From NCBI RefSeq assembly GCF_016595525.1, contig NZ_JAENII010000009.1:62001-126000 (forward strand): a DNA stretch of 64,000 bases, read 5' to 3'. The stretch comes from Haloferula rosea (GTDB lineage: Bacteria; Verrucomicrobiota; Verrucomicrobiia; Verrucomicrobiales; Akkermansiaceae). Shown one piece after another: positions 1-64,000 of this stretch. Numbering within the stretch: position 1 is the first letter of the stretch; each line of letters opens with the position of its first letter. The notes below the pieces were generated by a model. The model ran no database searches, had not been told where the DNA came from, and worked only from the letters and a program-made list of their open reading frames with translations. The translations under genes and the position numbers were made by a program.

Positions 1-1
1 G

Positions 2-508
2 CTCTGCGGCCTCTCGGGCTCAGGCAAGTCCACCATCGCCAACGCCCTTGAGCACGTCCTTCATGACAAAGGGCGATTTGTCGTCCGCTTGGATGGCGAC
101 AACCTGAGGACCGGTCTCAACAACAATCTCGGCTTCAGCGACGAAGACCGGCTTGAGAACATCCGGCGCACCGCCGAACTTGCCAAAGTGCTGGCTGACA
201 ACGGGGTGATCGTGCTCTGCTCCTTGATCACGCCCCGCGGTCACCTCCGCGACCTCGCTCGCGGTATTCTCGAGGACGATTTCGCCGAGATCTACGTGAA
301 GGCCGACTACGCCACCTGCGAAGCGCGGGATCCGAAGGGGCTCTACGCCAAGGCCGCGGCCGGCGAGGTAAAGCAGTTTACCGGCAAGGACAGCAGCTTC
401 GAGGAACCCCAGGAACCCGACCTGATCCTCGATACCGAGAATCTAAGCGTCCAAGACTCGACCTTTGAAGTGCTGGAGTTCCTTCGGAACAAAGGGATTG
501 CGTCTTAA
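2..508 (+). CDS. cysC: Adenylyl-sulfate kinase CysC (5' truncated)
   Basis: APS kinase phosphorylates adenylyl sulfate to PAPS, the sulfuryl donor for sulfotransferases, in the cytoplasm. The reading frame is open from base 2, so the N-terminus (roughly 20-40 residues) lies outside the window. The P-loop GLSGSGKST is visible at the very start, followed by the substrate-binding LDGDNLR motif and a conserved core through the SLITP and YVKAD segments. It stands alone and is not fused to CysN. cysD begins 120 bases downstream and cysN follows, making a complete ATP sulfurylase/APS kinase set. Given the four sulfotransferases downstream, its product PAPS is probably used for polysaccharide sulfation, though a role in sulfate assimilation cannot be excluded. 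Confidence 0.95.
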   Translation, partial: LCGLSGSGKSTIANALEHVLHDKGRFVVRLDGDNLRTGLNNNLGFSDEDRLENIRRTAELAKVLADNGVIVLCSLITPRGHLRDLARGILEDDFAEIYVKADYATCEARDPKGLYAKAAAGEVKQFTGKDSSFEEPQEPDLILDTENLSVQDSTFEVLEFLRNKGIAS

Positions 509-628
509 CATTACCAAGTCACCCAATTAAGTAATTAATTCTTGCCAAAGTCGCGAGCAAGAGTGTTTCCTCCGCGCCGTCCGGCTTTCTGACAAGGGAA
601 AGCCAAAGTTCTGCAACCACGGTTTCCC

Positions 629-1534
629 ATGCCCAACTACCAACTTTCCCACCTCGACCAGCTTGAAGCTGAGGCGATCTTCATCCTGCGTGAAACGGCC
701 GCCCAGTTCCAGAATCCAGGACTTCTCTTCTCCGCGGGTAAGGACTCCATCGTGATGGCGTGGCTCGCAAGGAAGGCGTTCCATCCTTCCAAGCTTCCTT
801 TCCCGTTGGTCCACGTCGATACCGGGCACAACTTCCCGGAGACCATCGAGTATCGCGACGAGTTTGCCGAAAAGATGGGTGCCCGGCTCGTGATCGGATC
901 GGTCCAGAAGTCCATCGATGACGGCAGGGTTGTAGAAGAAACCGGAGCCGATGCCTCACGCAACCGCCTCCAGACGACGACACTCCTCGACACCATCGAG
1001 GAACACAAGTTCGACGCCGTGCTCGGCGGAGGCCGGCGCGATGAAGAAAAGGCCCGGGCCAAAGAGCGCTTCTTCTCCCATCGCGACGACTTCGGTCAGT
1101 GGGATCCGAAGAACCAACGCCCCGAACTTTGGAACCTCTTCAACGGCCGCATGCAACCCGGCGAAAATTTCCGCGTCTTCCCACTGTCCAACTTCACTGA
1201 GATGGACATCTGGATGTACATGAAGCGTGAGGGCATCGTTCTTCCCAGTCTCTACTACGCCCACGAGCGCGACACCATCGTTCGGAACAACACCATCCTG
1301 GCGGTCAGTGAGTTCGTCCAACCCCGCGAAGGCGAAGAAGTGGTGAACCGGAGGATCCGCTTCCGTACCATGGGCGATGCCACCATCACCGGCGCCGTCG
1401 AATCCGACGCCGATACCATGGACAAGATCATCGAGGAAGTCGCCGCCGCCCGCCAGACCGAACGTGGCAATCGTGCCGATGACAAACGTTCGGAAACCTC
1501 CATGGAGGACCGTAAGAAAGAAGGTTATTTCTGA
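629..1534 (+). CDS. cysD: Sulfate adenylyltransferase subunit 2 (CysD)
   Basis: This is the catalytic ATP-sulfurylase subunit, which makes APS from ATP and sulfate with CysN. The protein has 301 residues, the normal CysD length. The PP-loop motif SAGKDS is at residues 35-40, followed by HVDTGHNFPE and the LGGGRRDEEKARAKER segment typical of the PAPS reductase/CysD superfamily. The C-terminal MEDRKKEGYF tail is highly characteristic of CysD. It sits between cysC and cysN in the same orientation. The ATG start follows a 120-base spacer that holds the AT-rich stretch TAATTAATT and no other gene. Confidence 0.97.
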   Translation: MPNYQLSHLDQLEAEAIFILRETAAQFQNPGLLFSAGKDSIVMAWLARKAFHPSKLPFPLVHVDTGHNFPETIEYRDEFAEKMGARLVIGSVQKSIDDGRVVEETGADASRNRLQTTTLLDTIEEHKFDAVLGGGRRDEEKARAKERFFSHRDDFGQWDPKNQRPELWNLFNGRMQPGENFRVFPLSNFTEMDIWMYMKREGIVLPSLYYAHERDTIVRNNTILAVSEFVQPREGEEVVNRRIRFRTMGDATITGAVESDADTMDKIIEEVAAARQTERGNRADDKRSETSMEDRKKEGYF

Positions 1535-1620
1535 AGCCAGCCTCCGCCCTTCATCCACCAACTCAGGCACTTTCCACTTTTCACTTCACACTTGGCACTC
1601 CCGCTCAGCGGGCAATCACC

Positions 1621-2865
1621 ATGGACCTTCTTCGTTTCACAACCGCCGGTTCCGTCGACGACGGCAAATCCACCCTCATTGGCCGCCTTCTCTATGATTC
1701 CAAATCGATCTTCGAGGATCAGATGGAAGCCGTGGAAGAGAGCTCACGCCGTCGCGGTGACGAGAACGTCAACCTTGCCCTTCTGACCGACGGTCTCAAG
1801 GCTGAGCGCGAGCAGGGCATCACCATCGATGTCGCCTACCGCTACTTCGCGACACCCAAGCGCAAGTTCATCATCGCCGATACACCGGGGCACATCCAGT
1901 ACACCCGCAACATGGTGACCGGCGCCTCCACCGCCAACCTCGCCATTATCCTCGTCGATGCGCGCAAGGGCGTGATCGAGCAGACCAAGCGACACAGCTT
2001 CATTGCCAACCTGCTGCGCATCCAGCACGTCGTGGTGGCCGTCAACAAGATGGACCTCGTCGATTATTCGCAGGAGGTCTATGACAAGATCGTCAGCGAC
2101 TACCAGGAGTTCGCATCCCGACTGGACAACATCGTAGACATCACCCCGATTCCGATTTCAGCGCTGAATGGCGACAACGTCGTCGACAAATCCGAAGCGA
2201 TGCCATGGTTCCAGGGTTCGTCCCTCCTTTACCATCTCGAGAACGTCTATGTCGGGGGAGAAGAGAACCATGTTGATGCCCGCTTCCCGGTCCAGTGGGT
2301 GATTCGCCCACAGAGTGATGAGTGGCATGACTTCCGCGGATTCGCAGGTCGGGTCGCCGGTGGAGTCTTCAAGCCAGGCGATGAAGTCACCGCGCTACCG
2401 TCAGGTTTCAGATCGACCATCAAGGAGATCCACACTGCCGAAGGCAGCCTCGACGAGGCCTTTGCCCCCCAGAGCGTGACCATCACCCTGAACGACGAGA
2501 TCGATATCTCGCGGGGTGACATGATCGTCAAAGCGAACAATCCCCCCGAGGTGGGCCAAGACCTGGAAGCAATGATCTGCTGGTTTTCGAACAAGCCGAT
2601 GGGTCACCGCGCCAAGCTCATCCTTCGTCAAACCACCCGCGAAATGCAGGCGGTGGTGAAAGAGGTGAAATACCACGTCGACATCAACACCCTGCACAAA
2701 GTGGAAGGGATCGATGGTTTCGCGATGAATGACATCGGTCGCATCACCCTGCGCACCGCCAGCCCCGTCATCCACGACCGCTACCGCCGCAACCGTCACA
2801 CCGGTTCCTTCATCCTCATCGACCCCGGCACGAACGAAACCGTGGCGGCGGGGATGATTGTCTGA
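1621..2865 (+). CDS. cysN: Sulfate adenylyltransferase subunit 1 (CysN GTPase)
   Basis: CysN is the regulatory GTPase subunit of ATP sulfurylase, coupling GTP hydrolysis to APS synthesis by CysD. GTPase motifs are clear: G1 GSVDDGKST at residues 10-18, G3 DTPGH at 87-91 and G4 NKMD at 142-145, followed by two EF-Tu-like beta-barrel domains. At 414 residues it is shorter than the enterobacterial protein (about 475) and lacks the C-terminal CysC domain of NodQ/CysNC fusions, which fits with the separate cysC upstream. It starts 86 bases after cysD on the same strand. The gene ends the sulfate-activation module; a 161-base gap follows. Confidence 0.96.
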   Translation: MDLLRFTTAGSVDDGKSTLIGRLLYDSKSIFEDQMEAVEESSRRRGDENVNLALLTDGLKAEREQGITIDVAYRYFATPKRKFIIADTPGHIQYTRNMVTGASTANLAIILVDARKGVIEQTKRHSFIANLLRIQHVVVAVNKMDLVDYSQEVYDKIVSDYQEFASRLDNIVDITPIPISALNGDNVVDKSEAMPWFQGSSLLYHLENVYVGGEENHVDARFPVQWVIRPQSDEWHDFRGFAGRVAGGVFKPGDEVTALPSGFRSTIKEIHTAEGSLDEAFAPQSVTITLNDEIDISRGDMIVKANNPPEVGQDLEAMICWFSNKPMGHRAKLILRQTTREMQAVVKEVKYHVDINTLHKVEGIDGFAMNDIGRITLRTASPVIHDRYRRNRHTGSFILIDPGTNETVAAGMIV

Positions 2866-3026
2866 GGCTCAAAAGGAGAGCGGACAATCCTACCCGCTAG
2901 GAAAAATTACCGGGATACAACCGGCTACCAGAACACCGGGTTTCCGGCCTCCTTCAACTTATCCCTCTTCGCCTTCCTCACTCCTTCCCTTTGCAATCCT
3001 GAGGAGTTTGCGATCTATTCCTAGGC

Positions 3027-3983
3027 ATGAGGAACTCACTACTGATATCTCTGATGCTGATCCTCGCAGTGACTGCCTCCGATCTCGGTAAGTTGCAGGA
3101 CTCCTTCATGACCCGCTATGATGCGGTCAATCAGGAACGTGATGCCGCACTTGAGAAGCTGACGGCGAGCTACCTTGGTGCGTTGGAGCGGCACATGCAG
3201 AAGGTGAAGGCGGGTGGGGACCTTGAGCAGGTTTTGCCGGTTCGTGACGAGATCAACGCCGTCAAACAAGACGCGGCCGCGTTGCCAGAACTGCCGCATA
3301 GCGTGGGGCGCCAGCTGCGTTCGATGCGCACCAAATTCTCGGCCGCACGGGCCACCATCGTCCAGATCCACGCGAAGTCGCTGGTCGATCTTGCTGACAA
3401 AATGAACGCAGCCCTTGCCAAGGAGGAAAGCGAACTGACCAAAGACGGTAAGATCGACGAGGCCCTATCGGCCAAGCGGATGAGGGAGACTCTGTCGATG
3501 GACGCCGGAATTGCGGCGGCCAGATCGAGTCAGAAAGCGGAGAAGGCAGCGATGGGGCGCGTGGAGTGGATCAACCTCGTGGATGGACGGATCACACCCA
3601 TGGGACGTGCGACCTATCTCGGTCGGATCGGTGGCGAGGGCTACGAGAAATTGCATGAGAAAATGCGTGCTCGGTTCGAAGAGATTGATGACGGAGAAGG
3701 CCAGCTTTTCGTTGCCTTGGCACCAGTGGCTTTCGAGTTGAATTTTCCGCAACCCGTTTCCAAGTTGGAGGCCAAAGGTTTCGCGGCGAATCGGGGCGGG
3801 AGAGCCAAGTTCGAAGTCGAGGCACGCGGCGTCACCGTGGTTTCCAAAGAGGTGGACGCCGACGAGGACCCGACGGTCCGTCTGGATTGCGAATTCGAGC
3901 CGACGAAGCGTCTGCTGATTCGGGTCGATCGGATCGGTAAAACCGGTATCTGGACTGCACTGCTCGATGGTAGGGTGCGATGA
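3027..3983 (+). CDS. Secreted coiled-coil protein of unknown function
   Basis: This 318-residue protein has a hydrophobic N-terminus (residues 3-17) compatible with a signal peptide, then a long charged alpha-helical, coiled-coil-like region (about 20-175) with segments such as LEKLTASYLGALERH and GDLEQVLPVRDEINAV. The C-terminal part (about 180-318) is predicted to be beta-rich and ends in VDRIGKTGIWTALLDGRVR. A helical N-terminal half with a GDLE-type repeat is common in Verrucomicrobia and Planctomycetes exported proteins, but I know no function for it. It lies between the sulfate-activation genes and the first sulfotransferase, so a link to polysaccharide assembly is possible but unproven. 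Confidence 0.75.
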   Translation: MRNSLLISLMLILAVTASDLGKLQDSFMTRYDAVNQERDAALEKLTASYLGALERHMQKVKAGGDLEQVLPVRDEINAVKQDAAALPELPHSVGRQLRSMRTKFSAARATIVQIHAKSLVDLADKMNAALAKEESELTKDGKIDEALSAKRMRETLSMDAGIAAARSSQKAEKAAMGRVEWINLVDGRITPMGRATYLGRIGGEGYEKLHEKMRARFEEIDDGEGQLFVALAPVAFELNFPQPVSKLEAKGFAANRGGRAKFEVEARGVTVVSKEVDADEDPTVRLDCEFEPTKRLLIRVDRIGKTGIWTALLDGRVR

Positions 3984-4031
3984 CCGGATGGGGGGAAGCC
4001 TCTCCGCGGAGCCACGAGGATAGGGAAACTG

Positions 4032-4862
4032 GTGCCTGAGTCGCCGATCCGTAAGATGTCTGCTCTTGTCTTTCTGCATATACCGAAGACCGCAGGAACA
4101 ACTTTTCACAAAATCCTCACTCATCAATACCATCCAAGAGAGGTGGTCATTCGCCATGACTCGGAAGGCCCTCTCCCGAGTGACCTGATCGAGCGCATGA
4201 CCGGATCCAACGCCCAGGTGAAGTTGGTCCTGGGTCACCTGAGTGCCCGGTTTCATCAGGTGCTTCCGGACGTCCGTTACTTGGTGTGCCTACGCGATCC
4301 GGTTGGTCGAATCCGCTCTCACCACGAACACGCCAAGGCCGATGCGTCGCATTACCTGCACGAAGCGGCGCGGACTATGAGCCTCGGTGACTATGCTTTG
4401 TCCGGTCTCTCGGGTGAGCTGCGGAATGGAATGGTCCGAATGCTGGCAGGCGTGGAAGACTTCGATCAAGCCGAGGTGGATCACAGCACCTTGGCAACGG
4501 CGCTGGAGGTTCTCAGGACTCGGACTCACGGATGTGTGCTGACTTCTGACTTCGATGAAACACTCCTGTCGCTTTCCGGACGGATGGGTTGGAAGACACC
4601 GTGGTACATTCGGCGCAAGGTCGGACGTGGAGATCGGCAACCGCTCGATCCCGGTGTGCGGCAGGTGATTGAGGAAGTGAACCGTTTCGATACTGAACTC
4701 TATCGATGTGCCCTTGAGTCGTGGAGGGCTGAGCAAGGAACTCTCGGTCCGGGCTTTGGGAAAGAGGTCGACACCTTCAGGCGCAAGAATCGCACGCTTG
4801 GTCGTGCCGTCTTCCTCGCTCGGGAGGCTTGTCGACGAATTGGTGCTGACTTCCCGGCCTGA
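4032..4862 (+). CDS. Sulfotransferase family 2 (HIPKTAGTT type)
   Basis: This is a predicted PAPS-dependent carbohydrate sulfotransferase of 276 residues. The 5'-phosphosulfate-binding signature HIPKTAGTT is at residues 16-24, and the 3'-phosphate-binding segment CLRDPVGRIRSHH is at about 86-98, both diagnostic of the heparan sulfate 2-O/uronyl sulfotransferase clan. The GTG start gives the full length; an in-frame ATG at 4056 is an equally good start and loses eight residues that are not needed for the fold. It is the first gene of the polysaccharide locus, 1.2 kb after cysN, so PAPS supply and use are neighbours. The acceptor sugar cannot be predicted. Confidence 0.85.
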   Translation: MPESPIRKMSALVFLHIPKTAGTTFHKILTHQYHPREVVIRHDSEGPLPSDLIERMTGSNAQVKLVLGHLSARFHQVLPDVRYLVCLRDPVGRIRSHHEHAKADASHYLHEAARTMSLGDYALSGLSGELRNGMVRMLAGVEDFDQAEVDHSTLATALEVLRTRTHGCVLTSDFDETLLSLSGRMGWKTPWYIRRKVGRGDRQPLDPGVRQVIEEVNRFDTELYRCALESWRAEQGTLGPGFGKEVDTFRRKNRTLGRAVFLAREACRRIGADFPA

Positions 4863-4984
4863 GGAAATGGCCCTCGCTCTCTCAAAGATTCACAGGTTTC
4901 CCGATGTTGCCTCGCGAACTCGGACCTCCGAAGTCGGTCTGCCGGGTTGCAAGCAAAAGGGCAATTTTGAATCCGTGAAATTGC

Positions 4985-6121
4985 ATGAAACTGGCCCTTC
5001 CTGCGCCCTATCCCGTCGGCAGCCTTGCCGCATTGGGCGGGTGCGAAGCACCCGGCCATCATGCCACGTGGTTGCCGCGGATCTCCCGGCTGCTGCAACG
5101 ACATTCCGACTTCGAGATCCACTGGCTCACCTGCAGCAAGGAAGTGAGCGAAATCCGGGTGATCGAGGAGAATGGGCAAACCTTTCACATTCTACCTCGT
5201 GGAAGTCTTGGAATTCAGATGCTGAGTCGGTTCCGGCACGAGAGACGAGAGTTGTTGGCCTGTTTGAAACGCATCCAGCCGGATCTCGTTCACGCTTGGG
5301 GGACCGAGGAAGGATATGGCCATTTGGCAGTCGATTGGCCGGGCAAATCCGTTCTTTCGATGCAGGGCATCCTTACCGAATGTTGTCGGGCCGTCGCTCA
5401 GCCATTGTTGATGCGGGTCCAGGCGAAAGGTGAGCGGCATGTTATGAGCCGGATCATGAACCTGACAGTGGAGTCGTCGTGGGGCCGGGAAAAACTGCAG
5501 CGTCTGGCGCCCCAAGCCTTGATTCAGAGGCTTGAATACGGCGTGGCATCGGAGTTCTTTGATCTACGAAGGCAGCCTGCATCGAATCCCCTCGTTTTGT
5601 TTGTTGGCACTCTGTCGAGGTTGAAAGGAGTCGACCTTCTGCTTGAGGTGTTCCGCGACCGACGGCTGCGCCACGTTGAATTGGTGCTACTCGGTGACGG
5701 TCCGCTCCGACGGATGGAATCCAAAATGTCCGCGAACGTTCGTTTTCTCGGACATCGTCCTCGTTCGGAGGTGTCCGATTGGATGCGGCGCACATGGTGC
5801 TTGGTGCATCCAACCCGGGCCGACACGGCACCAAACGTAGTGAAGGAGGCTCGGGTCGGGGGCATCCCTGTGATCACCACCCCTACGGGAGGGCAGACCG
5901 ACTATGTGGTGGACGGCCGCTCCGGATATCTTCTTCAGGCCGGGAATCGTGAGGGAATGATTGGAAAAATTCTCCAAATCACCAGCAGCCTTGAAGGCTC
6001 GCTGGCGATGGGGCGGACCGATCAGCAACGTTGCCGACGCATGCTCAACTTCGAAAGGATTTCCCGGAATCTTGGTGAGGTTTACGCGAACATCCTTCCC
6101 TCCGCGGCATCTGTCGACTAG
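4985..6121 (+). CDS. Glycosyltransferase family 4, paralogue A1
   Basis: This 378-residue protein has a GT-B fold of the GT4 type. The C-terminal donor-binding domain starts near VLFVGTLSRLKGVDLL and carries the GT4 loop HPTRADTAPNVVKEAR followed by GIPVITTPTGGQTDYVVDG. The N-terminal half contains APGHHATWLP, PDLVHAWGTE and TVESSWG. These same segments occur in the GT at 13815-14954, so the two are paralogues. It probably transfers a nucleotide-activated sugar to the lipid-linked repeat unit on the cytoplasmic membrane face. The 122 bases before the start contain no gene, and the ATG is the first codon compatible with the domain. Confidence 0.88.
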   Translation: MKLALPAPYPVGSLAALGGCEAPGHHATWLPRISRLLQRHSDFEIHWLTCSKEVSEIRVIEENGQTFHILPRGSLGIQMLSRFRHERRELLACLKRIQPDLVHAWGTEEGYGHLAVDWPGKSVLSMQGILTECCRAVAQPLLMRVQAKGERHVMSRIMNLTVESSWGREKLQRLAPQALIQRLEYGVASEFFDLRRQPASNPLVLFVGTLSRLKGVDLLLEVFRDRRLRHVELVLLGDGPLRRMESKMSANVRFLGHRPRSEVSDWMRRTWCLVHPTRADTAPNVVKEARVGGIPVITTPTGGQTDYVVDGRSGYLLQAGNREGMIGKILQITSSLEGSLAMGRTDQQRCRRMLNFERISRNLGEVYANILPSAASVD

Positions 6122-6205
6122 CGTTCCGGGCCGCGTTTTTTGACGTGTTCCGCCCGACCGTGATCCGATGATCGGACTCTCGGTCACCCGTCTTGCTTCA
6201 CACCT

Positions 6206-7807
6206 ATGGACTCCACCAAGATCCGCGTGTTCTTCGTCGTCTTTCTGGCGGCGTGCTTCGCCTTGTACCTCGGGGTTGCGGCGGCCACGGCGCAGACCGA
6301 GGCGATCGCTTGGATGGTCGGAGGACTGGCGGTGGTCTTCGTGCTCGCCCTCGGGAAACACGTGTGGCTGCTGATTCCCGCTGGGGTTTCACTCAACGGT
6401 GGATTGAACTTCCTGCCCGGATCGCCTGCCCCGTGGTGGATCGCGATGATGATTACCGGTGGAATATTCTTCCTCCGCCTCGCGACTCGGAGAACCGGGG
6501 AATTCACTTGGCGGTGGAGCATACTGGACCTCGTGATTTTCATTCACATCGTGGTTCTGGCGCAGGCCTACATGCGGAACCCGGCTGGTTTCTCCATCCT
6601 GGGCGGCGCCGGGGGCACGGTGGGAGGCAAACCCTACTTCACCCATGGTGCCGCCATTGTCTGCTACGTCCTTCTATCCATGGTGAAAACCGACATTCGC
6701 ATGTTCCGAACCGCCATGATCGTGATGATTGCTTGCGCCTGCTTCGATGGTTTCACTGTGTTGCTGGGGACCTTCGTGCCTGCGATTGCCGCCGTGGGGA
6801 TCCAGTTTTATTCGGGCTTTTCGTTCACTGCGGCGAACACGGGGGCAGGGGCGGACGTGGCCGAGGGCCGGACGACGGAAGGAAAAAATGCCGGTAGAAG
6901 CCTTGGGCGCGCCGTGTTGACGATCTGGCGACCGCTCAGTGTTCTGAATCCCTTCAACTTCCTTCCCTTCTCACTCTTCATGGTGGCGATGGCGGCGATC
7001 GCGATCAGCGGATACCGTTCTGCCATGGGCCTGTTGGCGGTCTATTTCATTGTGTGCTCCTTGATCCGGCGAAAGGTGGCGGATGTCGTGGTTTGTAGCG
7101 CCATCGCCGTTCTGGGAATCTGCATGCTGCTTTTCATCGGCACGGAACGGCTTCCGAACTCATTCAACCGGATTCTGTCGGTCATCCCAATTCCCGGCTT
7201 AGTCGACGAGAAAATCAAGCAAGGGGCCGAGAAGAGTACTGACTGGCGGGTGGAGATGTGGATGCTGGCGCTGACCACCGACCGCTACATTTTCAACAAA
7301 TGGCTGGGAGACGGCTTTGGCATCCGGAAGGACGAAATGGATGCCATGATTGATTCCGCTTATGGCGATAACCGACGAGCATTCGGTCTCGATATGCAAG
7401 AAGTCCTGATGAGGCGAGGCAGCTACCACGGCTTCCACGTCCAGACCATCCGTTCCTCTGGCTACATCGGCCTGTTTCTCGCCCTCGTGGTTCTTGGGGT
7501 GTTTTTCCGACATGCATGGAAACACATCCAGTTCTTCCGGGGACGACCGGAATGGGGCTTCGTGTTGTATGCCTGTGTCCCCTTCCTGATCTATCCATTC
7601 TATGCGATGCTGGTCTTCGGTGACTATCGTTTCGAGTTTCCCCGCTACATCATCGCAGCTGGCTTCCTCAAGATGCTCTGGAACATCAGGGCCCAGGAGG
7701 CCCTTCTGCCGAGTGCCACTCAGCCTTCCGCTGAGGATGAGTCGGGCACAGTAAGGAGGGCAGGCCCTGGCAACCGCCTGCCTGCTCCGGCCATGAGCAG
7801 ACGCTGA
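6206..7807 (+). CDS. Polytopic membrane protein, O-antigen polymerase/ligase-like
   Basis: This 533-residue protein has about 10-12 predicted membrane segments and a large hydrophilic loop in the C-terminal half (about residues 340-425, containing WLGDGFGIR and RRGSYHGFH). That architecture, with a short periplasmic loop motif ending in a conserved H and a following TM segment, is typical of Wzy/WaaL-type polymerases and ligases. The last 40 residues are polar and low-complexity. It precedes the flippase gene by 87 bases, which matches a Wzx/Wzy pathway. Assignment as polymerase rather than ligase is inference; a second candidate lies at 42289-44232. Confidence 0.7.
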   Translation: MDSTKIRVFFVVFLAACFALYLGVAAATAQTEAIAWMVGGLAVVFVLALGKHVWLLIPAGVSLNGGLNFLPGSPAPWWIAMMITGGIFFLRLATRRTGEFTWRWSILDLVIFIHIVVLAQAYMRNPAGFSILGGAGGTVGGKPYFTHGAAIVCYVLLSMVKTDIRMFRTAMIVMIACACFDGFTVLLGTFVPAIAAVGIQFYSGFSFTAANTGAGADVAEGRTTEGKNAGRSLGRAVLTIWRPLSVLNPFNFLPFSLFMVAMAAIAISGYRSAMGLLAVYFIVCSLIRRKVADVVVCSAIAVLGICMLLFIGTERLPNSFNRILSVIPIPGLVDEKIKQGAEKSTDWRVEMWMLALTTDRYIFNKWLGDGFGIRKDEMDAMIDSAYGDNRRAFGLDMQEVLMRRGSYHGFHVQTIRSSGYIGLFLALVVLGVFFRHAWKHIQFFRGRPEWGFVLYACVPFLIYPFYAMLVFGDYRFEFPRYIIAAGFLKMLWNIRAQEALLPSATQPSAEDESGTVRRAGPGNRLPAPAMSRR

Positions 7808-7894
7808 GACGGGGTGGGCACGCCACGGTTGGTGAAGCTAGCTGCGAGGTAAAGGCCTCTCGAAATTGTGAATTAGCCCCTCAAAACCGATCCA

Positions 7895-9448
7895 ATGAGC
7901 TTGATCAAGCGGCTGAGGCACAGCAAGGCAGGTCGAAACCTGGGGGCTTCGATGTTTGCCTTCATCTCGACCTCGTGCTTCGGCCTTCTTTCAATCCCGG
8001 TGGCGGTTCACTATCTGGACAAGGAGGAGATCGGGCTTTGGGCGTCGGTCAATGCGATGGTGGCCTACCTGATGTGGATGGACCTTGGGGTCGGAAACTC
8101 CACGGGGCGAAAGATCGCCGATGCGGTGGTTGCCAAGAGTCCGGCCCAGATCAACATCTGGTGGACGGCGACCCAGATTGCCCTATGGGCTTTAGGGGGA
8201 TTGACGGTTCTGGTTGGAGTTTGCCTCACTCCGGTTTTCGTCCACCTCTTCAATGTTCCAGGCCATCTGACCGACGACGCTCTGATCCTGTTCATCGGAT
8301 CGATCCTTTGCACGTCGCTGAACTTTCCACTTCGCGGAGTTCCGGGGCTTCTTACCGCGCAGGAGCGTTTCCACTGGGTCCCGATCTGCCAAGGCATCGC
8401 CCCATGGATGCAGCTGATCGTATTCTTCCTGATGTTGCGCGGTGGCCACGGGCTCGTCTCCTATGTTTATGGAACAGCCGCGGCCCAGGCTTTCGCCTTC
8501 ATCTACTACCGGGTGCTCATCGCCACCAGCCCGATCCGACCGAGGCTTGACCGCGCGGGCGTGACCAAGGCTCATTTCAAGGAGCTGTTCGGCTTCAGCC
8601 TGAATGTGGCGGTGGTTGGATTCAAGGACACCTTTCTCAATACGCTGCCGGTGCTGATTCTTGCGCGAGCGGCCGGATTGCAGACCGTTCCACTCTATAC
8701 CTTCAGCAGCCGCCTCTCGGGCATGCTCAAATCCCTGGCAGTCAGGATCAACCATGCCTTCCTTCCCGAGTTGATCAACCTCCATGTGGCAGGTCGGAAG
8801 GAGCTGTTCCAGCTGAAGCATCGAAGAAGCCTCATTCTGGCCTCCGCGGTGGCAATGGCAGGCGCAGGTCTTGTCATGCTCGGCAACCGGACCGTGGTGA
8901 CGATCCTCGCGGGTCCCGAATATTACGCAGGTGACGAAGTGACAGCATGGTTTGCCGTTCTCGTCGTGGTCGCAACGATCGCCTCAACCTATCAGTCTCT
9001 CCTTCAGATTTCAGGCAACATGGGCAAATCCATCCCATTCGCGGTGTTCAACGTCGTGCTCGTTGTCGTGACCGCGTCTCTGGGTTACCGGTTCTTCGGA
9101 ATGACAGGACTCGCTGCGGTCTTTGCGCTCCAGCCGATTCTTTACGGGATCTACGGGTTGTTGCGGGGTGCTCGCAACTGCCGCTACGCCTTGAGTGACT
9201 TCGCCAACGCCGGCATGCTGGCTGCCGTGGGAGCGGTGGTCGTGGTAGTGATCATCGGCCAATTCCTGGACTCTTCGGAGCCATTGGGTAAAGCGTGGCA
9301 GTTCTTTGGAAAGGATTTGCTTCTCCCGAGCCTCTCACAGGTTGTCTGCTCGGGGGTGCTGTGGGTCGTTGCGACGTCGGTCGCTTGGCTGGCGCTGCGC
9401 AAGGTCTCGCGGACTGCCTTGGTTCAGGAAGTGGCCGGCAGCGCCTGA
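7895..9448 (+). CDS. Polysaccharide flippase (Wzx/MOP superfamily)
   Basis: This 517-residue protein has about 12-14 hydrophobic segments and an N-terminus typical of MOP-family lipid-linked oligosaccharide flippases: a first TM ending in SIPVAVHYLDKEEIGLW and a cytoplasmic motif WMDLGVGNSTGRKIAD at about residues 62-77. It would move the undecaprenyl-linked repeat unit across the inner membrane. It is the only flippase seen in the locus and follows the polymerase-like gene, with a glycosyltransferase 62 bases downstream. The ATG gives the expected N-terminus, with a basic stretch before the first membrane segment. Confidence 0.9.
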   Translation: MSLIKRLRHSKAGRNLGASMFAFISTSCFGLLSIPVAVHYLDKEEIGLWASVNAMVAYLMWMDLGVGNSTGRKIADAVVAKSPAQINIWWTATQIALWALGGLTVLVGVCLTPVFVHLFNVPGHLTDDALILFIGSILCTSLNFPLRGVPGLLTAQERFHWVPICQGIAPWMQLIVFFLMLRGGHGLVSYVYGTAAAQAFAFIYYRVLIATSPIRPRLDRAGVTKAHFKELFGFSLNVAVVGFKDTFLNTLPVLILARAAGLQTVPLYTFSSRLSGMLKSLAVRINHAFLPELINLHVAGRKELFQLKHRRSLILASAVAMAGAGLVMLGNRTVVTILAGPEYYAGDEVTAWFAVLVVVATIASTYQSLLQISGNMGKSIPFAVFNVVLVVVTASLGYRFFGMTGLAAVFALQPILYGIYGLLRGARNCRYALSDFANAGMLAAVGAVVVVVIIGQFLDSSEPLGKAWQFFGKDLLLPSLSQVVCSGVLWVVATSVAWLALRKVSRTALVQEVAGSA

Positions 9449-9510
9449 CCGGGTGTCGTCTCGAAACCAACCCGAAACCTTCCGGCCATGGTCAGCTAGA
9501 CCTTAGGTCA

Positions 9511-10755
9511 ATGAGCAATCAAAGTCCTGAAAATAGCGGAGAGAAGTGGGCAACTTGCAGCCCGAGGGACTTCCGGGGTTGTGATGTCTACGGGAATCGT
9601 GATGCCGGACTGGTCGCACAGGGCTATCGCGAGAACGGCTTCGATTGCCGATCAATCCTGTTGGGCTCACCTCGGGAGAATGATCTTCCGAGTATCACGC
9701 GCGCCAGCAGGAAGCAGTTGGAGTCTCCTGCTTGGTGGTCCGAGAACGTGGATCGGGGGGTCGTGTTCTACAACGCGCTCAAACCTTCCTATGGCCCAAT
9801 TCTGATCGCGGCCAAAAAGGCTGGACTGCCGGTGGGTCTCAATGTGGACAGTACCGGCATCCTCGATTTTCAGTCCGGCCCACGAGACTTCTGGGCCCGC
9901 TCCGGGATGCATCATTCTCTCAAGGGGGGCGTTCCACGGATCATGTGCTCCCTCGCTGCAGTTGTGAAAAGCGGTATGCAGACGTGGCGGGGTACGCATC
10001 AGCGACTTGCCGCTCATCTGGCACTGGCTGACGTCATTGGCGGAGTCACCCCATCAGCAGTGGATAGATTGCGCCAATTTCTCCGGCGATACGGTGAGGA
10101 TGCCGCGGCCCAGCGCGTTCACCTGATTCCGCATCCGATTCATTCCAGGTTCAAGCTACAAGGAACGAAGTCGTTCTCCGGGAAGGTCACTTTCGTGACC
10201 GTCGGAAGGTGGTTCGACCGGCCGCAGAAAAGGCCGGATCTGCTGATTCGGACCATTGATTTACTTTTGGCGGCCGACCCTGCTTTCGAGTTCCGGGTGT
10301 TTGGGAAACTTGTTCCGGAGATGGAGAGCTGGCACGCATCGCTGGAGGTTTCGGCAAGGCAGCGAGTCCGTCTGCACGGACTCGCTCCGAATGCCGAGCT
10401 TCTCGAAGCCTTTCAGACTGCCCATATCTATTTGTGTGTCTCTTCGTATGAGAGTTTCTTGATCGCAGGAGCGGAAGCGATGGGTTGTGGTTGTAGCCTT
10501 GTTGCCTGTGACTCGGCGGCGCTTCCGGGTCCTTCCTGGTTTGCCGAGGACCATCGCGGAACTCTGAGCTCGGGTCCCAGTCCCGAGGCGCTCCGTGATG
10601 CTGCACTGATGGAAGCGCGGGCCTGGCATGGTGGCCACCGCGACCCCGCGGGAATTTCTGCCTGGGCGGTGAAGCACATGCATGCAGGCCGGGTCGCAGC
10701 GAGCTATCGGAGATTGCTCGATTCGGAGAAGGCTTCGCGAGGTGCCGAGTCCTGA
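9511..10755 (+). CDS. Glycosyltransferase (GT4-like), paralogue B1
   Basis: This 414-residue GT-B protein contains TVGRWFDRPQKRPDLLIRTI (start of the donor domain), then RVRLHGLAPNAELLEAF and SSYESFLIAGAEAMGCG, a GT4-like E-x7-E region. The N-terminal signature WATCSPRDFRGCDVYGNRD is unusual and recurs as WWTCTPKDFEGDAGFFSRD in the gene at 39550-40749, so the two form a divergent paralogous pair. The frame is open upstream to 9295, but that extension overlaps the flippase gene. The ATG at 9511 is the natural start just before the conserved N-terminal motif. It presumably adds one sugar of the repeat unit. Confidence 0.85.
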   Translation: MSNQSPENSGEKWATCSPRDFRGCDVYGNRDAGLVAQGYRENGFDCRSILLGSPRENDLPSITRASRKQLESPAWWSENVDRGVVFYNALKPSYGPILIAAKKAGLPVGLNVDSTGILDFQSGPRDFWARSGMHHSLKGGVPRIMCSLAAVVKSGMQTWRGTHQRLAAHLALADVIGGVTPSAVDRLRQFLRRYGEDAAAQRVHLIPHPIHSRFKLQGTKSFSGKVTFVTVGRWFDRPQKRPDLLIRTIDLLLAADPAFEFRVFGKLVPEMESWHASLEVSARQRVRLHGLAPNAELLEAFQTAHIYLCVSSYESFLIAGAEAMGCGCSLVACDSAALPGPSWFAEDHRGTLSSGPSPEALRDAALMEARAWHGGHRDPAGISAWAVKHMHAGRVAASYRRLLDSEKASRGAES

Positions 10756-10789
10756 ATTCCCTACGAGTCCGGTTACAGTCAGTCGCGCC

Positions 10790-11767
10790 ATGAAATCGTT
10801 CATCAAGTCAGTTCGGGCGAGATTGCGCTATTATCACGAGTGCTATCAGGATGCGAAGCGGTTCATCGTTTCGATTTCTCCAAAGAAACTCGGGCCCGAG
10901 TTGGCCGTGGCCCGGATCGAAAGCGATATCGTCCGCCAATACCACGTGATCGAGAAGGGGCTTTGCATGCCGGACTTCCGTCCGGGATTTGGACAGGATG
11001 TCGTCCGTGGCCTCGTGCGTTCGCTGCAATCGCTTGAACAGCATCCCTTCGCCGGAGTCTGTGTTGGCGGTCAGATCGAGGCTGCTCGTGCGACCCTGCG
11101 CGAGTATGACGACCGTCATAGGAGCATCGGCTTCGATGTCTCGGAAATCCTCCGGGATGAGGATCGGCATATGTGGGCGAATGCACCTGAGCGGGAGGGT
11201 GGGATCCGTCCGTTCGAGCCATGCCAGCGCGTCGATGCCGGCGCCTTCGAGCGGGTGGTCCGCGGACGCGCCAGTGTCAGAGATTTCGATCCCGAGCGTA
11301 TTCCCTCCCAAGACAAGATTCTGAGCTGCATCGAGCTTGCTCTGCGCGCGCCGTCGGTCTGCAATCGTCAGACGGCCAGAGTGCATGTGTTTGCAGGGCA
11401 TTCGGCGCAGAAGGTGCTGTCTCACCAGTCGGGCAACCGCGGCTTCGGCCACAAGGTGCCGATGGTTCTCGTGGTTACTTCGGATCTCCGCTACTTCACG
11501 GGAACGGTTGAGCGGTATCAGGGCTGGATTGACGGCGGCATGTTCTCGATGCTGCTGCTCCTGGCGCTTCAGGCAGCAGGGTTGGGAGCGGTCGCACTGA
11601 ACTGGTCGGTCCGGAATGAAACGGATCGGTCGCTTCGGGTGGACGCCGATTTGCCCGAGCATGAGAGGGTGATCATGCTCATCGGATGTGGTTATCCCAA
11701 GGAGGGCTGTCGGGTGCCCGTCTCCGCGAGACGGGCGGCTTCGGACGTCACCACGTGGAACCTGTGA
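10790..11767 (+). CDS. Nitroreductase-fold protein of the polysaccharide locus
   Basis: The C-terminal half of this 325-residue protein (about residues 145-325) is a nitroreductase/FMN-oxidoreductase domain: RGRASVRDFD, then RAPSVCNRQTARVHVF (FMN-contacting), and GGMFSMLLLLALQAAGLGAVALNW. The first 140 residues resemble no domain I recognise and may be a specific substrate or partner module. It lies directly before the pyruvyl transferase gene, with a 13-base gap. Members of this superfamily in surface-polysaccharide loci have been linked to redox modification, but the substrate here is unknown. The open frame extends upstream to 10682 inside the previous gene; ATG 10790 follows that gene's stop and is preferred. 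Confidence 0.8.
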   Translation: MKSFIKSVRARLRYYHECYQDAKRFIVSISPKKLGPELAVARIESDIVRQYHVIEKGLCMPDFRPGFGQDVVRGLVRSLQSLEQHPFAGVCVGGQIEAARATLREYDDRHRSIGFDVSEILRDEDRHMWANAPEREGGIRPFEPCQRVDAGAFERVVRGRASVRDFDPERIPSQDKILSCIELALRAPSVCNRQTARVHVFAGHSAQKVLSHQSGNRGFGHKVPMVLVVTSDLRYFTGTVERYQGWIDGGMFSMLLLLALQAAGLGAVALNWSVRNETDRSLRVDADLPEHERVIMLIGCGYPKEGCRVPVSARRAASDVTTWNL

Positions 11768-11780
11768 GAGAACTGGACGG

Positions 11781-12848
11781 ATGAGGAGAATTGGCATTCT
11801 GACTTTTCATAGGGGACCGAACTATGGTGGCTTTCTTCAGGCGTTTCACCTGAGGGAAATGATCCGCGAGCTTGGGCACGAAGCGGAAATCATCAACTAC
11901 CAGAACCGCACCCATCACCGTTGGGAAAATCCGTTTTCGTCGATGCGCTTGACCCCGAAGGGGATCCGAACCGCATTTCGGAGGAGGAGCAAGGCGCGGC
12001 CATTCCGCGAGGTGGTTGCCGGCCTGACATCGGCGGAGTTCACCACTCGACCTGAGGCGGTCGACTGGAAGGCCTTCGACTCCGTGGTGGTGGGTAGTGA
12101 CGTGGTGTGGGATTACTCATCGCCCCAGTATGGTGCGGACCCCTGCTTCTTCGGACAGCACCCAGTGCAGGATGGCGTCCGGTTCGTCAGCTATGCCGCG
12201 AGTTGCGGGCCGGCAGATACCGGAAAAGTGCCGACCTACGTCCGCGAGGGCATCCAGCGATTCGAGGCGATTGGTGTTAGGGACCGGAAGACGCTGGAGA
12301 TCGCCCGGGGATGTGGGGGAGGAACTCCCGTTCTGGTGGCTGATCCCACCTGGCTCCGGGGCGACCCCCGGATCGAATGGCCCGATGCCCCGTCGGAACC
12401 CTATGTCCTCGTGTATGGCAACGCCCTGACCTCGAGAGATGACAATGAGGCGGTTCATCGCTGGGCCCGAGACAACGGCCTGAAGCTCGTGTCGGCGGCC
12501 AGCCCGGCGCTTCTCGTCGACCAACGCTATGATCGGCTCACCCCATTTCAATGGGTTGACCTCTACCGCAATGCATCCGCGGTGGTCACTGCGACGCTTC
12601 ACGGACTGCTCTATGCGGTGAAGTTCCGGAAGCCGTTTGTCATGAAACTGCTGCCTCAAACCCGCGACAAGGCGATCACGACATTGGAAGGCCTGGACTG
12701 CATGGACCGGTTGTTTCCCCAAGGGGAGAGCGTGAGGGATCTTGACCTTGATCTGGCGCTCGGTTCTTCGCTCCAGAACGCGTCGGTGGTGTCCTCCCCC
12801 TTCTCCGAGGAGTCACGGCAGTTCCTCCAGGCTTCGATTGCACCCTAA
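11781..12848 (+). CDS. Polysaccharide pyruvyl transferase family protein
   Basis: This 355-residue protein belongs to the CsaB/WcaK-type pyruvyl transferase family, which uses phosphoenolpyruvate to ketal-link pyruvate to sugars. Visible features are the N-terminal GILTFHRGPNYGGFLQAFHL, the DSVVVGSDVVWDY segment (family GSDQvW-like), AIGVRDRKT, and the C-terminal TATLHGLLYAVKFRKPFV, where the family keeps an S/T-xRfH-like region. A pyruvate ketal would add negative charge to the polymer, alongside sulfate. The start at ATG 11781 follows the nitroreductase stop by 13 bases; an in-frame upstream extension lies inside that gene and is rejected. Confidence 0.88.
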   Translation: MRRIGILTFHRGPNYGGFLQAFHLREMIRELGHEAEIINYQNRTHHRWENPFSSMRLTPKGIRTAFRRRSKARPFREVVAGLTSAEFTTRPEAVDWKAFDSVVVGSDVVWDYSSPQYGADPCFFGQHPVQDGVRFVSYAASCGPADTGKVPTYVREGIQRFEAIGVRDRKTLEIARGCGGGTPVLVADPTWLRGDPRIEWPDAPSEPYVLVYGNALTSRDDNEAVHRWARDNGLKLVSAASPALLVDQRYDRLTPFQWVDLYRNASAVVTATLHGLLYAVKFRKPFVMKLLPQTRDKAITTLEGLDCMDRLFPQGESVRDLDLDLALGSSLQNASVVSSPFSEESRQFLQASIAP

Positions 12849-12857
12849 TTGCCAAAT

Positions 12858-13772
12858 ATGCCTGACTTCATCATCATCGGTGCCGCCAAATCCGGGACGA
12901 CATCCTTGGCCCAGTACCTTGGTCAGCACTCCGAGGTCTGCATATCAAAGCTGAAGGAGGCCAGGTATCTCGCTTATCCTGAGGGCCCTCCCGACTACCG
13001 TGGCTACGGACCAAGAGGGGACGAGATCATGCGGATTTACCGTGAGACCATGCCTCGTAGTATGGCGGAGTATGAAGCGCTTTTCGATCAAGCGCTGCCA
13101 TCACAGCTGACTGGCGAGGCGAGTCCAGCCTACTTGTATCTTGAGGGAACGGCCGCCAGAATTTCCGAACTGTATCCAGACACCAAGGTGATCGCGATCC
13201 TCAGGAATCCGGTGGAGCGTGCCTATTCCAGCTATCTTCATATGCGGCGGGAGGATGCCGAGGACGTCTCGTTCAGGGAGGCGCTGAACCTTGAACCGAG
13301 CCGGATTGCAGAAGGGGCAGGGCTCCCGTACCACTATGCTTCGATGGGATTCTACGCACGTCAGCTGGCTCCCTATTTCGAAGCATTTGATTCCTCCCGG
13401 ATTGCCGTCTTCTTTTACGAGGATTTTGCCAGCAGGACGGCTGAGGTTCTCGCCGCGATCTGCAGGTTTCTTGATATCGATGACTCGGCGGCATTCGATT
13501 CAAGTGAGAGACGCAATGTTTCAGGAATTCCCGTGAATCGAAGTGCCTTCAATGCCTTCAATCGCCTCAAAGGCTCACTTCTGCCCAAGAGCTTCAAGCG
13601 GATCCTACCCGGCTCTCTTCGGTCCGGACTCAACAAAGCAGCGTCCAAGCGCCTCCTACGTAAGCCGTCGATTGGCGAAGAGGAGGCGAACCGCCTTTGT
13701 GAGCTGTACCGGAAAGAAAAGCAGGAACTTGCGGATCTCCTGGGAGTGAACCCACCCTGGCGAATCGATTGA
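12858..13772 (+). CDS. Sulfotransferase domain protein (PF00685-like)
   Basis: This 304-residue protein is a PAPS-dependent sulfotransferase. The 5'-phosphosulfate loop GAAKSGTTSL is at residues 8-17 and the 3'-phosphate-binding AILRNPVERAYSSYLHMR spans about 113-130, as in N-deacetylase/sulfotransferase-like bacterial enzymes. The region GEASPAYLY at about 86-94 is also typical. ATG 12858 is preferred over a TTG nine bases upstream because the fold begins at once with MPDFIIIGAAKSG. It follows the pyruvyl transferase by 9 bases and is the second of four sulfotransferases in the locus. Confidence 0.92.
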   Translation: MPDFIIIGAAKSGTTSLAQYLGQHSEVCISKLKEARYLAYPEGPPDYRGYGPRGDEIMRIYRETMPRSMAEYEALFDQALPSQLTGEASPAYLYLEGTAARISELYPDTKVIAILRNPVERAYSSYLHMRREDAEDVSFREALNLEPSRIAEGAGLPYHYASMGFYARQLAPYFEAFDSSRIAVFFYEDFASRTAEVLAAICRFLDIDDSAAFDSSERRNVSGIPVNRSAFNAFNRLKGSLLPKSFKRILPGSLRSGLNKAASKRLLRKPSIGEEEANRLCELYRKEKQELADLLGVNPPWRID

Positions 13773-13814
13773 ATGGGTTGATTTGATTCCGAAGGAACGA
13801 CACTTCATTCACCC

Positions 13815-14954
13815 ATGAAAGTAGCAATCTTTGCGGACATCGCGGTCGACGCGTTGGCCGGACAGGCATCGGGTCGCGGGGGCGGTCATGCCGCCACTTG
13901 GCTTCCCCAGTTGGCCGACCGCTTCGAAGCTCTCGAGCACCCTTTCGAGATTACCTGGATTCGAACGAAGGCCCGTCGAGGTTCGGACGAGGACGTGAGA
14001 ATCGGCAGGCAGCGCTTCATCACGCTCGCCGGATTCAATGCGAGGATTGATTTCCTCATGGCGAACCTCTGGGCCGCCAAGCGATTTCGTCGGGTGATCG
14101 CCGAACTTGAGCCAGACCTTGTCCATGCCTGGGGCACGGAGAAGCCATTCGGGGTGGTCCCGGGCATCTTCGAGGGGCCTTCACTTCTCTCGGTTCAAGG
14201 TTGTCTCACCGCCTTCTCCAAGGTGGCGAAACTACCACTGCATTTGCGGGTCGCTTCACGACTGGAGCCCTTGCGAGTTCGATCCGCCACCAGGATCACT
14301 TGCGAATCATCATGGAGCGCCGAGCAGGTGGTGAAGTTGGGTGTGAAGACCATGCCCGACGTGGTGGATTATGGGGCTCATCCCAAGTTCCTCGAAGCCG
14401 AGTGGACTCCTGATCCGGAGAAACCGGTCTTGCTCTTCTCGGGGGGGCTCGAACGGCGAAAAGGATTTGATCTGCTCATCGATGCCTTGCAGCTCATTCC
14501 TGATCGGAAGTGGGAGCTTCGGGTCCTTGGTGACGGGCCCCTTCGGGCCGAAGGAGAAGCAGCCGGACTACCCGGTATCACTTGGCTCGGAACGTTGCCT
14601 TGGAGCCGAACGATTCCTGAGATGAAAAAGGCATGGGGTCTGGTGGTCCCGACACGTGCGGACACCGGGCCAACGGTCGTCAAGGAAGCCCGTGTGATGG
14701 GTCTCCCGGTCATTGCCAGCAATCATGGAGGACTTCGTGACTACATTCTCGATGGGGTCAACGGCCTCAAGGTTGACCCGCTCGATGCGCCCCAGCTTGC
14801 TTCGGCGATGACACGGTTGATGGGCGATTTCGAACAGGTCCAACGGCTCGGCATGAGCAGGCTTCAGAAGGACCGGGAGCGTTTCGATCCAACTCTGACG
14901 GCCCGTTCCTTCCTTCGCATCTATGGCGAAATGCTTGCGCCCTCAGCCACGTGA
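13815..14954 (+). CDS. Glycosyltransferase family 4, paralogue A2
   Basis: This 379-residue GT4 protein has GGGHAATWLPQL and PDLVHAWGTEKPFG in the acceptor domain, VLLFSGGLERRKGFDLL at the start of the donor domain, and PTRADTGPTVVKEARVMGLPV as the GT4 phosphate/ribose-binding region. Its motifs align throughout with those of the GT at 4985-6121, so the pair probably arose by duplication and may add similar sugars or act on alternative acceptors. It is separated from the preceding sulfotransferase by 42 bases. It ends just before the low-GC island that begins near 14955. Confidence 0.9.
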   Translation: MKVAIFADIAVDALAGQASGRGGGHAATWLPQLADRFEALEHPFEITWIRTKARRGSDEDVRIGRQRFITLAGFNARIDFLMANLWAAKRFRRVIAELEPDLVHAWGTEKPFGVVPGIFEGPSLLSVQGCLTAFSKVAKLPLHLRVASRLEPLRVRSATRITCESSWSAEQVVKLGVKTMPDVVDYGAHPKFLEAEWTPDPEKPVLLFSGGLERRKGFDLLIDALQLIPDRKWELRVLGDGPLRAEGEAAGLPGITWLGTLPWSRTIPEMKKAWGLVVPTRADTGPTVVKEARVMGLPVIASNHGGLRDYILDGVNGLKVDPLDAPQLASAMTRLMGDFEQVQRLGMSRLQKDRERFDPTLTARSFLRIYGEMLAPSAT

Positions 14955-14998
14955 ATCGGCTGAACCGGAGTGCGCTCATCGGAGCCGATGCCTCATGA

Positions 14999-15313
14999 AA
15001 ATGGAGCACAAGACGCGATTTGAGGCATTTTTGTGGGCGCTTCTTAAGATTTTCAGGAGTTATCAGTTACAGCCTATATTTGCTCCATCAGCCGATCATA
15101 AGCCTATCTCATCAGCTCTTGTCCAAGATTGATTTTTATAAGCATTTTCCACCACTCATTAAGTATTTTTCTCGATTTACTTGTTCCTTATCCGAAGCGC
15201 TTCCGGTGTCGGTTGTGTTTTACCATCTGGTGGAAATGTGGAGTATCAGGTATGGGAAATCTCTTTGGAGCAAATGGTTCGAAAAGCCGCTTTCAACCAG
15301 TAGTCGTGGATAA
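14999..15313 (+). pseudogene. Remnant of an acyltransferase-3 (OafA-like) gene, C-terminal part
   Basis: The frame from 14999 to the stop at 15311-15313 encodes RFSGVISYSLYLLHQPIIS followed by FYHLVEMWSIRYGKSL. The first matches the conserved ISYSLYLLHQP membrane segment of acyltransferase-3 proteins, the second their terminal F-x-x-E-x-P-x-x-x-x-G-K motif with degenerate positions. These family proteins are normally about 350-650 residues with ten membrane segments; only the last two are recognisable here. A TGA at 14996-14998 closes the frame upstream and there is no room for the rest of the gene. I therefore call it a decayed fragment. The surrounding 500 bases are AT-rich and otherwise non-coding. 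A very short expressed peptide cannot be excluded. Confidence 0.6.
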
Positions 15314-15471
15314 AGGTCAGTGTTTATCCCGATCTTGGCATTTGTCGCTCTGTCAATATATCAGCAGGTCTTGATAATGTTTTGGTTTATAGCGGAAAAC
15401 TACAATCTCTTTGTCAAGGTAAGAACTAACAACGAAGAAGAAACTAACCACAAATCCCTCCAATTATCCAA

Positions 15472-16092
15472 ATGAATACTGTGTTAAAACGCTCATTGCT
15501 AAAGATCCCTTTCGCTCCATCTGTTGCAGCGGTATTGGGGCTAGGAGGGGCTCGGTTGCGTGCACTTTCAGACCTTCCCAAAAGAGGCGTTGGTGCGGAA
15601 ATAGGGGTCCACATCGGTGATTTCAGCGACGCAATATTGTCAGTTGCAAAGCCCAAAAAGCTTCACCTTATCGATCCTTGGAAGTGTTTCGAATCTGAGG
15701 AGTATGGGTCATCGTGGTATGGTAATCGAGTCGACCAGAATACGATGGACGAACGATACTCTGAAGTCTGTGAGCGTTTCAAAGATGGTATCACCAAAGG
15801 GCGCTTAGAAGTTCATAGAAATGAGTCGAGGATTGCTCTCGGAGAGCTTGAAAACAACAGCCTGGATTTTGTCTATATTGACGGCGATCATACGTATGAA
15901 GGAGTCAAGGGGGATCTCGAACTCTCGCTGGAAAAAGTGAAGGTTGGAGGGGTAATCACTGGCGATGACTATGGCCCTGGTAGTTGGTGGGAAGGAGGAG
16001 TAAAGCGTGCTGTCGATGAGTTCGGTTGGAATGAATCTGTGAAACTTTTATGGATAGAAGGAACTCAGTTTTTCTTCCGCAAATGCAAGTGA
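15472..16092 (+). CDS. Class I SAM-dependent methyltransferase (Methyltransf_24-like)
   Basis: This 206-residue Rossmann methyltransferase has GVGAEIGVHIGDFSDAIL (SAM motif I region, about residues 39-56), LHLIDPWKCF, SLDFVYIDGDHTYEGVKGDLE (about 133-153) and GGVITGDDYGP. The YIDGDHTY element is typical of the Methyltransf_24 group, which modifies sugars or is attached to glycan loci. The gene is visibly more AT-rich than its neighbours and follows the decayed acyltransferase fragment, suggesting both came in together by horizontal transfer. Its acceptor is unknown; O-methylation of a sugar is the simplest guess. Confidence 0.85.
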   Translation: MNTVLKRSLLKIPFAPSVAAVLGLGGARLRALSDLPKRGVGAEIGVHIGDFSDAILSVAKPKKLHLIDPWKCFESEEYGSSWYGNRVDQNTMDERYSEVCERFKDGITKGRLEVHRNESRIALGELENNSLDFVYIDGDHTYEGVKGDLELSLEKVKVGGVITGDDYGPGSWWEGGVKRAVDEFGWNESVKLLWIEGTQFFFRKCK

Positions 16093-16133
16093 TGCAACGT
16101 AACCGAGCCCTTTTCTCTGGGGCGTAAGTGCCT

Positions 16134-16892
16134 ATGGATTTCTCTAGTTTGATGCGTATGGACAAATTAAGACTGCTTGCTGAGGCGGTGAGTAAGTCAT
16201 GGGAGCGGCGTGCACCAAGGCCCTTCATTTGCGAGTCCCTCAAACTTCTTTATTATGTAGTTCCGAAGGCTGCTTCATCAACAGTACGACGTTACCTGAT
16301 TGAACATGGCTACCCAGAGCGGCGGCCGAGTCAACTAACTCACGATCATGTACAACATTTTCAGTTCCCCCGAGTTACGCAGAGGGAAGCGCGCGATCTG
16401 GTTGAGTCGGGCTACCGAACGTTTACGGTGGTCCGCAATCCGTACGAGCGGATCGTTTCCTGCTATCGTGATAAGATCGTTGGAGCGGGTTCGGCTCCTG
16501 GTCCGAGTGCCGGCTTTCTGCGCTACAACAGTCTAACTGGGAGGCCAATGTTCCGCAACGACATGACGCTTCTTGAGTTTCTGCAGATTATCAGCCGACT
16601 TCCCGATTTCGCATCGGATGCGCATTTCAGATGCCAACGGACGTTCGTGCCAGTGGAGCAGGGAGAAGTGAGACTCGACCGCATCATCCAACTGGAGCGC
16701 TTTTCCGAGGCATTTCCTGAGTTTCTTGTGTGGGCAGGGCTCCCTGAGTGGCAGGCGAATCGCGAGAATCCGACCAAACGGAGTTCTGGGCTTCTCGCGG
16801 AGAACCCGGGTGCGGTAGAATTGATCCGGGAGCGATATGCGAGCTGTTTCAGGCTTTTCGGCTACGACTTGGAGGAGGTCCCCGATGTGTAA
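16134..16892 (+). CDS. Carbohydrate sulfotransferase (PF03567-like)
   Basis: This 252-residue protein resembles animal HNK-1/chondroitin-type carbohydrate sulfotransferases. VPKAASST at residues 43-50 is the 5'-phosphosulfate site, and VVRNPYERIVSCYRDK at about 99-114 is the 3'-phosphate site. The region around HFRCQRTFVPVEQG matches the conserved C-rich segment after it. The GTG two codons upstream is a possible alternative start, but ATG 16134 is preferred. It is the third sulfotransferase in the locus and overlaps the following glycosyltransferase gene by 8 bases, so the two are probably translated in a coupled way. Confidence 0.9.
   Translation: MDFSSLMRMDKLRLLAEAVSKSWERRAPRPFICESLKLLYYVVPKAASSTVRRYLIEHGYPERRPSQLTHDHVQHFQFPRVTQREARDLVESGYRTFTVVRNPYERIVSCYRDKIVGAGSAPGPSAGFLRYNSLTGRPMFRNDMTLLEFLQIISRLPDFASDAHFRCQRTFVPVEQGEVRLDRIIQLERFSEAFPEFLVWAGLPEWQANRENPTKRSSGLLAENPGAVELIRERYASCFRLFGYDLEEVPDV
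16871..16879 (+). promoter_or_regulatory. Strong Shine-Dalgarno site for the gene at 16885
   Basis: GGAGGAGGT lies inside the 3' end of the sulfotransferase gene, 5 bases before ATG 16885. It is the clearest ribosome-binding site in the locus and fixes the start of the next gene over the upstream in-frame codons. Confidence 0.7.
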
Positions 16893-17814
16893 TCTTCCGG
16901 GATTCGGCATGAAAGCCAAAGCAGTCACCCTCGTTCATCGTGGTGCCATGGAGATCGCCGTACATGCGGTCTCCTCGTTTGCCCGTCACTTTCGTGAATC
17001 CCATGTTCTTGAGATCCACTCCGATGGTAGTCTGCGCGGTGAGGATGAGAGACTGCTTCTCGAGGCTGCCGAAGAAATGGAGGTCCAGCTCATGGGTCCC
17101 GACGACCGGAAGGAAGCTCTGATGTCAGCTTGTTCGGGATATCCGGAGCTCATTCCGCTCTTTGATCGTGGCGGCTACTTTTCGAAGCTTCAACTCGCGG
17201 TGGCGATTCCACCGCCCTTCTTCTATTTCGACTCGGACATCGTGTGGCTCAGGCCAGTCGAGAACCTGGTTTCTGAATCAGCTCCGAACACCTTCTCCAC
17301 CGAATCCTGGTCATGGTATTTCGGGGTTAACGATGACGCCAAATGGGTTCGTGAGAAGATTCCGAGGCGGGTGAACTCCGGCTTCTACCATCTGTCTGTC
17401 AACTTTCCAATGGATCGGTTGGCGAGGCTCTTCAGCGAAGAACTCTACACCCCGGACCATCGATATAGCACGGATCAGGAGATGATGGCGTTTCTCTATC
17501 CGGATTTGGATTATTATCATCCGGATGATCTCAAACGAAGCCGGAGGGGCATCGTCTATGATCTTCAGGCCGACCCCGCCGCGGCACTCCATTTCCCTGG
17601 GCGAATGTGGGCGGATCATATGGACCAGATTCGTGAACTGGCGAACACCGCCGGACGTGAAGCGGTTCGAATTCGGTATCAGCCGGGCATCCCGCTCGGG
17701 CGTGGTGAATTGTGGAGAATGAGGGCCAGCCTAGCGGCTGCGGCAACGCCCGCTCTGCAGATACCGATCAACTGTTTCCGTAGGGTCCGCTCACGGCTTC
17801 GATCTTCCACCTAG
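16885..17814 (+). CDS. Putative GT-A fold glycosyltransferase with DxD motif
   Basis: This 309-residue protein has the features of a nucleotide-diphospho-sugar transferase: FFYFDSDIVWLRPVENL (about residues 112-128) contains a DSD metal-binding motif, followed by RRVNSGFYHLS and STDQEMMAFLYP. These are seen in GT8/GT32-like and related eukaryote-like transferases. The N-terminal part VTLVHRGAMEIAVHAVSSFARHF would bind the nucleotide. No precise family can be named. It is translationally coupled to the sulfotransferase upstream, and the next sulfotransferase starts 4 bases after it, so it is sandwiched between two sulfotransferase genes and may make their acceptor. Confidence 0.72.
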   Translation: MCNLPGFGMKAKAVTLVHRGAMEIAVHAVSSFARHFRESHVLEIHSDGSLRGEDERLLLEAAEEMEVQLMGPDDRKEALMSACSGYPELIPLFDRGGYFSKLQLAVAIPPPFFYFDSDIVWLRPVENLVSESAPNTFSTESWSWYFGVNDDAKWVREKIPRRVNSGFYHLSVNFPMDRLARLFSEELYTPDHRYSTDQEMMAFLYPDLDYYHPDDLKRSRRGIVYDLQADPAAALHFPGRMWADHMDQIRELANTAGREAVRIRYQPGIPLGRGELWRMRASLAAAATPALQIPINCFRRVRSRLRSST

Positions 17815-17818
17815 GCAG

Positions 17819-18688
17819 ATGCAGCACGCTTTCGTTATTTCCGAACCTCGTAGCGGGAGCACTGTCCTCACCGCCATGTTGGATCGCCGTAAGGGCGTAC
17901 TCAGCATGCCTGAATCTTCTTTCCCCCAAGTGCTCGGATACCTGAAGAAACACGAAAGAACGGATCCTCGCCGGTTGGCCGCCATCTATCTTGGCAGCAC
18001 TTTTGTGCCAACTCCGCTGAAGTTCTCCGAGATCGAGTCCTGCATGACGGGGAATGATCGGGATGTCCTCAATCAACTGGCGGAGGCGACGGCTGGTGCC
18101 GTCGGGCGCGATCCGCGACAGTTGAACTGTGTGATCTGGAAGACGGTCCGTACTATTGGGATGCATCAGGTCCTTGAGGATCTGGATGCGAAAGTAGTGA
18201 TTCTGCGGCGTCACCCCCACAATGTCTTCGAATCACAAAGTCGATTCAGTTATGGCGTCCGGAATCGGAAACCCTTTCGCTACGCCATCTTTCGACAGAG
18301 TTACGAGGCGGCATTTACAAGGCTCGCCGTGTCGGAGCGGCTTGAGATCGAATATGATGATCTGCCGGAGGCACTTTCGGATATCTGCGGATTCCTTGAG
18401 GTTCCCGATTTGGGGATCTGGCCTGACGATTCGAGTCACTTTGCTGAGGTTGCTGGGAACTGCAATTGGCTGAGCGAGGTCACCCGCGAGTTCCAGAACC
18501 GCGACCTTGAGAAGCGGGCTCGACTCGATGACTCTGCTTGTCGAACCCTTGATCACTGCCTTTCGATCACCCGTCCCCTGCGATTTGCGATCCATCCGCT
18601 GCGCCGCTTCTTCGATCGACGTTCATTGGGGCACGTGAGGCAGATTGCTGATCGAACCCTGAAAAAGGAAACTGCGCCTGAAGAGTAG
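17819..18688 (+). CDS. Sulfotransferase family protein
   Basis: This 289-residue protein has SEPRSGSTVLTAML at residues 8-21, the 5'-phosphosulfate-binding loop of the P-x-R-S-G-[ST]-[ST] type, and VVILRRHPHNVFESQSRF at about 126-143 as the 3'-phosphate-binding region. EIEYDDLPEALSDICGFLEVP matches the typical C-terminal sulfotransferase helix. It is the fourth sulfotransferase in the locus and differs from the other three in its loop sequence, so the enzymes are not recent copies of one another. It starts 4 bases after the preceding glycosyltransferase. Confidence 0.85.
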   Translation: MQHAFVISEPRSGSTVLTAMLDRRKGVLSMPESSFPQVLGYLKKHERTDPRRLAAIYLGSTFVPTPLKFSEIESCMTGNDRDVLNQLAEATAGAVGRDPRQLNCVIWKTVRTIGMHQVLEDLDAKVVILRRHPHNVFESQSRFSYGVRNRKPFRYAIFRQSYEAAFTRLAVSERLEIEYDDLPEALSDICGFLEVPDLGIWPDDSSHFAEVAGNCNWLSEVTREFQNRDLEKRARLDDSACRTLDHCLSITRPLRFAIHPLRRFFDRRSLGHVRQIADRTLKKETAPEE

Positions 18689-18697
18689 GATCTCAAC

Positions 18698-19333
18698 ATG
18701 GACACAAAAAATCAAAAGTATCGACAAGGAAACGCCGAACAGGCCATCGCACTTGAGGACAGTTTCTCACTCGAGCGCTACAGGCAATTCGCGGCTCATC
18801 TGCCGCAGGGCAGTCTGAAAATTCTGGATGTCGGTTGCGCGGAGGGGCGTGGTGGTGAGGAATTGTGCCGCGTTCGTGCAGGTACTGAACTGTTTGGTCT
18901 TGATTGCGTCGGTGATCGACTTGCCAAGCTGCCTGCATGCTACGCGGGTGGGATTGAAGGATTAACATTGGAGATTCCTGCTGATGATCTCGCATTTGAT
19001 GGCATCATTGCAGGGGAGTTTCTCGAGCATCTTTACCCTTCGGACGTGGATCCCACACTGTGTGAGTTTCAACGTGTTCTGAGGATTGGCGGAACTCTGC
19101 TGATGACGACACCGAACCCCCATTCATTGAAGATGAGAATGAAGGGTGGATCGGTTTTTGGTGTTGCCCACCTTACCCAGCATTTCCCATCTCTTCTCAA
19201 GAAGCGATTGATGCTCCATGGTTTCTCAAAGGTCCGGCTCTACGGATCGGGAAAAGCAACTCGATACCTTGGCCAATATTTTCCGTTACTCTCCGCTTAT
19301 GGTAGCTATCTGGTCGTAGCCAGAAAGTGCTGA
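18698..19333 (+). CDS. SAM-dependent methyltransferase (Methyltransf_11-like)
   Basis: This 211-residue protein has KILDVGCAEGRGGEELCR (SAM motif I, about residues 42-59), an acidic residue after LFGLDCVGD, DGIIAGEFLEHLYPSD (motif II with the E-F-L-E-H signature), and RIGGTLLMTTPNPHSL (motif III), all typical of class I methyltransferases of the UbiE/Methyltransf_11 type. It follows the sulfotransferase by 9 bases and so belongs to the same transcript. In this setting it probably methylates a sugar, but lipid or small-molecule targets cannot be ruled out. Confidence 0.82.
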   Translation: MDTKNQKYRQGNAEQAIALEDSFSLERYRQFAAHLPQGSLKILDVGCAEGRGGEELCRVRAGTELFGLDCVGDRLAKLPACYAGGIEGLTLEIPADDLAFDGIIAGEFLEHLYPSDVDPTLCEFQRVLRIGGTLLMTTPNPHSLKMRMKGGSVFGVAHLTQHFPSLLKKRLMLHGFSKVRLYGSGKATRYLGQYFPLLSAYGSYLVVARKC

Positions 19334-19397
19334 GGCTTGTCCCGCTTCAAGCCCATCAGGGAGAGTTCGACATGGCTTTTCAATATCGAGCCGCCGA

Positions 19398-20111
19398 ATG
19401 GCATTTCCAATGATAACAAAGCTCAAAATATTCCTTCGCGACCGTTTTCCAGTGACGCGTTTACTCAAGTCCTGGTGGGTGGCTGCCATCGATTCACTTT
19501 TTGGAGTGCGCGAGAGCTATGCACAGACGGGAGAAGATCGCATTATTTCCAGAATTCTTGGGGAGGATAACATAGAAAGTAGCTTCTACATCGATGTAGG
19601 AGCAAATCATCCTACGAAGCTGAGCAATACCTATCGTCTTTATCGTGAGGGATTCAGCGGTCTGATTATAGAGCCGAATCGAAAGCTGGTGCTGCTGCAC
19701 CGTATCTTCCGTTCCCGTGACATCCAGCTCGCCATCGGGTGTGGGGACGAAACGAAGGTATTGGAATTTCAGCATGCGACCTCTCACGTCCTGAGCGGTT
19801 TTCAAAGCGAAGGACTCAAGGCAAAGGATTTCAGTGGGACCGAACTCATGCCTGTCCTGCCCCTCGACTTGATTGTGCAGGGCCTTGATGTCGAGGAAAT
19901 TGCTGTGCTTTCAATTGATGTCGAAGGGTTTGACTTGCAGGTGGTGAAAGGCGCGGCGGAAACTCTGGCCAAGACCCGGATCGTCGTTGTCGAGCACGAC
20001 GAGGAAGACCATGAACTGATCCCTCTCATCGAGCAGGCCGGCTTCAAGCTGGTCGAACAAACCCGGCACAACGCGGTGCTTAAGCGGGTCCGGTCCGGGG
20101 TTTCGGCCTGA
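19398..20111 (+). CDS. FkbM family methyltransferase 1
   Basis: This 237-residue protein has the FkbM-type domain: SFYIDVGANHPTKLSNTYRLYREGFSG begins with the SAM-binding DVGAN motif (about residues 57-62), and AVLSIDVEGFDLQVVKGA holds the second signature D-x-E-G. FkbM-type enzymes O-methylate polyketides and sugars. An in-frame ATG at codon 5 is an alternative start. It sits 64 bases after the previous methyltransferase, and a second, more diverged FkbM gene lies at 22071-22781. Confidence 0.85.
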   Translation: MAFPMITKLKIFLRDRFPVTRLLKSWWVAAIDSLFGVRESYAQTGEDRIISRILGEDNIESSFYIDVGANHPTKLSNTYRLYREGFSGLIIEPNRKLVLLHRIFRSRDIQLAIGCGDETKVLEFQHATSHVLSGFQSEGLKAKDFSGTELMPVLPLDLIVQGLDVEEIAVLSIDVEGFDLQVVKGAAETLAKTRIVVVEHDEEDHELIPLIEQAGFKLVEQTRHNAVLKRVRSGVSA

Positions 20112-20115
20112 CCCG

Positions 20116-20751
20116 ATGCCCGGATCCTTTTCTTGGATGATACGGCCTTCCCATATGTTGGTTCTGATCGCAGCGATCCGACGGCCGCTGTATCGATGGT
20201 ATGCGAAGATGAGGCGGGCGCAGGTCCATCCGAGCGTCGTGATGAACGGATGGCCACTCATCCGATGCGTGCCTGGTGGCGTCATGAAGCTTGGTAAGGA
20301 CGTGCGAATCAACACTTCGGTGCGCTCGAATCCTGTGATCGGCCGGAAAAGAACGTCCCTATCGGTTCTGGTTTCCGGGGCGAGGCTGGAGATTGAGGAC
20401 GGAGTGGGCCTCAGTGGGGTGTGCATTTCGGTCGCCACGTCCGTGAGGGTGGGCCGGAACACCCTTGTCGGGGCTGATGCCCTGATCTGTGACACCGACT
20501 TTCACACACCACTCCCGGATGGCTCGTGGTCGAATGATGTCGCTGCGAGTTCGAGGCCCATATCGATCGGGGAAGGATGCTTCATCGGTACCCGGGCGAT
20601 CATTCTTAAGGGAGTGACGATCGGTGATGGAGCAGTTGTTGCCGCGGGTGCCGTGGTCTCCCGTGATGTCCCGCAGGCGCACTTGGCGGCAGGGAACCCG
20701 GCCACGAACCGCCCACTCCCGGAGCGCTGGCGACATGGCAGAGATGCATGA
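20116..20751 (+). CDS. Hexapeptide-repeat O-acetyltransferase (WcaF/LbetaH-like)
   Basis: This 211-residue protein contains the left-handed beta-helix signature: isoleucine/valine-rich hexapeptide repeats around LEIEDGVGLSGVCISV, VRVGRNTLVGADALICDTDFH, and the C-terminal ISIGEGCFIGTRAIILKGVTIGDGAVVAAGAVVSRDVP. DTDFH carries the catalytic His used by this fold of acyl-CoA-dependent acyltransferases. It begins 4 bases after the FkbM gene. It would acetylate a cytoplasmic sugar nucleotide or lipid-linked sugar, in contrast to the MBOAT/SGNH pair acting in the periplasm. The acyl donor and acceptor are not predictable. Confidence 0.87.
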   Translation: MPGSFSWMIRPSHMLVLIAAIRRPLYRWYAKMRRAQVHPSVVMNGWPLIRCVPGGVMKLGKDVRINTSVRSNPVIGRKRTSLSVLVSGARLEIEDGVGLSGVCISVATSVRVGRNTLVGADALICDTDFHTPLPDGSWSNDVAASSRPISIGEGCFIGTRAIILKGVTIGDGAVVAAGAVVSRDVPQAHLAAGNPATNRPLPERWRHGRDA

Positions 20752-20805
20752 TGAGGGTCGGTGATCCCCGCCATCCGATGTGACGCAAGCTTTCTTTCAG
20801 GCTCA

Positions 20806-22074
20806 ATGAGCAGACGACTCAGGATCCTTCTTTCCGCGTATTACTGCTCTCCCTATCGGGGCAGCGAGTCAGCGGTGGGATGGAACATTGCCCGGCAGCT
20901 TGCAAGGCGTCACGACGTGACAGTGGTGACCGGAGACCTGTCGTCGGAGCTCCCGGCTCAAGCCGATTGGCAGCGGTGGCGGGAGGAGAACCCGGAGGGG
21001 ATCGAGGGGCTCACCCTGGTCCATGTTCCGCCCGACCCGAAGACGATCCGTGTCCACGACTGGCATTCCCGCAAGGGACTCTGGTTTCTCTATTACGCAG
21101 CTTATCGGCGCTGGCAGAAGCTTGCTCTTGAAGCCGCCAGAATGCTTCATGAGGATCAGCCTTTCGACCTTGTGCATCATCTCACCATCATCGGCTATCG
21201 CGAGCCTGGAGAGCTTTGGAAGCTCGGTGTTCCATTCTTCTGGGGACCGATCAACGGGGCGGTGATGACGCCATGGAGATTCTTCTCCCAGTTCGGGAAA
21301 GCCGGCATCTATCGTCATATAACGCGTAATCTCCTCAACGGGATGCAGATGCGACTTCCTTCCCGTTCCCGCCGGACCGCTGCCCACGCCGCCAAGATCT
21401 GGGCAGTGACCGAGGAGGACCGGCGGATGGTCGAGGATGTTTGGGGATTCGAGGCGGAGACCATGATTGAAACGGGATCCACCCCGGACCCCCAAGCGGT
21501 CCCGAGGAAGCCCATTGCCGGTGAAGCGCTTCGGCTGATCTGGTGTGGGCTGGTCGAAGACCGGAAGGGCATTCCACTTCTGTTGCGGGCGATCGCAGGA
21601 ATCGACGGCGATGCGGCCCCGATCCTTCATGTCGTTGGGGACGGTCCCGAGCGCAGCCGCTGCGAGGCGCTTGCCCGAGATCTTGGCCTTGGAGAGCGCG
21701 TCGTCTGGCATGGTCGGATCGACCACCACCTCGTCAGCGGTCGGATGGCGGATTCGCACCTGTTTGTCCACACGGCGATCAAGGAGGGCACGCCCCATGT
21801 GGTGCTTGAAGCACTCGCTTCCGGGTTGCCGGTGCTCTGTCATGACGCCTGCGGGATGGGCACGGCGGTTGACGAGAACTGCGGAGTGAAGGTCCCGCTC
21901 AGGGATCCGGAGTCCAGCATCCGCTCGTTTCGTTCCTCAATCCTCAGATTGATGGAGGATTCGGGAGAGTTGACGAGACTGAGCAAGGGTGCCATCGCCC
22001 GTTCGGTTGAGCTCAGTTGGGAGCGACTCGGGGATCGCATTGCGGATGCCTACGAAGCTGAAATTTTGACATGA
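20806..22074 (+). CDS. Glycosyltransferase family 4
   Basis: This 422-residue GT4 enzyme starts with RILLSAYYCSPYRGSESAVGW, the N-terminal glycine-rich acceptor-domain element also seen in mannosyl- and rhamnosyltransferases. It has LIWCGLVEDRKGIPLLLRAI as the donor domain start, and HTAIKEGTPHVVLEALASGLPV as the GT4 E-x7-E motif. The open frame reaches 20761 by a GTG, but ATG 20806 immediately before the conserved region is preferred. Its stop overlaps the next gene by four bases (ATGA), so translation of the FkbM gene is probably coupled. Confidence 0.88.
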   Translation: MSRRLRILLSAYYCSPYRGSESAVGWNIARQLARRHDVTVVTGDLSSELPAQADWQRWREENPEGIEGLTLVHVPPDPKTIRVHDWHSRKGLWFLYYAAYRRWQKLALEAARMLHEDQPFDLVHHLTIIGYREPGELWKLGVPFFWGPINGAVMTPWRFFSQFGKAGIYRHITRNLLNGMQMRLPSRSRRTAAHAAKIWAVTEEDRRMVEDVWGFEAETMIETGSTPDPQAVPRKPIAGEALRLIWCGLVEDRKGIPLLLRAIAGIDGDAAPILHVVGDGPERSRCEALARDLGLGERVVWHGRIDHHLVSGRMADSHLFVHTAIKEGTPHVVLEALASGLPVLCHDACGMGTAVDENCGVKVPLRDPESSIRSFRSSILRLMEDSGELTRLSKGAIARSVELSWERLGDRIADAYEAEILT

Positions 22075-22781
22075 GTGCCGTTTCCCGCATTAAGTTGGCT
22101 GTTAAGCACTTGCTCGGCCGCGATCTCTATCTCCGTCCGTCAATCAAGGTCCCCCTGACCTATCATGGCAGCCGCTATGAGGGATGGGCGGTCCCCGCCA
22201 CTTGGGTGACGGCCGAGTCCGTTGTCTACTCCTTCGGCATCGGAGAGAATGCTTCTTGGGATCTGGAACTGATTGCCGAAAGTGGCTGTCGCGTCCACGG
22301 ATTCGATCCGACCCCGAAATCCCTCGCTTGGGCTGAGCAAAATGTGCGAGAGCCCCGATTCGTCCTTCACCCTTATGGCTTGGCCGATGAGGACGGCGAC
22401 ATCGAGCTGTGGCTCCCTTCGAACCCTGACTTCGTGTCTGCAAGCTGTCGTCCTTCCGACACGACATCCGGTGAGTGCATCATGGCGCCGGTCCGTTGCC
22501 TCGGATCGATCATGGACGATCTGGGGCATGATCGTGTCGACGTGCTGAAGATGGATATCGAGGGTGCTGAGTATCCGGTGATCGAGGACCTGTGTCGTGA
22601 TCCTGATCGACTCAGCCGGGTCCACGTGCTGTTGATCGAGTTCCACCATTGGATGTCTTCCTTCGACCTCGATGATACCAGGAATGCGATCAAGGCTTTG
22701 GAGGCGCGGGGGTTTTCGATCGCATGGACATCGGAGCGCGGGCATGAAGTGCTTTTTGTCCGAAGTGATAGTCATTCCTGA
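22071..22781 (+). CDS. FkbM family methyltransferase 2
   Basis: This 236-residue protein shows FkbM-type features: VVYSFGIGENASWDLELI in place of the usual DVGAN (SAM-binding, about residues 45-62), VHGFDPTPKSLAWAEQNV, and DVLKMDIEGAEYPVIEDL carrying the second D-x-E-G signature. The pattern matches the subset annotated as sugar or small-molecule O-methyltransferases. Its start overlaps the GT4 stop by four bases. It is not a close copy of the FkbM protein at 19398; the two probably methylate different positions. Confidence 0.8.
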   Translation: MSAVSRIKLAVKHLLGRDLYLRPSIKVPLTYHGSRYEGWAVPATWVTAESVVYSFGIGENASWDLELIAESGCRVHGFDPTPKSLAWAEQNVREPRFVLHPYGLADEDGDIELWLPSNPDFVSASCRPSDTTSGECIMAPVRCLGSIMDDLGHDRVDVLKMDIEGAEYPVIEDLCRDPDRLSRVHVLLIEFHHWMSSFDLDDTRNAIKALEARGFSIAWTSERGHEVLFVRSDSHS

Positions 22782-22793
22782 GTCGGAACGCGC

Positions 22794-23936
22794 ATGGCTG
22801 ACGTCGTCATCATTCAGGAGCACCTGCCCCACTACCGGGTGGCCTTCTTCGAAGGACTTCGAGCCAGTCTATTGGATCGCGGGCTAAGCCTCGCTCTGGT
22901 CTATGGCCGCAAGAGCGACTCGAGGATGATTACGACACCGCTGCCATGGGCGACAGGGGTCGATATCCGACGGTTTGGCCCCTTTGCCTGGCATGCACTT
23001 GCCGGGGCTTGCGCCGGCAGTCGTCTGATCATCGTGCCCCAGGAGATAAAATATTTGCGTTGTCACCTTCTTTGGCTCACCTCGAGATTCGCACGTCGCC
23101 CGGTCTTTGCCTATTGGGGACATGGTAGGAATTTTCAGGCGGAGAATCCCAATAGCGTTTCCGAGCGGATCAAGGCGCTTCTTTCCCGACGCGTCGACTG
23201 GTGGTTCGCCTACAACGATCTGAGTGCGGAAGTGGTTGGTGCTCTCGGATTTGATCCCGGGCGGATCACGGTGGTCGGGAACACGGTTGATACGGCGACC
23301 ATCAAGTCGGTACGGGCCGAGGTTTCTGAAGCAGATCTCGTGACGGCCAGGGCAAAGCTTGGAATCGGGGACGGGCCGGTGGCACTCTATGCGGGCGCGC
23401 TGTACGATCGGAAGCGGATTCCCTTTCTCCTTGCTGCTGCGAAGCAGATAAAGGAAGCGATCCCGGATTTTCATCTGTTGGTGATGGGCGACGGCCCCCA
23501 AGCCGACATGATCAAGCAGGCTTCGGTAAGCCATCCTTGGATTCATCATCTGGGCCCACTTCGTGACCGGGAGAAGGCGGTGTATTGGGAGTTGTCCGAG
23601 TTGCTTCTGATGCCTGGCCTTGTGGGTCTGGTGGTGGTTGACACCTTTCTCTTCGGCGTGCCGATGGTTACCACGGACTATCCCAACCATAGCCCGGAGA
23701 TTGACTATCTGAAGAGCGGAGTTAACGGGCTCAAGGTGGATTGTGGCGAGGACAGTGGGACTTACGCCCGTGCCGTCATCGACCTGCTCTCTCGACCCGA
23801 AAAGGTTGAGAAACTCTCGGCGGCTGCCCTTGAGTCCGCAGAGCAGCATCACCTTTCAGGCATGATTCGTCGGTTTGCCGACGGGATCATGGAAGCCCTC
23901 GAGGTTTCAGGAATCAAGGAGGCAGGTCATGCGTGA
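22794..23936 (+). CDS. Glycosyltransferase family 4
   Basis: This 380-residue protein begins with VVIIQEHLPHYRVAFFEGL, a typical GT4 N-terminus. VALYAGALYDRKRIPFLLAA marks the donor domain. In the usual E-x7-E position it has LLLMPGLVGLVVVDTFLFGVPMVTTDYPNHSPEIDYL, where the first Glu is replaced. This variant of the motif also occurs in some rhamnosyltransferase-like GTs. Its stop lies within the start of the following tandem glycosyltransferase, overlapping by eight bases. Sugar specificity is unknown. Confidence 0.85.
   Translation: MADVVIIQEHLPHYRVAFFEGLRASLLDRGLSLALVYGRKSDSRMITTPLPWATGVDIRRFGPFAWHALAGACAGSRLIIVPQEIKYLRCHLLWLTSRFARRPVFAYWGHGRNFQAENPNSVSERIKALLSRRVDWWFAYNDLSAEVVGALGFDPGRITVVGNTVDTATIKSVRAEVSEADLVTARAKLGIGDGPVALYAGALYDRKRIPFLLAAAKQIKEAIPDFHLLVMGDGPQADMIKQASVSHPWIHHLGPLRDREKAVYWELSELLLMPGLVGLVVVDTFLFGVPMVTTDYPNHSPEIDYLKSGVNGLKVDCGEDSGTYARAVIDLLSRPEKVEKLSAAALESAEQHHLSGMIRRFADGIMEALEVSGIKEAGHA
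23916..23922 (+). promoter_or_regulatory. Shine-Dalgarno site for the tandem glycosyltransferase
   Basis: AAGGAGG lies six bases before ATG 23929 and inside the end of the previous gene. It supports 23929 as the start of the double-GT protein rather than the open upstream extension to 23875. Confidence 0.65.
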
Positions 23937-26301
23937 CGCGGGAAAAGATGAGGATGGGCGTCCAGCCATGCTGATTGTGGGGCAGCTGCCGCCACCCTGG
24001 CATGGTCAGGCGATCGCCACGCGCATGCTGTTCAAGCACCATTGGCAGGGATTCCGGGTGTGTACGCTGAGGATGGCCTATTCGGGTTCGATGGAGGTGA
24101 TCGGTCACTTCCGTCTCGGCAAGGTCATGCACCTCCTCCACCTGATCCGAAGGACGCGCGGCTGGCTGCGTGCCAACCCGGGATCAGTCCTGTTCTATCC
24201 CCCGGCCAGTCCACAGTGGGTTCCCTTCATTCGGGACTTCATCTATCTGAGTCTGACTCGTCGTCATGCGGGATCGACCGTTTTCATCTATCACGCGGGT
24301 GGACTGGCGGACTGGGTATCCACGTCCGCGCTCCGGCGGTGGATGGCATCCCGTGTCTATCATCGTGCTGACCTCAGCCTTGAAGTTGCCGACGAAACCC
24401 CGTCGCCCCGGGTCCTGTTCGAAGCACGTCGCGGCTTGTGGTGTCCCTACGGGGTCGACGTTCCCAATCCGCCCGAAGCCCGGCAGTGCGTATCGGACCG
24501 GTTCGAAGTCCTGTTTGTTGGTAGTCTGCAGGAGGGGAAGGGGGTTCTCGAGGTCATCCGGACCGCAGCGCATCTTGCCGAGAGAGGTGCGCGTGAGCGC
24601 TATCGCTTCAGATTGGTTGGGGCGTGGTTTTCTCCCGAATTTGAGGCTGAGGCCGAGGCCCTGATCGAGGAATGTGAAGTTTCGGACATGGTCGAGGTCG
24701 TGGGCCAACTCACAGGCGACGAGAAATGGGCGGCCTATCATCGTGCGGATCTGTTCTTCTTCCCGACCCACTACGCTTCGGAAGCCTTTCCGTTGGTCTT
24801 GATCGAGGCCCTCGGCTCAGGGTTGCCGGTGGTGACGACCCAATGGCGTGGGATTCCCTCGCTCCTCAAAGGTTGCGACCAGTCGACTCTCTGCCCGGTC
24901 AGGGACATTGCAGGCTTCAGCCGGGCGATCGAGACGTGGGAGCAACGTCGCGACGACAGAAGGGACACGGCCAAGTGTTCACAGAGCTTCTATCAGCAAC
25001 GATACCTTCCCAGTCGGTTTCTCGAGCGAGTGGCCTCGGAGATTCGACGGGTGGTCGGCAACGGTGCCTCGCAAGTGGCTGCTCCCAGCGAAGCTACCCA
25101 GCGGAAGGCAAAGTGGAGAATCATTCAGGTTTTCAATCAGTATCTCGACCGCGGAGGGGAGGAGGTCTGGGTCAACGAGATGGTCCGCCTGTGCAGCGAA
25201 AGGTTCGAGATCCATGACCTTCGATTCCACAGTCGTGCCTGGGTCGGGCGAGGAAAGCCGAACCGGCTCGTCCAGGCGACCCGAATGTGGGACAACCCTC
25301 ACACCCGGCGCATCCTGCGGGAAGCGGTGATCGAACACCGTCCCGACGTGCTCGTGTTTCACAACGTCATCCCGGTTGCCTCCCTCGGCCTCTACTTCGA
25401 GGCCCAGTCGTTGGGTGTTCCGGTCATCCAGTTCGCCCACAATTTCAGGCCTTTCAGTATTTCGGGAACCCTATGGTTTCAGGGAGCGGTAAGGGATGAT
25501 GCGCTGAGAGGTAATACGTGGCCCGAGATCCTTCACGGTGCGTGGGAAGGCTCCATCATCAAGACGGCATTACTGGGTTGGCACTTTCGCCGGTTGAGAC
25601 GAAAAGGGGGACTGGAGGCCATTCGAAGATGGGTCACGGTGTCCGATTTCATGGCGAGGAAATTCGTTGAGGCGGGGGTGCCCCCAGATCGTGTCACCGG
25701 GCTGCGACACTGCTGGCATTCGAGGGGGATCGAGCCGAGCGATTCCGAGGGTGACTACTATCTCTACATTGGTCGGCTTGTTCCGGAGAAAGGGATTGCC
25801 GTCCTGCTCGAGGCCTGGCGGCTGCTTGCTGACCGCCTGGGCACAAGCTGCCCGCCGCTTCTGATTGCCGGCTCGGGCCCGGAGGAGGCCAAGCTCCACA
25901 AACTGACCTTGAACAACCGCACGATCCATTGCATCGGTTTCGTCGACGGGGAGGCCAAGGATCGCCTAATTGCCGGAGCAAGGGCCCTGATCGCCCCTTC
26001 GATCTGGTGGGAGCCTCTCGGCCTGATTGTCTACGAGGCATACGAGCAAGGTCGACCGGTGCTTGCAGCGCGCTCGGGCGGGCTCGAGGAGACCGTGGTG
26101 CCAGAAGTGACCGGTTTTCTTCATGATCCCGGCGATCACCGGAAGCTGGCTGAGGACGTGATCCTTCTCGAGAACATGGGTCGGGAAGGCCGGAAACTGA
26201 TGGGCAGGCAGGGTCATGAATGGCTCGTCAGAAATGCGTGTCCGGAAAGCTGGAAGGATGCCTTTGAGAAGATCGTCGCCGATGTGGCAATGAAGGACTA
26301 A
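23929..26301 (+). CDS. Tandem double glycosyltransferase (two GT4 modules)
   Basis: This 790-residue protein holds two complete GT-B units. Module 1 (about residues 10-385) has MLIVGQLPPPWHGQAIATRM, the donor domain around VLFVGSLQEGKGVLEVI, and HYASEAFPLVLIEALGSGLPVV as E-x7-E. Module 2 (about 400-790) opens with IIQVFNQYLDRGGEEVWVNEM, has YLYIGRLVPEKGIAVLLEAW, and PSIWWEPLGLIVYEAYEQGRPV. A polar linker of about 15 residues joins them. Each module is roughly the size of a single GT4 enzyme, so this is a natural fusion that could add two sugars in succession. The last base overlaps the next gene's ATG (TAATG). Confidence 0.87.
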   Translation: MRDAGKDEDGRPAMLIVGQLPPPWHGQAIATRMLFKHHWQGFRVCTLRMAYSGSMEVIGHFRLGKVMHLLHLIRRTRGWLRANPGSVLFYPPASPQWVPFIRDFIYLSLTRRHAGSTVFIYHAGGLADWVSTSALRRWMASRVYHRADLSLEVADETPSPRVLFEARRGLWCPYGVDVPNPPEARQCVSDRFEVLFVGSLQEGKGVLEVIRTAAHLAERGARERYRFRLVGAWFSPEFEAEAEALIEECEVSDMVEVVGQLTGDEKWAAYHRADLFFFPTHYASEAFPLVLIEALGSGLPVVTTQWRGIPSLLKGCDQSTLCPVRDIAGFSRAIETWEQRRDDRRDTAKCSQSFYQQRYLPSRFLERVASEIRRVVGNGASQVAAPSEATQRKAKWRIIQVFNQYLDRGGEEVWVNEMVRLCSERFEIHDLRFHSRAWVGRGKPNRLVQATRMWDNPHTRRILREAVIEHRPDVLVFHNVIPVASLGLYFEAQSLGVPVIQFAHNFRPFSISGTLWFQGAVRDDALRGNTWPEILHGAWEGSIIKTALLGWHFRRLRRKGGLEAIRRWVTVSDFMARKFVEAGVPPDRVTGLRHCWHSRGIEPSDSEGDYYLYIGRLVPEKGIAVLLEAWRLLADRLGTSCPPLLIAGSGPEEAKLHKLTLNNRTIHCIGFVDGEAKDRLIAGARALIAPSIWWEPLGLIVYEAYEQGRPVLAARSGGLEETVVPEVTGFLHDPGDHRKLAEDVILLENMGREGRKLMGRQGHEWLVRNACPESWKDAFEKIVADVAMKD

Positions 26302-27143
26302 TGAGTGCAAGCCACCACGCTGCGGATTCAGAGGCTCTCGGTCAGATCGCCGTGCTTATGACCTGTCACAATCGCAGGGATCAGACGCTTCTGTGTCTCC
26401 GACGGCTGGCAGGCCAGAGGCTTTCTCCGGGCTGCCGCCTCAGTGTGTTCCTCGTGGACGATGGCTCCGACGATGGGACAAGTGAAGCAGTGAGGCTCGA
26501 GTTCCCCGATGCCCGAATCATCGTGGGCAATGGTGCGCTTTATTGGTGCGGGGGCATGCGGCTCGCTTGGAGCATCGCAGCCGAAGAGGATCCGGAGTTC
26601 TACCTCCTGGCAAATGACGACACCTTGCTAGAACCCGATGCAATTTCCATGCTGCTTTGCATGGTGCGCTCGGCGGAGGCCCGCGTTATCGCCGTAGCAG
26701 CGATCCACGATGGCAGGGAAGGCCGACCGACCTATGGAGGGATTCGAATGGGAGAAGGGCTTGTACATCCCACCGGGTCTCCGGAGCGGTGTGACACCTT
26801 CAATGGCAATGCGGTACTTGTTCCCCGAGCTGTATTCAAGGAATTGGGGATGTTGCACAGCACATACACTCATGGCATGGGCGATTTCGATTATGGCTAT
26901 CAAGCTTCCAAGAACGGGGTCGAAGTTTTGCAGAGCCCTGGTTTCCTCGGGTCATGCGACCGGAATCCGATGACGGGCAGCTGGCGCGATCGCAGTCTCG
27001 GTCGCCTCCGGAGGCTGCAAATCCTGTGCAGTCCCAAAGGACTCCCGTTCAGGGAGTGGCTGGTGTTCAACCGTAGAAATTCAGGTTCCAAGTGGCTGTT
27101 GAGGACCCTCAGTCCTTATGTCAAGGTGATCCTGGGGCGATGA
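26301..27143 (+). CDS. Glycosyltransferase family 2
   Basis: This 280-residue GT-A enzyme has VLMTCHNRRDQTLLCLRRL near the N-terminus, VFLVDDGSDDGTSEAV (nucleotide-binding DDGS, about residues 50-64), NGALYWCGGMRLAW and LLANDDTLLEPDAISML with the DD metal-binding motif (about 100-116). The W-x-G-G-M region resembles rhamnosyltransferases and galactofuranosyltransferases of GT2. It is joined to the tandem GT4 gene by a one-base TAATG overlap. The next gene starts within about 35 bases. Confidence 0.9.
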   Translation: MSASHHAADSEALGQIAVLMTCHNRRDQTLLCLRRLAGQRLSPGCRLSVFLVDDGSDDGTSEAVRLEFPDARIIVGNGALYWCGGMRLAWSIAAEEDPEFYLLANDDTLLEPDAISMLLCMVRSAEARVIAVAAIHDGREGRPTYGGIRMGEGLVHPTGSPERCDTFNGNAVLVPRAVFKELGMLHSTYTHGMGDFDYGYQASKNGVEVLQSPGFLGSCDRNPMTGSWRDRSLGRLRRLQILCSPKGLPFREWLVFNRRNSGSKWLLRTLSPYVKVILGR

Positions 27144-27177
27144 GGTGGAGGTTATTGAAAGGAAGGCGTCGGTTCAC

Positions 27178-28206
27178 ATGAGTCTCAAAGAGATCGCCAA
27201 GCAACTCCGGAAGCATACATGGGGTCCTGTTCGGCAGGGGATCCGAAGATCCCGATGGTATCCGCTGACGTTCAGGTCGTATTGGCATCACCGATTGAAA
27301 GGTGGGCGAGCTGTCGGCGGTCATCCCGATAATCACATGGGTGCGGTTCCGAGTCGGGGTGCCGGGATCGGGCACCAAATGGCGAATTGGATCGCAGGCT
27401 ATTGGTGGGCGAAGCAGTTCGGACTTCGCTTTGCCCATTGGAGTTTTACGTCTCCCCGGTGGGAGCGGTTCCTCGGCTTCGGAGAGGATGAAGTTGGGGT
27501 TGAGGCACTGGTATCAGGCAAAGGATACCGGATCGTGAAACTCCCGCCCTTCCGCGAAGCGAACGGGGAGGATCTTGACCTCATCCGAAGGATCATTTCG
27601 TCCTACAGCGATGGGAAGGTCGTGTTCCAACTGCATGCGAACCAGCCTTACAAGGATCATATCGGAGTGATGGATGATCTTCGGAGAAAGTTCCACCAGG
27701 CCAAGGCGAGGCAGAATGATCGAGTCCAGTATTCCCCCGACAGTTTCTCCATCGCGGTCCACGTGCGCCGCGGCGACATCGTCCAAGGACAACTCGAGGG
27801 CAACTCCAATCACCAGCTCCGGTGGCAGGACAACGACTACTTCCGCAAGGTGCTGGGAAATGTGCTCGCCAACCTCAAGACCCAGAGGCCGATCGAGATA
27901 TTTCTCTTCTCCCAAGGACAGGCCGAGGACTTTGCCGACTTCTCCGGATTCGAGAACCTTCGCCTCTGCCTCGAGATGTCTGCCGAGGAATCCTTTCTGC
28001 ACATGGTTCACTCGGATCTTCTGATCACGAGCAAAAGTTCGTTTTCGTACAAGCCGGCCCTCATGTCGAAGGGAATCAGGGTGTGTCCGCGGGACTTTTG
28101 GCATGCCTACCCGGAGTCCGATCAATGGATTCTTGCAGAATCGGATGGAAGCATTGCTGAAGGATCGATGGTTTCGGCAGTTCGGTCCGTGGGTGGTCCG
28201 GACTGA
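27178..28206 (+). CDS. Fucosyltransferase-like protein (HxRRGD motif)
   Basis: This 342-residue protein contains GAGIGHQMANWIAGYWWAKQ (about residues 62-81), the glycine-rich start typical of GT11/GT23-like fucosyltransferases, and IAVHVRRGDIV at about 192-202, where H-x-R-R-G-D binds GDP-fucose in the family. A C-terminal MVHSDLLITSKSSFSYKPAL element matches the donor-binding helix. The GTG upstream at 27145 would add 11 residues; ATG 27178 with an upstream GGAAGG is preferred. It would use GDP-fucose, but no fucose-nucleotide synthesis genes are seen in the window, so this must come from elsewhere. Confidence 0.75.
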   Translation: MSLKEIAKQLRKHTWGPVRQGIRRSRWYPLTFRSYWHHRLKGGRAVGGHPDNHMGAVPSRGAGIGHQMANWIAGYWWAKQFGLRFAHWSFTSPRWERFLGFGEDEVGVEALVSGKGYRIVKLPPFREANGEDLDLIRRIISSYSDGKVVFQLHANQPYKDHIGVMDDLRRKFHQAKARQNDRVQYSPDSFSIAVHVRRGDIVQGQLEGNSNHQLRWQDNDYFRKVLGNVLANLKTQRPIEIFLFSQGQAEDFADFSGFENLRLCLEMSAEESFLHMVHSDLLITSKSSFSYKPALMSKGIRVCPRDFWHAYPESDQWILAESDGSIAEGSMVSAVRSVGGPD

Positions 28207-28315
28207 AGTGGTTTTGGAGCGGACGATGAGCGTCACCACAGTTAGCGTCGATGGTTAACGACACTCCAAAGCCCGTCGAAGGCCTCAATCGAGGTTGCAA
28301 GCAACAATAGGCATC

Positions 28316-29803
28316 ATGCTTTTCAACAGCTGGGAGTTCCTGATTCTGCTGGGGCTGGTCCTCGCCCTCTACTACGTTCCCGTAGGTTGGAGGGCTCGGC
28401 GGGTCTGGCAGGTGTCCGTCCTACTTGCAGGAAGCGCTGTCTTCTATGCTTGGGAGAACCCGCGTTTGCTTGCGTTGCTCGGGTTCTCCTGCCTGCTGAA
28501 CGCGCTTGCGGTGGAGCGCATCCTGTCGTGGAAGGCCGTCGGTTCCGCTGGACAGTGCCGGGCGAAGCGTTGGCTCTTCGCCACCGTGATGCTGAATCTT
28601 GGCCTGCTAGCTGCCTTCAAGTATGCCGGATTCCTCGTTTCCTCGCTGCCGGACGGACTCGTCTCGGACGGGGTGGTCGATTGGCTCTCGGACATCCCGC
28701 TTCCGGTCGGGATCTCTTTTTACACGTTCCAGGGAATCAGCTTGGTGGTGGACGTGTGGAGGGGCGACGTAAGCGACACGACGGCCGAGCACCTCGGGAG
28801 ACGTGGATCGGGGAGAATCGGAGCGGTTCGGGACGCCAGTTTCTACATTTCCTTTTTTCCCCAGCTCGTCGCGGGTCCCATCGTCAAGGCCCACGAGTTC
28901 GTCGATCAGATCGGGGCGAAGTGCTTCGGCGACGTCGACTGGCGGACGGTGCGTCGATGTCTCATCTTGGGCTACTTCCTCAAGATCTTCGTTGCCGACA
29001 ACCTCGCGGAACATACCGTTCGGTTGTCGTCGCTGGGGCTTTCACTCGAGCGGTTCGGACCGATTGTGCTGTTGAGTTTGCTGTATGGCTACTCACTCCA
29101 GATCTTTGCGGATTTCGCGGGCTATTCGTTGATCGCGATCGGTCTTGGTGCCATGTTCGGTTATCGACTGCCCGAGAACTTTCGGTTTCCCTATCTCTCG
29201 ACGAGCATCACAGAGTTTTGGCGGCGTTGGCACATGTCTTTGTCATCATGGCTCCGCGATTATCTTTACATTCCCTTGGGCGGAAACCGGAAGGGTTCGG
29301 GGCGAACCTATTTCAACCTGTTTCTCGTGATGTTTCTCGGTGGGATCTGGCACGGGGCAGCGTGGAAGTTTGCGTTGTGGGGAACCTTGCACGGCGTCTG
29401 CCTCGCCATTGAACGCGCCTGGCTGCGCCGTGCGGGACGGACCGGAACGTCGACGACCCAAGCCCGGGTGATTCCCAAGGTGTTTGGCTGGGCGGTAACC
29501 TTCAACGTCGTCACTTTCCTGTGGCTGACCTTCATGATGCCCGACATGGCAAGTATCTTCGCCTTCTTCAAGGGAGTGGGATCCGGCAATATGGGCTTTT
29601 CGGGGCCTCCGCCTTTTTCCCTTATCTTCTACGGAAGCTGGGTAGTCGCCTATCACGCGTGGGGTTGGCTCGACGAGCACAAGCCGATGGTCGCTGCCCG
29701 ATTCAAGAGCCCTGCCTTCGAGGGCGGCATCCACGCGCTAATGCTCTTTCTCATCGTTACGAACCCTGGTGCGCCCCGCGGTTTCATCTACTTTCAATTC
29801 TGA
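28316..29803 (+). CDS. MBOAT O-acyltransferase (AlgI-like)
   Basis: This 495-residue polytopic protein starts with the family hallmark MLFNSWEFLILL, continues with GISFYTFQGISLVVDVWRG, FWRRWHMSLSSWLRDYLYIPLGGNR, and LGGIWHGAAWKFALWGTLHG, where His346 is the conserved catalytic histidine of membrane-bound O-acyltransferases. It would deliver acetyl groups across the inner membrane to the growing polysaccharide. An SGNH-like protein follows three bases after its stop, forming the usual MBOAT/SGNH pair (compare AlgI with AlgJ/AlgX). The upstream GTG-type extension to 28295 is rejected in favour of the canonical start. Confidence 0.94.
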   Translation: MLFNSWEFLILLGLVLALYYVPVGWRARRVWQVSVLLAGSAVFYAWENPRLLALLGFSCLLNALAVERILSWKAVGSAGQCRAKRWLFATVMLNLGLLAAFKYAGFLVSSLPDGLVSDGVVDWLSDIPLPVGISFYTFQGISLVVDVWRGDVSDTTAEHLGRRGSGRIGAVRDASFYISFFPQLVAGPIVKAHEFVDQIGAKCFGDVDWRTVRRCLILGYFLKIFVADNLAEHTVRLSSLGLSLERFGPIVLLSLLYGYSLQIFADFAGYSLIAIGLGAMFGYRLPENFRFPYLSTSITEFWRRWHMSLSSWLRDYLYIPLGGNRKGSGRTYFNLFLVMFLGGIWHGAAWKFALWGTLHGVCLAIERAWLRRAGRTGTSTTQARVIPKVFGWAVTFNVVTFLWLTFMMPDMASIFAFFKGVGSGNMGFSGPPPFSLIFYGSWVVAYHAWGWLDEHKPMVAARFKSPAFEGGIHALMLFLIVTNPGAPRGFIYFQF

Positions 29804-29806
29804 GCC

Positions 29807-30655
29807 ATGCGATATCTCGCGAGCTTGCTGTTCACAGCGGCAATCCTGTTCTCGATCCAGGGCTACGCGCTCTGGCGTGCGGATGGACGGCCCGGTAAGA
29901 ACGAGTCGAACTTTTTTTCCTCGATTGGCCGGATTCAGGCTGGAATCAAGATCGAACCTCGAGTCATGCTGCTGGGATCTTCGCTGACCGGCAGGCTGCC
30001 GGATGAGAGCAACGGGTTTGAGGGGGTGGCGAATCTCGGTTGCGATGGAGGCAGTGCGGCCGATGCCCTACGGGCGATCGATCGTGGTCGACTGCCCGGT
30101 GCTCCGCTTCTGATCGTCGAAGGCAACACGCTCTACAAATCTGCGGGAGCGCCTCCATCCGAAGTTGCCAAGGCGCTCGATGGCGTCTGGTTTTCAATGG
30201 GACGTCGTTTCCCGCTCCTGAGTGCAGCGGCCCGACCCTCAGCCTTCTTCTACAGTGCGCTACTCGAGAGCCGGGTCGGAGCTTTTGACACCACAGAGAG
30301 CATGCCTCTACCAGTCGTCAGCTCCCCTGTTGTGCCTGTTTCGTCCGCAGACCTAGATCCGGACGAAGTCGAACTCGTGCTTGAGCTGGTTGATGTGATA
30401 TCGCGCCTGAAAGTTAGGGGGATGGTTGTGGAAATTGTGATCCTTCCGCCAGGTGCACCGGAAGGAGCGCCTAATGTCGAGGTGCCGAGAGCCCTCGCCC
30501 GAACCGCTGATGTGCGATTCTGGGATCTTTCGAGAGGCTTGCCCGAGGGTGCCGTCAAACTAACCGATGGTGTGCACATGGACCGCGAAAGTGCGACCGC
30601 CACGCTCCGCTGCCTGCTTGCCGAGTTTGAAAGCAGTCCGGGGCAGGCGCGATGA
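29807..30655 (+). CDS. Membrane-anchored SGNH-like acetyltransferase partner
   Basis: This 282-residue protein has an N-terminal membrane anchor (residues 3-22) and an SGNH-type core. Block I is VMLLGSSLTG, with Ser59 as candidate nucleophile; IVEGNTLYKS is a block III-like element and LTDGVHMDRES holds the block V Asp254-x-x-His257 pair. With the MBOAT gene three bases upstream, it is the likely periplasmic partner that receives the acetyl group and places it on the polymer, as AlgJ/AlgX do for alginate. At this length it is smaller than AlgX (about 470) and has no carbohydrate-binding domain. Confidence 0.8.
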   Translation: MRYLASLLFTAAILFSIQGYALWRADGRPGKNESNFFSSIGRIQAGIKIEPRVMLLGSSLTGRLPDESNGFEGVANLGCDGGSAADALRAIDRGRLPGAPLLIVEGNTLYKSAGAPPSEVAKALDGVWFSMGRRFPLLSAAARPSAFFYSALLESRVGAFDTTESMPLPVVSSPVVPVSSADLDPDEVELVLELVDVISRLKVRGMVVEIVILPPGAPEGAPNVEVPRALARTADVRFWDLSRGLPEGAVKLTDGVHMDRESATATLRCLLAEFESSPGQAR

Positions 30656-30679
30656 TGTCAGTTCCGGTCCGAATGAGAT

Positions 30680-31471
30680 ATGATGTTCCTGGCCCTTCGA
30701 TCAATTCTCCGTGAGTCAGGTCTAAGGGTTCGCAGGCTCCGCACTGCGATTCGTAGCTGGCCGGTGTATCTGGAGGATAGGCTACGCTTCCGTTCGGGGG
30801 GGCTTGGGCAGGATTTTGCGTGGGGGAAAGAGCTTCCGATTCTCACGGAGAAGGAAGAGGCAAGTGGGGGATTTGGTGCATACTTACTTCAGGATGTGAC
30901 AGTCGCTCGGTGGATCCTTGAAGCTGACCCATCCAAACATGTGGATGTAGGTTCGCGGATCGACGGATTCGTGACTCACTTGGCTGTCTTCCGTGAGGTT
31001 GAGGTCATTGACATTCGGCCAGCTCCCGGTGCGATTCCGGGGGTTCTATTTCATCACCTGGATTTGATGAGTGATTTGCCGGCAGAGTGGCGAGAGACGT
31101 GTGAATCGCTTTCTTGTCTCCATACCATTGAGCACTTCGGACTGGGTCGGTACGGTGACCCCATCGATCCGAAGGGATATCTGAAGGGCCTTGACCGGTT
31201 GAAGGAGATGGTGAAACCGGGCGGAGTGCTTTATCTATCGACTCCTATCGGTCCGCAACGTGTCGAGTTCAATGCTCATCGCGTCTTTGCGGCTGCCACC
31301 TTTCTGGGGTGGTTTGAGGAGGGTTGGGAGGTCGAACGATTCGTGGTGTTGGATGATGACAACCGACTGCTTTCTCCGGCGCTCTGCGATAAGGCCGGGG
31401 TGTCGAACCACTTCGGCTGCCACGCTGGGGTTGGCATTATCGCGGCTCGAAAGCGGGTCTCAGCTCCCTGA
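30680..31471 (+). CDS. DUF268-like putative methyltransferase
   Basis: This 263-residue protein resembles the DUF268 family, which has a SAM-methyltransferase-like fold. Features are SKHVDVGSRIDGFVTHLAVF (about residues 90-109), VEVIDIRPAPG (acidic residue after strand 2), SLSCLHTIEHFGLGRYGDPIDPKGY and KPGGVLYLSTPIGPQRVEFNAHRVF. The characteristic G-L-G-R-Y-G-D-P string is the main reason for the assignment. No catalytic role has been established for the family. It lies 24 bases after the SGNH gene and 10 before another methyltransferase gene. The start is one of two consecutive ATG codons. Confidence 0.7.
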   Translation: MMFLALRSILRESGLRVRRLRTAIRSWPVYLEDRLRFRSGGLGQDFAWGKELPILTEKEEASGGFGAYLLQDVTVARWILEADPSKHVDVGSRIDGFVTHLAVFREVEVIDIRPAPGAIPGVLFHHLDLMSDLPAEWRETCESLSCLHTIEHFGLGRYGDPIDPKGYLKGLDRLKEMVKPGGVLYLSTPIGPQRVEFNAHRVFAAATFLGWFEEGWEVERFVVLDDDNRLLSPALCDKAGVSNHFGCHAGVGIIAARKRVSAP

Positions 31472-31481
31472 GCTACGATCG

Positions 31482-32225
31482 ATGAAAAGCGACGAAGTCG
31501 ACAACTCAGTCGAGACCGATCCATTCTATGCAGAGGATCTGCGGCAGATGGAGAGGGCAGTCAACTACCGCGATTGGCAGTTCCGAATGGTTGAACCTTT
31601 CCTTGGGGGCAGGGTGCTGGAGGTTGGAGGAGGGATCGGGAATTTCACTCCGCAGCTTGCCAGCAATGGCCGCAGTGTGACCAGCTTGGAACCCAATGCA
31701 GGTTGCTTCCGTCAATTGGTCGAGAAGACCCACGACCTGCAGGGAGTCATTCCAATCCGAGGCACGGTGGAGTCGTTGGGGAGTTTGCTGGATTCAGAGG
31801 AGCGCTTTGACACCATCATTCTGATGAACGTGCTCGAACACATCGAGGATGATCGTGCGGTTCTGATGGCTTTGAAAGGCAGGCTTGCTCCCGGTGGTTT
31901 TCTTGTTGTGCTTGTTCCTGCGGGGCCATGGGCATTTGGTCCCACCGACAAGCGATTGGGGCACTATCGCAGATACAGCAAGCGGTACTCTCGCCAACTG
32001 GCGGTCGCCGCCAAGCTAAAGATTGGGTTCATGCGGTATTACAACTTCATCGGAATCTGGGGGTGGTGGTGGAATGCGAAGATGGGAAAGATGGAAGGTC
32101 AGAGCGACACCCAGATTCGGATCTTTGATCGCTGGATCGTCCCCCTTGTTTCCCAGATCGAGCGCTTTATCCGACCGCCGGTGGGGCAGTCCATCCTCAT
32201 CGTCCATCAAGACGCTGCATCATGA
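31482..32225 (+). CDS. SAM-dependent methyltransferase
   Basis: This 247-residue class I methyltransferase has GGRVLEVGGGIGNFTPQLA (SAM motif I, about residues 42-60), VTSLEPNAGCFRQL (acidic strand 2), FDTIILMNVLEHIEDDRAVL (motif II with V-L-E-H) and LAPGGFLVVLVPAGPWAFG. A C-terminal region with RYYNFIGIWGWWWN is a membrane-near amphipathic or hydrophobic stretch. The start at 31482 follows the DUF268 stop; the upstream open frame lies in that gene. Its stop overlaps the ATG of the next GT2 gene by four bases. Confidence 0.85.
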   Translation: MKSDEVDNSVETDPFYAEDLRQMERAVNYRDWQFRMVEPFLGGRVLEVGGGIGNFTPQLASNGRSVTSLEPNAGCFRQLVEKTHDLQGVIPIRGTVESLGSLLDSEERFDTIILMNVLEHIEDDRAVLMALKGRLAPGGFLVVLVPAGPWAFGPTDKRLGHYRRYSKRYSRQLAVAAKLKIGFMRYYNFIGIWGWWWNAKMGKMEGQSDTQIRIFDRWIVPLVSQIERFIRPPVGQSILIVHQDAAS

Positions 32226-33163
32226 AATCCGAAAAACAGGCCATGAGCCAATCCATTGCTGTGGCCATCCCCTGCTATCAGGAGGCACTCACGATTCGGA
32301 AGGTTGTTGAGGACTTCCAACGGGAGCTTCCGGATGCGAGGATCTACGTGTATGACAACAACTGCACGGATGGCACGGCGGAAGCAGCCGCACTCCCGGG
32401 AGTCATCGTTCGTCGTGAGAAACGCCAAGGGAAAGGGTTTGTGGTGGCAACCATGTTCGAGCAACTTGAGGAAGACGTGGTCATCATGGTCGATGGTGAT
32501 GACACCTATGATGCCTCGCATGTGCACAAGTTGCTGGAACCCATCCTGCTTGGAGATGCCGACATGACCGTGGCGTCACGGCTCACGAATCATGGCGATG
32601 GGTCTTTCCGGCCCATGCACCTAGCGGGTAATCGGATGGTCTGCGCCATTATCAACCGGGTGTTCGGGTCCAAGGTGACGGACATCTTCTCCGGCTACCG
32701 GGCGTTCAGCCGGGATTCCATCCGCCACATTCCGATCACGACAAAGGGCTTCGATGTCGAAACCGAGATGACCTTGCAGGCGCTGTATCGTGGACAGGTC
32801 ATCCGCGAGGTTCCCGCACCCTATTCCACGCGGCCTGAAGGCAGCTTCTCCAAACTCAATACCTGGTCGGATGGATCACTCGTTCTTCTGCGATTATTCC
32901 TGATCCTCAAGTCATATAAGCCGCTCACCTTGTTTGGTGCGATGGGGTTGATCATGGCGATTCTGGGTCTTGCCGTGGGCTATCTGCCGACTCATGACTA
33001 CTTCACCAATCCGGGCCACTATGTGGATCACGTTCCCAGCGCGATTCTAGCGGCGGCTCTTATGGTTCTTTCGATGATCTCGCTAAGTGTCGGGCTGATT
33101 CTCAACAGTATCAACCTGCGCCTTCTGGAGCTCGAGCGACTCACCATCCGTCGCAGCAAGTAG
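32222..33163 (+). CDS. Glycosyltransferase family 2 with two C-terminal TM segments (DPM1/GtrB-like)
   Basis: This 313-residue protein has AVAIPCYQEALTIRKVVEDF, IYVYDNNCTDGTAEAA (nucleotide-binding) and VIMVDGDDTYDASHVHKLL with the D-x-D metal site (about residues 88-106). IFSGYRAFSRD and YSTRPEGSFSKLNTWSDG complete the GT2 domain. Two hydrophobic segments follow (about 235-255 and 275-300). The arrangement matches polyprenyl-phosphate sugar synthases, which make an undecaprenyl-linked sugar used outside the cytoplasm by GT-C enzymes. The next gene is a GT-C-like membrane protein, so the two may act in sequence. ATG 32222 overlaps the upstream stop by four bases. Confidence 0.85.
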   Translation: MKSEKQAMSQSIAVAIPCYQEALTIRKVVEDFQRELPDARIYVYDNNCTDGTAEAAALPGVIVRREKRQGKGFVVATMFEQLEEDVVIMVDGDDTYDASHVHKLLEPILLGDADMTVASRLTNHGDGSFRPMHLAGNRMVCAIINRVFGSKVTDIFSGYRAFSRDSIRHIPITTKGFDVETEMTLQALYRGQVIREVPAPYSTRPEGSFSKLNTWSDGSLVLLRLFLILKSYKPLTLFGAMGLIMAILGLAVGYLPTHDYFTNPGHYVDHVPSAILAAALMVLSMISLSVGLILNSINLRLLELERLTIRRSK

Positions 33164-33201
33164 GATGTGGCTTGTAGTCATCCCGCTTTCAAACGCCAAA
33201 C

Positions 33202-35598
33202 ATGATGGAAACCACCAAGACCAAGGGAGGGCACCCTGCACTTCAGACAGGAGTCTGTCTGGCGATCTGTCTGGCGGTCGTGCTTGCCTGGTTCTCGCCT
33301 TGGTGGGCTGGCGGAAAGGTTATGGCTCCGCTCGACCTCGCCAATGAGATGATGCAGCCATGGCGGGGTGACGGTGAACCGGGAGTCGCGAAGAATCATT
33401 TCGTGGCGGACAACATTACGGTACTGTTGGAGTACCGAATTTTCGCCGCAGAGAGCTATAAGAATGAGGGTTGGGTGGGTTGGAGCGACTTGACCTACGG
33501 AGGAACTGCTCTCTACGCCGACACCATGGCATTGTTCGACGACTGGACGATGCAGCTCCATCGATGGTTTGATTTCTGGACGGCGTGGCATCTCGGTCTG
33601 ATGGGGCAGGTGCTGATCGCAGCCTTTGGCATGGTCCTGCTCCTGCGTGGACGGGGCACGAACACCCTTTGGAGTGTTGCCGGGGGGCTCATTTACGCCG
33701 CGAACTCGCAGTTCGTGACCTGGATCAACCACCGTTTCGCGCTGGGTCCGTTTTGTTGGGCTCCGCTCATTATTTGGTCTATCGATCAATATCGTGCCGG
33801 CAAGCGGTGGAGTTGGGGGGTGGTGCCAGTGTTCATCGCATTGGCGTTCCTTGGCGGGACCCTACAACATGTCGCGATCGTAGCGCTCGCGGTGGTTGTC
33901 TGCTGGGGAAGCGAAGCTTGGGAAGGATGGAAGGTGAGTCGTCGCAACTGGGTGAACCAAGTATCCTTGCTGGGGCGTTATGCCGTCTGGGGTCTTTTAG
34001 GTTCGGGGCTTGCCGCACTGATGCTGATCCCATGCACGGATGCACTGATGACGAGCAACGAACTGGGCTTGCACACGGGGCTCCATGGCCATGCCGATGA
34101 CAGCATCTATCCCCAAGGATTGCTCCAACCGCTGTTCAATCTCGCAGCCTATCCCTTCCAAGTCTTCCCCTCGGTACTCGGGCGATGCGACTCAATGGAT
34201 GTGCTCAAGCTCTTCAAGAGTAACCTGTTCTTTGTCGCCTACATTGGGTTTCTACCAACACTGATCGGATTTCTGGCGATCGGCCGGCGGCAGACGGGAA
34301 CCTTGGAGCGTTCACTGATTCTTGTCGGCTTGTTGCTGCCGCTGACCCCAGCGGTACGTTTTCTCTACCAGCGCTTGTTTCTCTTGTTTCTGTTGGGTGC
34401 AACGATGGCCTTCGCAGGCTATATGAGTCGATCGAGCGACGAGGCACGGAGAAGGCTGTGCGTAGTTGCCGCGTGGACGAGTGGAGTGTTGGCAGCGGGA
34501 TGGCTGATTGGGAGTGCGGGGATGGCGTGGTTTGGTGGAGATTTCCTCGCTTCGTTGCAGGACCGTGTGATGGCTATTGGTGGAGATAGCTCGTTCGGTG
34601 GTGCTCATGCCTGGATGGAGATGAGGGTCAGCAATTTCATCGGCGACCTCTTTATCTGGAGTCCGCAGCAGTGGGTCCCGCTGACACTATTGGCATTGGG
34701 ACTTTGGGGACTTGGGTGGACAGCGAGCAAGTCCTTGGGTCGACGGAGGACTGGATCAGTCATGTTGTTTTCGGCAATACTGCTTGAGGTCACCTGCTTT
34801 GCTACGCGGTGGATCACATGGTCTGATCCCGGCGAGTATCCACTGTTTCCCGTAACGCCTGAGGTAGCGGCGCTTCGGGAGCATGTCGATCGTGACGGCA
34901 GGGTGACGGTGCTGATTCATCCCACCGAGCACATGTCTCGGACTCCTTTTCTTCCGAACACACTTTCGCCCTATGGGATCGAGGCGATCACGGGCTATGG
35001 GAGTGTGGTGCCGGATGGCATGATCCTTCCCAATGAAACTCCCGGAGACGCGAAGAAGTTGGGCCGTTTCGGGGTCTCCCATCTCCTCACATGGCCCGGC
35101 AATCCTGACGTTCCCTTGGAATGGCGTGAGGTATGGAGCAGTCCCTCGATGGAACTCTATGCCAATACGTTGGCCTTGCCGCGGTATGTCGCGTTTCGGA
35201 CGGACTCGCAGAAGGACGGTTTTTTGGCGGGGGAAGGCCGCAGTTTCTTGCCAGTGCGTGAGACAAGCGGAAAACAAAACACACGGGAGCTAGAGGTGCC
35301 TGCTGGGTCGAAGTGGGTTCGTATTGCCGAGAATCAAGCGGAGGGCTGGGAATACCGATCCAGCGAGACGTCGTCATGGCGTCCGGTGCTTCGTGCCGAG
35401 GATGCGAGCATGCTGATGGAACTCGAGCCCAAGGTGGCGGGGATGACGGTCCGCATGCGTTACCGTCCTCCTCTTAGATTGCTGGGCCTCAAGATCACGG
35501 GAGGCTCGATCATGCTCATGCTCTTGGGAACCCTTTGGGTGGTTCTCCGTGGGCGAGTAGGAGTGTGCCCGAGTCGACCCATTCCAAGCGTGACATGA
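33202..35598 (+). CDS. Large polytopic membrane protein, YfhO/GT-C-like
   Basis: This 798-residue protein has a first TM (about residues 17-37), a periplasmic loop with APLDLANEMMQPWR and WSDLTYGGTALYAD, then about ten more TM segments to residue 545, a soluble domain of about 190 residues (PEVAALREHVDRDGRVTVLI onwards) and a last TM near the C-terminus. The loop and the LLLRGRGTNTLWSVAGGLIYAANSQFV segment resemble YfhO-type proteins, related to GT-C glycosyltransferases. Following a polyprenyl-phosphate-sugar synthase-like gene, it may transfer a sugar from that donor to the polymer in the periplasm. Its stop overlaps the following start (ATGA). Confidence 0.65.
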   Translation: MMETTKTKGGHPALQTGVCLAICLAVVLAWFSPWWAGGKVMAPLDLANEMMQPWRGDGEPGVAKNHFVADNITVLLEYRIFAAESYKNEGWVGWSDLTYGGTALYADTMALFDDWTMQLHRWFDFWTAWHLGLMGQVLIAAFGMVLLLRGRGTNTLWSVAGGLIYAANSQFVTWINHRFALGPFCWAPLIIWSIDQYRAGKRWSWGVVPVFIALAFLGGTLQHVAIVALAVVVCWGSEAWEGWKVSRRNWVNQVSLLGRYAVWGLLGSGLAALMLIPCTDALMTSNELGLHTGLHGHADDSIYPQGLLQPLFNLAAYPFQVFPSVLGRCDSMDVLKLFKSNLFFVAYIGFLPTLIGFLAIGRRQTGTLERSLILVGLLLPLTPAVRFLYQRLFLLFLLGATMAFAGYMSRSSDEARRRLCVVAAWTSGVLAAGWLIGSAGMAWFGGDFLASLQDRVMAIGGDSSFGGAHAWMEMRVSNFIGDLFIWSPQQWVPLTLLALGLWGLGWTASKSLGRRRTGSVMLFSAILLEVTCFATRWITWSDPGEYPLFPVTPEVAALREHVDRDGRVTVLIHPTEHMSRTPFLPNTLSPYGIEAITGYGSVVPDGMILPNETPGDAKKLGRFGVSHLLTWPGNPDVPLEWREVWSSPSMELYANTLALPRYVAFRTDSQKDGFLAGEGRSFLPVRETSGKQNTRELEVPAGSKWVRIAENQAEGWEYRSSETSSWRPVLRAEDASMLMELEPKVAGMTVRMRYRPPLRLLGLKITGGSIMLMLLGTLWVVLRGRVGVCPSRPIPSVT

Positions 35599-36479
35599 TA
35601 CGCGTCGTGATGTTGGGGCGTTTGGGGAACAATCTTTTTCAGTATGCCTTTGGCCGCGTACTGGCTGAGAAATACAACGTGCCTCTCCTAATGGATGGGT
35701 CTTGGTTCAATGGCCGGACATGGCCATTCGTTGAGTCTTTTCGTCGACTACCCGGAGTGGTTGAGGGGAAAGCAAAAGTTGTCCGGCCGTTTTCCCTCGG
35801 ATCGAGGGTGCTCAACAAGGTTTGCGGAAGGCATCACTGGGAGTTTCTCGGCCAGCCCATCGTGCGGGAGCCATCGGAGGATCATTCCTTTGATCGGAGG
35901 TTGCTGGACTCTCCCGGAAACTGCGTCGTTCTCGGCTTTTTCCAGAGTCCTCTCTATTTTTCCGCCATCGACCCCGTGCTGCGAAGGGAATTAGCAACTG
36001 ATGGTCTTGGGCTTGAGACCGGATTCGAGGCACTTGCGGATCGTCTGAGGGAACCCTCTTCGGTGGCAGTGCACGTGAGGAGATCCGACTACGTGGGAAA
36101 TCGCGACGTTGCCCGGCTCGATCACGACTACTACCTGCGCGCGATGAACCGGATTCGGGAGTCGGTCAGGGGGGCTCGGTTTCATGTGTTTTCTGATGAC
36201 CCGGTATGGTGTTCCGGCGTGTTCAATGGCCGGGACGTCTCGGTGAATGAGCACTCGGATCCGTTCGCTCCGTTGGTGGATCTTCATCTGATGAGTCTGG
36301 CTTCACACCACATTATCGCGAACAGCACGTTCTCGTGGTGGGGGGCGTGGCTTGGAACCAAACCGGGACAGCAGGTCCTGATGCCCGACGTGTGGTTTGA
36401 GCGCGGAATCCACGCTCCGATCGAGGAAAAGCTGCTTGAGGGTTGGCAGTTGATGCCGGTGCGTTCCGGGTCGTCGTAG
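35595..36479 (+). CDS. Alpha-1,2-fucosyltransferase (GT11)
   Basis: This 294-residue protein is a textbook GT11 enzyme: RVVMLGRLGNNLFQYAFGR at the N-terminus, VAVHVRRSDYVG at about residues 157-168 (GDP-fucose binding), and NSTFSWWGAWLG near residue 250. GT11 members mostly form alpha-1,2-fucosyl linkages. The gene overlaps the stop of the GT-C-like protein by four bases. The open frame extends upstream to 35535, but ATG 35595 gives the canonical start. Confidence 0.93.
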   Translation: MIRVVMLGRLGNNLFQYAFGRVLAEKYNVPLLMDGSWFNGRTWPFVESFRRLPGVVEGKAKVVRPFSLGSRVLNKVCGRHHWEFLGQPIVREPSEDHSFDRRLLDSPGNCVVLGFFQSPLYFSAIDPVLRRELATDGLGLETGFEALADRLREPSSVAVHVRRSDYVGNRDVARLDHDYYLRAMNRIRESVRGARFHVFSDDPVWCSGVFNGRDVSVNEHSDPFAPLVDLHLMSLASHHIIANSTFSWWGAWLGTKPGQQVLMPDVWFERGIHAPIEEKLLEGWQLMPVRSGSS

Positions 36480-36601
36480 GTCGAAGAGCCTGCCCTTTAC
36501 GAAAATCGGGTCTGCGGGCTCGAGAGAGCGTGCCGCCCGTCACCTCTCCAAGCCGGAACATTGATACTTCAGGACAGCTTCAATTTCCCGCGGACCCGTC
36601 G

Positions 36602-37423
36602 ATGCAACCGGAATCTCGATCGATGCACTTTTCCATTGTCACACCCAGCCTGAACCACGGGCAGTTTCTTGAAGACTGCCTGAGCAGTGTTGCATCGCAA
36701 CGGGACGTTTCATTGGAGCATCTCGTTCTCGATGGGGGATCGAGCGATGAGAGTGAGGAAATTGCCGCCCGCTTTCCCGGGGTGGAATGGCTTTGCGAAC
36801 CCGATCGAGGGATCTCCCATGCGATCAACAAAGGATTTGGGAGGGCGAAGGGGGACTGGGTGATGTGGCTCAATGCTGACGATCGTCTCAAGGACGGGGT
36901 GCTTGCCGAACTGCTCGGCTTCCTGGCTTCCTCGTCCGCGGATGTCTGTTATGGTGATTGGGATTTCATCGACGCTTCCGGGAGGCATCTGAGGAGCGTC
37001 TCGGCAGCACGATGGTCGAACTTCGCCCACATCCATCACGAGTGTCTCATCGGATCCACCGCAGCATTCCTGCGACGCTCGAGCGTGATCGATGCGGGCT
37101 TTCGGCTGAGAGAGGACTTCAGATACGTAATGGATGGGGAATTCTATGCCCGCCTCGCCAACGCAGGACTGGAGCTTCGGCATGTTCCAGTAAAAGTGGC
37201 GGATTTCCGTATGCACGGGGACAACGCATCCCAGCGGCATCTCGGCAGAACGCGGGAGATGGATCGGATCATGGCGGCGGAACGTCAGCATGTGGAATCG
37301 CGGGCCATCCGAAGAGCGTATGGAGTCTCCCTGTTTCAGGATCCCTATCTGAACGGCCTGATGGACGGGATACTTTGGGTTGTGGCAAGGGTGTGGAAGG
37401 GCGTTCTGAAGCTTGTTCACTGA
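36602..37423 (+). CDS. Glycosyltransferase family 2
   Basis: This 273-residue GT2 protein begins its fold at FSIVTPSLNHGQFLEDCLSSV (about residues 8-28), then HLVLDGGSSDESEEIAARF, GISHAINKGFGRAKGDWVMWLNADDRL (about 72-98) with the NADD metal site, and VCYGDWDFIDASGRH. The pattern resembles WcaA-like enzymes. The in-frame start at 36623 is an alternative; the extension to 36443 lies in the previous gene and the 122-base spacer and is rejected. Its 3' end is 31 bases before the next GT2 gene. Confidence 0.87.
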   Translation: MQPESRSMHFSIVTPSLNHGQFLEDCLSSVASQRDVSLEHLVLDGGSSDESEEIAARFPGVEWLCEPDRGISHAINKGFGRAKGDWVMWLNADDRLKDGVLAELLGFLASSSADVCYGDWDFIDASGRHLRSVSAARWSNFAHIHHECLIGSTAAFLRRSSVIDAGFRLREDFRYVMDGEFYARLANAGLELRHVPVKVADFRMHGDNASQRHLGRTREMDRIMAAERQHVESRAIRRAYGVSLFQDPYLNGLMDGILWVVARVWKGVLKLVH

Positions 37424-37454
37424 TTGCCGGTTCGGACCGGCAGCGAGAGCAGGG

Positions 37455-38417
37455 ATGAAACCAGGGTCAAACCCCGACGGTGGAGTGAAGTTCGCAGCAG
37501 TATTCGCAAGTTACAATCGGCGGGAGCTGGCGCTTGAATGCGTCAGGCGACTGCGCAGCCAGTCACGCCCTCCCGACATGGTGGTCGTGGCCGACAACGG
37601 TTCCTCCGATGGGAGTGTCGAGGCACTGAGTGGGCTCGGTTGGTCCGCGGTTCGCATCATCGCGACCGGAGGGAACCTCGGCAATGCTGGAGCGATCAGG
37701 GTCGCCATGGATGAAGCCTTCGGGCTCGGGGCCGATGCTGTTTGGATTCTTGATGATGACTCCTGGCCCCGATGCAAGGCTCTGGAATCTCTGATTGCCG
37801 GCGAATGGAGACCCCATGTCGTGAGACACGCGCTCCAGGTAGATCCGGAGTCAGGAAGTCTGACATGGCCCATGTGGGTCGAGGTGGCCGACGGCTGGAG
37901 GCTGGTCAACGAGGATCATGAGGTCCCCGAGAGTGACCGCTGCAGGAGCAGGGCCTCATGGACGGGTGCCCTGATCCCGAGAGAGGTCTGGAGTCAGGTT
38001 GGACCGGTCAATGGCGATCTGTTCATTCGCGGTGAGGACGAAGAGTATCCTTGGCGAATCCGAAAAGCAGGGTTCGGCTTCGAACTGGTGCGTGGATGCA
38101 TTCTCGACCACCCGGGGCCGAAGGACCCTGTCCACTGGAGCTTTCTCGGCAAGCATTTCTTCTACGAGCGCGGGCTGGCTGATTGGAAGCTCTACTACAA
38201 GATTCGCAACATGGTTTGGTTGAAGAAGCGGCAATCGTGGCTGGGCGGAAGCCTGCTCATGGCGGCATGTTATTCCCTCGCGGCATGGCGCTTCGACGGA
38301 CCACACCGGCTACCGCTTGTCAGGGAGGCGATTGTTGACGGTCTGTGCGGGCGTTTGGGTCCATGGAGGAATCAGCCCTCACAGGAATTGCCTATCCGCG
38401 ACGGCGCTCGGGTATGA
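37455..38417 (+). CDS. Glycosyltransferase family 2 (GlfT2/rhamnosyltransferase-like)
   Basis: This 320-residue GT2 protein has AVFASYNRRELALECVRRLRSQ, MVVVADNGSSDGSVEALSGL, GGNLGNAGAIRVAMDEAF and DAVWILDDDSWPR with the D-D-D metal motif (about residues 95-107), plus DLFIRGEDEEYPWRIRKAGF. The GGNLGNAGG-like element and the ILDDD motif are typical of galactofuranosyl- and rhamnosyltransferases. It ends by converging with the minus-strand VanZ gene, overlapping its end by 26 bases. It is the last + strand gene before that gene. Confidence 0.88.
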   Translation: MKPGSNPDGGVKFAAVFASYNRRELALECVRRLRSQSRPPDMVVVADNGSSDGSVEALSGLGWSAVRIIATGGNLGNAGAIRVAMDEAFGLGADAVWILDDDSWPRCKALESLIAGEWRPHVVRHALQVDPESGSLTWPMWVEVADGWRLVNEDHEVPESDRCRSRASWTGALIPREVWSQVGPVNGDLFIRGEDEEYPWRIRKAGFGFELVRGCILDHPGPKDPVHWSFLGKHFFYERGLADWKLYYKIRNMVWLKKRQSWLGGSLLMAACYSLAAWRFDGPHRLPLVREAIVDGLCGRLGPWRNQPSQELPIRDGARV

Positions 38418-39522
38418 TTCGATCCGTGGCGAGTAGCTTTTGCATCACCGGTTGCAGCGTCCTACTGAAAAAGGCTAGTCCAATGGCCACCCCAAGAAGG
38501 TTGAAGGCGAGATCCCAGAAGTCTGAGAGTTCCCACTTGAAGCCATAGGCCACCTGACTCCCTTCAATGGCGATGGCCAGCGCGATGGCCAAGCGACCGC
38601 CGCCCGGCATTCCAACGAGTGACGCCAAGCCCAGAGTGATGACTACGAACAGGCCGGCATGCAGGACGGGACGAATGGATCGAAGGCGGTGCTTCAGCCG
38701 GACGATGAGGGTGTCTCCACGATCGATCTTGTCGATTGGTGCGGGGATCGATTCCAGGCTCGCACTGCCGGCTTCGAAGGCAAGCTCGCCGCGGGTGGGA
38801 GCTAGTTGAAAGCCCTGCCCGATGGCACGATGGGGTTTCCACGGTCCGGGGAACGCAAGGGAGGCAGCGAGGTATAGGACAACCCCGGCTGCAAGCAAAC
38901 GCCTGAGCCACGAGTTCGTTTCCCGCCCGGAGAGGACGAAGAACCACCCGAACCATCCCGCTGCCACAACCCACCGTCCGATCGTCCACCATCTGCTTTC
39001 GATCACCGGGGTGATGATGAGCTCGTCGATGCGCAGGAGCCCGGAAGATCCGAGGTTCTGAAACACAAGCTTCGCCTCGGCAGCGTGGTCGGGGAACTCG
39101 GCGACAAGTTCGAGGCCGTCAAATCTTTGGTCGAACTCGGCGCTGCCCAAAGGAATGGTGGACATCAACCGGTCGGTTTTGTCATGAAACATGATCAGCA
39201 CTCGACCGCTCTCCCAGCGCTTCGACCCGACAACGAGATCGATTGCCTCGATCGAGATTCTTGAATGAAGAAACCTGGTGGTGGAACCGACCGGCAGGTT
39301 GATGGCATGGTTGATCGGAGAACTGCCGGGCAGGCGGGGCAGTTCAAGGCTTCTCGCATCGACGACGAACCGATGGAGCGGGGATGCCTGAGTTGCCTCG
39401 ATATGCCTGAGCGGGTGAAATGCCGCGTTCTCAAGCGGCACAAAACGATGGTTCCAACAAATTGCTGAAGCGATGGTGAGTGCAACCAGCATCAGGGACA
39501 ATACCGCCGCTCTCAACCACAT
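38392..39522 (-). CDS. VanZ-like membrane protein with an N-terminal extracytoplasmic region
   Basis: This 376-residue protein has an N-terminal TM (about residues 5-22), a 150-residue soluble region with RISIEAIDLVVGSKRWESG and GLLRIDELIITPVIESRW, TM segments at about 190-208 and 215-235, a further soluble stretch with a Trp/Pro loop, and C-terminal TMs around residues 310-355. The element FWDLAFNLLGVAIGLA at the C-terminus is the VanZ-like signature. No enzymatic role is established for VanZ-like proteins; they often sit in exopolysaccharide loci. This is the only minus-strand gene within the glycan locus and diverges from the next GT gene with a 27-base gap. Confidence 0.7.
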   Translation of the reverse strand: MWLRAAVLSLMLVALTIASAICWNHRFVPLENAAFHPLRHIEATQASPLHRFVVDARSLELPRLPGSSPINHAINLPVGSTTRFLHSRISIEAIDLVVGSKRWESGRVLIMFHDKTDRLMSTIPLGSAEFDQRFDGLELVAEFPDHAAEAKLVFQNLGSSGLLRIDELIITPVIESRWWTIGRWVVAAGWFGWFFVLSGRETNSWLRRLLAAGVVLYLAASLAFPGPWKPHRAIGQGFQLAPTRGELAFEAGSASLESIPAPIDKIDRGDTLIVRLKHRLRSIRPVLHAGLFVVITLGLASLVGMPGGGRLAIALAIAIEGSQVAYGFKWELSDFWDLAFNLLGVAIGLAFFSRTLQPVMQKLLATDRIIPERRRG

Positions 39523-39549
39523 GGTCTCCCTTACTCTTCCAGCCTTCCG

Positions 39550-40749
39550 ATGACAAGAGCTGAGCGTTGGTGGACCTGCACACCTAAGGATTTCGAGGGG
39601 GACGCGGGCTTCTTCTCAAGGGACTCCGGTTTGCTCTGTTCCGGCTTCAGGCGGCTCGGGATCGATTCCAGAGTGGTGTTGCTCGGCGAAAGCCGCAGGA
39701 CGGATGGCGCTCCGGTGATCAGGGCGTCGATGCGACAGCTGAGGTGCCCTAGCTGGTGGATCTCGCATGGACTCGATGGAGTGGTCCTGTATGCTTGGGG
39801 CAGGCCTGAGTTCACTCCTATCGTCGAGGCTGTTCGAGTCGCGGGAATCAAGGTGGTGCTAAGTCAGGACAGTGGGGGCCTTGTGAGTCCGCTCTGTGGA
39901 GCTCGGGAGTGGTTCACCGAGCGCTGGAGGGTGGGGGGACGATGGGGGGTGCTCAGAGTCCCTGGCGTGGTGCTTCAGGTGCTGAGAGCCCTAAGTTGGG
40001 GCATTGTGAGCCTTGACCTTCGAAGACTCGATCAGTTTGCCCTGGGAGACGGCATCGCCGCGGTTTCACCCGGTGCGCTGGCACGATACCGGCGCTATGT
40101 CCGGGCCTTTGGTCGGGAAGAGTTGGTGCGGAGACTATTTCTTCTGCCCCATCCCGTTTCACCAGACTGCACTTACGAGGACGGGCAACCACAGAAATCC
40201 TGCCAAGTGGTTGCGGTGGGGCGCTGGTCCGACGCCGCACAGAAGCGACCTGATCTGCTTATGCGGGTGATTGAAGCCGCCTCTAGGCGGCGGAAAGAAT
40301 ATCGCTTCGTCATCGTTGGTGAACCAACAACGGAGTTGGAGGAATGGCATCGTGCGTTGCCTCCGGCGATCCGGGAACGCGTCGAGCTTAGCGGCGTTGT
40401 CGCTCATGAAGAGCTCGTCGAAGTCATGAAGGAATCGAGGGTGCTCCTTGTGACGTCGGCCTTCGAAAGCTTTCATATCTCCGCTGCCGAAGCACTTTGT
40501 TGTGGGGCAACCATCGTTGGATCGCGAAGCCCCTGTCTTCCCAGCCTCCGCTGGTTCACCTGTGGCGGAAGCGGCACGCTTGCCCCGAAGCTCGGTGCGG
40601 AGGAACTCGGAAGGGCTTTGACCCGGGAGCTTGCCGAATGGGAACACGGGACGCGTTGCCCCGCCACGATCAGCAGACGCTGGGGAGATCAGCTGCATTC
40701 GGACCAAGTGGCCGCGAAGGTCATCACTTGGTCGAAATGCTCCTCTTAA
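39550..40749 (+). CDS. Glycosyltransferase (GT4-like), paralogue B2
   Basis: This 399-residue GT-B protein begins with RWWTCTPKDFEGDAGFFSRD and has VVAVGRWSDAAQKRPDLLMR as donor-domain start, RVELSGVVAHEELVEVM, and TSAFESFHISAAEALCCG as E-x7-E. These blocks line up with the GT at 9511-10755, including the rare N-terminal WxTC-P-x-D-F element, so this is its paralogue 29 kb away. It starts only 27 bases from the divergent VanZ-like gene. The gene is followed by the phosphotransferase that probably starts the repeat unit. Confidence 0.85.
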   Translation: MTRAERWWTCTPKDFEGDAGFFSRDSGLLCSGFRRLGIDSRVVLLGESRRTDGAPVIRASMRQLRCPSWWISHGLDGVVLYAWGRPEFTPIVEAVRVAGIKVVLSQDSGGLVSPLCGAREWFTERWRVGGRWGVLRVPGVVLQVLRALSWGIVSLDLRRLDQFALGDGIAAVSPGALARYRRYVRAFGREELVRRLFLLPHPVSPDCTYEDGQPQKSCQVVAVGRWSDAAQKRPDLLMRVIEAASRRRKEYRFVIVGEPTTELEEWHRALPPAIRERVELSGVVAHEELVEVMKESRVLLVTSAFESFHISAAEALCCGATIVGSRSPCLPSLRWFTCGGSGTLAPKLGAEELGRALTRELAEWEHGTRCPATISRRWGDQLHSDQVAAKVITWSKCSS

Positions 40750-40826
40750 GCAAAAGGAACCGATTGACGGAATCGGGGTTTGCCCCGCTCCGCTCAAGTG
40801 CTTACACCGCAGGCAGAACTTTTAAC

Positions 40827-42233
40827 ATGTCAATTGGTCGAAAGGAAGCCTTCTCCATCCAGAGCTTACAGATTGTTGATGCGGCCTTGGTTTGGTTTGC
40901 CTTTTATTCGGCAGACCTACTGCGTGGGCCTCTTCGACTGCTCATGGGTCAGCAATGGATCGATGCAGGTGGCTTGTCCCAGATGGCTTGGGTGCTCTAT
41001 GTGGCGGTGCCTTTCACGCCATTAATTCTTGAGTTTCTCGGATTCTACCGTCGGCTACGCGCCAAAAAAATCGGGAACTCGATTTCGCAGCTGATTCGAG
41101 CGCTGTTCTTTGTCGGCGTGATTCTGGGAGGGTTGGCGATCTTCGGCCAGCTTCCGAGTGAAAGCCGGCTAGTTCTGGGTGTCGGCGGATTGTTGGTGTT
41201 TCTGTTCCTTCTGGCACGCGAGCGGGCAGTGCATGGGTATCTCGCCTCCCACAGGGTCAGGGATGAGTCAAAGGAGCGTGTGGTTGTAGCAGGCAGCGAG
41301 GTTTCCACCGAGGAATTCCTTGCGGAACTGGATCCCGATGTCCGGCAGGGCTTCAAGGTGGTGGGGAGGTTTGACATTGCTTCGAGCGAGGTCGGTGAAC
41401 TGTATGACCTGCTTAAGCAGGAATCGGTTGAGAGGGTCGTTTTCGCCGCTGATGAGACGGGTTTTGCTAAGGTGGCAGAATGTGTGGAAGCGTGTGAAAT
41501 TCAGGGGGTTGAGGCTTGGATTGCGGCTTCCTTCATGAGGACCCAGATCGCGAGGCCTACGTTTGACCTGATGGGTGACAAGCCTATGCTTGTGCTTCGA
41601 TCAGCTCCTGACCTGTCGTGGGAGCTTGCGCTCAAGGCGGTATTCGATCGAGTTACGGCGGCGCTGCTTATTATCCTGACCTCCGTGCTCTGGGCTTTCG
41701 CCTGGGTTGGAATCAAATTGTCGAGCCCCGGAGCGCCTGCCTTCTTCTGTCAGCTTCGGGCTGGTCGTTACGGTAAACCTTTCAAGATGTGGAAGTTTCG
41801 GACCATGGTCCCGAATGCCGATCAACTTCTCGACGAGATCAAGAAAGAACATGGGAACCAAATGGATGGTCCGGTCTTCAAACTTGATCATGATCCGCGA
41901 GTCTTCAGGTTCGGAGCTTTGCTTAGAAAACTCAGTATCGACGAGTTGCCCCAACTGTTGAATGTGGTGAAGGGAGATATGAGCCTGGTTGGCCCTCGGC
42001 CATTACCATTGTATGAGGTCGATGCATTCGTGAAGTCCGAGCATCGCCGTAGGCTAAGTGTTAAGCCGGGTATCACCTGCGAATGGCAAGCTGGAGGCAG
42101 AAACAAGATTACAAGTTTTGAGGATTGGGTTGATATGGACCTGCGCTACATCGACAATTGGTCCTTTTGGTTGGATATCAAGTTGCTGCTCAAGACGATT
42201 CCTGCCGTGCTATTCGGTCATGGTGCCAAATAG
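40827..42233 (+). CDS. Polyprenyl glycosylphosphotransferase (WbaP/EpsE-like initiating enzyme)
   Basis: This 468-residue enzyme transfers a sugar-1-phosphate to undecaprenyl phosphate to begin the repeat unit. The N-terminal region holds four to five TM segments (about residues 10-130) and a Rossmann-like domain (about 150-260). The catalytic bacterial sugar transferase domain follows (about 265-468): FDRVTAALLIILTSVLWAF, FKMWKFRTMVPNAD, DELPQLLNVVKGDMSLVGPRP and KPGITCEWQ. The open frame runs to 40497 inside the previous gene, so ATG 40827 is the plausible start, 77 bases after that gene. Confidence 0.93.
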   Translation: MSIGRKEAFSIQSLQIVDAALVWFAFYSADLLRGPLRLLMGQQWIDAGGLSQMAWVLYVAVPFTPLILEFLGFYRRLRAKKIGNSISQLIRALFFVGVILGGLAIFGQLPSESRLVLGVGGLLVFLFLLARERAVHGYLASHRVRDESKERVVVAGSEVSTEEFLAELDPDVRQGFKVVGRFDIASSEVGELYDLLKQESVERVVFAADETGFAKVAECVEACEIQGVEAWIAASFMRTQIARPTFDLMGDKPMLVLRSAPDLSWELALKAVFDRVTAALLIILTSVLWAFAWVGIKLSSPGAPAFFCQLRAGRYGKPFKMWKFRTMVPNADQLLDEIKKEHGNQMDGPVFKLDHDPRVFRFGALLRKLSIDELPQLLNVVKGDMSLVGPRPLPLYEVDAFVKSEHRRRLSVKPGITCEWQAGGRNKITSFEDWVDMDLRYIDNWSFWLDIKLLLKTIPAVLFGHGAK

Positions 42234-42288
42234 TGGTAGATCGGCCAGGGGCGGCCAACATGGCGGTTGAAGACATGCCATGGAATGA

Positions 42289-44232
42289 ATGATGAATTTC
42301 TTGCCGTCAGTCTTTCTCGGTGTCGCCCTCTTTCTTGGGGTTGTATTCGGTGCGCAAACCGAAGCGTGGAGCTGGGGTCCTGCTCTACTGGCCCTTTCGG
42401 GTGCTCTGTTGGCAAGCGGTCTCCTTAAGAATGATTGGCGCCGAGGACGTTTCCTGCCCATCGCATTGATTTCAGCAATAGGCTATATCATATTGCGTGC
42501 CGGATTCTCGCCTGTGCTGGACGCTGCCCGATCTGATGCAATGCTCGCTCTAGCTCTTCTCGGATGTGCTTGGGTTGTTTCGAGTAGTGGGGAAGAGCAG
42601 GGGCATTTGAAGAGTATCTATCTGGTCCTCTCACTGACCGCACTCGCGAACATTTTCGTTGCGTTGGTTCAGGTTGCCCACCCTGAGTTCCTCTGGCCGT
42701 ACGAAAGCAAGCCAGCTTCGGCTCCGACCGGATTCTTTGGGCACTACAACTACTTCTCTAATTTCGTCGGCGGCGTCGGTCTATTGTGCCTCGCAAGGGC
42801 ATTGTTTGGGCCGGATGCAAGGGTATTCAAACTACTATATGCAGCGACTTTCCTTGGGGCGCTCATCTTGATTCCGGTGTCGGGCTCACGAGGTGGATCC
42901 CTTGCTTTCGGTGTTGGGGCCTTCGTGCTCGTCGCCTCTGCCGGGGTCCTGTCATGGAGGAAGAAGTCCCGTGGAGCGGTGGTTTTTTTGCTGGCGCTCC
43001 CTATCATGGTGCTGGCGGTTGTCTTCGGAGGCTGGCTGGTGATGGGGAAAGCTTTGGATTCACGCGGTCAGGCGATGGATGCCCGCTCATTTTCAGCCAT
43101 GGCTGACAACGGACGGCTTGAGTGGATCAAGCTCGCTACCAAGGTGGCGAAGTCCGACCCCATGGTGGGAGGAGGCAGTCGGGCGTTCTCGTGGCGACGA
43201 AATCATGCTTGGCAACTCGAGGAACTCGGTAGGGGGGTAGAGAATGAGAGTTTCGTCCACAATGAATTGGCACAGACTGTTACCGACTATGGTCTTGTCG
43301 GTGCCGTGCTCGTGCTTGCTGCTGTGGGCGGAATGCTCTGGAAGAGTCTTCTCCAGTTGTTCCTTGGGCTAGGTGAGCCTGAGCGACTCGGGGGGCATGA
43401 TGCGATTGCGTCGGGGGTCTTGGCGGCTGGGTCGTTCATGTTACTCCAGTCGAATGTCAGCTTCGTGTTCCATCTGCTGCCGTCGACAATGGTACTTGGG
43501 GTTGTGTTCGGTCTTGCCATGCTTCTGCCCGCTGCGAAGCCTGAAGCGAGCACACGATCAAGATTCCTTCCGGCCGGGTTGATGTTCGTCCTTGCAGCGT
43601 CCCTCGGATGGTTCGGACTTCGAGCTACGATGACCCTGGTTTCCGTTTGGCCGGTTCTCTATGCGTCCGATCCGGGAAATCGTGGGGATTCATCAGTATC
43701 GATGATACAGCTAGAAAAGGCGGCGAAGTGGTGGCCGGGTTATCGTGTCCAAGAGGAGATTGCCCGCCTGTGCAGGATGTCCTCAAGTAATCCAAACGTT
43801 TCAGTTGGCGAGCGCAATGCTTGGAACAGCAGGGCGGTTGAGGCTTATCAAGAAGCGTCGGCGGCCCACCCGTTTCACCCGGGTTTGCAGGTGAATCTAG
43901 GGAACGCGTTGTCGGACTTGGGAAGCGCGCCGGAAGCGGAGTCCGCGCTGGCGAAAGCGATCGAACTCCAAGGAGGGCTGGAGGGAGGTTTTCGTGCTCG
44001 TTTGTGCCTGGCGCAGCATCTTTACCAGACATGGCAGCGCAGGTGGCAGGAGGATCGTAGGGCGGGTGAGGCGCTTCATGAGTTCCTTCGAGCTCGGGAG
44101 TTACTTGATGAATCAGATGTCCAGAGTCAGTGGGCGTATGAAGACAGCAAGATGCTTCGAAAGAGCCTGGATGCGGTTATCGACTTCCTGGAGGGTGCGC
44201 AAGTCACGCCGGTTGCTCCGAGCTCGGACTAG
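42289..44232 (+). CDS. O-antigen ligase/polymerase with C-terminal TPR-like region
   Basis: This 647-residue protein has about 10-12 TM segments with a large periplasmic loop around residues 225-345, holding GGGSRAFSWRRNHAWQ and NESFVHNELAQTVTDYG, the Wzy_C-type signature with the conserved R and H-N. After residue 430 a soluble C-terminal part follows with a TPR-like repeat region (AVEAYQEASAAHPFHPGLQV and NLGNALSDLGSAPEAESALA). Wzy_C proteins with a TPR tail are frequent in Planctomycetes and Verrucomicrobia polysaccharide loci. Together with 6206-7807 it gives two polymerase/ligase candidates. Two successive ATG codons start the gene. Confidence 0.85.
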   Translation: MMNFLPSVFLGVALFLGVVFGAQTEAWSWGPALLALSGALLASGLLKNDWRRGRFLPIALISAIGYIILRAGFSPVLDAARSDAMLALALLGCAWVVSSSGEEQGHLKSIYLVLSLTALANIFVALVQVAHPEFLWPYESKPASAPTGFFGHYNYFSNFVGGVGLLCLARALFGPDARVFKLLYAATFLGALILIPVSGSRGGSLAFGVGAFVLVASAGVLSWRKKSRGAVVFLLALPIMVLAVVFGGWLVMGKALDSRGQAMDARSFSAMADNGRLEWIKLATKVAKSDPMVGGGSRAFSWRRNHAWQLEELGRGVENESFVHNELAQTVTDYGLVGAVLVLAAVGGMLWKSLLQLFLGLGEPERLGGHDAIASGVLAAGSFMLLQSNVSFVFHLLPSTMVLGVVFGLAMLLPAAKPEASTRSRFLPAGLMFVLAASLGWFGLRATMTLVSVWPVLYASDPGNRGDSSVSMIQLEKAAKWWPGYRVQEEIARLCRMSSSNPNVSVGERNAWNSRAVEAYQEASAAHPFHPGLQVNLGNALSDLGSAPEAESALAKAIELQGGLEGGFRARLCLAQHLYQTWQRRWQEDRRAGEALHEFLRARELLDESDVQSQWAYEDSKMLRKSLDAVIDFLEGAQVTPVAPSSD

Positions 44233-44244
44233 GCAGACACGCGG

Positions 44245-44979
44245 TTAGGATGAGATTCTGCCCCAGTTCACATTATTTGACGCCAGTTCCTTCAGGAGCT
44301 GGCGTATTTTTTTGTCCGCCATGGCCTGATCAGGAGGGTCGCCGAGGCCTCGTTCGTCGGATGGAACGAATGCCATGGTGGTGCTGATGTATGCCCATCG
44401 TTGGGCCTCTCCCTTGGCGACGCGATCGGTGATGTCCATCAGGGTGCGCTGGAGGTGACTGGCGGTCACCCTGTCATGTCCGATGAAGAAGTAGTAGGTG
44501 AGGTAGTCGACGGTGATCACCTTTTCTCCATCGGATGTCCGGATTCGTTGATCGCGTTTCGAGATGATGCGCATCAGGGGAACGGTCCTACCATCATCCA
44601 GTGTGATTTCAGAGGGCTGGGTGACGAGGTCCCGGTGACCCTGGGCCTGCATGCAGCGTTCCGGTCTGTGGATGGAGTTTGCGAGATCGTGGCCGGAAAG
44701 GACAATCGACAGGTCAGCAATGTCGATGGGGGCAGCGCCGGTGATGTAGGACATTTCTTCGACCCGCCGAAGCCCGCACTTCGCCTTCGAGAACTCGGTA
44801 TCTGCCGCCAAGGTATCCAGTTCCGCTTTGGATGGAGGATAGGACTCGGTCTGCCAGGAACCCATGTAGGTGGGAATCGACATCTTGAGGGCGCTGTCGG
44901 TCTGGCGGAATTCCGGGAGCACGAAAATGAGCGACATGGTGCCTCCGAGCAGAAGGCCGAGAAGGAGGAGTCGTTTCAT
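44245..44979 (-). CDS. epsI: Exosortase-associated protein EpsI
   Basis: This 244-residue protein has a signal-anchor-like N-terminus (residues 3-23), then the EpsI/DUF3485 pattern: SIPTYMGSWQTESY near residue 35, ADLSIVLSGHDLANSIHRPERCMQAQGH (family S-x-H-x-P-x-x-C-x-x-x-x-G-W-like segment, about 87-114) and TVDYLTYYFFIGHDRVTAS. EpsI proteins accompany exosortases in polysaccharide loci; the reaction is not known. It starts 4 bases after the exosortase stop on the same strand. The convergent polysaccharide operon's terminator lies inside its last 70 bases, where the protein reads DKKIRQLLKELAS. Confidence 0.9.
   Translation of the reverse strand: MKRLLLLGLLLGGTMSLIFVLPEFRQTDSALKMSIPTYMGSWQTESYPPSKAELDTLAADTEFSKAKCGLRRVEEMSYITGAAPIDIADLSIVLSGHDLANSIHRPERCMQAQGHRDLVTQPSEITLDDGRTVPLMRIISKRDQRIRTSDGEKVITVDYLTYYFFIGHDRVTASHLQRTLMDITDRVAKGEAQRWAYISTTMAFVPSDERGLGDPPDQAMADKKIRQLLKELASNNVNWGRISS
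44280..44313 (+). terminator. Intrinsic terminator of the polysaccharide operon
   Basis: An 11-base-pair stem (44280-44290 with 44295-44305, one G-T pair) with loop TTCA is followed by ATTTTTTTG on the + strand. It is 47 bases beyond the stop of the O-antigen ligase gene. The whole element lies inside the convergent epsI coding sequence, so its sequence serves two roles. Confidence 0.9.
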
Positions 44980-44983
44980 GGTG

Positions 44984-45961
44984 TCACGTGTTGGACGTGG
45001 TCGTGGGCTCGGTGACTGTGACAGTCGTCTGCTTGAGTTTCCTCAGTTTTGGAATGCCGCCTTCGAGGATTGAGTGAACGGCGAGCAGAAGCAGCAAGGA
45101 AATGGGGTAGAAGATGACCAGACCCGACCAATCGTGCCAGGTGTCCTTGGCGAAGTCAGGATCTCCGTATTCGGCGATCACGAAGATCGAGGTGAGCCGG
45201 AACATGTTCCCGATGATCGCGAGTGGGAATGCGGAAAGCATCAGGACGAGCTTTTTCCACAGGGGCATTTTGGCGAGATAGGCCCAGACCGATGAAATGA
45301 GAATGAGGGCCATCAGTGAGCGGATCCCTCCACAACCCTCGTCAATTTTCAGCGGTTCCCACTTCGAATCGACGGAGAAGATCTGTGTTCCCCGAACTTC
45401 GGTTTCGACTCCGAGCCAACCGCATCCGATCTCGGCGAGTTTGGTCGACAGCATTTGCAGTTTGTATGTGGCATGCTGGAATTGGGGGACGGGGATGGCG
45501 AGCCACAGAAGGAAGAGTGGAAAAAACGTCAGTCGCGCGATCGGCCATCCCCACAAAAACCAAGTGGACCCCCATAGAATCATGGGTAGGCCTCCAATGG
45601 CGAGCCGGGCTTGCCCCGTGCGGTAGGCGAGCACGAAGAACAGCGACCCCAAGACGGCGATTATCAAACCAACCCACTGTGATTTCTGCGGCGCCGTCAC
45701 CTTGGAGGCAAGGGTCCTGAGGGTTCCCCATTTCCAAGCCAACAAGGCGAAGCAAATGATAGGCACGAGAATCCCATGCTCGAAATCGTTCTCTTCGTTC
45801 CACGAACGCTTCAGCCAGTGAGGCGATGAGAGATGCTGCTGGCCCCCGAAACCGGGAATGAGGAAATAGAAGCCGGCAATCATCAGCCCAATGATCAGCA
45901 CGCCGGTCCATGGGGGCGGCTGCTGCGAGATCTGTGGGCGAGGGGAATTGCGTTCTTCCAT
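44984..45961 (-). CDS. Exosortase (archaeosortase/exosortase family)
   Basis: This 325-residue integral membrane protease-transpeptidase sorts C-terminally tagged (PEP-CTERM-like) proteins. Around eight TM segments are visible. The catalytic triad is complete: Cys210 in KIDEGCGGIRSL, Arg255 in GNMFRLTSI, and His276 in DTWHDWSGLVIF. The usual E-A-C-S-G-[IV]-[RQ] is here E-G-C-G-G-I-R. The frame extends upstream to 46765 antisense to prs, but ATG 45961 gives the normal N-terminus with membrane segments beginning at residue 18. epsI follows four bases downstream. The subtype is uncertain; no target protein with a CTERM motif is seen in the window. Confidence 0.93.
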   Translation of the reverse strand: MEERNSPRPQISQQPPPWTGVLIIGLMIAGFYFLIPGFGGQQHLSSPHWLKRSWNEENDFEHGILVPIICFALLAWKWGTLRTLASKVTAPQKSQWVGLIIAVLGSLFFVLAYRTGQARLAIGGLPMILWGSTWFLWGWPIARLTFFPLFLLWLAIPVPQFQHATYKLQMLSTKLAEIGCGWLGVETEVRGTQIFSVDSKWEPLKIDEGCGGIRSLMALILISSVWAYLAKMPLWKKLVLMLSAFPLAIIGNMFRLTSIFVIAEYGDPDFAKDTWHDWSGLVIFYPISLLLLLAVHSILEGGIPKLRKLKQTTVTVTEPTTTSNT

Positions 45962-46024
45962 GCTTCTGCGGTTTGAAGGGTTGCCGATCGGGTCAGGGGT
46001 GTCAACAATCGGCCTGCCGCACCT

Positions 46025-46954
46025 ATGAAGCTGATCAGTGGAACCGCCCATCGCTCTCTCGCCGAGAATATTGCTACGGAACTGGGAACCAGGCTCGCGG
46101 ACGTGCGGGTCACTGCATTCCCAGATGGCGAGACATTCGTTAAAATCAACGAAAACATCCGGGGAGCGGATATTTTCATCATCCAGCCCTCGTGCCCACC
46201 GACGAACCACAATGTGATGGAGCTCCTGATCATGGTGGATGCGGCGCGGCGCGCGTCGGCTGGTCGGATCACGGCGGTGATGCCGTTCTTCGGCTACGCA
46301 CGGCAGGACCGGAAGGATCAGCCTCGGGTGCCGATCACCGCCAAGTTGGTGGCAAACCTGCTGACTTCGTCCGGCGTGGACCGGGTCCTGGCGATGGACC
46401 TGCACGCTCCGCAGATTCAGGGATTCTTCGATATCCCGGTCGATCACCTCTACGCGAAACCTGCTCTGATCGGCTACATTCGGGAAAAGGTGCCGGATCC
46501 CTCGAATCTGGTGGTGGTTTCCCCCGACGTCGGTGGCGTGAAGATGGCGCGCGCGTATGCGGACGCGATCGGCTCGGACCTGGCGATTGTGGCGAAGCAC
46601 CGGGTGAGTGCCACGAAGGTGGAGGCGATGAATGTCATCGGTGAAGTCGAGGGGAAGGACGTCATGCTGGTCGATGACATGACGGAAACCGCCGGGACGC
46701 TGTGCGCGGCAGCGGAAATTCTTCACAAGAATGGAGCAAAGCGGATCTATGCCGGCGTTTCTCACGCCGTTCTGGGCGATCTTGGACGGGAGCGGATCAA
46801 GAATTCAGCCATCGAGGAGGTGATCACCACCGATTCGGTCCCTCAGGCGGCTGGCGACAAGGTGCACGTCTGCAGTGTGGCCCCGCTGTTGGCAGAGGCG
46901 ATTCGCCGGATCGCCGGCGGGCAGTCGGTGACCTCCCTGTTTGACGTCAGCTGA
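46025..46954 (+). CDS. prs: Ribose-phosphate pyrophosphokinase (PRPP synthetase)
   Basis: This 309-residue enzyme makes PRPP from ribose 5-phosphate and ATP for nucleotide, NAD, His and Trp synthesis. Motifs are all present: FGYARQDRKDQPRVPITAKLV, MDLHAPQIQGFFDIPVDHLYA, VVSPDVGGVKMARAYA (ribose-phosphate pyrophosphokinase pattern) and the PRPP loop DVMLVDDMTETAGTL. The start lies 63 bases from the divergent exosortase gene, so the shared region must hold promoters for both. The next gene is rplY, an order (prs then L25/ctc then pth) that is common in bacteria. Confidence 0.98.
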   Translation: MKLISGTAHRSLAENIATELGTRLADVRVTAFPDGETFVKINENIRGADIFIIQPSCPPTNHNVMELLIMVDAARRASAGRITAVMPFFGYARQDRKDQPRVPITAKLVANLLTSSGVDRVLAMDLHAPQIQGFFDIPVDHLYAKPALIGYIREKVPDPSNLVVVSPDVGGVKMARAYADAIGSDLAIVAKHRVSATKVEAMNVIGEVEGKDVMLVDDMTETAGTLCAAAEILHKNGAKRIYAGVSHAVLGDLGRERIKNSAIEEVITTDSVPQAAGDKVHVCSVAPLLAEAIRRIAGGQSVTSLFDVS

Positions 46955-47124
46955 TCTGAAGCGCCCGGATCTCCGACGATGCCCCGGGGTCGAGGGCCTT
47001 GGAGGCGCCTCCGATTGCCGTGGGGGTGAACAAATTTTTGACATTCGGCGATTCCCCCGCTATTCCCCGCCCCCCGCCGTTGTAAGCGCGCGGGTTTTTC
47101 CAACCACACCACTCCGATTTCGTT

Positions 47125-47766
47125 ATGGCCAAGAAGCACACACTGAAAGCCGAGTCCCGCGCCCGAACCGGCTCCGGACTGCTCAAACAAATGCGCCGCG
47201 AAGGCTGGCTGCCGTCCGTGATTTACGGCCGCGGTGCCGAAAACAAGAACCTCAAGGTGGATGCCAAGGCGTTCCACGAAATGATGGGCGAAAGTGAATC
47301 GGAGAACATCCTCGTGAACCTCGATGTGCAGGGTGAGGGCTCCAATCTTGCTTTCCTTCAGGACGTGCAACACGACCCGATGACCGGCGAGCCGCTTCAC
47401 GCCGATTTCCTCGCTGTGGACAACAAGACCGAGCTCAACGCCAGCGTGCCGGTTCACCTCGTGGGTGAGGCCAAGGGCGTGAAGGCCGGTGGCATCCTCG
47501 AGCAAATGCTTCACACTCTCGATGTGCGCTGCTCGGTGACCAGCCTCCCAGAGATCCTTGAGTTCGATGTTTCGAATCTCGATGAAGGTGAGTCGCTCCA
47601 CATTGGTGACGTGACTCTTCCTGATGGTGTCGTTGCTGCACTGAATGACGAGGTGGTGATCGGCCACGTCGGCAAGCCTGCCGCCGCGATCAGCGAAGAG
47701 GCTTCTGAAGGTGCTGCCGATGCTCCTGCCGCTGAGGCAGCTGCGGAAGCTCCTGCTGAAGCCTGA
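47125..47766 (+). CDS. rplY: 50S ribosomal protein L25/general stress protein Ctc
   Basis: This 213-residue protein is the long, two-domain (CTC/TL5) form of L25, which binds 5S rRNA. KHTLKAESRARTGSGLLKQM and GWLPSVIYGRG mark the N-terminal 5S-binding domain (about residues 3-90); the C-terminal TL5-like domain runs to about 190, with SVPVHLVGEAKGVKAGGILEQ. The last 25 residues are Ala/Glu-rich. The gene is 170 bases after prs and ends 18 bases before a strong intrinsic terminator. Confidence 0.97.
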   Translation: MAKKHTLKAESRARTGSGLLKQMRREGWLPSVIYGRGAENKNLKVDAKAFHEMMGESESENILVNLDVQGEGSNLAFLQDVQHDPMTGEPLHADFLAVDNKTELNASVPVHLVGEAKGVKAGGILEQMLHTLDVRCSVTSLPEILEFDVSNLDEGESLHIGDVTLPDGVVAALNDEVVIGHVGKPAAAISEEASEGAADAPAAEAAAEAPAEA

Positions 47767-47784
47767 GCGATTGTTTTTTTTCCA

Positions 47785-47820
47785 AGCCCCGGACCTGCTT
47801 CGACAGGCCGGGGCTTTTTT
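47785..47820 (+). terminator. Intrinsic terminator after rplY
   Basis: Stem AGCCCCGG (47785-47792) pairs with CCGGGGCT (47807-47814), extended by CCTG/CAGG beyond a one-base bulge around a CTTCGA loop, and is followed by TTTTTT. It ends the prs-rplY or rplY transcript. Confidence 0.93.
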
Positions 47821-47908
47821 GTGCCTCGGCCTCCGAAGGGGGTGGTTATGCGCGGGTGTGGCCGGATTTGGCCATTGAATCTTTCAGGCGGTGGGATGAG
47901 CGTCGGGC

Positions 47909-48544
47909 GTGGCATCCATTTCCTTGATCGTCGGCCTCGGGAACCCCGGGAAAAAATACGAAAACACGCGCCACAATGTCGGGTTCATGGCGCTGGACCG
48001 ACTGGCTGCTTCCGAGGGGGTGGGCTTCGAATCCCGCCCGCGGTGGCAGGGCCACCTGGCGAAGTTGCCGGATGGGCGGCTGCTGCTGAAGCCGCAGACG
48101 TTCATGAATTTGAGCGGGCGATCGGTGCGCCAGGTGATGGCTTTCCACAAGTGGCAACCGGAGAACGTGCTGGTGTTGTATGACGATGCGGCCCTTCCTC
48201 TGGGTCGCTTGCGTCTGCGGGAGAAGGGGAGTGCCGGGGGGCACAACGGCATCAAATCGATGATCGAACATCTCGGGACTGATGGGTTTCCGAGGCTGAA
48301 GATCGGGATTGGTGGATCGGCGCCCGGGGGGATGACGGGACACGTTCTGGGGACCTTTCGGGAGGAGGAGCGCGAGACCCTTGAAAACACGCTTGCAAGG
48401 GCGGAGGCTGCCGTGCAGCTTGCGCACTCCCAAGGGTTTGCGGCTGCCGCAAACCGCTACAATGCACCTAGTCCAGCACCGGAAAACCAAGACCATGACT
48501 CGCAATTACGAAGGCCTGATCATCCTCAACACGAAGGGGATTGA
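47909..48544 (+). CDS. pth: Peptidyl-tRNA hydrolase
   Basis: This 211-residue enzyme recycles peptidyl-tRNA by hydrolysing its ester bond. LIVGLGNPGKKYENTRHNVGF (catalytic His22 in the NTRHN motif), LLLKPQTFMNLSG (the substrate-binding N in the FMN element) and LYDDAALPLGRLRLREKGSAGGHNGIKS with the conserved D and H-N-G are all present. GTG at 47909 is the only start compatible with the conserved N-terminus. Unusually, the last 50 bases overlap the start of rpsF in another frame, adding a Gln/Pro/His-rich tail to the enzyme. Confidence 0.96.
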   Translation: MASISLIVGLGNPGKKYENTRHNVGFMALDRLAASEGVGFESRPRWQGHLAKLPDGRLLLKPQTFMNLSGRSVRQVMAFHKWQPENVLVLYDDAALPLGRLRLREKGSAGGHNGIKSMIEHLGTDGFPRLKIGIGGSAPGGMTGHVLGTFREEERETLENTLARAEAAVQLAHSQGFAAAANRYNAPSPAPENQDHDSQLRRPDHPQHEGD

Positions 48545-48779
48545 TGGAAGCATCGAAGATCTCATCAGCTCTGTCGGAAAAGAAATCGAAGCTGAGGGCG
48601 GAAAGCTCGATGAAGTTCAGCAACTTGGCCGTCGCCAGTTCGCCTACCCGGCCAAGCACCTCGATGGGGGTCACTACGTCAATTACCTCTTTGAAGCCGA
48701 TTCGGCTGCGATCGAGAAGATTCAGTCCCGTCTGAAGCTCAACGATCACGTGCATCTTCAGCACTACCAGACTCGCTGA
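48495..48779 (+). CDS. rpsF: 30S ribosomal protein S6
   Basis: This 94-residue protein has NYEGLIILNTKGID, GGKLDEVQQLGRRQFAYPAKHLDGGHYVNYLFEAD and IQSRLKLNDHVHLQHYQTR, standard for S6. ATG 48495 lies inside the 3' part of pth, giving a 50-base overlap. It starts the rpsF-ssb unit. ssb follows after 73 bases. The usual rpsR and rplI do not follow ssb in the window. Confidence 0.95.
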   Translation: MTRNYEGLIILNTKGIDGSIEDLISSVGKEIEAEGGKLDEVQQLGRRQFAYPAKHLDGGHYVNYLFEADSAAIEKIQSRLKLNDHVHLQHYQTR

Positions 48780-48852
48780 ATGACCTGCTGTTCTCCCGAA
48801 CAGCTTTTCAGCTTGACTTGCCACCTCCTTCAATCCCACACTGATCCTCGCC

Positions 48853-49323
48853 ATGGCCAGCGTCAACAAAGTGATCCTGATGGGGAATCTCACGCGAGAT
48901 CCCGAACTCCGTTACACTCCTAAAGGGACCGCCGTGGCGGATCTCGGCATGGCGGTGAACCGTCGGGTCTCCGATGGAAACGGCAACTGGAGCGACGAGG
49001 TGACTTTCGTGGATGTCACGGTCTGGGGAAGCACGGCGGAGAACGCCCAGAAATACCTCGGCAAAGGGCGGGGTGTCTTCGTGGAAGGTCGCCTGCAGCT
49101 CGATTCGTGGGAAGACAAGCAAAGCGGTCAGAAGCGCACCAAGCTGAAGGTCGTCGGAGAGAACGTCCAGTTCCTGCCGGACGGCAAGGGCGGTGGCGGA
49201 GGTGGAGGCGCCCGCTCGTCGGCACCCTCTGCGGGAGATCAGTCCTCGTCCGCACCACCGAAGGGTGGTTCGGCGGCACCTCCGGGTGACATGGACGATG
49301 AGGCGGACGACATTCCGTTCTGA
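48853..49323 (+). CDS. ssb: Single-stranded DNA-binding protein
   Basis: This 156-residue protein has the OB-fold with MASVNKVILMGNLTRDPELR, GTAVADLGMAVNRRVSD and VFVEGRLQLDSWEDKQSGQKRTKLKV (residues 1-110), a Gly/Ser/Pro-rich linker (about 113-145), and the acidic tip DDIPF at the C-terminus, which binds partner proteins such as RecQ and exonuclease I. The protein is of normal length. The gene is followed by a terminator, so it ends the rpsF-ssb unit. Confidence 0.97.
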   Translation: MASVNKVILMGNLTRDPELRYTPKGTAVADLGMAVNRRVSDGNGNWSDEVTFVDVTVWGSTAENAQKYLGKGRGVFVEGRLQLDSWEDKQSGQKRTKLKVVGENVQFLPDGKGGGGGGGARSSAPSAGDQSSSAPPKGGSAAPPGDMDDEADDIPF

Positions 49324-49332
49324 TTTGATGGA

Positions 49333-49356
49333 GGCCGCTCGATGAGCGGCCTTTCT
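49333..49356 (+). terminator. Intrinsic terminator after ssb
   Basis: Stem GGCCGCT (49333-49339) pairs with AGCGGCC (49345-49351) around CGATG, followed by TTTCTTCTT. It lies nine bases after the ssb stop and marks the end of the rpsF-ssb unit. Confidence 0.8.
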
Positions 49357-49459
49357 TCTTGGGCGTGGGGATGCCGGGATGCGGTTGGTGTCTGGTGAGT
49401 CACTTCCAAGAAAGGCACTGCGGCGTGAACTTGCTTGTCTCGGGCGGAAGCGCTAGATC

Positions 49460-49774
49460 ATGGGAATGAGGAAATTCGGACTGTTGTGGTTGGTCGGGGT
49501 GATGGTGACAAGCTGTGCGACGACGCGGAAGCCACCTGTCCCGGATCAGGCCATGGCGACGGCTGGGAAGGTGGATCTGACGACTTTGGAGCGTGGCCAT
49601 ACGGTTTACATGTCGCAGTGCACCCGTTGCCATGAGGCGATGATGCCCTCGGCGGTCTCTGGAGAGGATTGGCATGTGGTGGTACCTGGCATGGCTTGGA
49701 ATGCGGGCATTTCAGCGGCGGATGAGGAGGCGGTGACCGCATACATCCTTGCGGCGCGCGAAGTGTCTCCTTGA
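49460..49774 (+). CDS. Small haem c lipoprotein
   Basis: This 104-residue protein has a lipoprotein signal (VMVTSC, Cys19 as lipid site), then one c-type haem site CTRCH at about residues 54-58. A later methionine near VVPGMAWNAG could be the sixth ligand. Residues LTTLERGHTVYMSQCTRCHE mark a small cytochrome c-like domain with the C-terminal helix AVTAYILAA. It is anchored in the outer or inner membrane facing the periplasm. The start is supported by the SecII signal. Its partner is unknown; the LysE-type gene starts 12 bases after it. Confidence 0.82.
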   Translation: MGMRKFGLLWLVGVMVTSCATTRKPPVPDQAMATAGKVDLTTLERGHTVYMSQCTRCHEAMMPSAVSGEDWHVVVPGMAWNAGISAADEEAVTAYILAAREVSP

Positions 49775-49786
49775 GCCGGACGTTCC

Positions 49787-50413
49787 ATGGTTCTGGATTT
49801 GCTGGCCTTTGCAGGGGTGATGGCGCTGGGGCAGTTCAGCCCCGGGCCTGACATGCTGCTGCTGACGCGGACTTCGCTCGCGGAGGGGGCGAGGCAAGGC
49901 GCGCGGATGGCGGCGGGTATTGCCACGGGATTGTCGCTGCACGCGGCGGTGGCGGTCGGCGGTGCGGCGATTCTTTTCGATCGAAGTCCATGGGTCAGAA
50001 CCACGTTGTCCGTCTTGGCCGCCGGGTATTTGCTGTGGTTGGCGTGGCGGCTTTTCATGGAAGTCTTCGTGCGCTGGTATTCCGGAGCGAAGGAGGAGAA
50101 GGCGGAACTTCCTGCTCACGGTTCGGCGTATCGGAGGGGGCTGCTGTGCAATCTGCTGAATCCGAAAGTTGCCGTGTTTCTTGCAGCGGTGACCGCTCCC
50201 TTTCTGCAGGGACCGCGTCCGGGTTGGTGGCCGGCGGGGCTGTGGACGATCATCGTGGTGGAAGGCCTGGTTTTGTGGATCGGGTGGGCCTGGGTGCTGC
50301 AGTGGCGACCGGTGCGCGGAGCTTATCTGAAGGCGCAGCCGGTGCTCGATCTGGTGTTTGCCTTGGTTCTCGCCGCCCTGGGCGTGCTGATGATTCTTGG
50401 GGTTCGGACATGA
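49787..50413 (+). CDS. LysE/RhtB-family translocator
   Basis: This 208-residue inner membrane exporter has five to six predicted TM segments. GQFSPGPDMLLLTRTSLAEGARQG is the LysE/RhtB family signature (family pattern S-P-G-P-x-x-x-x-x-x-x-x-x-x-G-x-x-x-G), and GLLCNLLNPKVAVFLAAVTAPF is the conserved second half. RhtB members export amino acids such as homoserine or threonine; the substrate here is unknown. The gene is 12 bases downstream of the haem c lipoprotein and converges with the L,D-transpeptidase gene, with a 26-base gap. Confidence 0.92.
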   Translation: MVLDLLAFAGVMALGQFSPGPDMLLLTRTSLAEGARQGARMAAGIATGLSLHAAVAVGGAAILFDRSPWVRTTLSVLAAGYLLWLAWRLFMEVFVRWYSGAKEEKAELPAHGSAYRRGLLCNLLNPKVAVFLAAVTAPFLQGPRPGWWPAGLWTIIVVEGLVLWIGWAWVLQWRPVRGAYLKAQPVLDLVFALVLAALGVLMILGVRT

Positions 50414-50439
50414 AAATGCGTCCGACCTCTGGGAGGCGT

Positions 50440-51111
50440 TTACTGGTACTCCGGCGTCTTGTGGCGGGTGAAGTAGTCGTCGCCCAAGTAGTACTGCAGC
50501 GAGTAGTCGGGTAATGGACCGGCATCCGGTGGCAGCGGGATGTTTCCGTATTTGGCGTCTTCCGGCTGGGTGCTCGCGATGCTCACGGGGGTGCCGGTGG
50601 AGACGAGGCGGAAGAACTTCGGGGCAAGGTTCTCATGCATGCGGATGCAGCCGTTGGTGCATGGCGTGTGCTTCACCCACCCGGTGTGGAAGCCGTAGTT
50701 CGACTTGAATTCGCACCAGTAGGGCGTGGGCGTCCCCTTGAATGACCATCCGGACGGGCGATTGTCGATGTAGATGCGCTTGGCCTTGCTCCCGGAGTAG
50801 GCGATGCCGTGGTCGTTGGCACGGCGGTAGTGTTCCTTGCGATAGATGCGGAAGTTGCCTTTCGGTGTGGGCGTGCTGGCGGTGCCGACGGAGACGGGCA
50901 TGACCAGTAGCGGGATGTCTCCTTCCATGACGTAGACGCGCTGGCGGGATGTCGAGACCTTGACCCGGACCTTGGATGGATTGCTGGGGAGCTTGGTGGG
51001 CCGATCATAGGCTTGATAGACGGCGACTCCGGTTCCAGTGGCAACCGGCACCTTGCAGCTTTGCAAGGCGAGTGCAGCGGCAGCGAGGAGAAGTAGGGCA
51101 GAGCGTCTCAT
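50440..51111 (-). CDS. L,D-transpeptidase (YkuD) lipoprotein
   Basis: This 223-residue periplasmic enzyme cross-links peptidoglycan or attaches proteins to it by L,D-transpeptidation. It has a lipobox LQSC with Cys19 and a YkuD domain (about residues 45-180). TPTPKGNFRIYRKEHYR is the typical lid-proximal segment, and GFHTGWVKHTPCTNGCIRMHE carries the catalytic H-x-x-S/T-x-G-C-x-R-M motif with the nucleophilic Cys. The C-terminal 40 residues are Pro/Tyr-rich. The gene is on the minus strand, with its own promoter expected between 51112 and 51180. Confidence 0.93.
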   Translation of the reverse strand: MRRSALLLLAAAALALQSCKVPVATGTGVAVYQAYDRPTKLPSNPSKVRVKVSTSRQRVYVMEGDIPLLVMPVSVGTASTPTPKGNFRIYRKEHYRRANDHGIAYSGSKAKRIYIDNRPSGWSFKGTPTPYWCEFKSNYGFHTGWVKHTPCTNGCIRMHENLAPKFFRLVSTGTPVSIASTQPEDAKYGNIPLPPDAGPLPDYSLQYYLGDDYFTRHKTPEYQ

Positions 51112-51180
51112 GTCGGTGGTGGGGCATAGCTCACAACCGGCGGATCAGCAAGCTGGCGCTGTGATGCTGGAGGGCTTTCG

Positions 51181-51621
51181 CTACTGCACCCGCTCCCATT
51201 TGGTCACGCGGTCATTCCGGAACCAGACGGTGGCCTTCCGATACGGCACGTAGGTGACCTGCGGGGAAACCCCGTAGCCGTAGTTGTAGCCCCGACCGCG
51301 ATAGCCTCGATAGCCGCGGTATCCCCCGTAGCCGATGCCGCCATAGTATCGGGTCGAGTAAACCGGTTGGGAACCGGCGTAGTCCCAGACGCGTGTCGGC
51401 GTCTTGCCGTCTGAGCCCATGTAGTCGCGGCTGGGCTTGCCCCATGCGATGAAGACGGCCTGAGGGGACATGCCTTCCTCGATCTGGCCTTGCTGAACCA
51501 TTCCTTTCTGGCGTTCCGTGAGTCCGGCGAAGGCGGCCGGGTTGGCCTCGATCCGCGACTGTGGGGTCGATGGAGCGCAGGCGACCAGAAGCAGTGCAAG
51601 GGCAGCAGCGATGAGGCGCAT
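51181..51621 (-). CDS. Gly/Tyr-rich small lipoprotein
   Basis: This 146-residue protein has a lipoprotein signal (LLLVAC, Cys15). The middle region RQKGMVQQGQIEEGMSPQAVFIAWGKPS has the pattern of SmpA/OmlA-like bacterial lipoproteins, in which a GMS...WG-P segment is common. Residues 93-117 contain a tandem Gly-Tyr-Arg repeat (GYGGYRGYRGYRGRGYNYGYG). A short C-terminal segment VPYRKATVWFRNDRV resembles the last strand of such domains. Start ATG 51621 follows the lipobox logic; the upstream frame to 51705 has no signal. The role is unknown. Confidence 0.8.
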   Translation of the reverse strand: MRLIAAALALLLVACAPSTPQSRIEANPAAFAGLTERQKGMVQQGQIEEGMSPQAVFIAWGKPSRDYMGSDGKTPTRVWDYAGSQPVYSTRYYGGIGYGGYRGYRGYRGRGYNYGYGVSPQVTYVPYRKATVWFRNDRVTKWERVQ

Positions 51622-51732
51622 GGGGGAAACATAGCCGTTCGCGACGGAAGTGCAATCAGGTGGATATTCGAAAGCCTCTTGCCATGGTTCGGCAGGAGGG
51701 GGCAAGGTGGAGTCAAACCCCTGAAAAAACTG

Positions 51733-52017
51733 ATGTCCGAACTACTTGATCCATCCGAACGAGAAGAGTTGTCGAAGCGGTTCCCCGAGTGGGATATCGA
51801 TGAGCGCCGAATGACCCGGACCTTCGAGTTTGACGATTTCATGGAAGGCGTCGACTTCGTCAACCTGCTCGCAGATGTGGCTGAGAAGGCGGGGCATCAC
51901 CCGGACATCGACATCCGCTACCGCCGGGTGACGGCGGTGCTGACCACCCATGATGCAGGTGGTTTGACGGAGTCCGATGCCGAGATGGCACAGCGGATCA
52001 ATCATCTGGCGGGATGA
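51733..52017 (+). CDS. Pterin-4a-carbinolamine dehydratase
   Basis: This 94-residue protein has the family signature EKAGHHPDIDIRYRRVTAVL, where E-x-x-x-H-H-P-D contains the catalytic histidines. The N-terminal FPEWDIDERRMTRTFEFDDF is also conserved. The enzyme dehydrates 4a-hydroxytetrahydropterin formed by aromatic amino acid hydroxylases, and some bacterial members act in molybdopterin or other metabolism. ATG 51733 gives the common length; the frame extends upstream to 51490, antisense to the lipoprotein gene. It converges with the minus-strand gene ending at 52079. Confidence 0.95.
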   Translation: MSELLDPSEREELSKRFPEWDIDERRMTRTFEFDDFMEGVDFVNLLADVAEKAGHHPDIDIRYRRVTAVLTTHDAGGLTESDAEMAQRINHLAG

Positions 52018-52078
52018 GGCACGGAGGAATCGCCACCGACTCCAGGCGATGGCTCCGGTCTGGGAGGGTCGCCGATTT

Positions 52079-52855
52079 CTACCTGGGCAGAAGCAGTTCG
52101 TCGTCCTTGTAGCCGGTGATCTCGCGGAGCCCTTTGAGAAGTCGCTGCAGGGTCAGGAAGAGGATGCCGAGCAAGGGGATTCCAATGACGGCGAAGCCCC
52201 ATCCGGTGAGCTTGCCGATGATGCCATTGTAGACTTCCAGTGCGTCGTTGGCGGTGCGGTCGAAGCCGTGGAAGAAGAAGAGCGCCAGGAGCAGGTTGAG
52301 CGCGGAGCTCAGGAAGAACGAACCGGCGAACAGGGCGTTGGCCTGGTCGAGAAGCTTCTGGTAGGCGGCGTTTCCGTTCTTCGCCTCGACCTGTTTCTCG
52401 ATCTTCGGGATATCGAAAAGCGAGTCGTTGTAGAGGAAGACGTTGAGCAGTGGTGTGGCACTTCGCCTCGAAAAGAACACGGCGAAGCCGAGGGCGAGCG
52501 GGATGGCGGCCTCCTTCAGGCCGAAGAGGATGCCGGCGTGTTCCTTGACGGTGCCATCCTTGTTCCAGAGGTAGAGGGTCAGGCAGCCGGTCAGCAGGAC
52601 TGAAAAGAGACCGAGACCGGAAAAGAAGTTGAATTTGCGCGTCTTGACGAAGTGCCAGACGCCGTAGCCGAGCGGTAGGGCGAGTGCGACCCCCAAGGCC
52701 TTGATTGGTCCGATGTGCCAGAGTTTGGCGTCTTTTCCCATCTGCTCCTGCAGTGCCGGATCCTTGCTCAGGTAGCTGAGCACCATCACGGGGATGAGCA
52801 CATTGATCAGGATATTGGCGAGCGGGTGTTCCTGGTGGGTTTTCGGGTCGGCCAT
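52079..52855 (-). CDS. VC0807-like integral membrane protein
   Basis: This 258-residue protein has about six TM segments. NILINVLIPVMVLSYLS, GPIKALGVALALPLGYGVWHFVKTRKFNFFSGLGLFSVLLTG and KEAAIPLALGFAVFFS resemble VC0807-family proteins, which have no known function. DPALQEQMG lies in the first loop. The start at ATG 52855 gives a normal family length; the upstream frame to 53044 is GC-rich and lacks a credible protein. It diverges from the giant pilin-like gene at 53223 across a 367-base gap holding the G-rich tract. Confidence 0.72.
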   Translation of the reverse strand: MADPKTHQEHPLANILINVLIPVMVLSYLSKDPALQEQMGKDAKLWHIGPIKALGVALALPLGYGVWHFVKTRKFNFFSGLGLFSVLLTGCLTLYLWNKDGTVKEHAGILFGLKEAAIPLALGFAVFFSRRSATPLLNVFLYNDSLFDIPKIEKQVEAKNGNAAYQKLLDQANALFAGSFFLSSALNLLLALFFFHGFDRTANDALEVYNGIIGKLTGWGFAVIGIPLLGILFLTLQRLLKGLREITGYKDDELLLPR

Positions 52856-53222
52856 GGTGGAGGAAAAGTCCGGGCGGTTTTGGCGGGGGAGCCTGGATAC
52901 GGAAAGGAAAATCCCCAAGTCGGGGAAGGGGGAGGGGGCGGGTCGCCGGGTTGGGACGGGGGCGGGAATCGCCCGAATGTTTCCGATCCGGGCGCGAATC
53001 CGATTTTTGTGAGGTTTGTGTCCCAATGGGTAGGGCTCCAGCACCTTCTTGCTATGAGGGTAGGAGGCCTGAGCTTGTTCAAATCATCGCCATTGCAAAG
53101 GCCAGGTGGCCTCTCGAGGGCATAGGGATGTCGCAAAAATCAACTTCAGGTGTTAAGGTCTCCAAAATCGATATGCTTTACAACGTAGACACTTTGCATT
53201 CTCAATTCGTTTGGAAAACCCT
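52856..53222. other. Divergent intergenic region with G-rich tract
   Basis: No gene is recognised in these 367 bases. The + strand contains eight runs of three to five G at 52922-52966 (spacers AA, A, C, TCGCC, TT, AC, C), a strong G-quadruplex-forming pattern. It is upstream of both the minus-strand membrane protein gene and the + strand giant pilin-like gene. The last 80 bases before 53223 are AT-richer and would suit a promoter, but no convincing -35/-10 pair was identified. Confidence 0.6.
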
Positions 53223-56200
53223 ATGAAATCCAGAATTTCCATTTCTCGATGCCGTCGGATCGGGCAGCGTCATGGTTTTGCCTTGGTGATCACCATCAGC
53301 TTGATGGTTTTATTGTCCCTGCTTGCGATCGGCTTGCTTTCCCTGAGCTCCGTGAGCATCCGCAATTCCGGTAGGTCGGAGGCCATGACCCAGGCGAAGG
53401 CGAATGCGCGACTCGGATTGATGATCGCCCTTGGCGAGATCCAGAAAACCCTCGGTCCGGACCAGAGTGCGGCGGCTCCGGCGTCCATGATCTCAGAGAC
53501 GCCTGCGGAACCTCATGTGGCGGGAGTCTGGGAGTCCTGGACATGGGACCCCACCACCAATGCTTCCGTGCCGGACTACGCGAGCGAGAAAGGCTCCCGG
53601 TTTCAAGGCTGGCTGCTGAGCGACGATCAGGAACCGGGCAGGAGGCTCGATCTCGATTTTCCGGTCCAGGGCCCGAGCAACTCGGTGTTGCTCGTCGGGG
53701 AGGGCTCCGCGGAGGGGAGCGATGATGTGGAAGTGCGTGGTGGCGTGGTCGGTATCGACAGCGAGGACGGCAATGAGGGATTTGCCTGGGCCGCGCTTCA
53801 GGAAGATGTGAAGGCCCACGTGCAGCCGGGAGCGGGAGACGTACCCGATGGTGCGGCGGAGCGGTTCGCTTCTTTGTTCTCTCCTGATGAGAGCGGTTTG
53901 GCGTCATTGGATTTCGTCGGGGAACTCGAAGGGGACCGTGATCTGCGGCAGCGGGCGCTCACGACCTCGACTTTCTCGCTTGCAAGCGCATCCAGCGATG
54001 GAGGTCGCCAATCCTTCCATCACCTGAGTCCTTACCCGCTCGGGGTGCTGGCGGATGCGGCCCAGGGCGGACTCCGGCGTGACCTGACCACCGAGTTCGA
54101 GAACTTCACCAGCTCTTCCCTCAAGGATCAGCGGGTGCTGGATGCCCGCACCGGGGCGGAACCCTGGTGGGACCATCTGGCGGACTACTACAACCTCCAC
54201 CAGCGGGTGGACGCCGCGGGAGGAGGGGAAAGCCCGATCAACCTCGACTCAGATCTCCGCAGCTTCACGGAGATCAATCGGAGCAACTCCGCCCCGAAGC
54301 GCGCGGTCCTGACCCCGGTCGTCGCCAAGGTCGACATTGTGTTCTCCCTGGTGACCCATGACCTGCGCAACCAGTATCAGAACAAGTACGCCCAGCAGGA
54401 TCAGAACCGGACCCACTACTCGCCATGGCTGGTCTTCGAGCCGGTGGTGACGATGTGGAATCCGTACAACGTCCCGGTCGAGTTCTCCGAGCTGAAGCTG
54501 TATTTCGACAAGATTCCCGTCGGTTTCCGGTTCCAGAAGAAGGAAGGCCGGGGTGCGTGGACGGAGGTGCGCAATGTGTCCACCGACAACACGGAGTACT
54601 GGTGGCCGCTTTCCCGGTACATCTGGGGCGGAGGCAAGGAGGATGCGATCACCGAGTTCTTTGTCCGTCTCGTGGGCGGTGGTGCCGGCTCGCGTCCGGG
54701 CGGGGATGTGGTCCTTGAACCCGGCGAGACCCGGGTGTTCACGGCGAATGTCACGGCATCGGAGACATGGGGGCAGGTGAAGAACGATTTCATCATCACC
54801 GGTTCCAATGACGCCAAGAACAAGATTCAGGCAGGTGGGAACGGGGTGGAATATACCGGCGGGTGGAACCGCACCGGTGGGTTCCGCTTTGACCACTTGT
54901 CCCGCTTCCAGAGCTACCGGAATCCCTCGAGCCTCTACAGCTTCGAGCGGAGGATGAACAACCGGAACGACTGGCACTGGGTGGCGCTTCGTTCCAGTGA
55001 TGGATTCCGTGTGCGGGCTCGATTGCTGGACAATGACAACCCTGACACGAACGAGTCCGCTGACGATGACCGTGACCGTTCCTTCTCGATGAAACTTTCC
55101 CTGATGACTCAGGACGCGCGGATGACGGATACCCGGAAGGTCATCCAGGACATGACCATCGAGGTGGATGATTTCCACAAACTCTACCGCGAGGGCGAAC
55201 CGAAGATCATCGAGCACGACATCATCGCGGCGGAGGCTTATCAGGCGGAATCCGCCAGGGGACCTGGTGGGAAAAGCCCGTTTGCGGTCCTGAGCCTGAC
55301 GGCCAAGCCCACCCGCGATCTACTCCATCCGACCAAGGGCTGGCTCTTCGGCAACCCGGCGACGGCGAACCTCACCGTCGACGAGAGCCAGGCGCCCTAC
55401 TCGGCCCAGAGCTATGAGATGAGCTTCCTTGAAGTCTTCGGCTCGAATTCGTTCCCGATGGTCGACGTCGACATCGCCACGGGGACGCGGGGGTTCTTTG
55501 GTCCGGGGCAGACCAGTCAGTATGGGCTCACCGCGGCAACAATGTTCAGTCTGCCGCGCGAACCGATGGTTTCCATCGCACAGTTCCAGAGTGCCAATAT
55601 CCTCGCTTCGAATGCCCTCCCGCACTTCAACTATCCGGTGGGGAATTCCCATGCCCACCCCTTGATCCCGTCCGACCGGGTGATGCAGAGCCGGATGTTC
55701 GACCATAGCTACGGGCTCAACTGGCGTCTGTGGGACAGCTTCTATTTCTCCTCCCTGTCGCAGGATGCGCCTGTGGATGCGGCCTCCTTCGTCGATGGCG
55801 AATCCCCCCTGAATCCCCGCATGATCTTCCACAAGCCCGGCGGCATGACTGACGGGGATGCCTTGGCGCGGATCGAGGGAGGCGACCCGTCCGAGCGGGG
55901 TCTGCGTGTGGCGTCCCATCAGTTGGTGCGCGGTGTGTTCAATGTCAACTCGACCAGCGTCGAGGCTTGGAAGGCGGTGTTGTCTGGTCTCAAGGGCCGC
56001 GAGATTCCGACCCGTGAAGGCGGTGAGCGAAGCTCCGATGACCAAACGCCCTTCGGGCGGATCATTCCGGCTGTCAGCCAGAACGACGAGGCACTCGCCG
56101 TGGGTGGCGGTGCGGGCAATGGCGGTCTGGAAGCCGCTCGAGCCTCAAGATGGGTCGGGATGCATCGACTCGACGACAACCAGATCGAAGTCCTGGCGCG

Positions 56201-56723
56201 CAAGATCGTGGATGAGATCAAGAAGCGGGGTCAGGAAGATGAAGCTCCTATTCTGACTCTCGGGGAGTTCGTCAATCGTCGCCCGGGATCCTCCACCGAC
56301 CTGCATGCGGTCCGCGGTTTGTTGCAGACGGCCATCGATGAAGCCAATCAGGAGGCCCAGTTGTTCTCACTCGAGGACGGAGATCCCATCCTTCTCACGG
56401 ACACCGTGGCGAACACGGCTGCCCTCGAGGGCAATACGGCTGAAGGCTCGCCGGCGGAGCTGCTCCAGGGAGATGTGCTGCATCAGATCGGAGCCTTCCT
56501 CACCACGCACAGCGACACGCTGCGCATTCGCAGCTACGGCACGGCCGGGCAGGACGGTTCGAAGGCTGAGGCATGGTGTGAAGCCATCGTCCAGCGGGTG
56601 CCGGAATTCGTCGACTCTTCGGACAATCCGGAGGTCGTCCCGGCCCCAGACTCGGTCAATGCCCGTTTCGGTCGCCGCTATCAGGTGGTCTCTTTCCGCT
56701 GGTTGACCCGCAATGAAGTTTGA
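53223..56723 (+). CDS. Giant pilin-like protein (Verru_Chthon cassette protein A-like)
   Basis: This 1166-residue protein has a type IV prepilin-like N-terminus: basic residues 1-16, then GFALVITISLMVLLSLLAIGLLSLSSVSIRNSG, with a possible cleavage G18|F19. The usual Glu at mature position 5 is missing. The remainder is a large extracytoplasmic part without domains I recognise, containing RNQYQNKYAQQDQNRTHYSPWLVFEP and PYNVPVEFSELKLYFDKIP. Large size and N-terminal GFALV-L/I pattern match the Verru_Chthon cassette protein A family of Verrucomicrobia; partner cassette pilins B-D are not visible. TTG at 53211 is a weaker alternative start. A second exported protein gene overlaps its last 11 bases. 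Confidence 0.75.
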   Translation: MKSRISISRCRRIGQRHGFALVITISLMVLLSLLAIGLLSLSSVSIRNSGRSEAMTQAKANARLGLMIALGEIQKTLGPDQSAAAPASMISETPAEPHVAGVWESWTWDPTTNASVPDYASEKGSRFQGWLLSDDQEPGRRLDLDFPVQGPSNSVLLVGEGSAEGSDDVEVRGGVVGIDSEDGNEGFAWAALQEDVKAHVQPGAGDVPDGAAERFASLFSPDESGLASLDFVGELEGDRDLRQRALTTSTFSLASASSDGGRQSFHHLSPYPLGVLADAAQGGLRRDLTTEFENFTSSSLKDQRVLDARTGAEPWWDHLADYYNLHQRVDAAGGGESPINLDSDLRSFTEINRSNSAPKRAVLTPVVAKVDIVFSLVTHDLRNQYQNKYAQQDQNRTHYSPWLVFEPVVTMWNPYNVPVEFSELKLYFDKIPVGFRFQKKEGRGAWTEVRNVSTDNTEYWWPLSRYIWGGGKEDAITEFFVRLVGGGAGSRPGGDVVLEPGETRVFTANVTASETWGQVKNDFIITGSNDAKNKIQAGGNGVEYTGGWNRTGGFRFDHLSRFQSYRNPSSLYSFERRMNNRNDWHWVALRSSDGFRVRARLLDNDNPDTNESADDDRDRSFSMKLSLMTQDARMTDTRKVIQDMTIEVDDFHKLYREGEPKIIEHDIIAAEAYQAESARGPGGKSPFAVLSLTAKPTRDLLHPTKGWLFGNPATANLTVDESQAPYSAQSYEMSFLEVFGSNSFPMVDVDIATGTRGFFGPGQTSQYGLTAATMFSLPREPMVSIAQFQSANILASNALPHFNYPVGNSHAHPLIPSDRVMQSRMFDHSYGLNWRLWDSFYFSSLSQDAPVDAASFVDGESPLNPRMIFHKPGGMTDGDALARIEGGDPSERGLRVASHQLVRGVFNVNSTSVEAWKAVLSGLKGREIPTREGGERSSDDQTPFGRIIPAVSQNDEALAVGGGAGNGGLEAARASRWVGMHRLDDNQIEVLARKIVDEIKKRGQEDEAPILTLGEFVNRRPGSSTDLHAVRGLLQTAIDEANQEAQLFSLEDGDPILLTDTVANTAALEGNTAEGSPAELLQGDVLHQIGAFLTTHSDTLRIRSYGTAGQDGSKAEAWCEAIVQRVPEFVDSSDNPEVVPAPDSVNARFGRRYQVVSFRWLTRNEV

Positions 56724-57447
56724 ATCCTTCCTCCTCATGAGAATCCTCCAGTTCCTTGTCGCAGCATTCGTTTGTCTCCCCTGGCTGCATGCCCAGGACA
56801 AGGGCCGTGCCATCAAGGTTCGGACCCTGTGCTTTGAAATGGTGCCTCAGGCTCCCCGTGATGTCGTGGTGAGTGGTGATCCGACTCTGGCGAATCGTGA
56901 GGATGTGGCTTTGAGTCGTCGCCTTTCCTCCGAGCAGACCAACCTGCTCCTGACGGGGAATACCGTGCGCCTCGGGGAGATGGGAACGACCGATGACGGC
57001 AAGCCGGTTCTGAATGCGATGGCCGAGGCGAAGCTCCCATCGTCTGGTTCGCAGTTCCTGCTGCTGCTCGTTCCGTCCGGCGAGAAGGAGGGGAAAGTGT
57101 ATCGGTGCCTGGTGCTTCCGGACGAAGCGAAGGCCTTTCCCGCGGGTGCCTTCCGCTTTGTCAATCTGAGTCCAAGTCGACTGAGGTTCGCGCTGGGAGC
57201 CCGCCCGATCGAAGTCGGTCCGGGTGCGGTCAAGGTGATGGACGAAATCGGTGGTGTCAGGGAAGACGGCCGGTTTCCCTACGTGGCGCAGCACCACGAA
57301 GGGGGGGTGTGGAACCGCTTGAGCACCGGATATTGGACCAGCCATGAAAAGACCCGCTCGTTGCAGGTCGTCTATCTGGACCCGCGGACCAAGCGTTTGA
57401 CCTTGCGTGGCTTTGACGACAAGTTGCTCATGCGAGATCGCTCGTGA
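56713..57447 (+). CDS. Exported protein of unknown function, coupled to the giant pilin-like gene
   Basis: This 244-residue protein has a signal peptide (about residues 9-27, LLMRILQFLVAAFVCLPWLHA with Ala/Gln junction near HAQD). The mature part has segments FLLLLVPSGEKEGKVYRCLV, GAFRFVNLSPSRLRFALG and KSLQVVYLDPRTKRL-like beta-rich strands; no family is recognised. ATG 56713 overlaps the upstream stop by 11 bases, implying translational coupling; ATG 56737 is an alternative that gives a cleaner signal peptide. The two products are likely to work together at the cell surface. Confidence 0.72.
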   Translation: MKFESFLLMRILQFLVAAFVCLPWLHAQDKGRAIKVRTLCFEMVPQAPRDVVVSGDPTLANREDVALSRRLSSEQTNLLLTGNTVRLGEMGTTDDGKPVLNAMAEAKLPSSGSQFLLLLVPSGEKEGKVYRCLVLPDEAKAFPAGAFRFVNLSPSRLRFALGARPIEVGPGAVKVMDEIGGVREDGRFPYVAQHHEGGVWNRLSTGYWTSHEKTRSLQVVYLDPRTKRLTLRGFDDKLLMRDRS

Positions 57448-57562
57448 ATTCCCTCCATCGATCTGCGGAGGACGATGCGATGGCTGACTTCCCCGGAGGT
57501 CATCTACTAGTTGCGTAGTGGAAGTGGTGGTTGCCACGGAAAATCAGCCAGAAATCAAGTCG

Positions 57563-59815
57563 ATGACCATTCCCATTTCCCAAGCCGCCGGTCATCCGAA
57601 CTTCAGGACTGGTGGGCGGATGAGGCACCTGATGGCGGGTTTGATGTGGCTTGGCTGCGGTGGCGCGGGACTCTTCGAGTTGTCAGCGAGCCCGATCGTA
57701 GCAGGAGCCCATGAGGATCTTGATCCGGTGCTTGCGGGAAGGGTGCTTCTTTCGGAGCTCAACTGCACGCGGTGCCACGATGGGATTTCGGTTTCCAGAG
57801 GAGCCCCTGATCTGGCGGATGCCGGAGCCCGCATCGATCCCGGGTATCTGAAGGAATTCATCCTGTCTCCCCACGAGGCCAAGCCGGGAACGACCATGCC
57901 CTCGATGCTGGGAAAGGTGGCTGAAGCGGAACGCGGGAAGGTGGCCGATCTGCTCGTCGATCACATTCTTGGCATCAAGGGACCTGCGCCCGAACCCGCC
58001 ACCGAACCGGCCCCGGATTCCGTGAAACGAGGAGCCGGGCTCTTCCACAAGATCGGCTGTGTGGCCTGCCATGCTCCGGAAGACGAGGCCATCGAGGGCT
58101 CGGTGCCGCTTCATCGGTTGGGTGAAAAATTCACCATCGCGAGTCTGGTGGCATTTCTGGAGGATCCACTGGCGGTGAGGCCGGGCGGGCGGATGCCGAA
58201 GTTTGCTCTCACGCATGCGGAGGCGGAGCATCTGGCGAGTTACCTCCTTCGGGACGCGAATCCTCGGCGGACGGTGGCGTCGGATCGTGAGCCCACCGGG
58301 GCGGGGAAGCGTTGGTTCGATTCGCTTCAATGTGCCCAGTGCCACGAACCAAGCCAGTCCGGTGCTGCCGCCTTGAAGGATCTGGATTCCGGGAAGTCGT
58401 GCACGACGGCGCAGTATCCCTTGTCCGAGGAACAGCAGGGATGGATCTCCGCCGCGCTGGATGCCCTGGACCGGAAGCTTGACCCGGCGGAGGAGGTGCT
58501 TGTCGAAATGGCTCGTCTCAATTGCATCGCGTGCCACCAGAGGGATTACATCGGTGGACCTTCCGCGGCACGTGATCCGTACTTCACGACCGAGAATCTG
58601 AACCTCGGCGAGCAGGCCCGGATTCCTCCTGACCTCACGGATGTCGGAGCGAAGTTGAAGCCCCAGGCTCTGCGCCGGATCCTGGCGGGGGATCGCATTC
58701 ATCGGCCCTACCTCCATGCGAGGATGCCGGCATTCGGCTATCGGAACACCCAGCGCCTGTTCGAACTGCTTTCGGAGAACGATGAACTTCCCAAGGCCGA
58801 GTTCGAGCGGGTGACCGACCGGAAGAAGGCTCGTGAATCAGGTCATGCCCTGGTCGGGGACAAGTATCTCTCCTGCGTTGCCTGCCATACCTTCAATGGT
58901 GACTCGACCACCACCTTGAATGCGATCGATCTGAACTCGATGGCGGATCGCCTCACGGAGAACTGGTTCCACCTCTACCTGCGAAACCCGCAGGAGTTTC
59001 ATGAGACCACCATCATGCCGAACTTCTGGCCGGGTGGGAAACCGGTGAGGCCGGAGATTCTGGATGGGGACAGTGGCAAACAGATCGATGCGATCTGGGA
59101 ATACCTTCAGGCCGGGAGGGGAGCGCGCATCCCGTCGGGCATCAGGCCTGAGCCGATCCACTACGGCCCGCAGCATGGAGAAGCGGTAATGCTGCGGCGT
59201 CAGTACCGGGGGATTGGCAAACGGGGGATCGGTGTGGGTTATCCCGAGGGCGTCAACCTGGCATTCGATGCGGCGCAGTGCCGGCTAGGGTCAATCTGGG
59301 CGGGCCCGTTTGCCGAGATGTCAGGCGTGTGGCGGGGTCAGGGATCGGGCAATGTCCACGAGGGCGGCAAGGATGTGCTGAGGTTTCCGGTGGGCCCCGC
59401 CTTTGCGACGCTCGCATCGCTGGAAGCGCCGTGGCCGGTGCTGGAAGAGGCCGTGAAGGCAGAGGGGTTCCAGTTTCAGGGATACGCCCTCGATGAAGCT
59501 CAGCGTCCGACCTTCCGTTACTCCTTCTCGGGGCTGCAGATCGACGATCAGTTTTTGGACGATGCGGACGGGCCTTCGCTGACACGAGAGCTTCGCTTCG
59601 ACCGTGATGCGCCGGAGGCTTTGTATTTCCGCGTGGCGGCGGGCAAGTTGCGGGCCGGTGAATCCGGCAAGCGCGTTTTCCGTCTGGGTGAACGGCTGGA
59701 GTTGCAGCTGTCCTCGGACGGCCTGCTGAGAAAGTCTGCCGGACAGAGTGAATTGTTGGTTCCCCTCGTGGAATTGAAGAGCCTTGGGATCACCTATCGA
59801 TTTATTTCGCCATGA
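57563..59815 (+). CDS. Pentahaem c-type cytochrome with C-terminal domain
   Basis: This 750-residue periplasmic protein has five CxxCH haem sites: CTRCH 68-72, CVACH 166-170, CAQCH 257-261, CIACH 321-325 and CVACH 438-442. Spacings of 60-110 residues suggest a series of cytochrome c domains. The region after about residue 540 lacks haem motifs and appears beta-rich (GDVLRFPVG-like VLRFPVGPAFATL, FRYSFSGLQIDDQFL). A signal sequence lies at MRHLMAGLMWLGCGG. ATG 57563 is given; ATG 57620 or GTG 57518 are alternative starts. The stop overlaps the beta-propeller gene by four bases, so both probably form one electron-transfer pair, as in many PVC proteins. Confidence 0.85.
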   Translation: MTIPISQAAGHPNFRTGGRMRHLMAGLMWLGCGGAGLFELSASPIVAGAHEDLDPVLAGRVLLSELNCTRCHDGISVSRGAPDLADAGARIDPGYLKEFILSPHEAKPGTTMPSMLGKVAEAERGKVADLLVDHILGIKGPAPEPATEPAPDSVKRGAGLFHKIGCVACHAPEDEAIEGSVPLHRLGEKFTIASLVAFLEDPLAVRPGGRMPKFALTHAEAEHLASYLLRDANPRRTVASDREPTGAGKRWFDSLQCAQCHEPSQSGAAALKDLDSGKSCTTAQYPLSEEQQGWISAALDALDRKLDPAEEVLVEMARLNCIACHQRDYIGGPSAARDPYFTTENLNLGEQARIPPDLTDVGAKLKPQALRRILAGDRIHRPYLHARMPAFGYRNTQRLFELLSENDELPKAEFERVTDRKKARESGHALVGDKYLSCVACHTFNGDSTTTLNAIDLNSMADRLTENWFHLYLRNPQEFHETTIMPNFWPGGKPVRPEILDGDSGKQIDAIWEYLQAGRGARIPSGIRPEPIHYGPQHGEAVMLRRQYRGIGKRGIGVGYPEGVNLAFDAAQCRLGSIWAGPFAEMSGVWRGQGSGNVHEGGKDVLRFPVGPAFATLASLEAPWPVLEEAVKAEGFQFQGYALDEAQRPTFRYSFSGLQIDDQFLDDADGPSLTRELRFDRDAPEALYFRVAAGKLRAGESGKRVFRLGERLELQLSSDGLLRKSAGQSELLVPLVELKSLGITYRFISP

Positions 59816-61290
59816 GAGCCTACATGTTTTCCGCTTTGCTGGCGCTTTGCAGTCTGTCTTCTTTTGCCGAATCGCTTGGCTCCAGCTGGGGCACCGGGGA
59901 GCGTGAGGCGGAGTATTACAAGATCACGCGGATTCGGATTCCCGAGCCGCTCTTCGTCGAAGCGGGGTGCTTCGCGACCCTGCCAGATGGAAGGGTGGCC
60001 GTCGGCACGCGGCGGGGTGACGTCTTCCTCATCGACGGGCTATCCGAGGCTCGTCCCGAGCCGGTCTTCCATCGGTTCGCGGCAGGAATGGACGAGTTGC
60101 TCGGGCTCAGTTGGAAGGATGGATCGCTCTATGCCACCCAGGCTGCGGAGCTCACCCGATTGACCGACACCGACGGGGATGACCGGGCGGACCAATACGA
60201 CACGGTGAGCGATGATTGGGGCTTCGCGAATTATCACGAGTATGCCATGGGCTCGGATCCCGATCCCGACGGCAACATCTGGATCACGCTCGGGTTGTCG
60301 AAGTCCTACCATTCATGGGCCCCCTTCCGGGGATGGGCGCTGAAGATCACGCCCGATGGCGAGGCCATCCCAGTGTGCAGCGGGCTCAGGAGTCCTCTGG
60401 GTGTGGGACCGAATGGGAAGGGAGCCATGATCTACGCGGAGAGCCAAGGACCGTGGAATGGAGCGTGCTCGTTGAAGCATCTGAAGCCCGGTGGCTTCAT
60501 GGGCCACCCGGTGAGCTACAACTGGTATGAACTGGCTCCGAACATGGGGCCAACCCCCGTGGTCCCCAACAGCCCGTCGCGGCTTGAGATCGAGCGCGAG
60601 CGCGTGAAGGAACTCGTCCCCTACGCCGTGGTGTTTCCATTCCGGCGGATGGGGCGGTCGATTTCCGGATTCGTGATCGATGAGACGGATGGAAAATTCG
60701 GCCCCTTCGGCGGCCAGATCTTCATTGGTGAATACACGCTGAGTGTCGTCATGAGGGCTACCATGGAGGAGGTCAACGGAGTCTGGCAGGGCGCGTGTTA
60801 TCCGTTTCGGGAGGGGCTCTCGACCGGCATCCTCAATTGCCATTTCACCCCGGGCGGCCAACTTCTCACGGGCGGGACGAACCGCGGGTGGCCCGTCCGT
60901 GGATCCGAGGAGAACCTGCTGGAGCGCATCGACTGGACGGGCAAGACCCCATTCGAGTTGAAGGAAATCCAGGTGAGGTCGGATGGATTCCAGCTGTCCT
61001 TCACCAAACCAGTCGATCGAGCGCTTGGCGCCGACCCGGCCAGCTACGTTCTCGGCACCTTCACCCACATTTACCAGTCCGGCTACGGGAGTCCCGAGGT
61101 GGACCAGACGACTCCGGTCGTTCGCTCGGCGGAGGTGTCGGACGATGGACTTGAGGTGCGGCTGCGGGTCGATGGGATGGTCAAGGGTCACGTCCATGAG
61201 TTCGACGTCGCCGCCATCAGGTCCGGCGAAGGAGAGGAACCGCTTCACCGCGATGCCTACTACACCCTGAACGAGCTCCCATTGGAGTAG
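59812..61290 (+). CDS. Secreted beta-propeller protein (sorbosone/PQQ-dehydrogenase-like)
   Basis: This 492-residue protein has a signal peptide (residues 1-19) and a beta-propeller-like sequence with repeated W/F-x-D-G motifs: DGRVAVGTRRGDVFLIDG, SLYATQAAELTRLTDTDGDDRAD, DPDGNIWITLGLSKSYHSW and FGGQIFIGEYTL. The segment LTDTDGDDRADQYDT resembles the metal-binding loops of PVC-type propeller dehydrogenases fused or paired to cytochromes. A C-terminal beta domain (about residues 385-492) follows. It overlaps the pentahaem cytochrome stop by four bases. Substrate is unknown. Confidence 0.78.
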   Translation: MRAYMFSALLALCSLSSFAESLGSSWGTGEREAEYYKITRIRIPEPLFVEAGCFATLPDGRVAVGTRRGDVFLIDGLSEARPEPVFHRFAAGMDELLGLSWKDGSLYATQAAELTRLTDTDGDDRADQYDTVSDDWGFANYHEYAMGSDPDPDGNIWITLGLSKSYHSWAPFRGWALKITPDGEAIPVCSGLRSPLGVGPNGKGAMIYAESQGPWNGACSLKHLKPGGFMGHPVSYNWYELAPNMGPTPVVPNSPSRLEIERERVKELVPYAVVFPFRRMGRSISGFVIDETDGKFGPFGGQIFIGEYTLSVVMRATMEEVNGVWQGACYPFREGLSTGILNCHFTPGGQLLTGGTNRGWPVRGSEENLLERIDWTGKTPFELKEIQVRSDGFQLSFTKPVDRALGADPASYVLGTFTHIYQSGYGSPEVDQTTPVVRSAEVSDDGLEVRLRVDGMVKGHVHEFDVAAIRSGEGEEPLHRDAYYTLNELPLE

Positions 61291-61540
61291 GGGGCATCCA
61301 GCGGAGCGCTGCGGTTGAGCAGGGGGTGCTGGGGCATTTTTCGGGGCAAATGGGAGGTTTCAGGCGCCGCATTCCGGGGTGGGCCGCAGTCCACCGCAAA
61401 AAACAACGGGCCAACTGTCCCAATCTCCCAGCGATCAGGGCTCTGTAATCTGGAACCCATGGCCTCCGGTCTGACCGATGCCATTCCGGAGAGCCATGTC
61501 AGGGGAATTGTCCTCTGCCTTGATCCCAAAAAAAGAACCA

Positions 61541-63796
61541 ATGAAGACTTACCATTCCATCCCGATTCGAAACCGGGCATTGCTGACCGGCTTGAGCGCA
61601 AGCCTCCTGCTCTCGACCTACGGAATCACTCATGCCGCCACCATGAGCCAGATCCCTGACATTCCCACGACGGACATTCTCCTCGCTCGGGGGGATGAGG
61701 CGGGCAGCGGCGGAGGGTCCAGCCAGGCGACTTTCGGCTACCGCAATGCCGACGCCGCCAACACAGAGGGGACCCGTGGCCGTGGGCAATCCTTCGTCAT
61801 CAATTCGGCACCGGGAGCCACCTACGACATTTCGGGGCTCAGCGTGGCGCTTGCCGGCGGTGCTGGCACGGCCATCCGGCCGGATGGTGATCTGTTGCTC
61901 ACCGTCTTTGAGTTTGTCGGCACAGGGGCGACTGCCGCGGATCAGGCGAACGATACGGACGACGGGTCCGATTGGCGCACCAAAACGGGTGGCACATCGG
62001 GGACCGTGGTCTTCAGCGGCTCTTTTGAGGTTCCGGCCGGCACCTCGTTCAATGGCAACAGCCTGCTGAGTTTTGCGTTCGATCCGGGCGAACTCCAACT
62101 GGACGATGACAAGGCCTATGGCTTTTTCATGCAGTATGTCCTCGATGATGTCACAGGTCTCGGAGCGGACGTCACGATCGCTTTCAATGCGGACCTCAAT
62201 GCTTCCGGTAATCCTGCCGGCACCTTGTTGAATACCAACCCGAGTGATGCCGGTCTGGGAACGGGAGCGAATGGATCTTCAACCACACGTGACCTGAACT
62301 ACTTCATCCAAGGCGTCGTTTCCGGTGCGCCTTCCGCTCCGTCCATCGTGGCCTCGGACACTCTGATCGAGTTGGGCAACTCGGTGGATCTCGACATCAC
62401 CTTTGATCCAAGTGTCGACACCGCGATCTTGACGATTCCGAGTGGTTCGGTGGACCTGGTCGCGCTCGACGACGGCATCACGAATGGTGATCCGGTGGCC
62501 GGAGACGGGGAGGTGTCGGTGACCGATTCTCCGACCAGCGCCTTCGACTACGTGGTGACCTCCACCAAATCCGGATTCCCCGATGGAACCGCGAATGTGG
62601 AAGTGCTCGTGGTGGATCCCTCCGCGGAGCCATCCGACAATGCGTTCAGCACCGCAATCAAGGGAGATTCACCACTCTTCTACTATCGGTTCGAAGAGGC
62701 GGCGGGTACCGGGTTCCTGCTGGATTCCTCCGGCAATGGAAATCATACGAGCGGTCTCGTGGGGGCCATCGTCCAAGGTGAAAGCCCGGGTGGGATGCAG
62801 TTGGCCGCCCGATCCGATCTGACCGGGGCGATCACAGTGCCGGCGGCTTCGGAAATGAGCGACTCGTTCACTTTCGCATCAGTCATCAACGTGGACAGCT
62901 TCGAAGGGGGAGCACTTCGCAACCTGCTTGCCATGGCGAATGATGGAAGTGGCGGCGTGGGTCGCTCGATCCTCTACTATGGCAATGGTGGCTTCACCAC
63001 CTTCATCAGTGGTTCGGCGGTCAGTGTGACGGACGTCAATGCGGTGCTGCCGCAGACAAGCTGCCTGATTCACATGGTTTATGATGCCGATCCCGACGCG
63101 GATCCGGGCACCGACGACCAGGAAGTCCGCTTTTATGTCAATGGACAGCCTTATGGATCACCTGTGGCGCTGCCGGTATTTCCTGCAAACTTCGGCGAAT
63201 GGGTTCTTTGCTCGAACAAGAATCTCGGTTCCCAGAGCCATGTGGGATTCATCGATGAAACGGCGATTTTTGATGCGGCTCTGTCGGACGTTCAGATTGC
63301 CGCCCACGGCACGGCCTTCCTGTCCGCGGCAGACCCGCTTCTCGGGTTCATTTCCGATACCGCGGAGATCACTTCGGGTGACTCGGTGTTGTTGACTTGG
63401 AAAACCTCGGATCAGGCATCCGTCGTCACCATCAATGGCACGCCCGTTGACGGAGGCGCAGCCGGAGGAGTCTACACCATGTCATTCAGCCCGACGGCAG
63501 ACACCACCTACACGATCAATGTGGACGGCGTGACCCGTGATGTCTCCGTGACCGTGCTTGCTCCACCGGCTCCGCCGAGCATCGTCTCGATTTCCGTCGA
63601 TGATTCGACGCCGCCCATGGTGACCCTCGTCATCAAGGGGGCACCGGAGTTCAGCTACGATGTCCAGGCTTCAGCGGACCTTGCCGATGGCTTCCCGACC
63701 AATGTGGGAACGATTGATACGGACATCAATGGAGATGGGAGCATCACCTTCGAAGGCTTCGGTCCCGCTGAGTTTTATCGAGTGGAAACCCCATGA
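61541..63796 (+). CDS. Secreted LamG-domain protein
   Basis: This 751-residue protein has a signal peptide (residues 1-32, ending near THAATM). The first part (about 40-240) is a Gly/Asp-rich region with FDPGELQLDDDKAYGFFMQYV; next an Ig-like or linker region. A LamG/concanavalin-like domain spans about 395-600: DSPLFYYRFEEAAGTGFLL, DSSGNGNHTSGLVGAIVQGE, SFTFASVINVDSF and DDQEVRFYVNGQPYGS, VGFIDETAIFDAALSD. Two further repeats near the C-terminus resemble fibronectin-like strands, and it ends GPAEFYRVETP, a common Verrucomicrobia end. No CTERM motif is visible. It may bind or process polysaccharide. ATG 61541 replaces an unsupported upstream extension. Confidence 0.82.
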   Translation: MKTYHSIPIRNRALLTGLSASLLLSTYGITHAATMSQIPDIPTTDILLARGDEAGSGGGSSQATFGYRNADAANTEGTRGRGQSFVINSAPGATYDISGLSVALAGGAGTAIRPDGDLLLTVFEFVGTGATAADQANDTDDGSDWRTKTGGTSGTVVFSGSFEVPAGTSFNGNSLLSFAFDPGELQLDDDKAYGFFMQYVLDDVTGLGADVTIAFNADLNASGNPAGTLLNTNPSDAGLGTGANGSSTTRDLNYFIQGVVSGAPSAPSIVASDTLIELGNSVDLDITFDPSVDTAILTIPSGSVDLVALDDGITNGDPVAGDGEVSVTDSPTSAFDYVVTSTKSGFPDGTANVEVLVVDPSAEPSDNAFSTAIKGDSPLFYYRFEEAAGTGFLLDSSGNGNHTSGLVGAIVQGESPGGMQLAARSDLTGAITVPAASEMSDSFTFASVINVDSFEGGALRNLLAMANDGSGGVGRSILYYGNGGFTTFISGSAVSVTDVNAVLPQTSCLIHMVYDADPDADPGTDDQEVRFYVNGQPYGSPVALPVFPANFGEWVLCSNKNLGSQSHVGFIDETAIFDAALSDVQIAAHGTAFLSAADPLLGFISDTAEITSGDSVLLTWKTSDQASVVTINGTPVDGGAAGGVYTMSFSPTADTTYTINVDGVTRDVSVTVLAPPAPPSIVSISVDDSTPPMVTLVIKGAPEFSYDVQASADLADGFPTNVGTIDTDINGDGSITFEGFGPAEFYRVETP

Positions 63797-63834
63797 TCCT
63801 GCGCTACGGAGGGCGTCCAACTTCCGGCCTTTTC

Positions 63835-63864
63835 AGCGTCCTGCCCGTTTATGGGCAGGACGCT
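63835..63864 (+). terminator. Perfect 12-bp hairpin after the LamG gene
   Basis: AGCGTCCTGCCC (63835-63846) is exactly complementary to GGGCAGGACGCT (63853-63864) around GTTTAT. It begins 39 bases after the stop. The following bases are TTCGGT rather than a T-run, so a standard intrinsic terminator is uncertain; it could also be a transcript-stabilising stem. Confidence 0.6.
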
Positions 63865-64000
63865 TTCGGTCCGTGTGGGTGGTCCCGGACCAGAGATCGT
63901 TCCCTCCATGGCCATGAATGTGAGCCCAATCTTCCCCATCATCATTCCATCGCGCCGACAGGATGATGGCGTAGTGTTTCCCTCCCGAACCCAGCGAAAA

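Follow-up and report, generated by a model that had tools for sequence, protein, structure and literature searches.

Why do the sulfate activation genes cysC, cysD and cysN lie within a glycan locus that also holds four sulfotransferases, and is their conserved partner in this locus the sulfotransferases or something else? The window analysed here, a stretch of 64,000 nucleotides from a contig of Haloferula rosea, was initially annotated as joining these genes to a polysaccharide locus. This adjacency is borne out by Pfam and NCBIfam matches and by gene order (Table 1). CysC matches PF01583 at 188.7 bits for the portion inside the window and the NCBIfam apsK model at 216 bits for the full gene, and CysD and CysN pass the NCBIfam cut-offs (TIGR02039 and TIGR02034). 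The pyruvyl transferase (PF04230), acetylation modules (hexapeptide and MBOAT acyltransferases), several methyltransferases and the GT11 enzyme of the same annotation are also present.

The locus is larger than first described, covering about 56 kb (C69:~53,035-108,765). It begins about 9 kb to the left of the window (MarR at 8965 bases) with a MarR gene and an RfaH/NusG-like antiterminator gene, and its right end is an exosortase gene, after which come the genes for L25, peptidyl-tRNA hydrolase and SSB. These first two genes are followed by sugar-nucleotide genes (epimerase/dehydratase, UDP-galactopyranose mutase, UDP-glucose/GDP-mannose dehydrogenase, GDP-fucose synthase and GDP-mannose dehydratase), a cytidylyltransferase-like gene, WecG, cysC, cysD and cysN. 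Next come one uncharacterised gene, the sulfotransferase gene ST1, and the glycan assembly genes among which ST2-ST4 are found. A co-directional run of 30 genes extends from MarR to position 22,074, with gaps of at most 181 bases at 28 of its 29 junctions. Terminator-like sites are not commoner than in shuffled sequence (15 versus 19.1), a count that neither proves nor excludes a single transcript. Many genes of the 3' part recur in congeners, and one gene there is on the minus strand (38392-39522). The antiterminator is a NusG paralogue scoring 68.6 bits against RfaH, 53.8 against UpxY and 52.2 against NusG; all three scores are under the model cut-offs, which makes any assignment to a subtype tentative. 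A second NusG-like gene, on contig C33, is 29% identical to it. A Polysacc_synt_3 flippase, two Wzy_C genes (one under cut-off) and a Bac_transf initiating transferase are present; none of the locus-region proteins scanned was recognisable as a polysaccharide co-polymerase/chain-length or outer-membrane export protein. As part of the overall explanation that we consider probable (see below), these genes form one long Wzx/Wzy-type locus for a surface polysaccharide or exopolysaccharide in a bacterium of the Haloferula/Luteolibacter group.

Table 1. Features of the locus inside the window (positions are those of the window; relatives are cited by G number).
Feature	Position	Strand	Remark
cysC, APS kinase	1..508	+	gene begins 85 bases left of the window (cut by left edge)
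cysD, ATP sulfurylase subunit 2	629..1534	+	
cysN, ATP sulfurylase subunit 1 (GTPase)	1621..2865	+	
Uncharacterised protein	3027..3983	+	no family; homologues in 4 related loci (G039, G085, G093, G120)
ST1, sulfotransferase	4032..4862	+	
GT4 glycosyltransferase	4985..6121	+	
Wzy-like polymerase/ligase	6206..7807	+	PF04932 under cut-off
Wzx-like flippase	7895..9448	+	Polysacc_synt_3
GT4 glycosyltransferase	9511..10755	+	start picked by eye, open frame from 9295
Nitroreductase-family protein	10682..11767	+	
Polysaccharide pyruvyl transferase family	11781..12848	+	PF04230
ST2, sulfotransferase	12858..13772	+	Sulfotransfer_3/_1
GT4 glycosyltransferase	13815..14954	+	
Methyltransferase	15472..16092	+	
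ST3, sulfotransferase	16128..16892	+	Sulfotransfer_2; stretch of lower GC
Uncharacterised protein	16885..17814	+	no family; homologues in 3 congeners having an ST4 homologue (adjoining in G039)
ST4, sulfotransferase	17819..18688	+	Sulfotransfer_3
Methyltransferase	18698..19333	+	
FkbM methyltransferase	19398..20111	+	
Hexapeptide acyltransferase	20116..20751	+	
Variable middle, continued	20806..28206	+	GT4 and GT2 glycosyltransferases, FkbM methyltransferase, unassigned gene 27145-28206
3' part	28316..44232	+	MBOAT acyltransferase, h29807, methyltransferases, YfhO-like, GT11, GT2s, GT4, Bac_transf, Wzy_C
DUF3485 and exosortase	44245..46765	-	right end of locus

The presence of four PAPS-type sulfotransferases was confirmed by their families, by two PAPS motifs in each and by the predicted fold of ST1. 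ST2, ST3 and ST4 match Sulfotransfer_3 (70.5 bits), Sulfotransfer_2 (66.3 bits) and Sulfotransfer_3 (43.5 bits), respectively. ST1 scores 21.6 bits against Sulfotransfer_2, slightly below the cut-off (22 bits), and its sequence finds nothing significant in the PDB (best E 0.53). Two of its three orthologues pass the Sulfotransfer_2 cut-off, and one passes that of Gal-3-O-sulfotransferase. Its predicted structure (pLDDT 69.6) matches only sulfotransferases at E<=0.001 (8/8, TM-score by query length 0.44-0.55), with heparan sulfate 6-O- and 2-O-sulfotransferases as the best matches. ST2 has sequence relatives in PDB entry 3rnl and among the 3-O- and N-sulfotransferases of heparan sulfate, and ST4 weakly matches two PDB entries, one for the CurM sulfotransferase and the other for a polyketide synthase. 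The four loops (HIPKTAGTT, GAAKSGTTSL, VPKAASST and SEPRSGSTVL) read exactly as first annotated, and downstream of each lies an R-x7-S motif, which we take to be the 3'-phosphate site. Pairwise likeness is confined to short stretches (31% over 51 residues at best), which rules out duplicates and upholds the view that the four are not recent copies; being unrelated, they are candidate enzymes with different specificities. Across the 4.68-Mb genome, a count using PF00685, PF13469, PF03567 and the ST1 protein gave 5 sulfotransferases, 4 of them inside 14.7 kb, a clustering with a probability of about 1.5e-7 under random placement.

CysC is the sole PF01583 match in this genome (97.5% complete), and a second cysD was not found in it either; this search covered cysC and, among sulfurylases, the CysD type. 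The concern of the initial annotation, that a second cysDNC set elsewhere might serve all sulfation, therefore fails for these two genes. The set is nevertheless not dedicated to sulfation. Another contig carries, between CysI- and CysK-like genes, a gene for a PAPS-reductase-type CysH, which needs the same PAPS, so that cysCDN must also feed cysteine synthesis. Were CysH an APS reductase, cysC would be specific to sulfation, but this reading is unsupported: the ECGLH motif is present and the double cysteine absent, a combination that we take to be the PAPS-type signature. The Inositol_P family, which includes the cysQ type, has three matches in the genome, all on contigs other than that of the locus.

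How far this arrangement extends was examined in relatives. Within the genus, the order WecG, cysC, cysD is found in all 17 genomes bearing cysC, and the antiterminator is on the cysC contig in 15 of them, the remaining two contigs ending too soon upstream. Of 80 named cysD loci, 59 extend 6 kb or more upstream of the gene, and in 51 of these the antiterminator, WecG or both are encoded there on the strand of cysD. A draw of genomes from the family, which shares genomes with the named loci and is not an independent sample, contains 112 genomes with cysC, and in 87 of them the antiterminator, WecG or both lie no more than 20 kb from it. For the antiterminator alone the figure is 69 of the 103 genomes having both genes; the two are on different contigs in 33, where an assembly break is indistinguishable from true separation. 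An outgroup control with other families of the order, run for the antiterminator only, gave 0/38 within 20 kb (nearest 24 kb), 34 of the 38 having the two genes on different contigs, again indistinguishable from an assembly break. One genus of the same family (g3), apparently Akkermansia-like, has neither a good cysC match nor a close antiterminator homologue.

The sulfotransferases follow a different distribution. In the genus, one was detected behind cysCDN in 8 of the 16 genomes whose stretch was read; of the eight loci where none was detected, six were read over at least 33 kb and two, G085 and G108, over about 13 and 21 kb. Among cultured relatives, Haloferula sp. BvORR071 (L056) combines the head with ST1; Haloferula luteola (L054, genome G079) has the head, no sulfotransferase detected locally, and Sulfotransfer_3 genes at other places in its genome. 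In the family draw, inspection by hand found a sulfotransferase within 60 kb of cysC in at least 14 of 112 genomes. The position of cysCDN alone thus does not imply local sulfation. Two of the four sulfotransferases recur, in different congeners, and the full set was met in none of the 18 other loci read. Close orthologues of ST1 sit directly behind cysCDN in three congeners, and, counting the present genome, all 4 close full-length copies begin 3.3-4.1 kb past the cysC match; weaker or partial matches in G033, G035, G064 and G079 are not beside cysC. The Wzy-like gene after ST1 also occurs in G006 and G085, where ST1 was not detected. ST4 homologues (33-52% identity) are found in the same locus of four congeners. 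Custom sulfotransferase profiles added two candidates, one lacking a Pfam match (L191:3916-4878, G034) and the other weak (G039, E 1.7e-4), which leave the genus counts unchanged. Among the 25 largest clusters of unexplained frames from 87 loci, read in search of an unrecognised recurrent PAPS-using gene near cysCDN, none looked sulfotransferase-like. Named by eye, these clusters included an aminotransferase-like family, short toxin-antitoxin-like or four-helix-bundle-like genes, sugar-nucleotide genes and antisense frames. The initial annotation had proposed looking in relatives for linkage of cysCDN with the sulfotransferases. The counts place the conserved linkage elsewhere: widely in the family, and strongly so, cysCDN keeps its linkage to the antiterminator/sugar-nucleotide/WecG head of the glycan locus, not to the sulfotransferases.

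The explanation that we favour, and regard as probable taken as a whole, is that the genome's only APS kinase and CysD have been built into the precursor block of one polysaccharide locus. The antiterminator would let the polymerase read through the long unit, and CysDN with CysC would turn sulfate into APS and then PAPS, of which part would go to CysH for cysteine and part to the four sulfotransferases. ST1-ST4 may sulfate different positions of a lipid-linked repeat containing fucose and uronate in the cytoplasm, after which the flippase would export it, and PAPS supply would thereby be coupled to sugar donor supply. With the head conserved widely in the family, the sulfotransferases would belong to an exchangeable middle that sets the sulfation pattern of the species. 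The genome thus probably makes a sulfated sugar coat: a sulfated polysaccharide, as proposed initially, stands as the likeliest product of the locus, the sulfation of the polymer itself being what we infer from the genes.

It is unlikely, though worth serious weighing, that cysCDN is an ordinary assimilatory set, placed beside the antiterminator/WecG block in an ancestor within the family and then kept, with no functional tie to sulfation and with the sulfotransferases as later, independent arrivals. Cysteine synthesis through CysH needs cysCDN, no sulfotransferase was detected nearby in half of the congeneric loci read, and GC is lower at 14-20 kb, where ST3 and ST4 are located, which suggests later import. 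Against this, published loci of the same combination make sulfated polymers (PMC11641403, PMC11766843), and all four close, full-length copies of ST1 sit directly behind cysCDN. In many genera, moreover, cysC-cysD-cysN keep their place inside the co-directional precursor block even though other parts are reshuffled, and integration into the polysaccharide locus remains our preferred reading. That the sulfotransferases modify another target, such as a lipid, a small glycolipid or a protein-bound glycan that leaves the cell through the exosortase system, is improbable: the PDB matches of ST4 and the many different substrates of Sulfotransfer_3 members would allow it, but the heparan sulfate enzymes are what ST1 and ST2 resemble, and the genes of all four alternate with those of glycosyltransferases.

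Verrucomicrobiota are better known as degraders of sulfated polymers, and the favoured explanation predicts that many free-living members of one family are able to make sulfated surface polymers. Since sulfate activation, a central metabolic step, sits inside a polysaccharide locus in many genera, control of sulfur assimilation by the surface-coat programme is worth checking. More tentatively, and with less than even confidence, the whole PAPS supply of the cell in this family, and with it cysteine from sulfate, might be expressed within the surface-polysaccharide programme through a dedicated antiterminator, with the polysaccharide as a main PAPS sink and the interchangeable middle sulfotransferases as a species sulfation code.

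Sulfated bacterial exopolysaccharides were initially described as rarely matched to gene clusters, which is less true now that loci are published for Vibrio sp. KMM 8419 (PMC11641403), Cobetia marina (PMC11766843) and Synechocystis (PMC8205485). As the first two already join cysNDC to sulfotransferases, the kind of locus is known. No description of a cysCDN-polysaccharide linkage in Akkermansiaceae was found in the titles and abstract openings of the open-access papers listed. New are two features: in many relatives the only APS kinase and CysD sit within a polysaccharide locus, and this placement is paired with an antiterminator. The following comparisons draw on the available sections of each article. 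In Vibrio sp. KMM 8419, whose sulfated capsule structure was solved by NMR, cysN, cysD, cysC and three sulfotransferases share one polysaccharide locus, a conjunction that its authors consider a hallmark (PMC11641403). There, however, the locus carries a second copy of the cys set and a Kps-type ABC transporter for export, whereas the present genome has one cysC and one cysD, export genes that look Wzx/Wzy-like and an antiterminator at the head of the locus; that study reports no similar locus in public genomes, whereas the present head recurs widely in the family. The capsule locus of Cobetia marina KMM 1449, a type seen in strains of three Cobetia species, likewise contains PAPS genes and a sulfotransferase, but with a bifunctional cysN/C, cysQ, a sulfate permease and ABC export (PMC11766843), as opposed to a separate cysC and no cysQ-type gene on the locus contig here. 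The xss cluster for synechan, a polymer in which sulfate was measured, is also of Wzx/Wzy type with sulfotransferases of distinct subfamilies, though two rather than four, and those sections name no PAPS genes in the cluster (PMC8205485). Within the Verrucomicrobiota, Pontiella sulfatireligans, with a measured sulfated exopolymer, has a GAG-like cluster with a sulfotransferase among GT2/GT4 genes, yfhO and gmd; the sections available name one sulfotransferase and mention cysDNC as assimilation genes only (PMC7356697). Finally, the brp/cysDNC circuit of Vibrio vulnificus ties expression of a PAPS-making operon to that of an exopolysaccharide; the coupling there is regulatory, through c-di-GMP and BrpT with PAPS proposed as a signal, and does not take the form of placement in one locus (PMC6113621).

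Profile matches place cysC, cysD and cysN, which together make PAPS, and the four sulfotransferases ST1 to ST4 where the initial annotation of this Haloferula rosea genome (4.68 Mb, 97.5% complete) had put them. That reading, cysCDN beside a four-sulfotransferase glycan locus, holds for gene content, but the extent it gave was too small, since the locus runs past the reported bounds (see the table). From the MarR gene to position 22,074, 30 co-directional genes follow one another; no gap exceeds 181 bases save a single one of 517 bases. The GDP-mannose 4,6-dehydratase match scores 592 bits against a cut-off of 415, and that of GDP-fucose synthase 469 bits against 500. Because these GDP-fucose genes co-occur with a GT11 gene, fucose is a likely component of the polymer.

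Features of the polysaccharide locus and a separate sulfotransferase (window coordinates unless a contig is named; window, C69:62,001-126,000)
Feature	Position	Remarks
Polysaccharide locus	~C69:53,035-108,765	
MarR, RfaH/NusG-like antiterminator, epimerase/dehydratase, UDP-galactopyranose mutase, UDP-glucose/GDP-mannose dehydrogenase	left of window	co-directional
GDP-fucose synthase, GDP-mannose 4,6-dehydratase, cytidylyltransferase-like gene, WecG	left of window, next	same direction
cysC, cysD, cysN	1-2865	
ST1	4032-4862	
ST2	12858-13772	
Low-GC stretch	14955-20000	starts close to the 517-base gap
ST3	16128-16892	
Protein with YFDSDIVWL	16885-17814	
ST4	17819-18688	
Glycan genes	to 44,232	extend rightward
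DUF3485, exosortase	after 44,232	opposite strand
Ribosomal L25, peptidyl-tRNA hydrolase, SSB genes	right border of locus	
Fifth sulfotransferase (PF00685/PF13469)	G000:C67:165890-166570 (L002)	separate contig

The place of the cys genes is conserved. Among 18 genomes drawn from the genus, cysC was found in 17, the exception (G129) being 72% complete. All 17 keep the order WecG, cysC, cysD with neighbours at most 1.6 kb apart, cysN comes next in the 16 whose contig goes on, and the antiterminator is on the same contig in 15. Across 145 genomes of the family, cysC (matches better than 1e-9) is present in 112: 69 have the antiterminator no more than 20 kb away from it, 80 have a WecG at that range, and 87 have at least one of the two. 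Both cysC and the antiterminator occur in 103 genomes: they are at most 20 kb apart in 69, on different contigs in 33, where an assembly break and a real separation look alike, and 573 kb apart on one contig in G052. Nine genomes have cysC alone and nine the antiterminator alone. The Akkermansia-like genus of the family has neither a good cysC match nor a close antiterminator homologue in this draw; most of its listed genomes retain WecG-family genes. Among 80 named cysD loci, some from genomes also in the family draw, 21 have too short an upstream region, and 51 of the other 59 carry the antiterminator and/or WecG; two Pelagicoccus, strain DG1235 and a Chthoniobacterales genome are among the eight that show neither.

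Of 49 genomes drawn from the order's other families, 38 hold cysC and an antiterminator homologue (39-53% identical), and in no case are the two 20 kb or less apart. They share a contig in four genomes, at distances of 24 kb, 243 kb, 533 kb and 1.2 Mb, and are on different contigs in 34; in 29 of the 38, no cysC lies within 12 kb of where its contig starts, a measure of the start side only. Most simply read, the linkage originated inside the family and the genes are not neighbours by chance. Genome G184, from another family, carries three copies of the APS kinase gene, and the one 24 kb from the antiterminator homologue is among them.

Genome-wide profile searches found a single gene for PF01583 and, for PF01507, CysD and one CysH. 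The latter has ECGLH and lacks the cysteine pair; its neighbours, by reading alone, appear to encode sulfite reductase and cysteine synthase. With one APS kinase, one CysD and a CysH of the ECGLH type, cysCDN therefore supplies assimilation and, if the model proposed below is right, sulfation. Some relatives (within loci L053-L132) carry short genes between cysC, cysD and cysN (clusters 3, 8, 14 and 21 of the clustered open frames), toxin-antitoxin-like or four-helix-bundle-like by eye.

ST1 is the weakest of the four by Pfam (21.6 bits, cut-off 22), and a sequence search against the PDB gave no significant match. Two of three orthologues scanned pass the Sulfotransfer_2 cut-off (22.9 and 28.0 bits) and one that of Gal-3-O-sulfotransferase (36.4 bits); the HIPKTAGTT loop and a downstream arginine and serine are common to the three aligned ST1 sequences. 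An AlphaFold2 model of middling confidence (pLDDT 69.6, three-row alignment) hits eight PDB structures at E≤0.001, all of them sulfotransferases, with TM-scores of 0.44-0.55 by query length and heparan sulfate 6-O- and 2-O-enzymes on top. At E≤0.001, ST1 matches occur in eight of the 145 family genomes, the source included. Close copies (44-50% identical) are present in three congeners, in each case immediately 3' of cysCDN and followed by a Wzy-like gene (41-43%). The remaining four are partial or 25-29% identical and away from cysC; the G033 match is 41% identical over 154 residues, with in-frame stops.

Against the PDB, ST2 hits 3rnl (2.7e-51) as well as the 3-O- and N-sulfotransferases of heparan sulfate; ST4 has two weak matches there, the CurM sulfotransferase and a polyketide synthase entry. 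Among the loci read, the best match is 31% for ST2 (G034, a different genus) and 25% for ST3 (G024), and ST4 has homologues (33-52%) 25-35 kb downstream of cysC in four other congeners. In 2-kb steps, GC is 0.52-0.545 over 14-20 kb, which includes ST3, ST4 and a methyltransferase, against 0.558-0.624 in the rest of the window, compatible with import. The protein preceding ST4 had no Pfam match at E≤0.1; its YFDSDIVWL resembles a GT-A DXD motif by eye, and three congeners that carry an ST4 homologue have this protein too, adjoining that homologue in G039.

The sulfotransferases are thus the variable part of the locus: ST1 and ST4 occur together in the source genome alone among 19 loci read. We consider it fairly probable that the PAPS-making genes belong to the precursor block of a Wzx/Wzy locus with an exchangeable sulfotransferase set. 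The strongest point against giving the place of cysCDN too much weight is that no local sulfotransferase was detected in half of the congeneric loci read: none was seen downstream of cysCDN in G006, G048, G079, G093, G114 and G125 (at least 33 kb read), G108 (about 21 kb) or G085 (about 13 kb). In these loci the gene may have been lost or be encoded elsewhere, or the place may be unrelated to sulfation. Use of an enzyme encoded elsewhere is thinkable, since all 18 genus genomes have Sulfotransfer_3 matches.

Loci joining PAPS genes and sulfotransferases are described for Vibrio KMM 8419 (PMC11641403) and Cobetia (PMC11766843), whose capsules NMR has shown to be sulfated. Synechan exemplifies the Wzx/Wzy form of sulfated-polysaccharide locus (PMC8205485), Pontiella is a case within Verrucomicrobiota with a measured sulfated exopolymer (PMC7356697), and in V. 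vulnificus cysDNC is tied by regulation to exopolysaccharide (PMC6113621). Compared with these five systems, the H. rosea locus differs in being headed by an antiterminator gene, in holding the sole genomic copies of cysC and cysD, and in an arrangement that recurs in many genera of one family.
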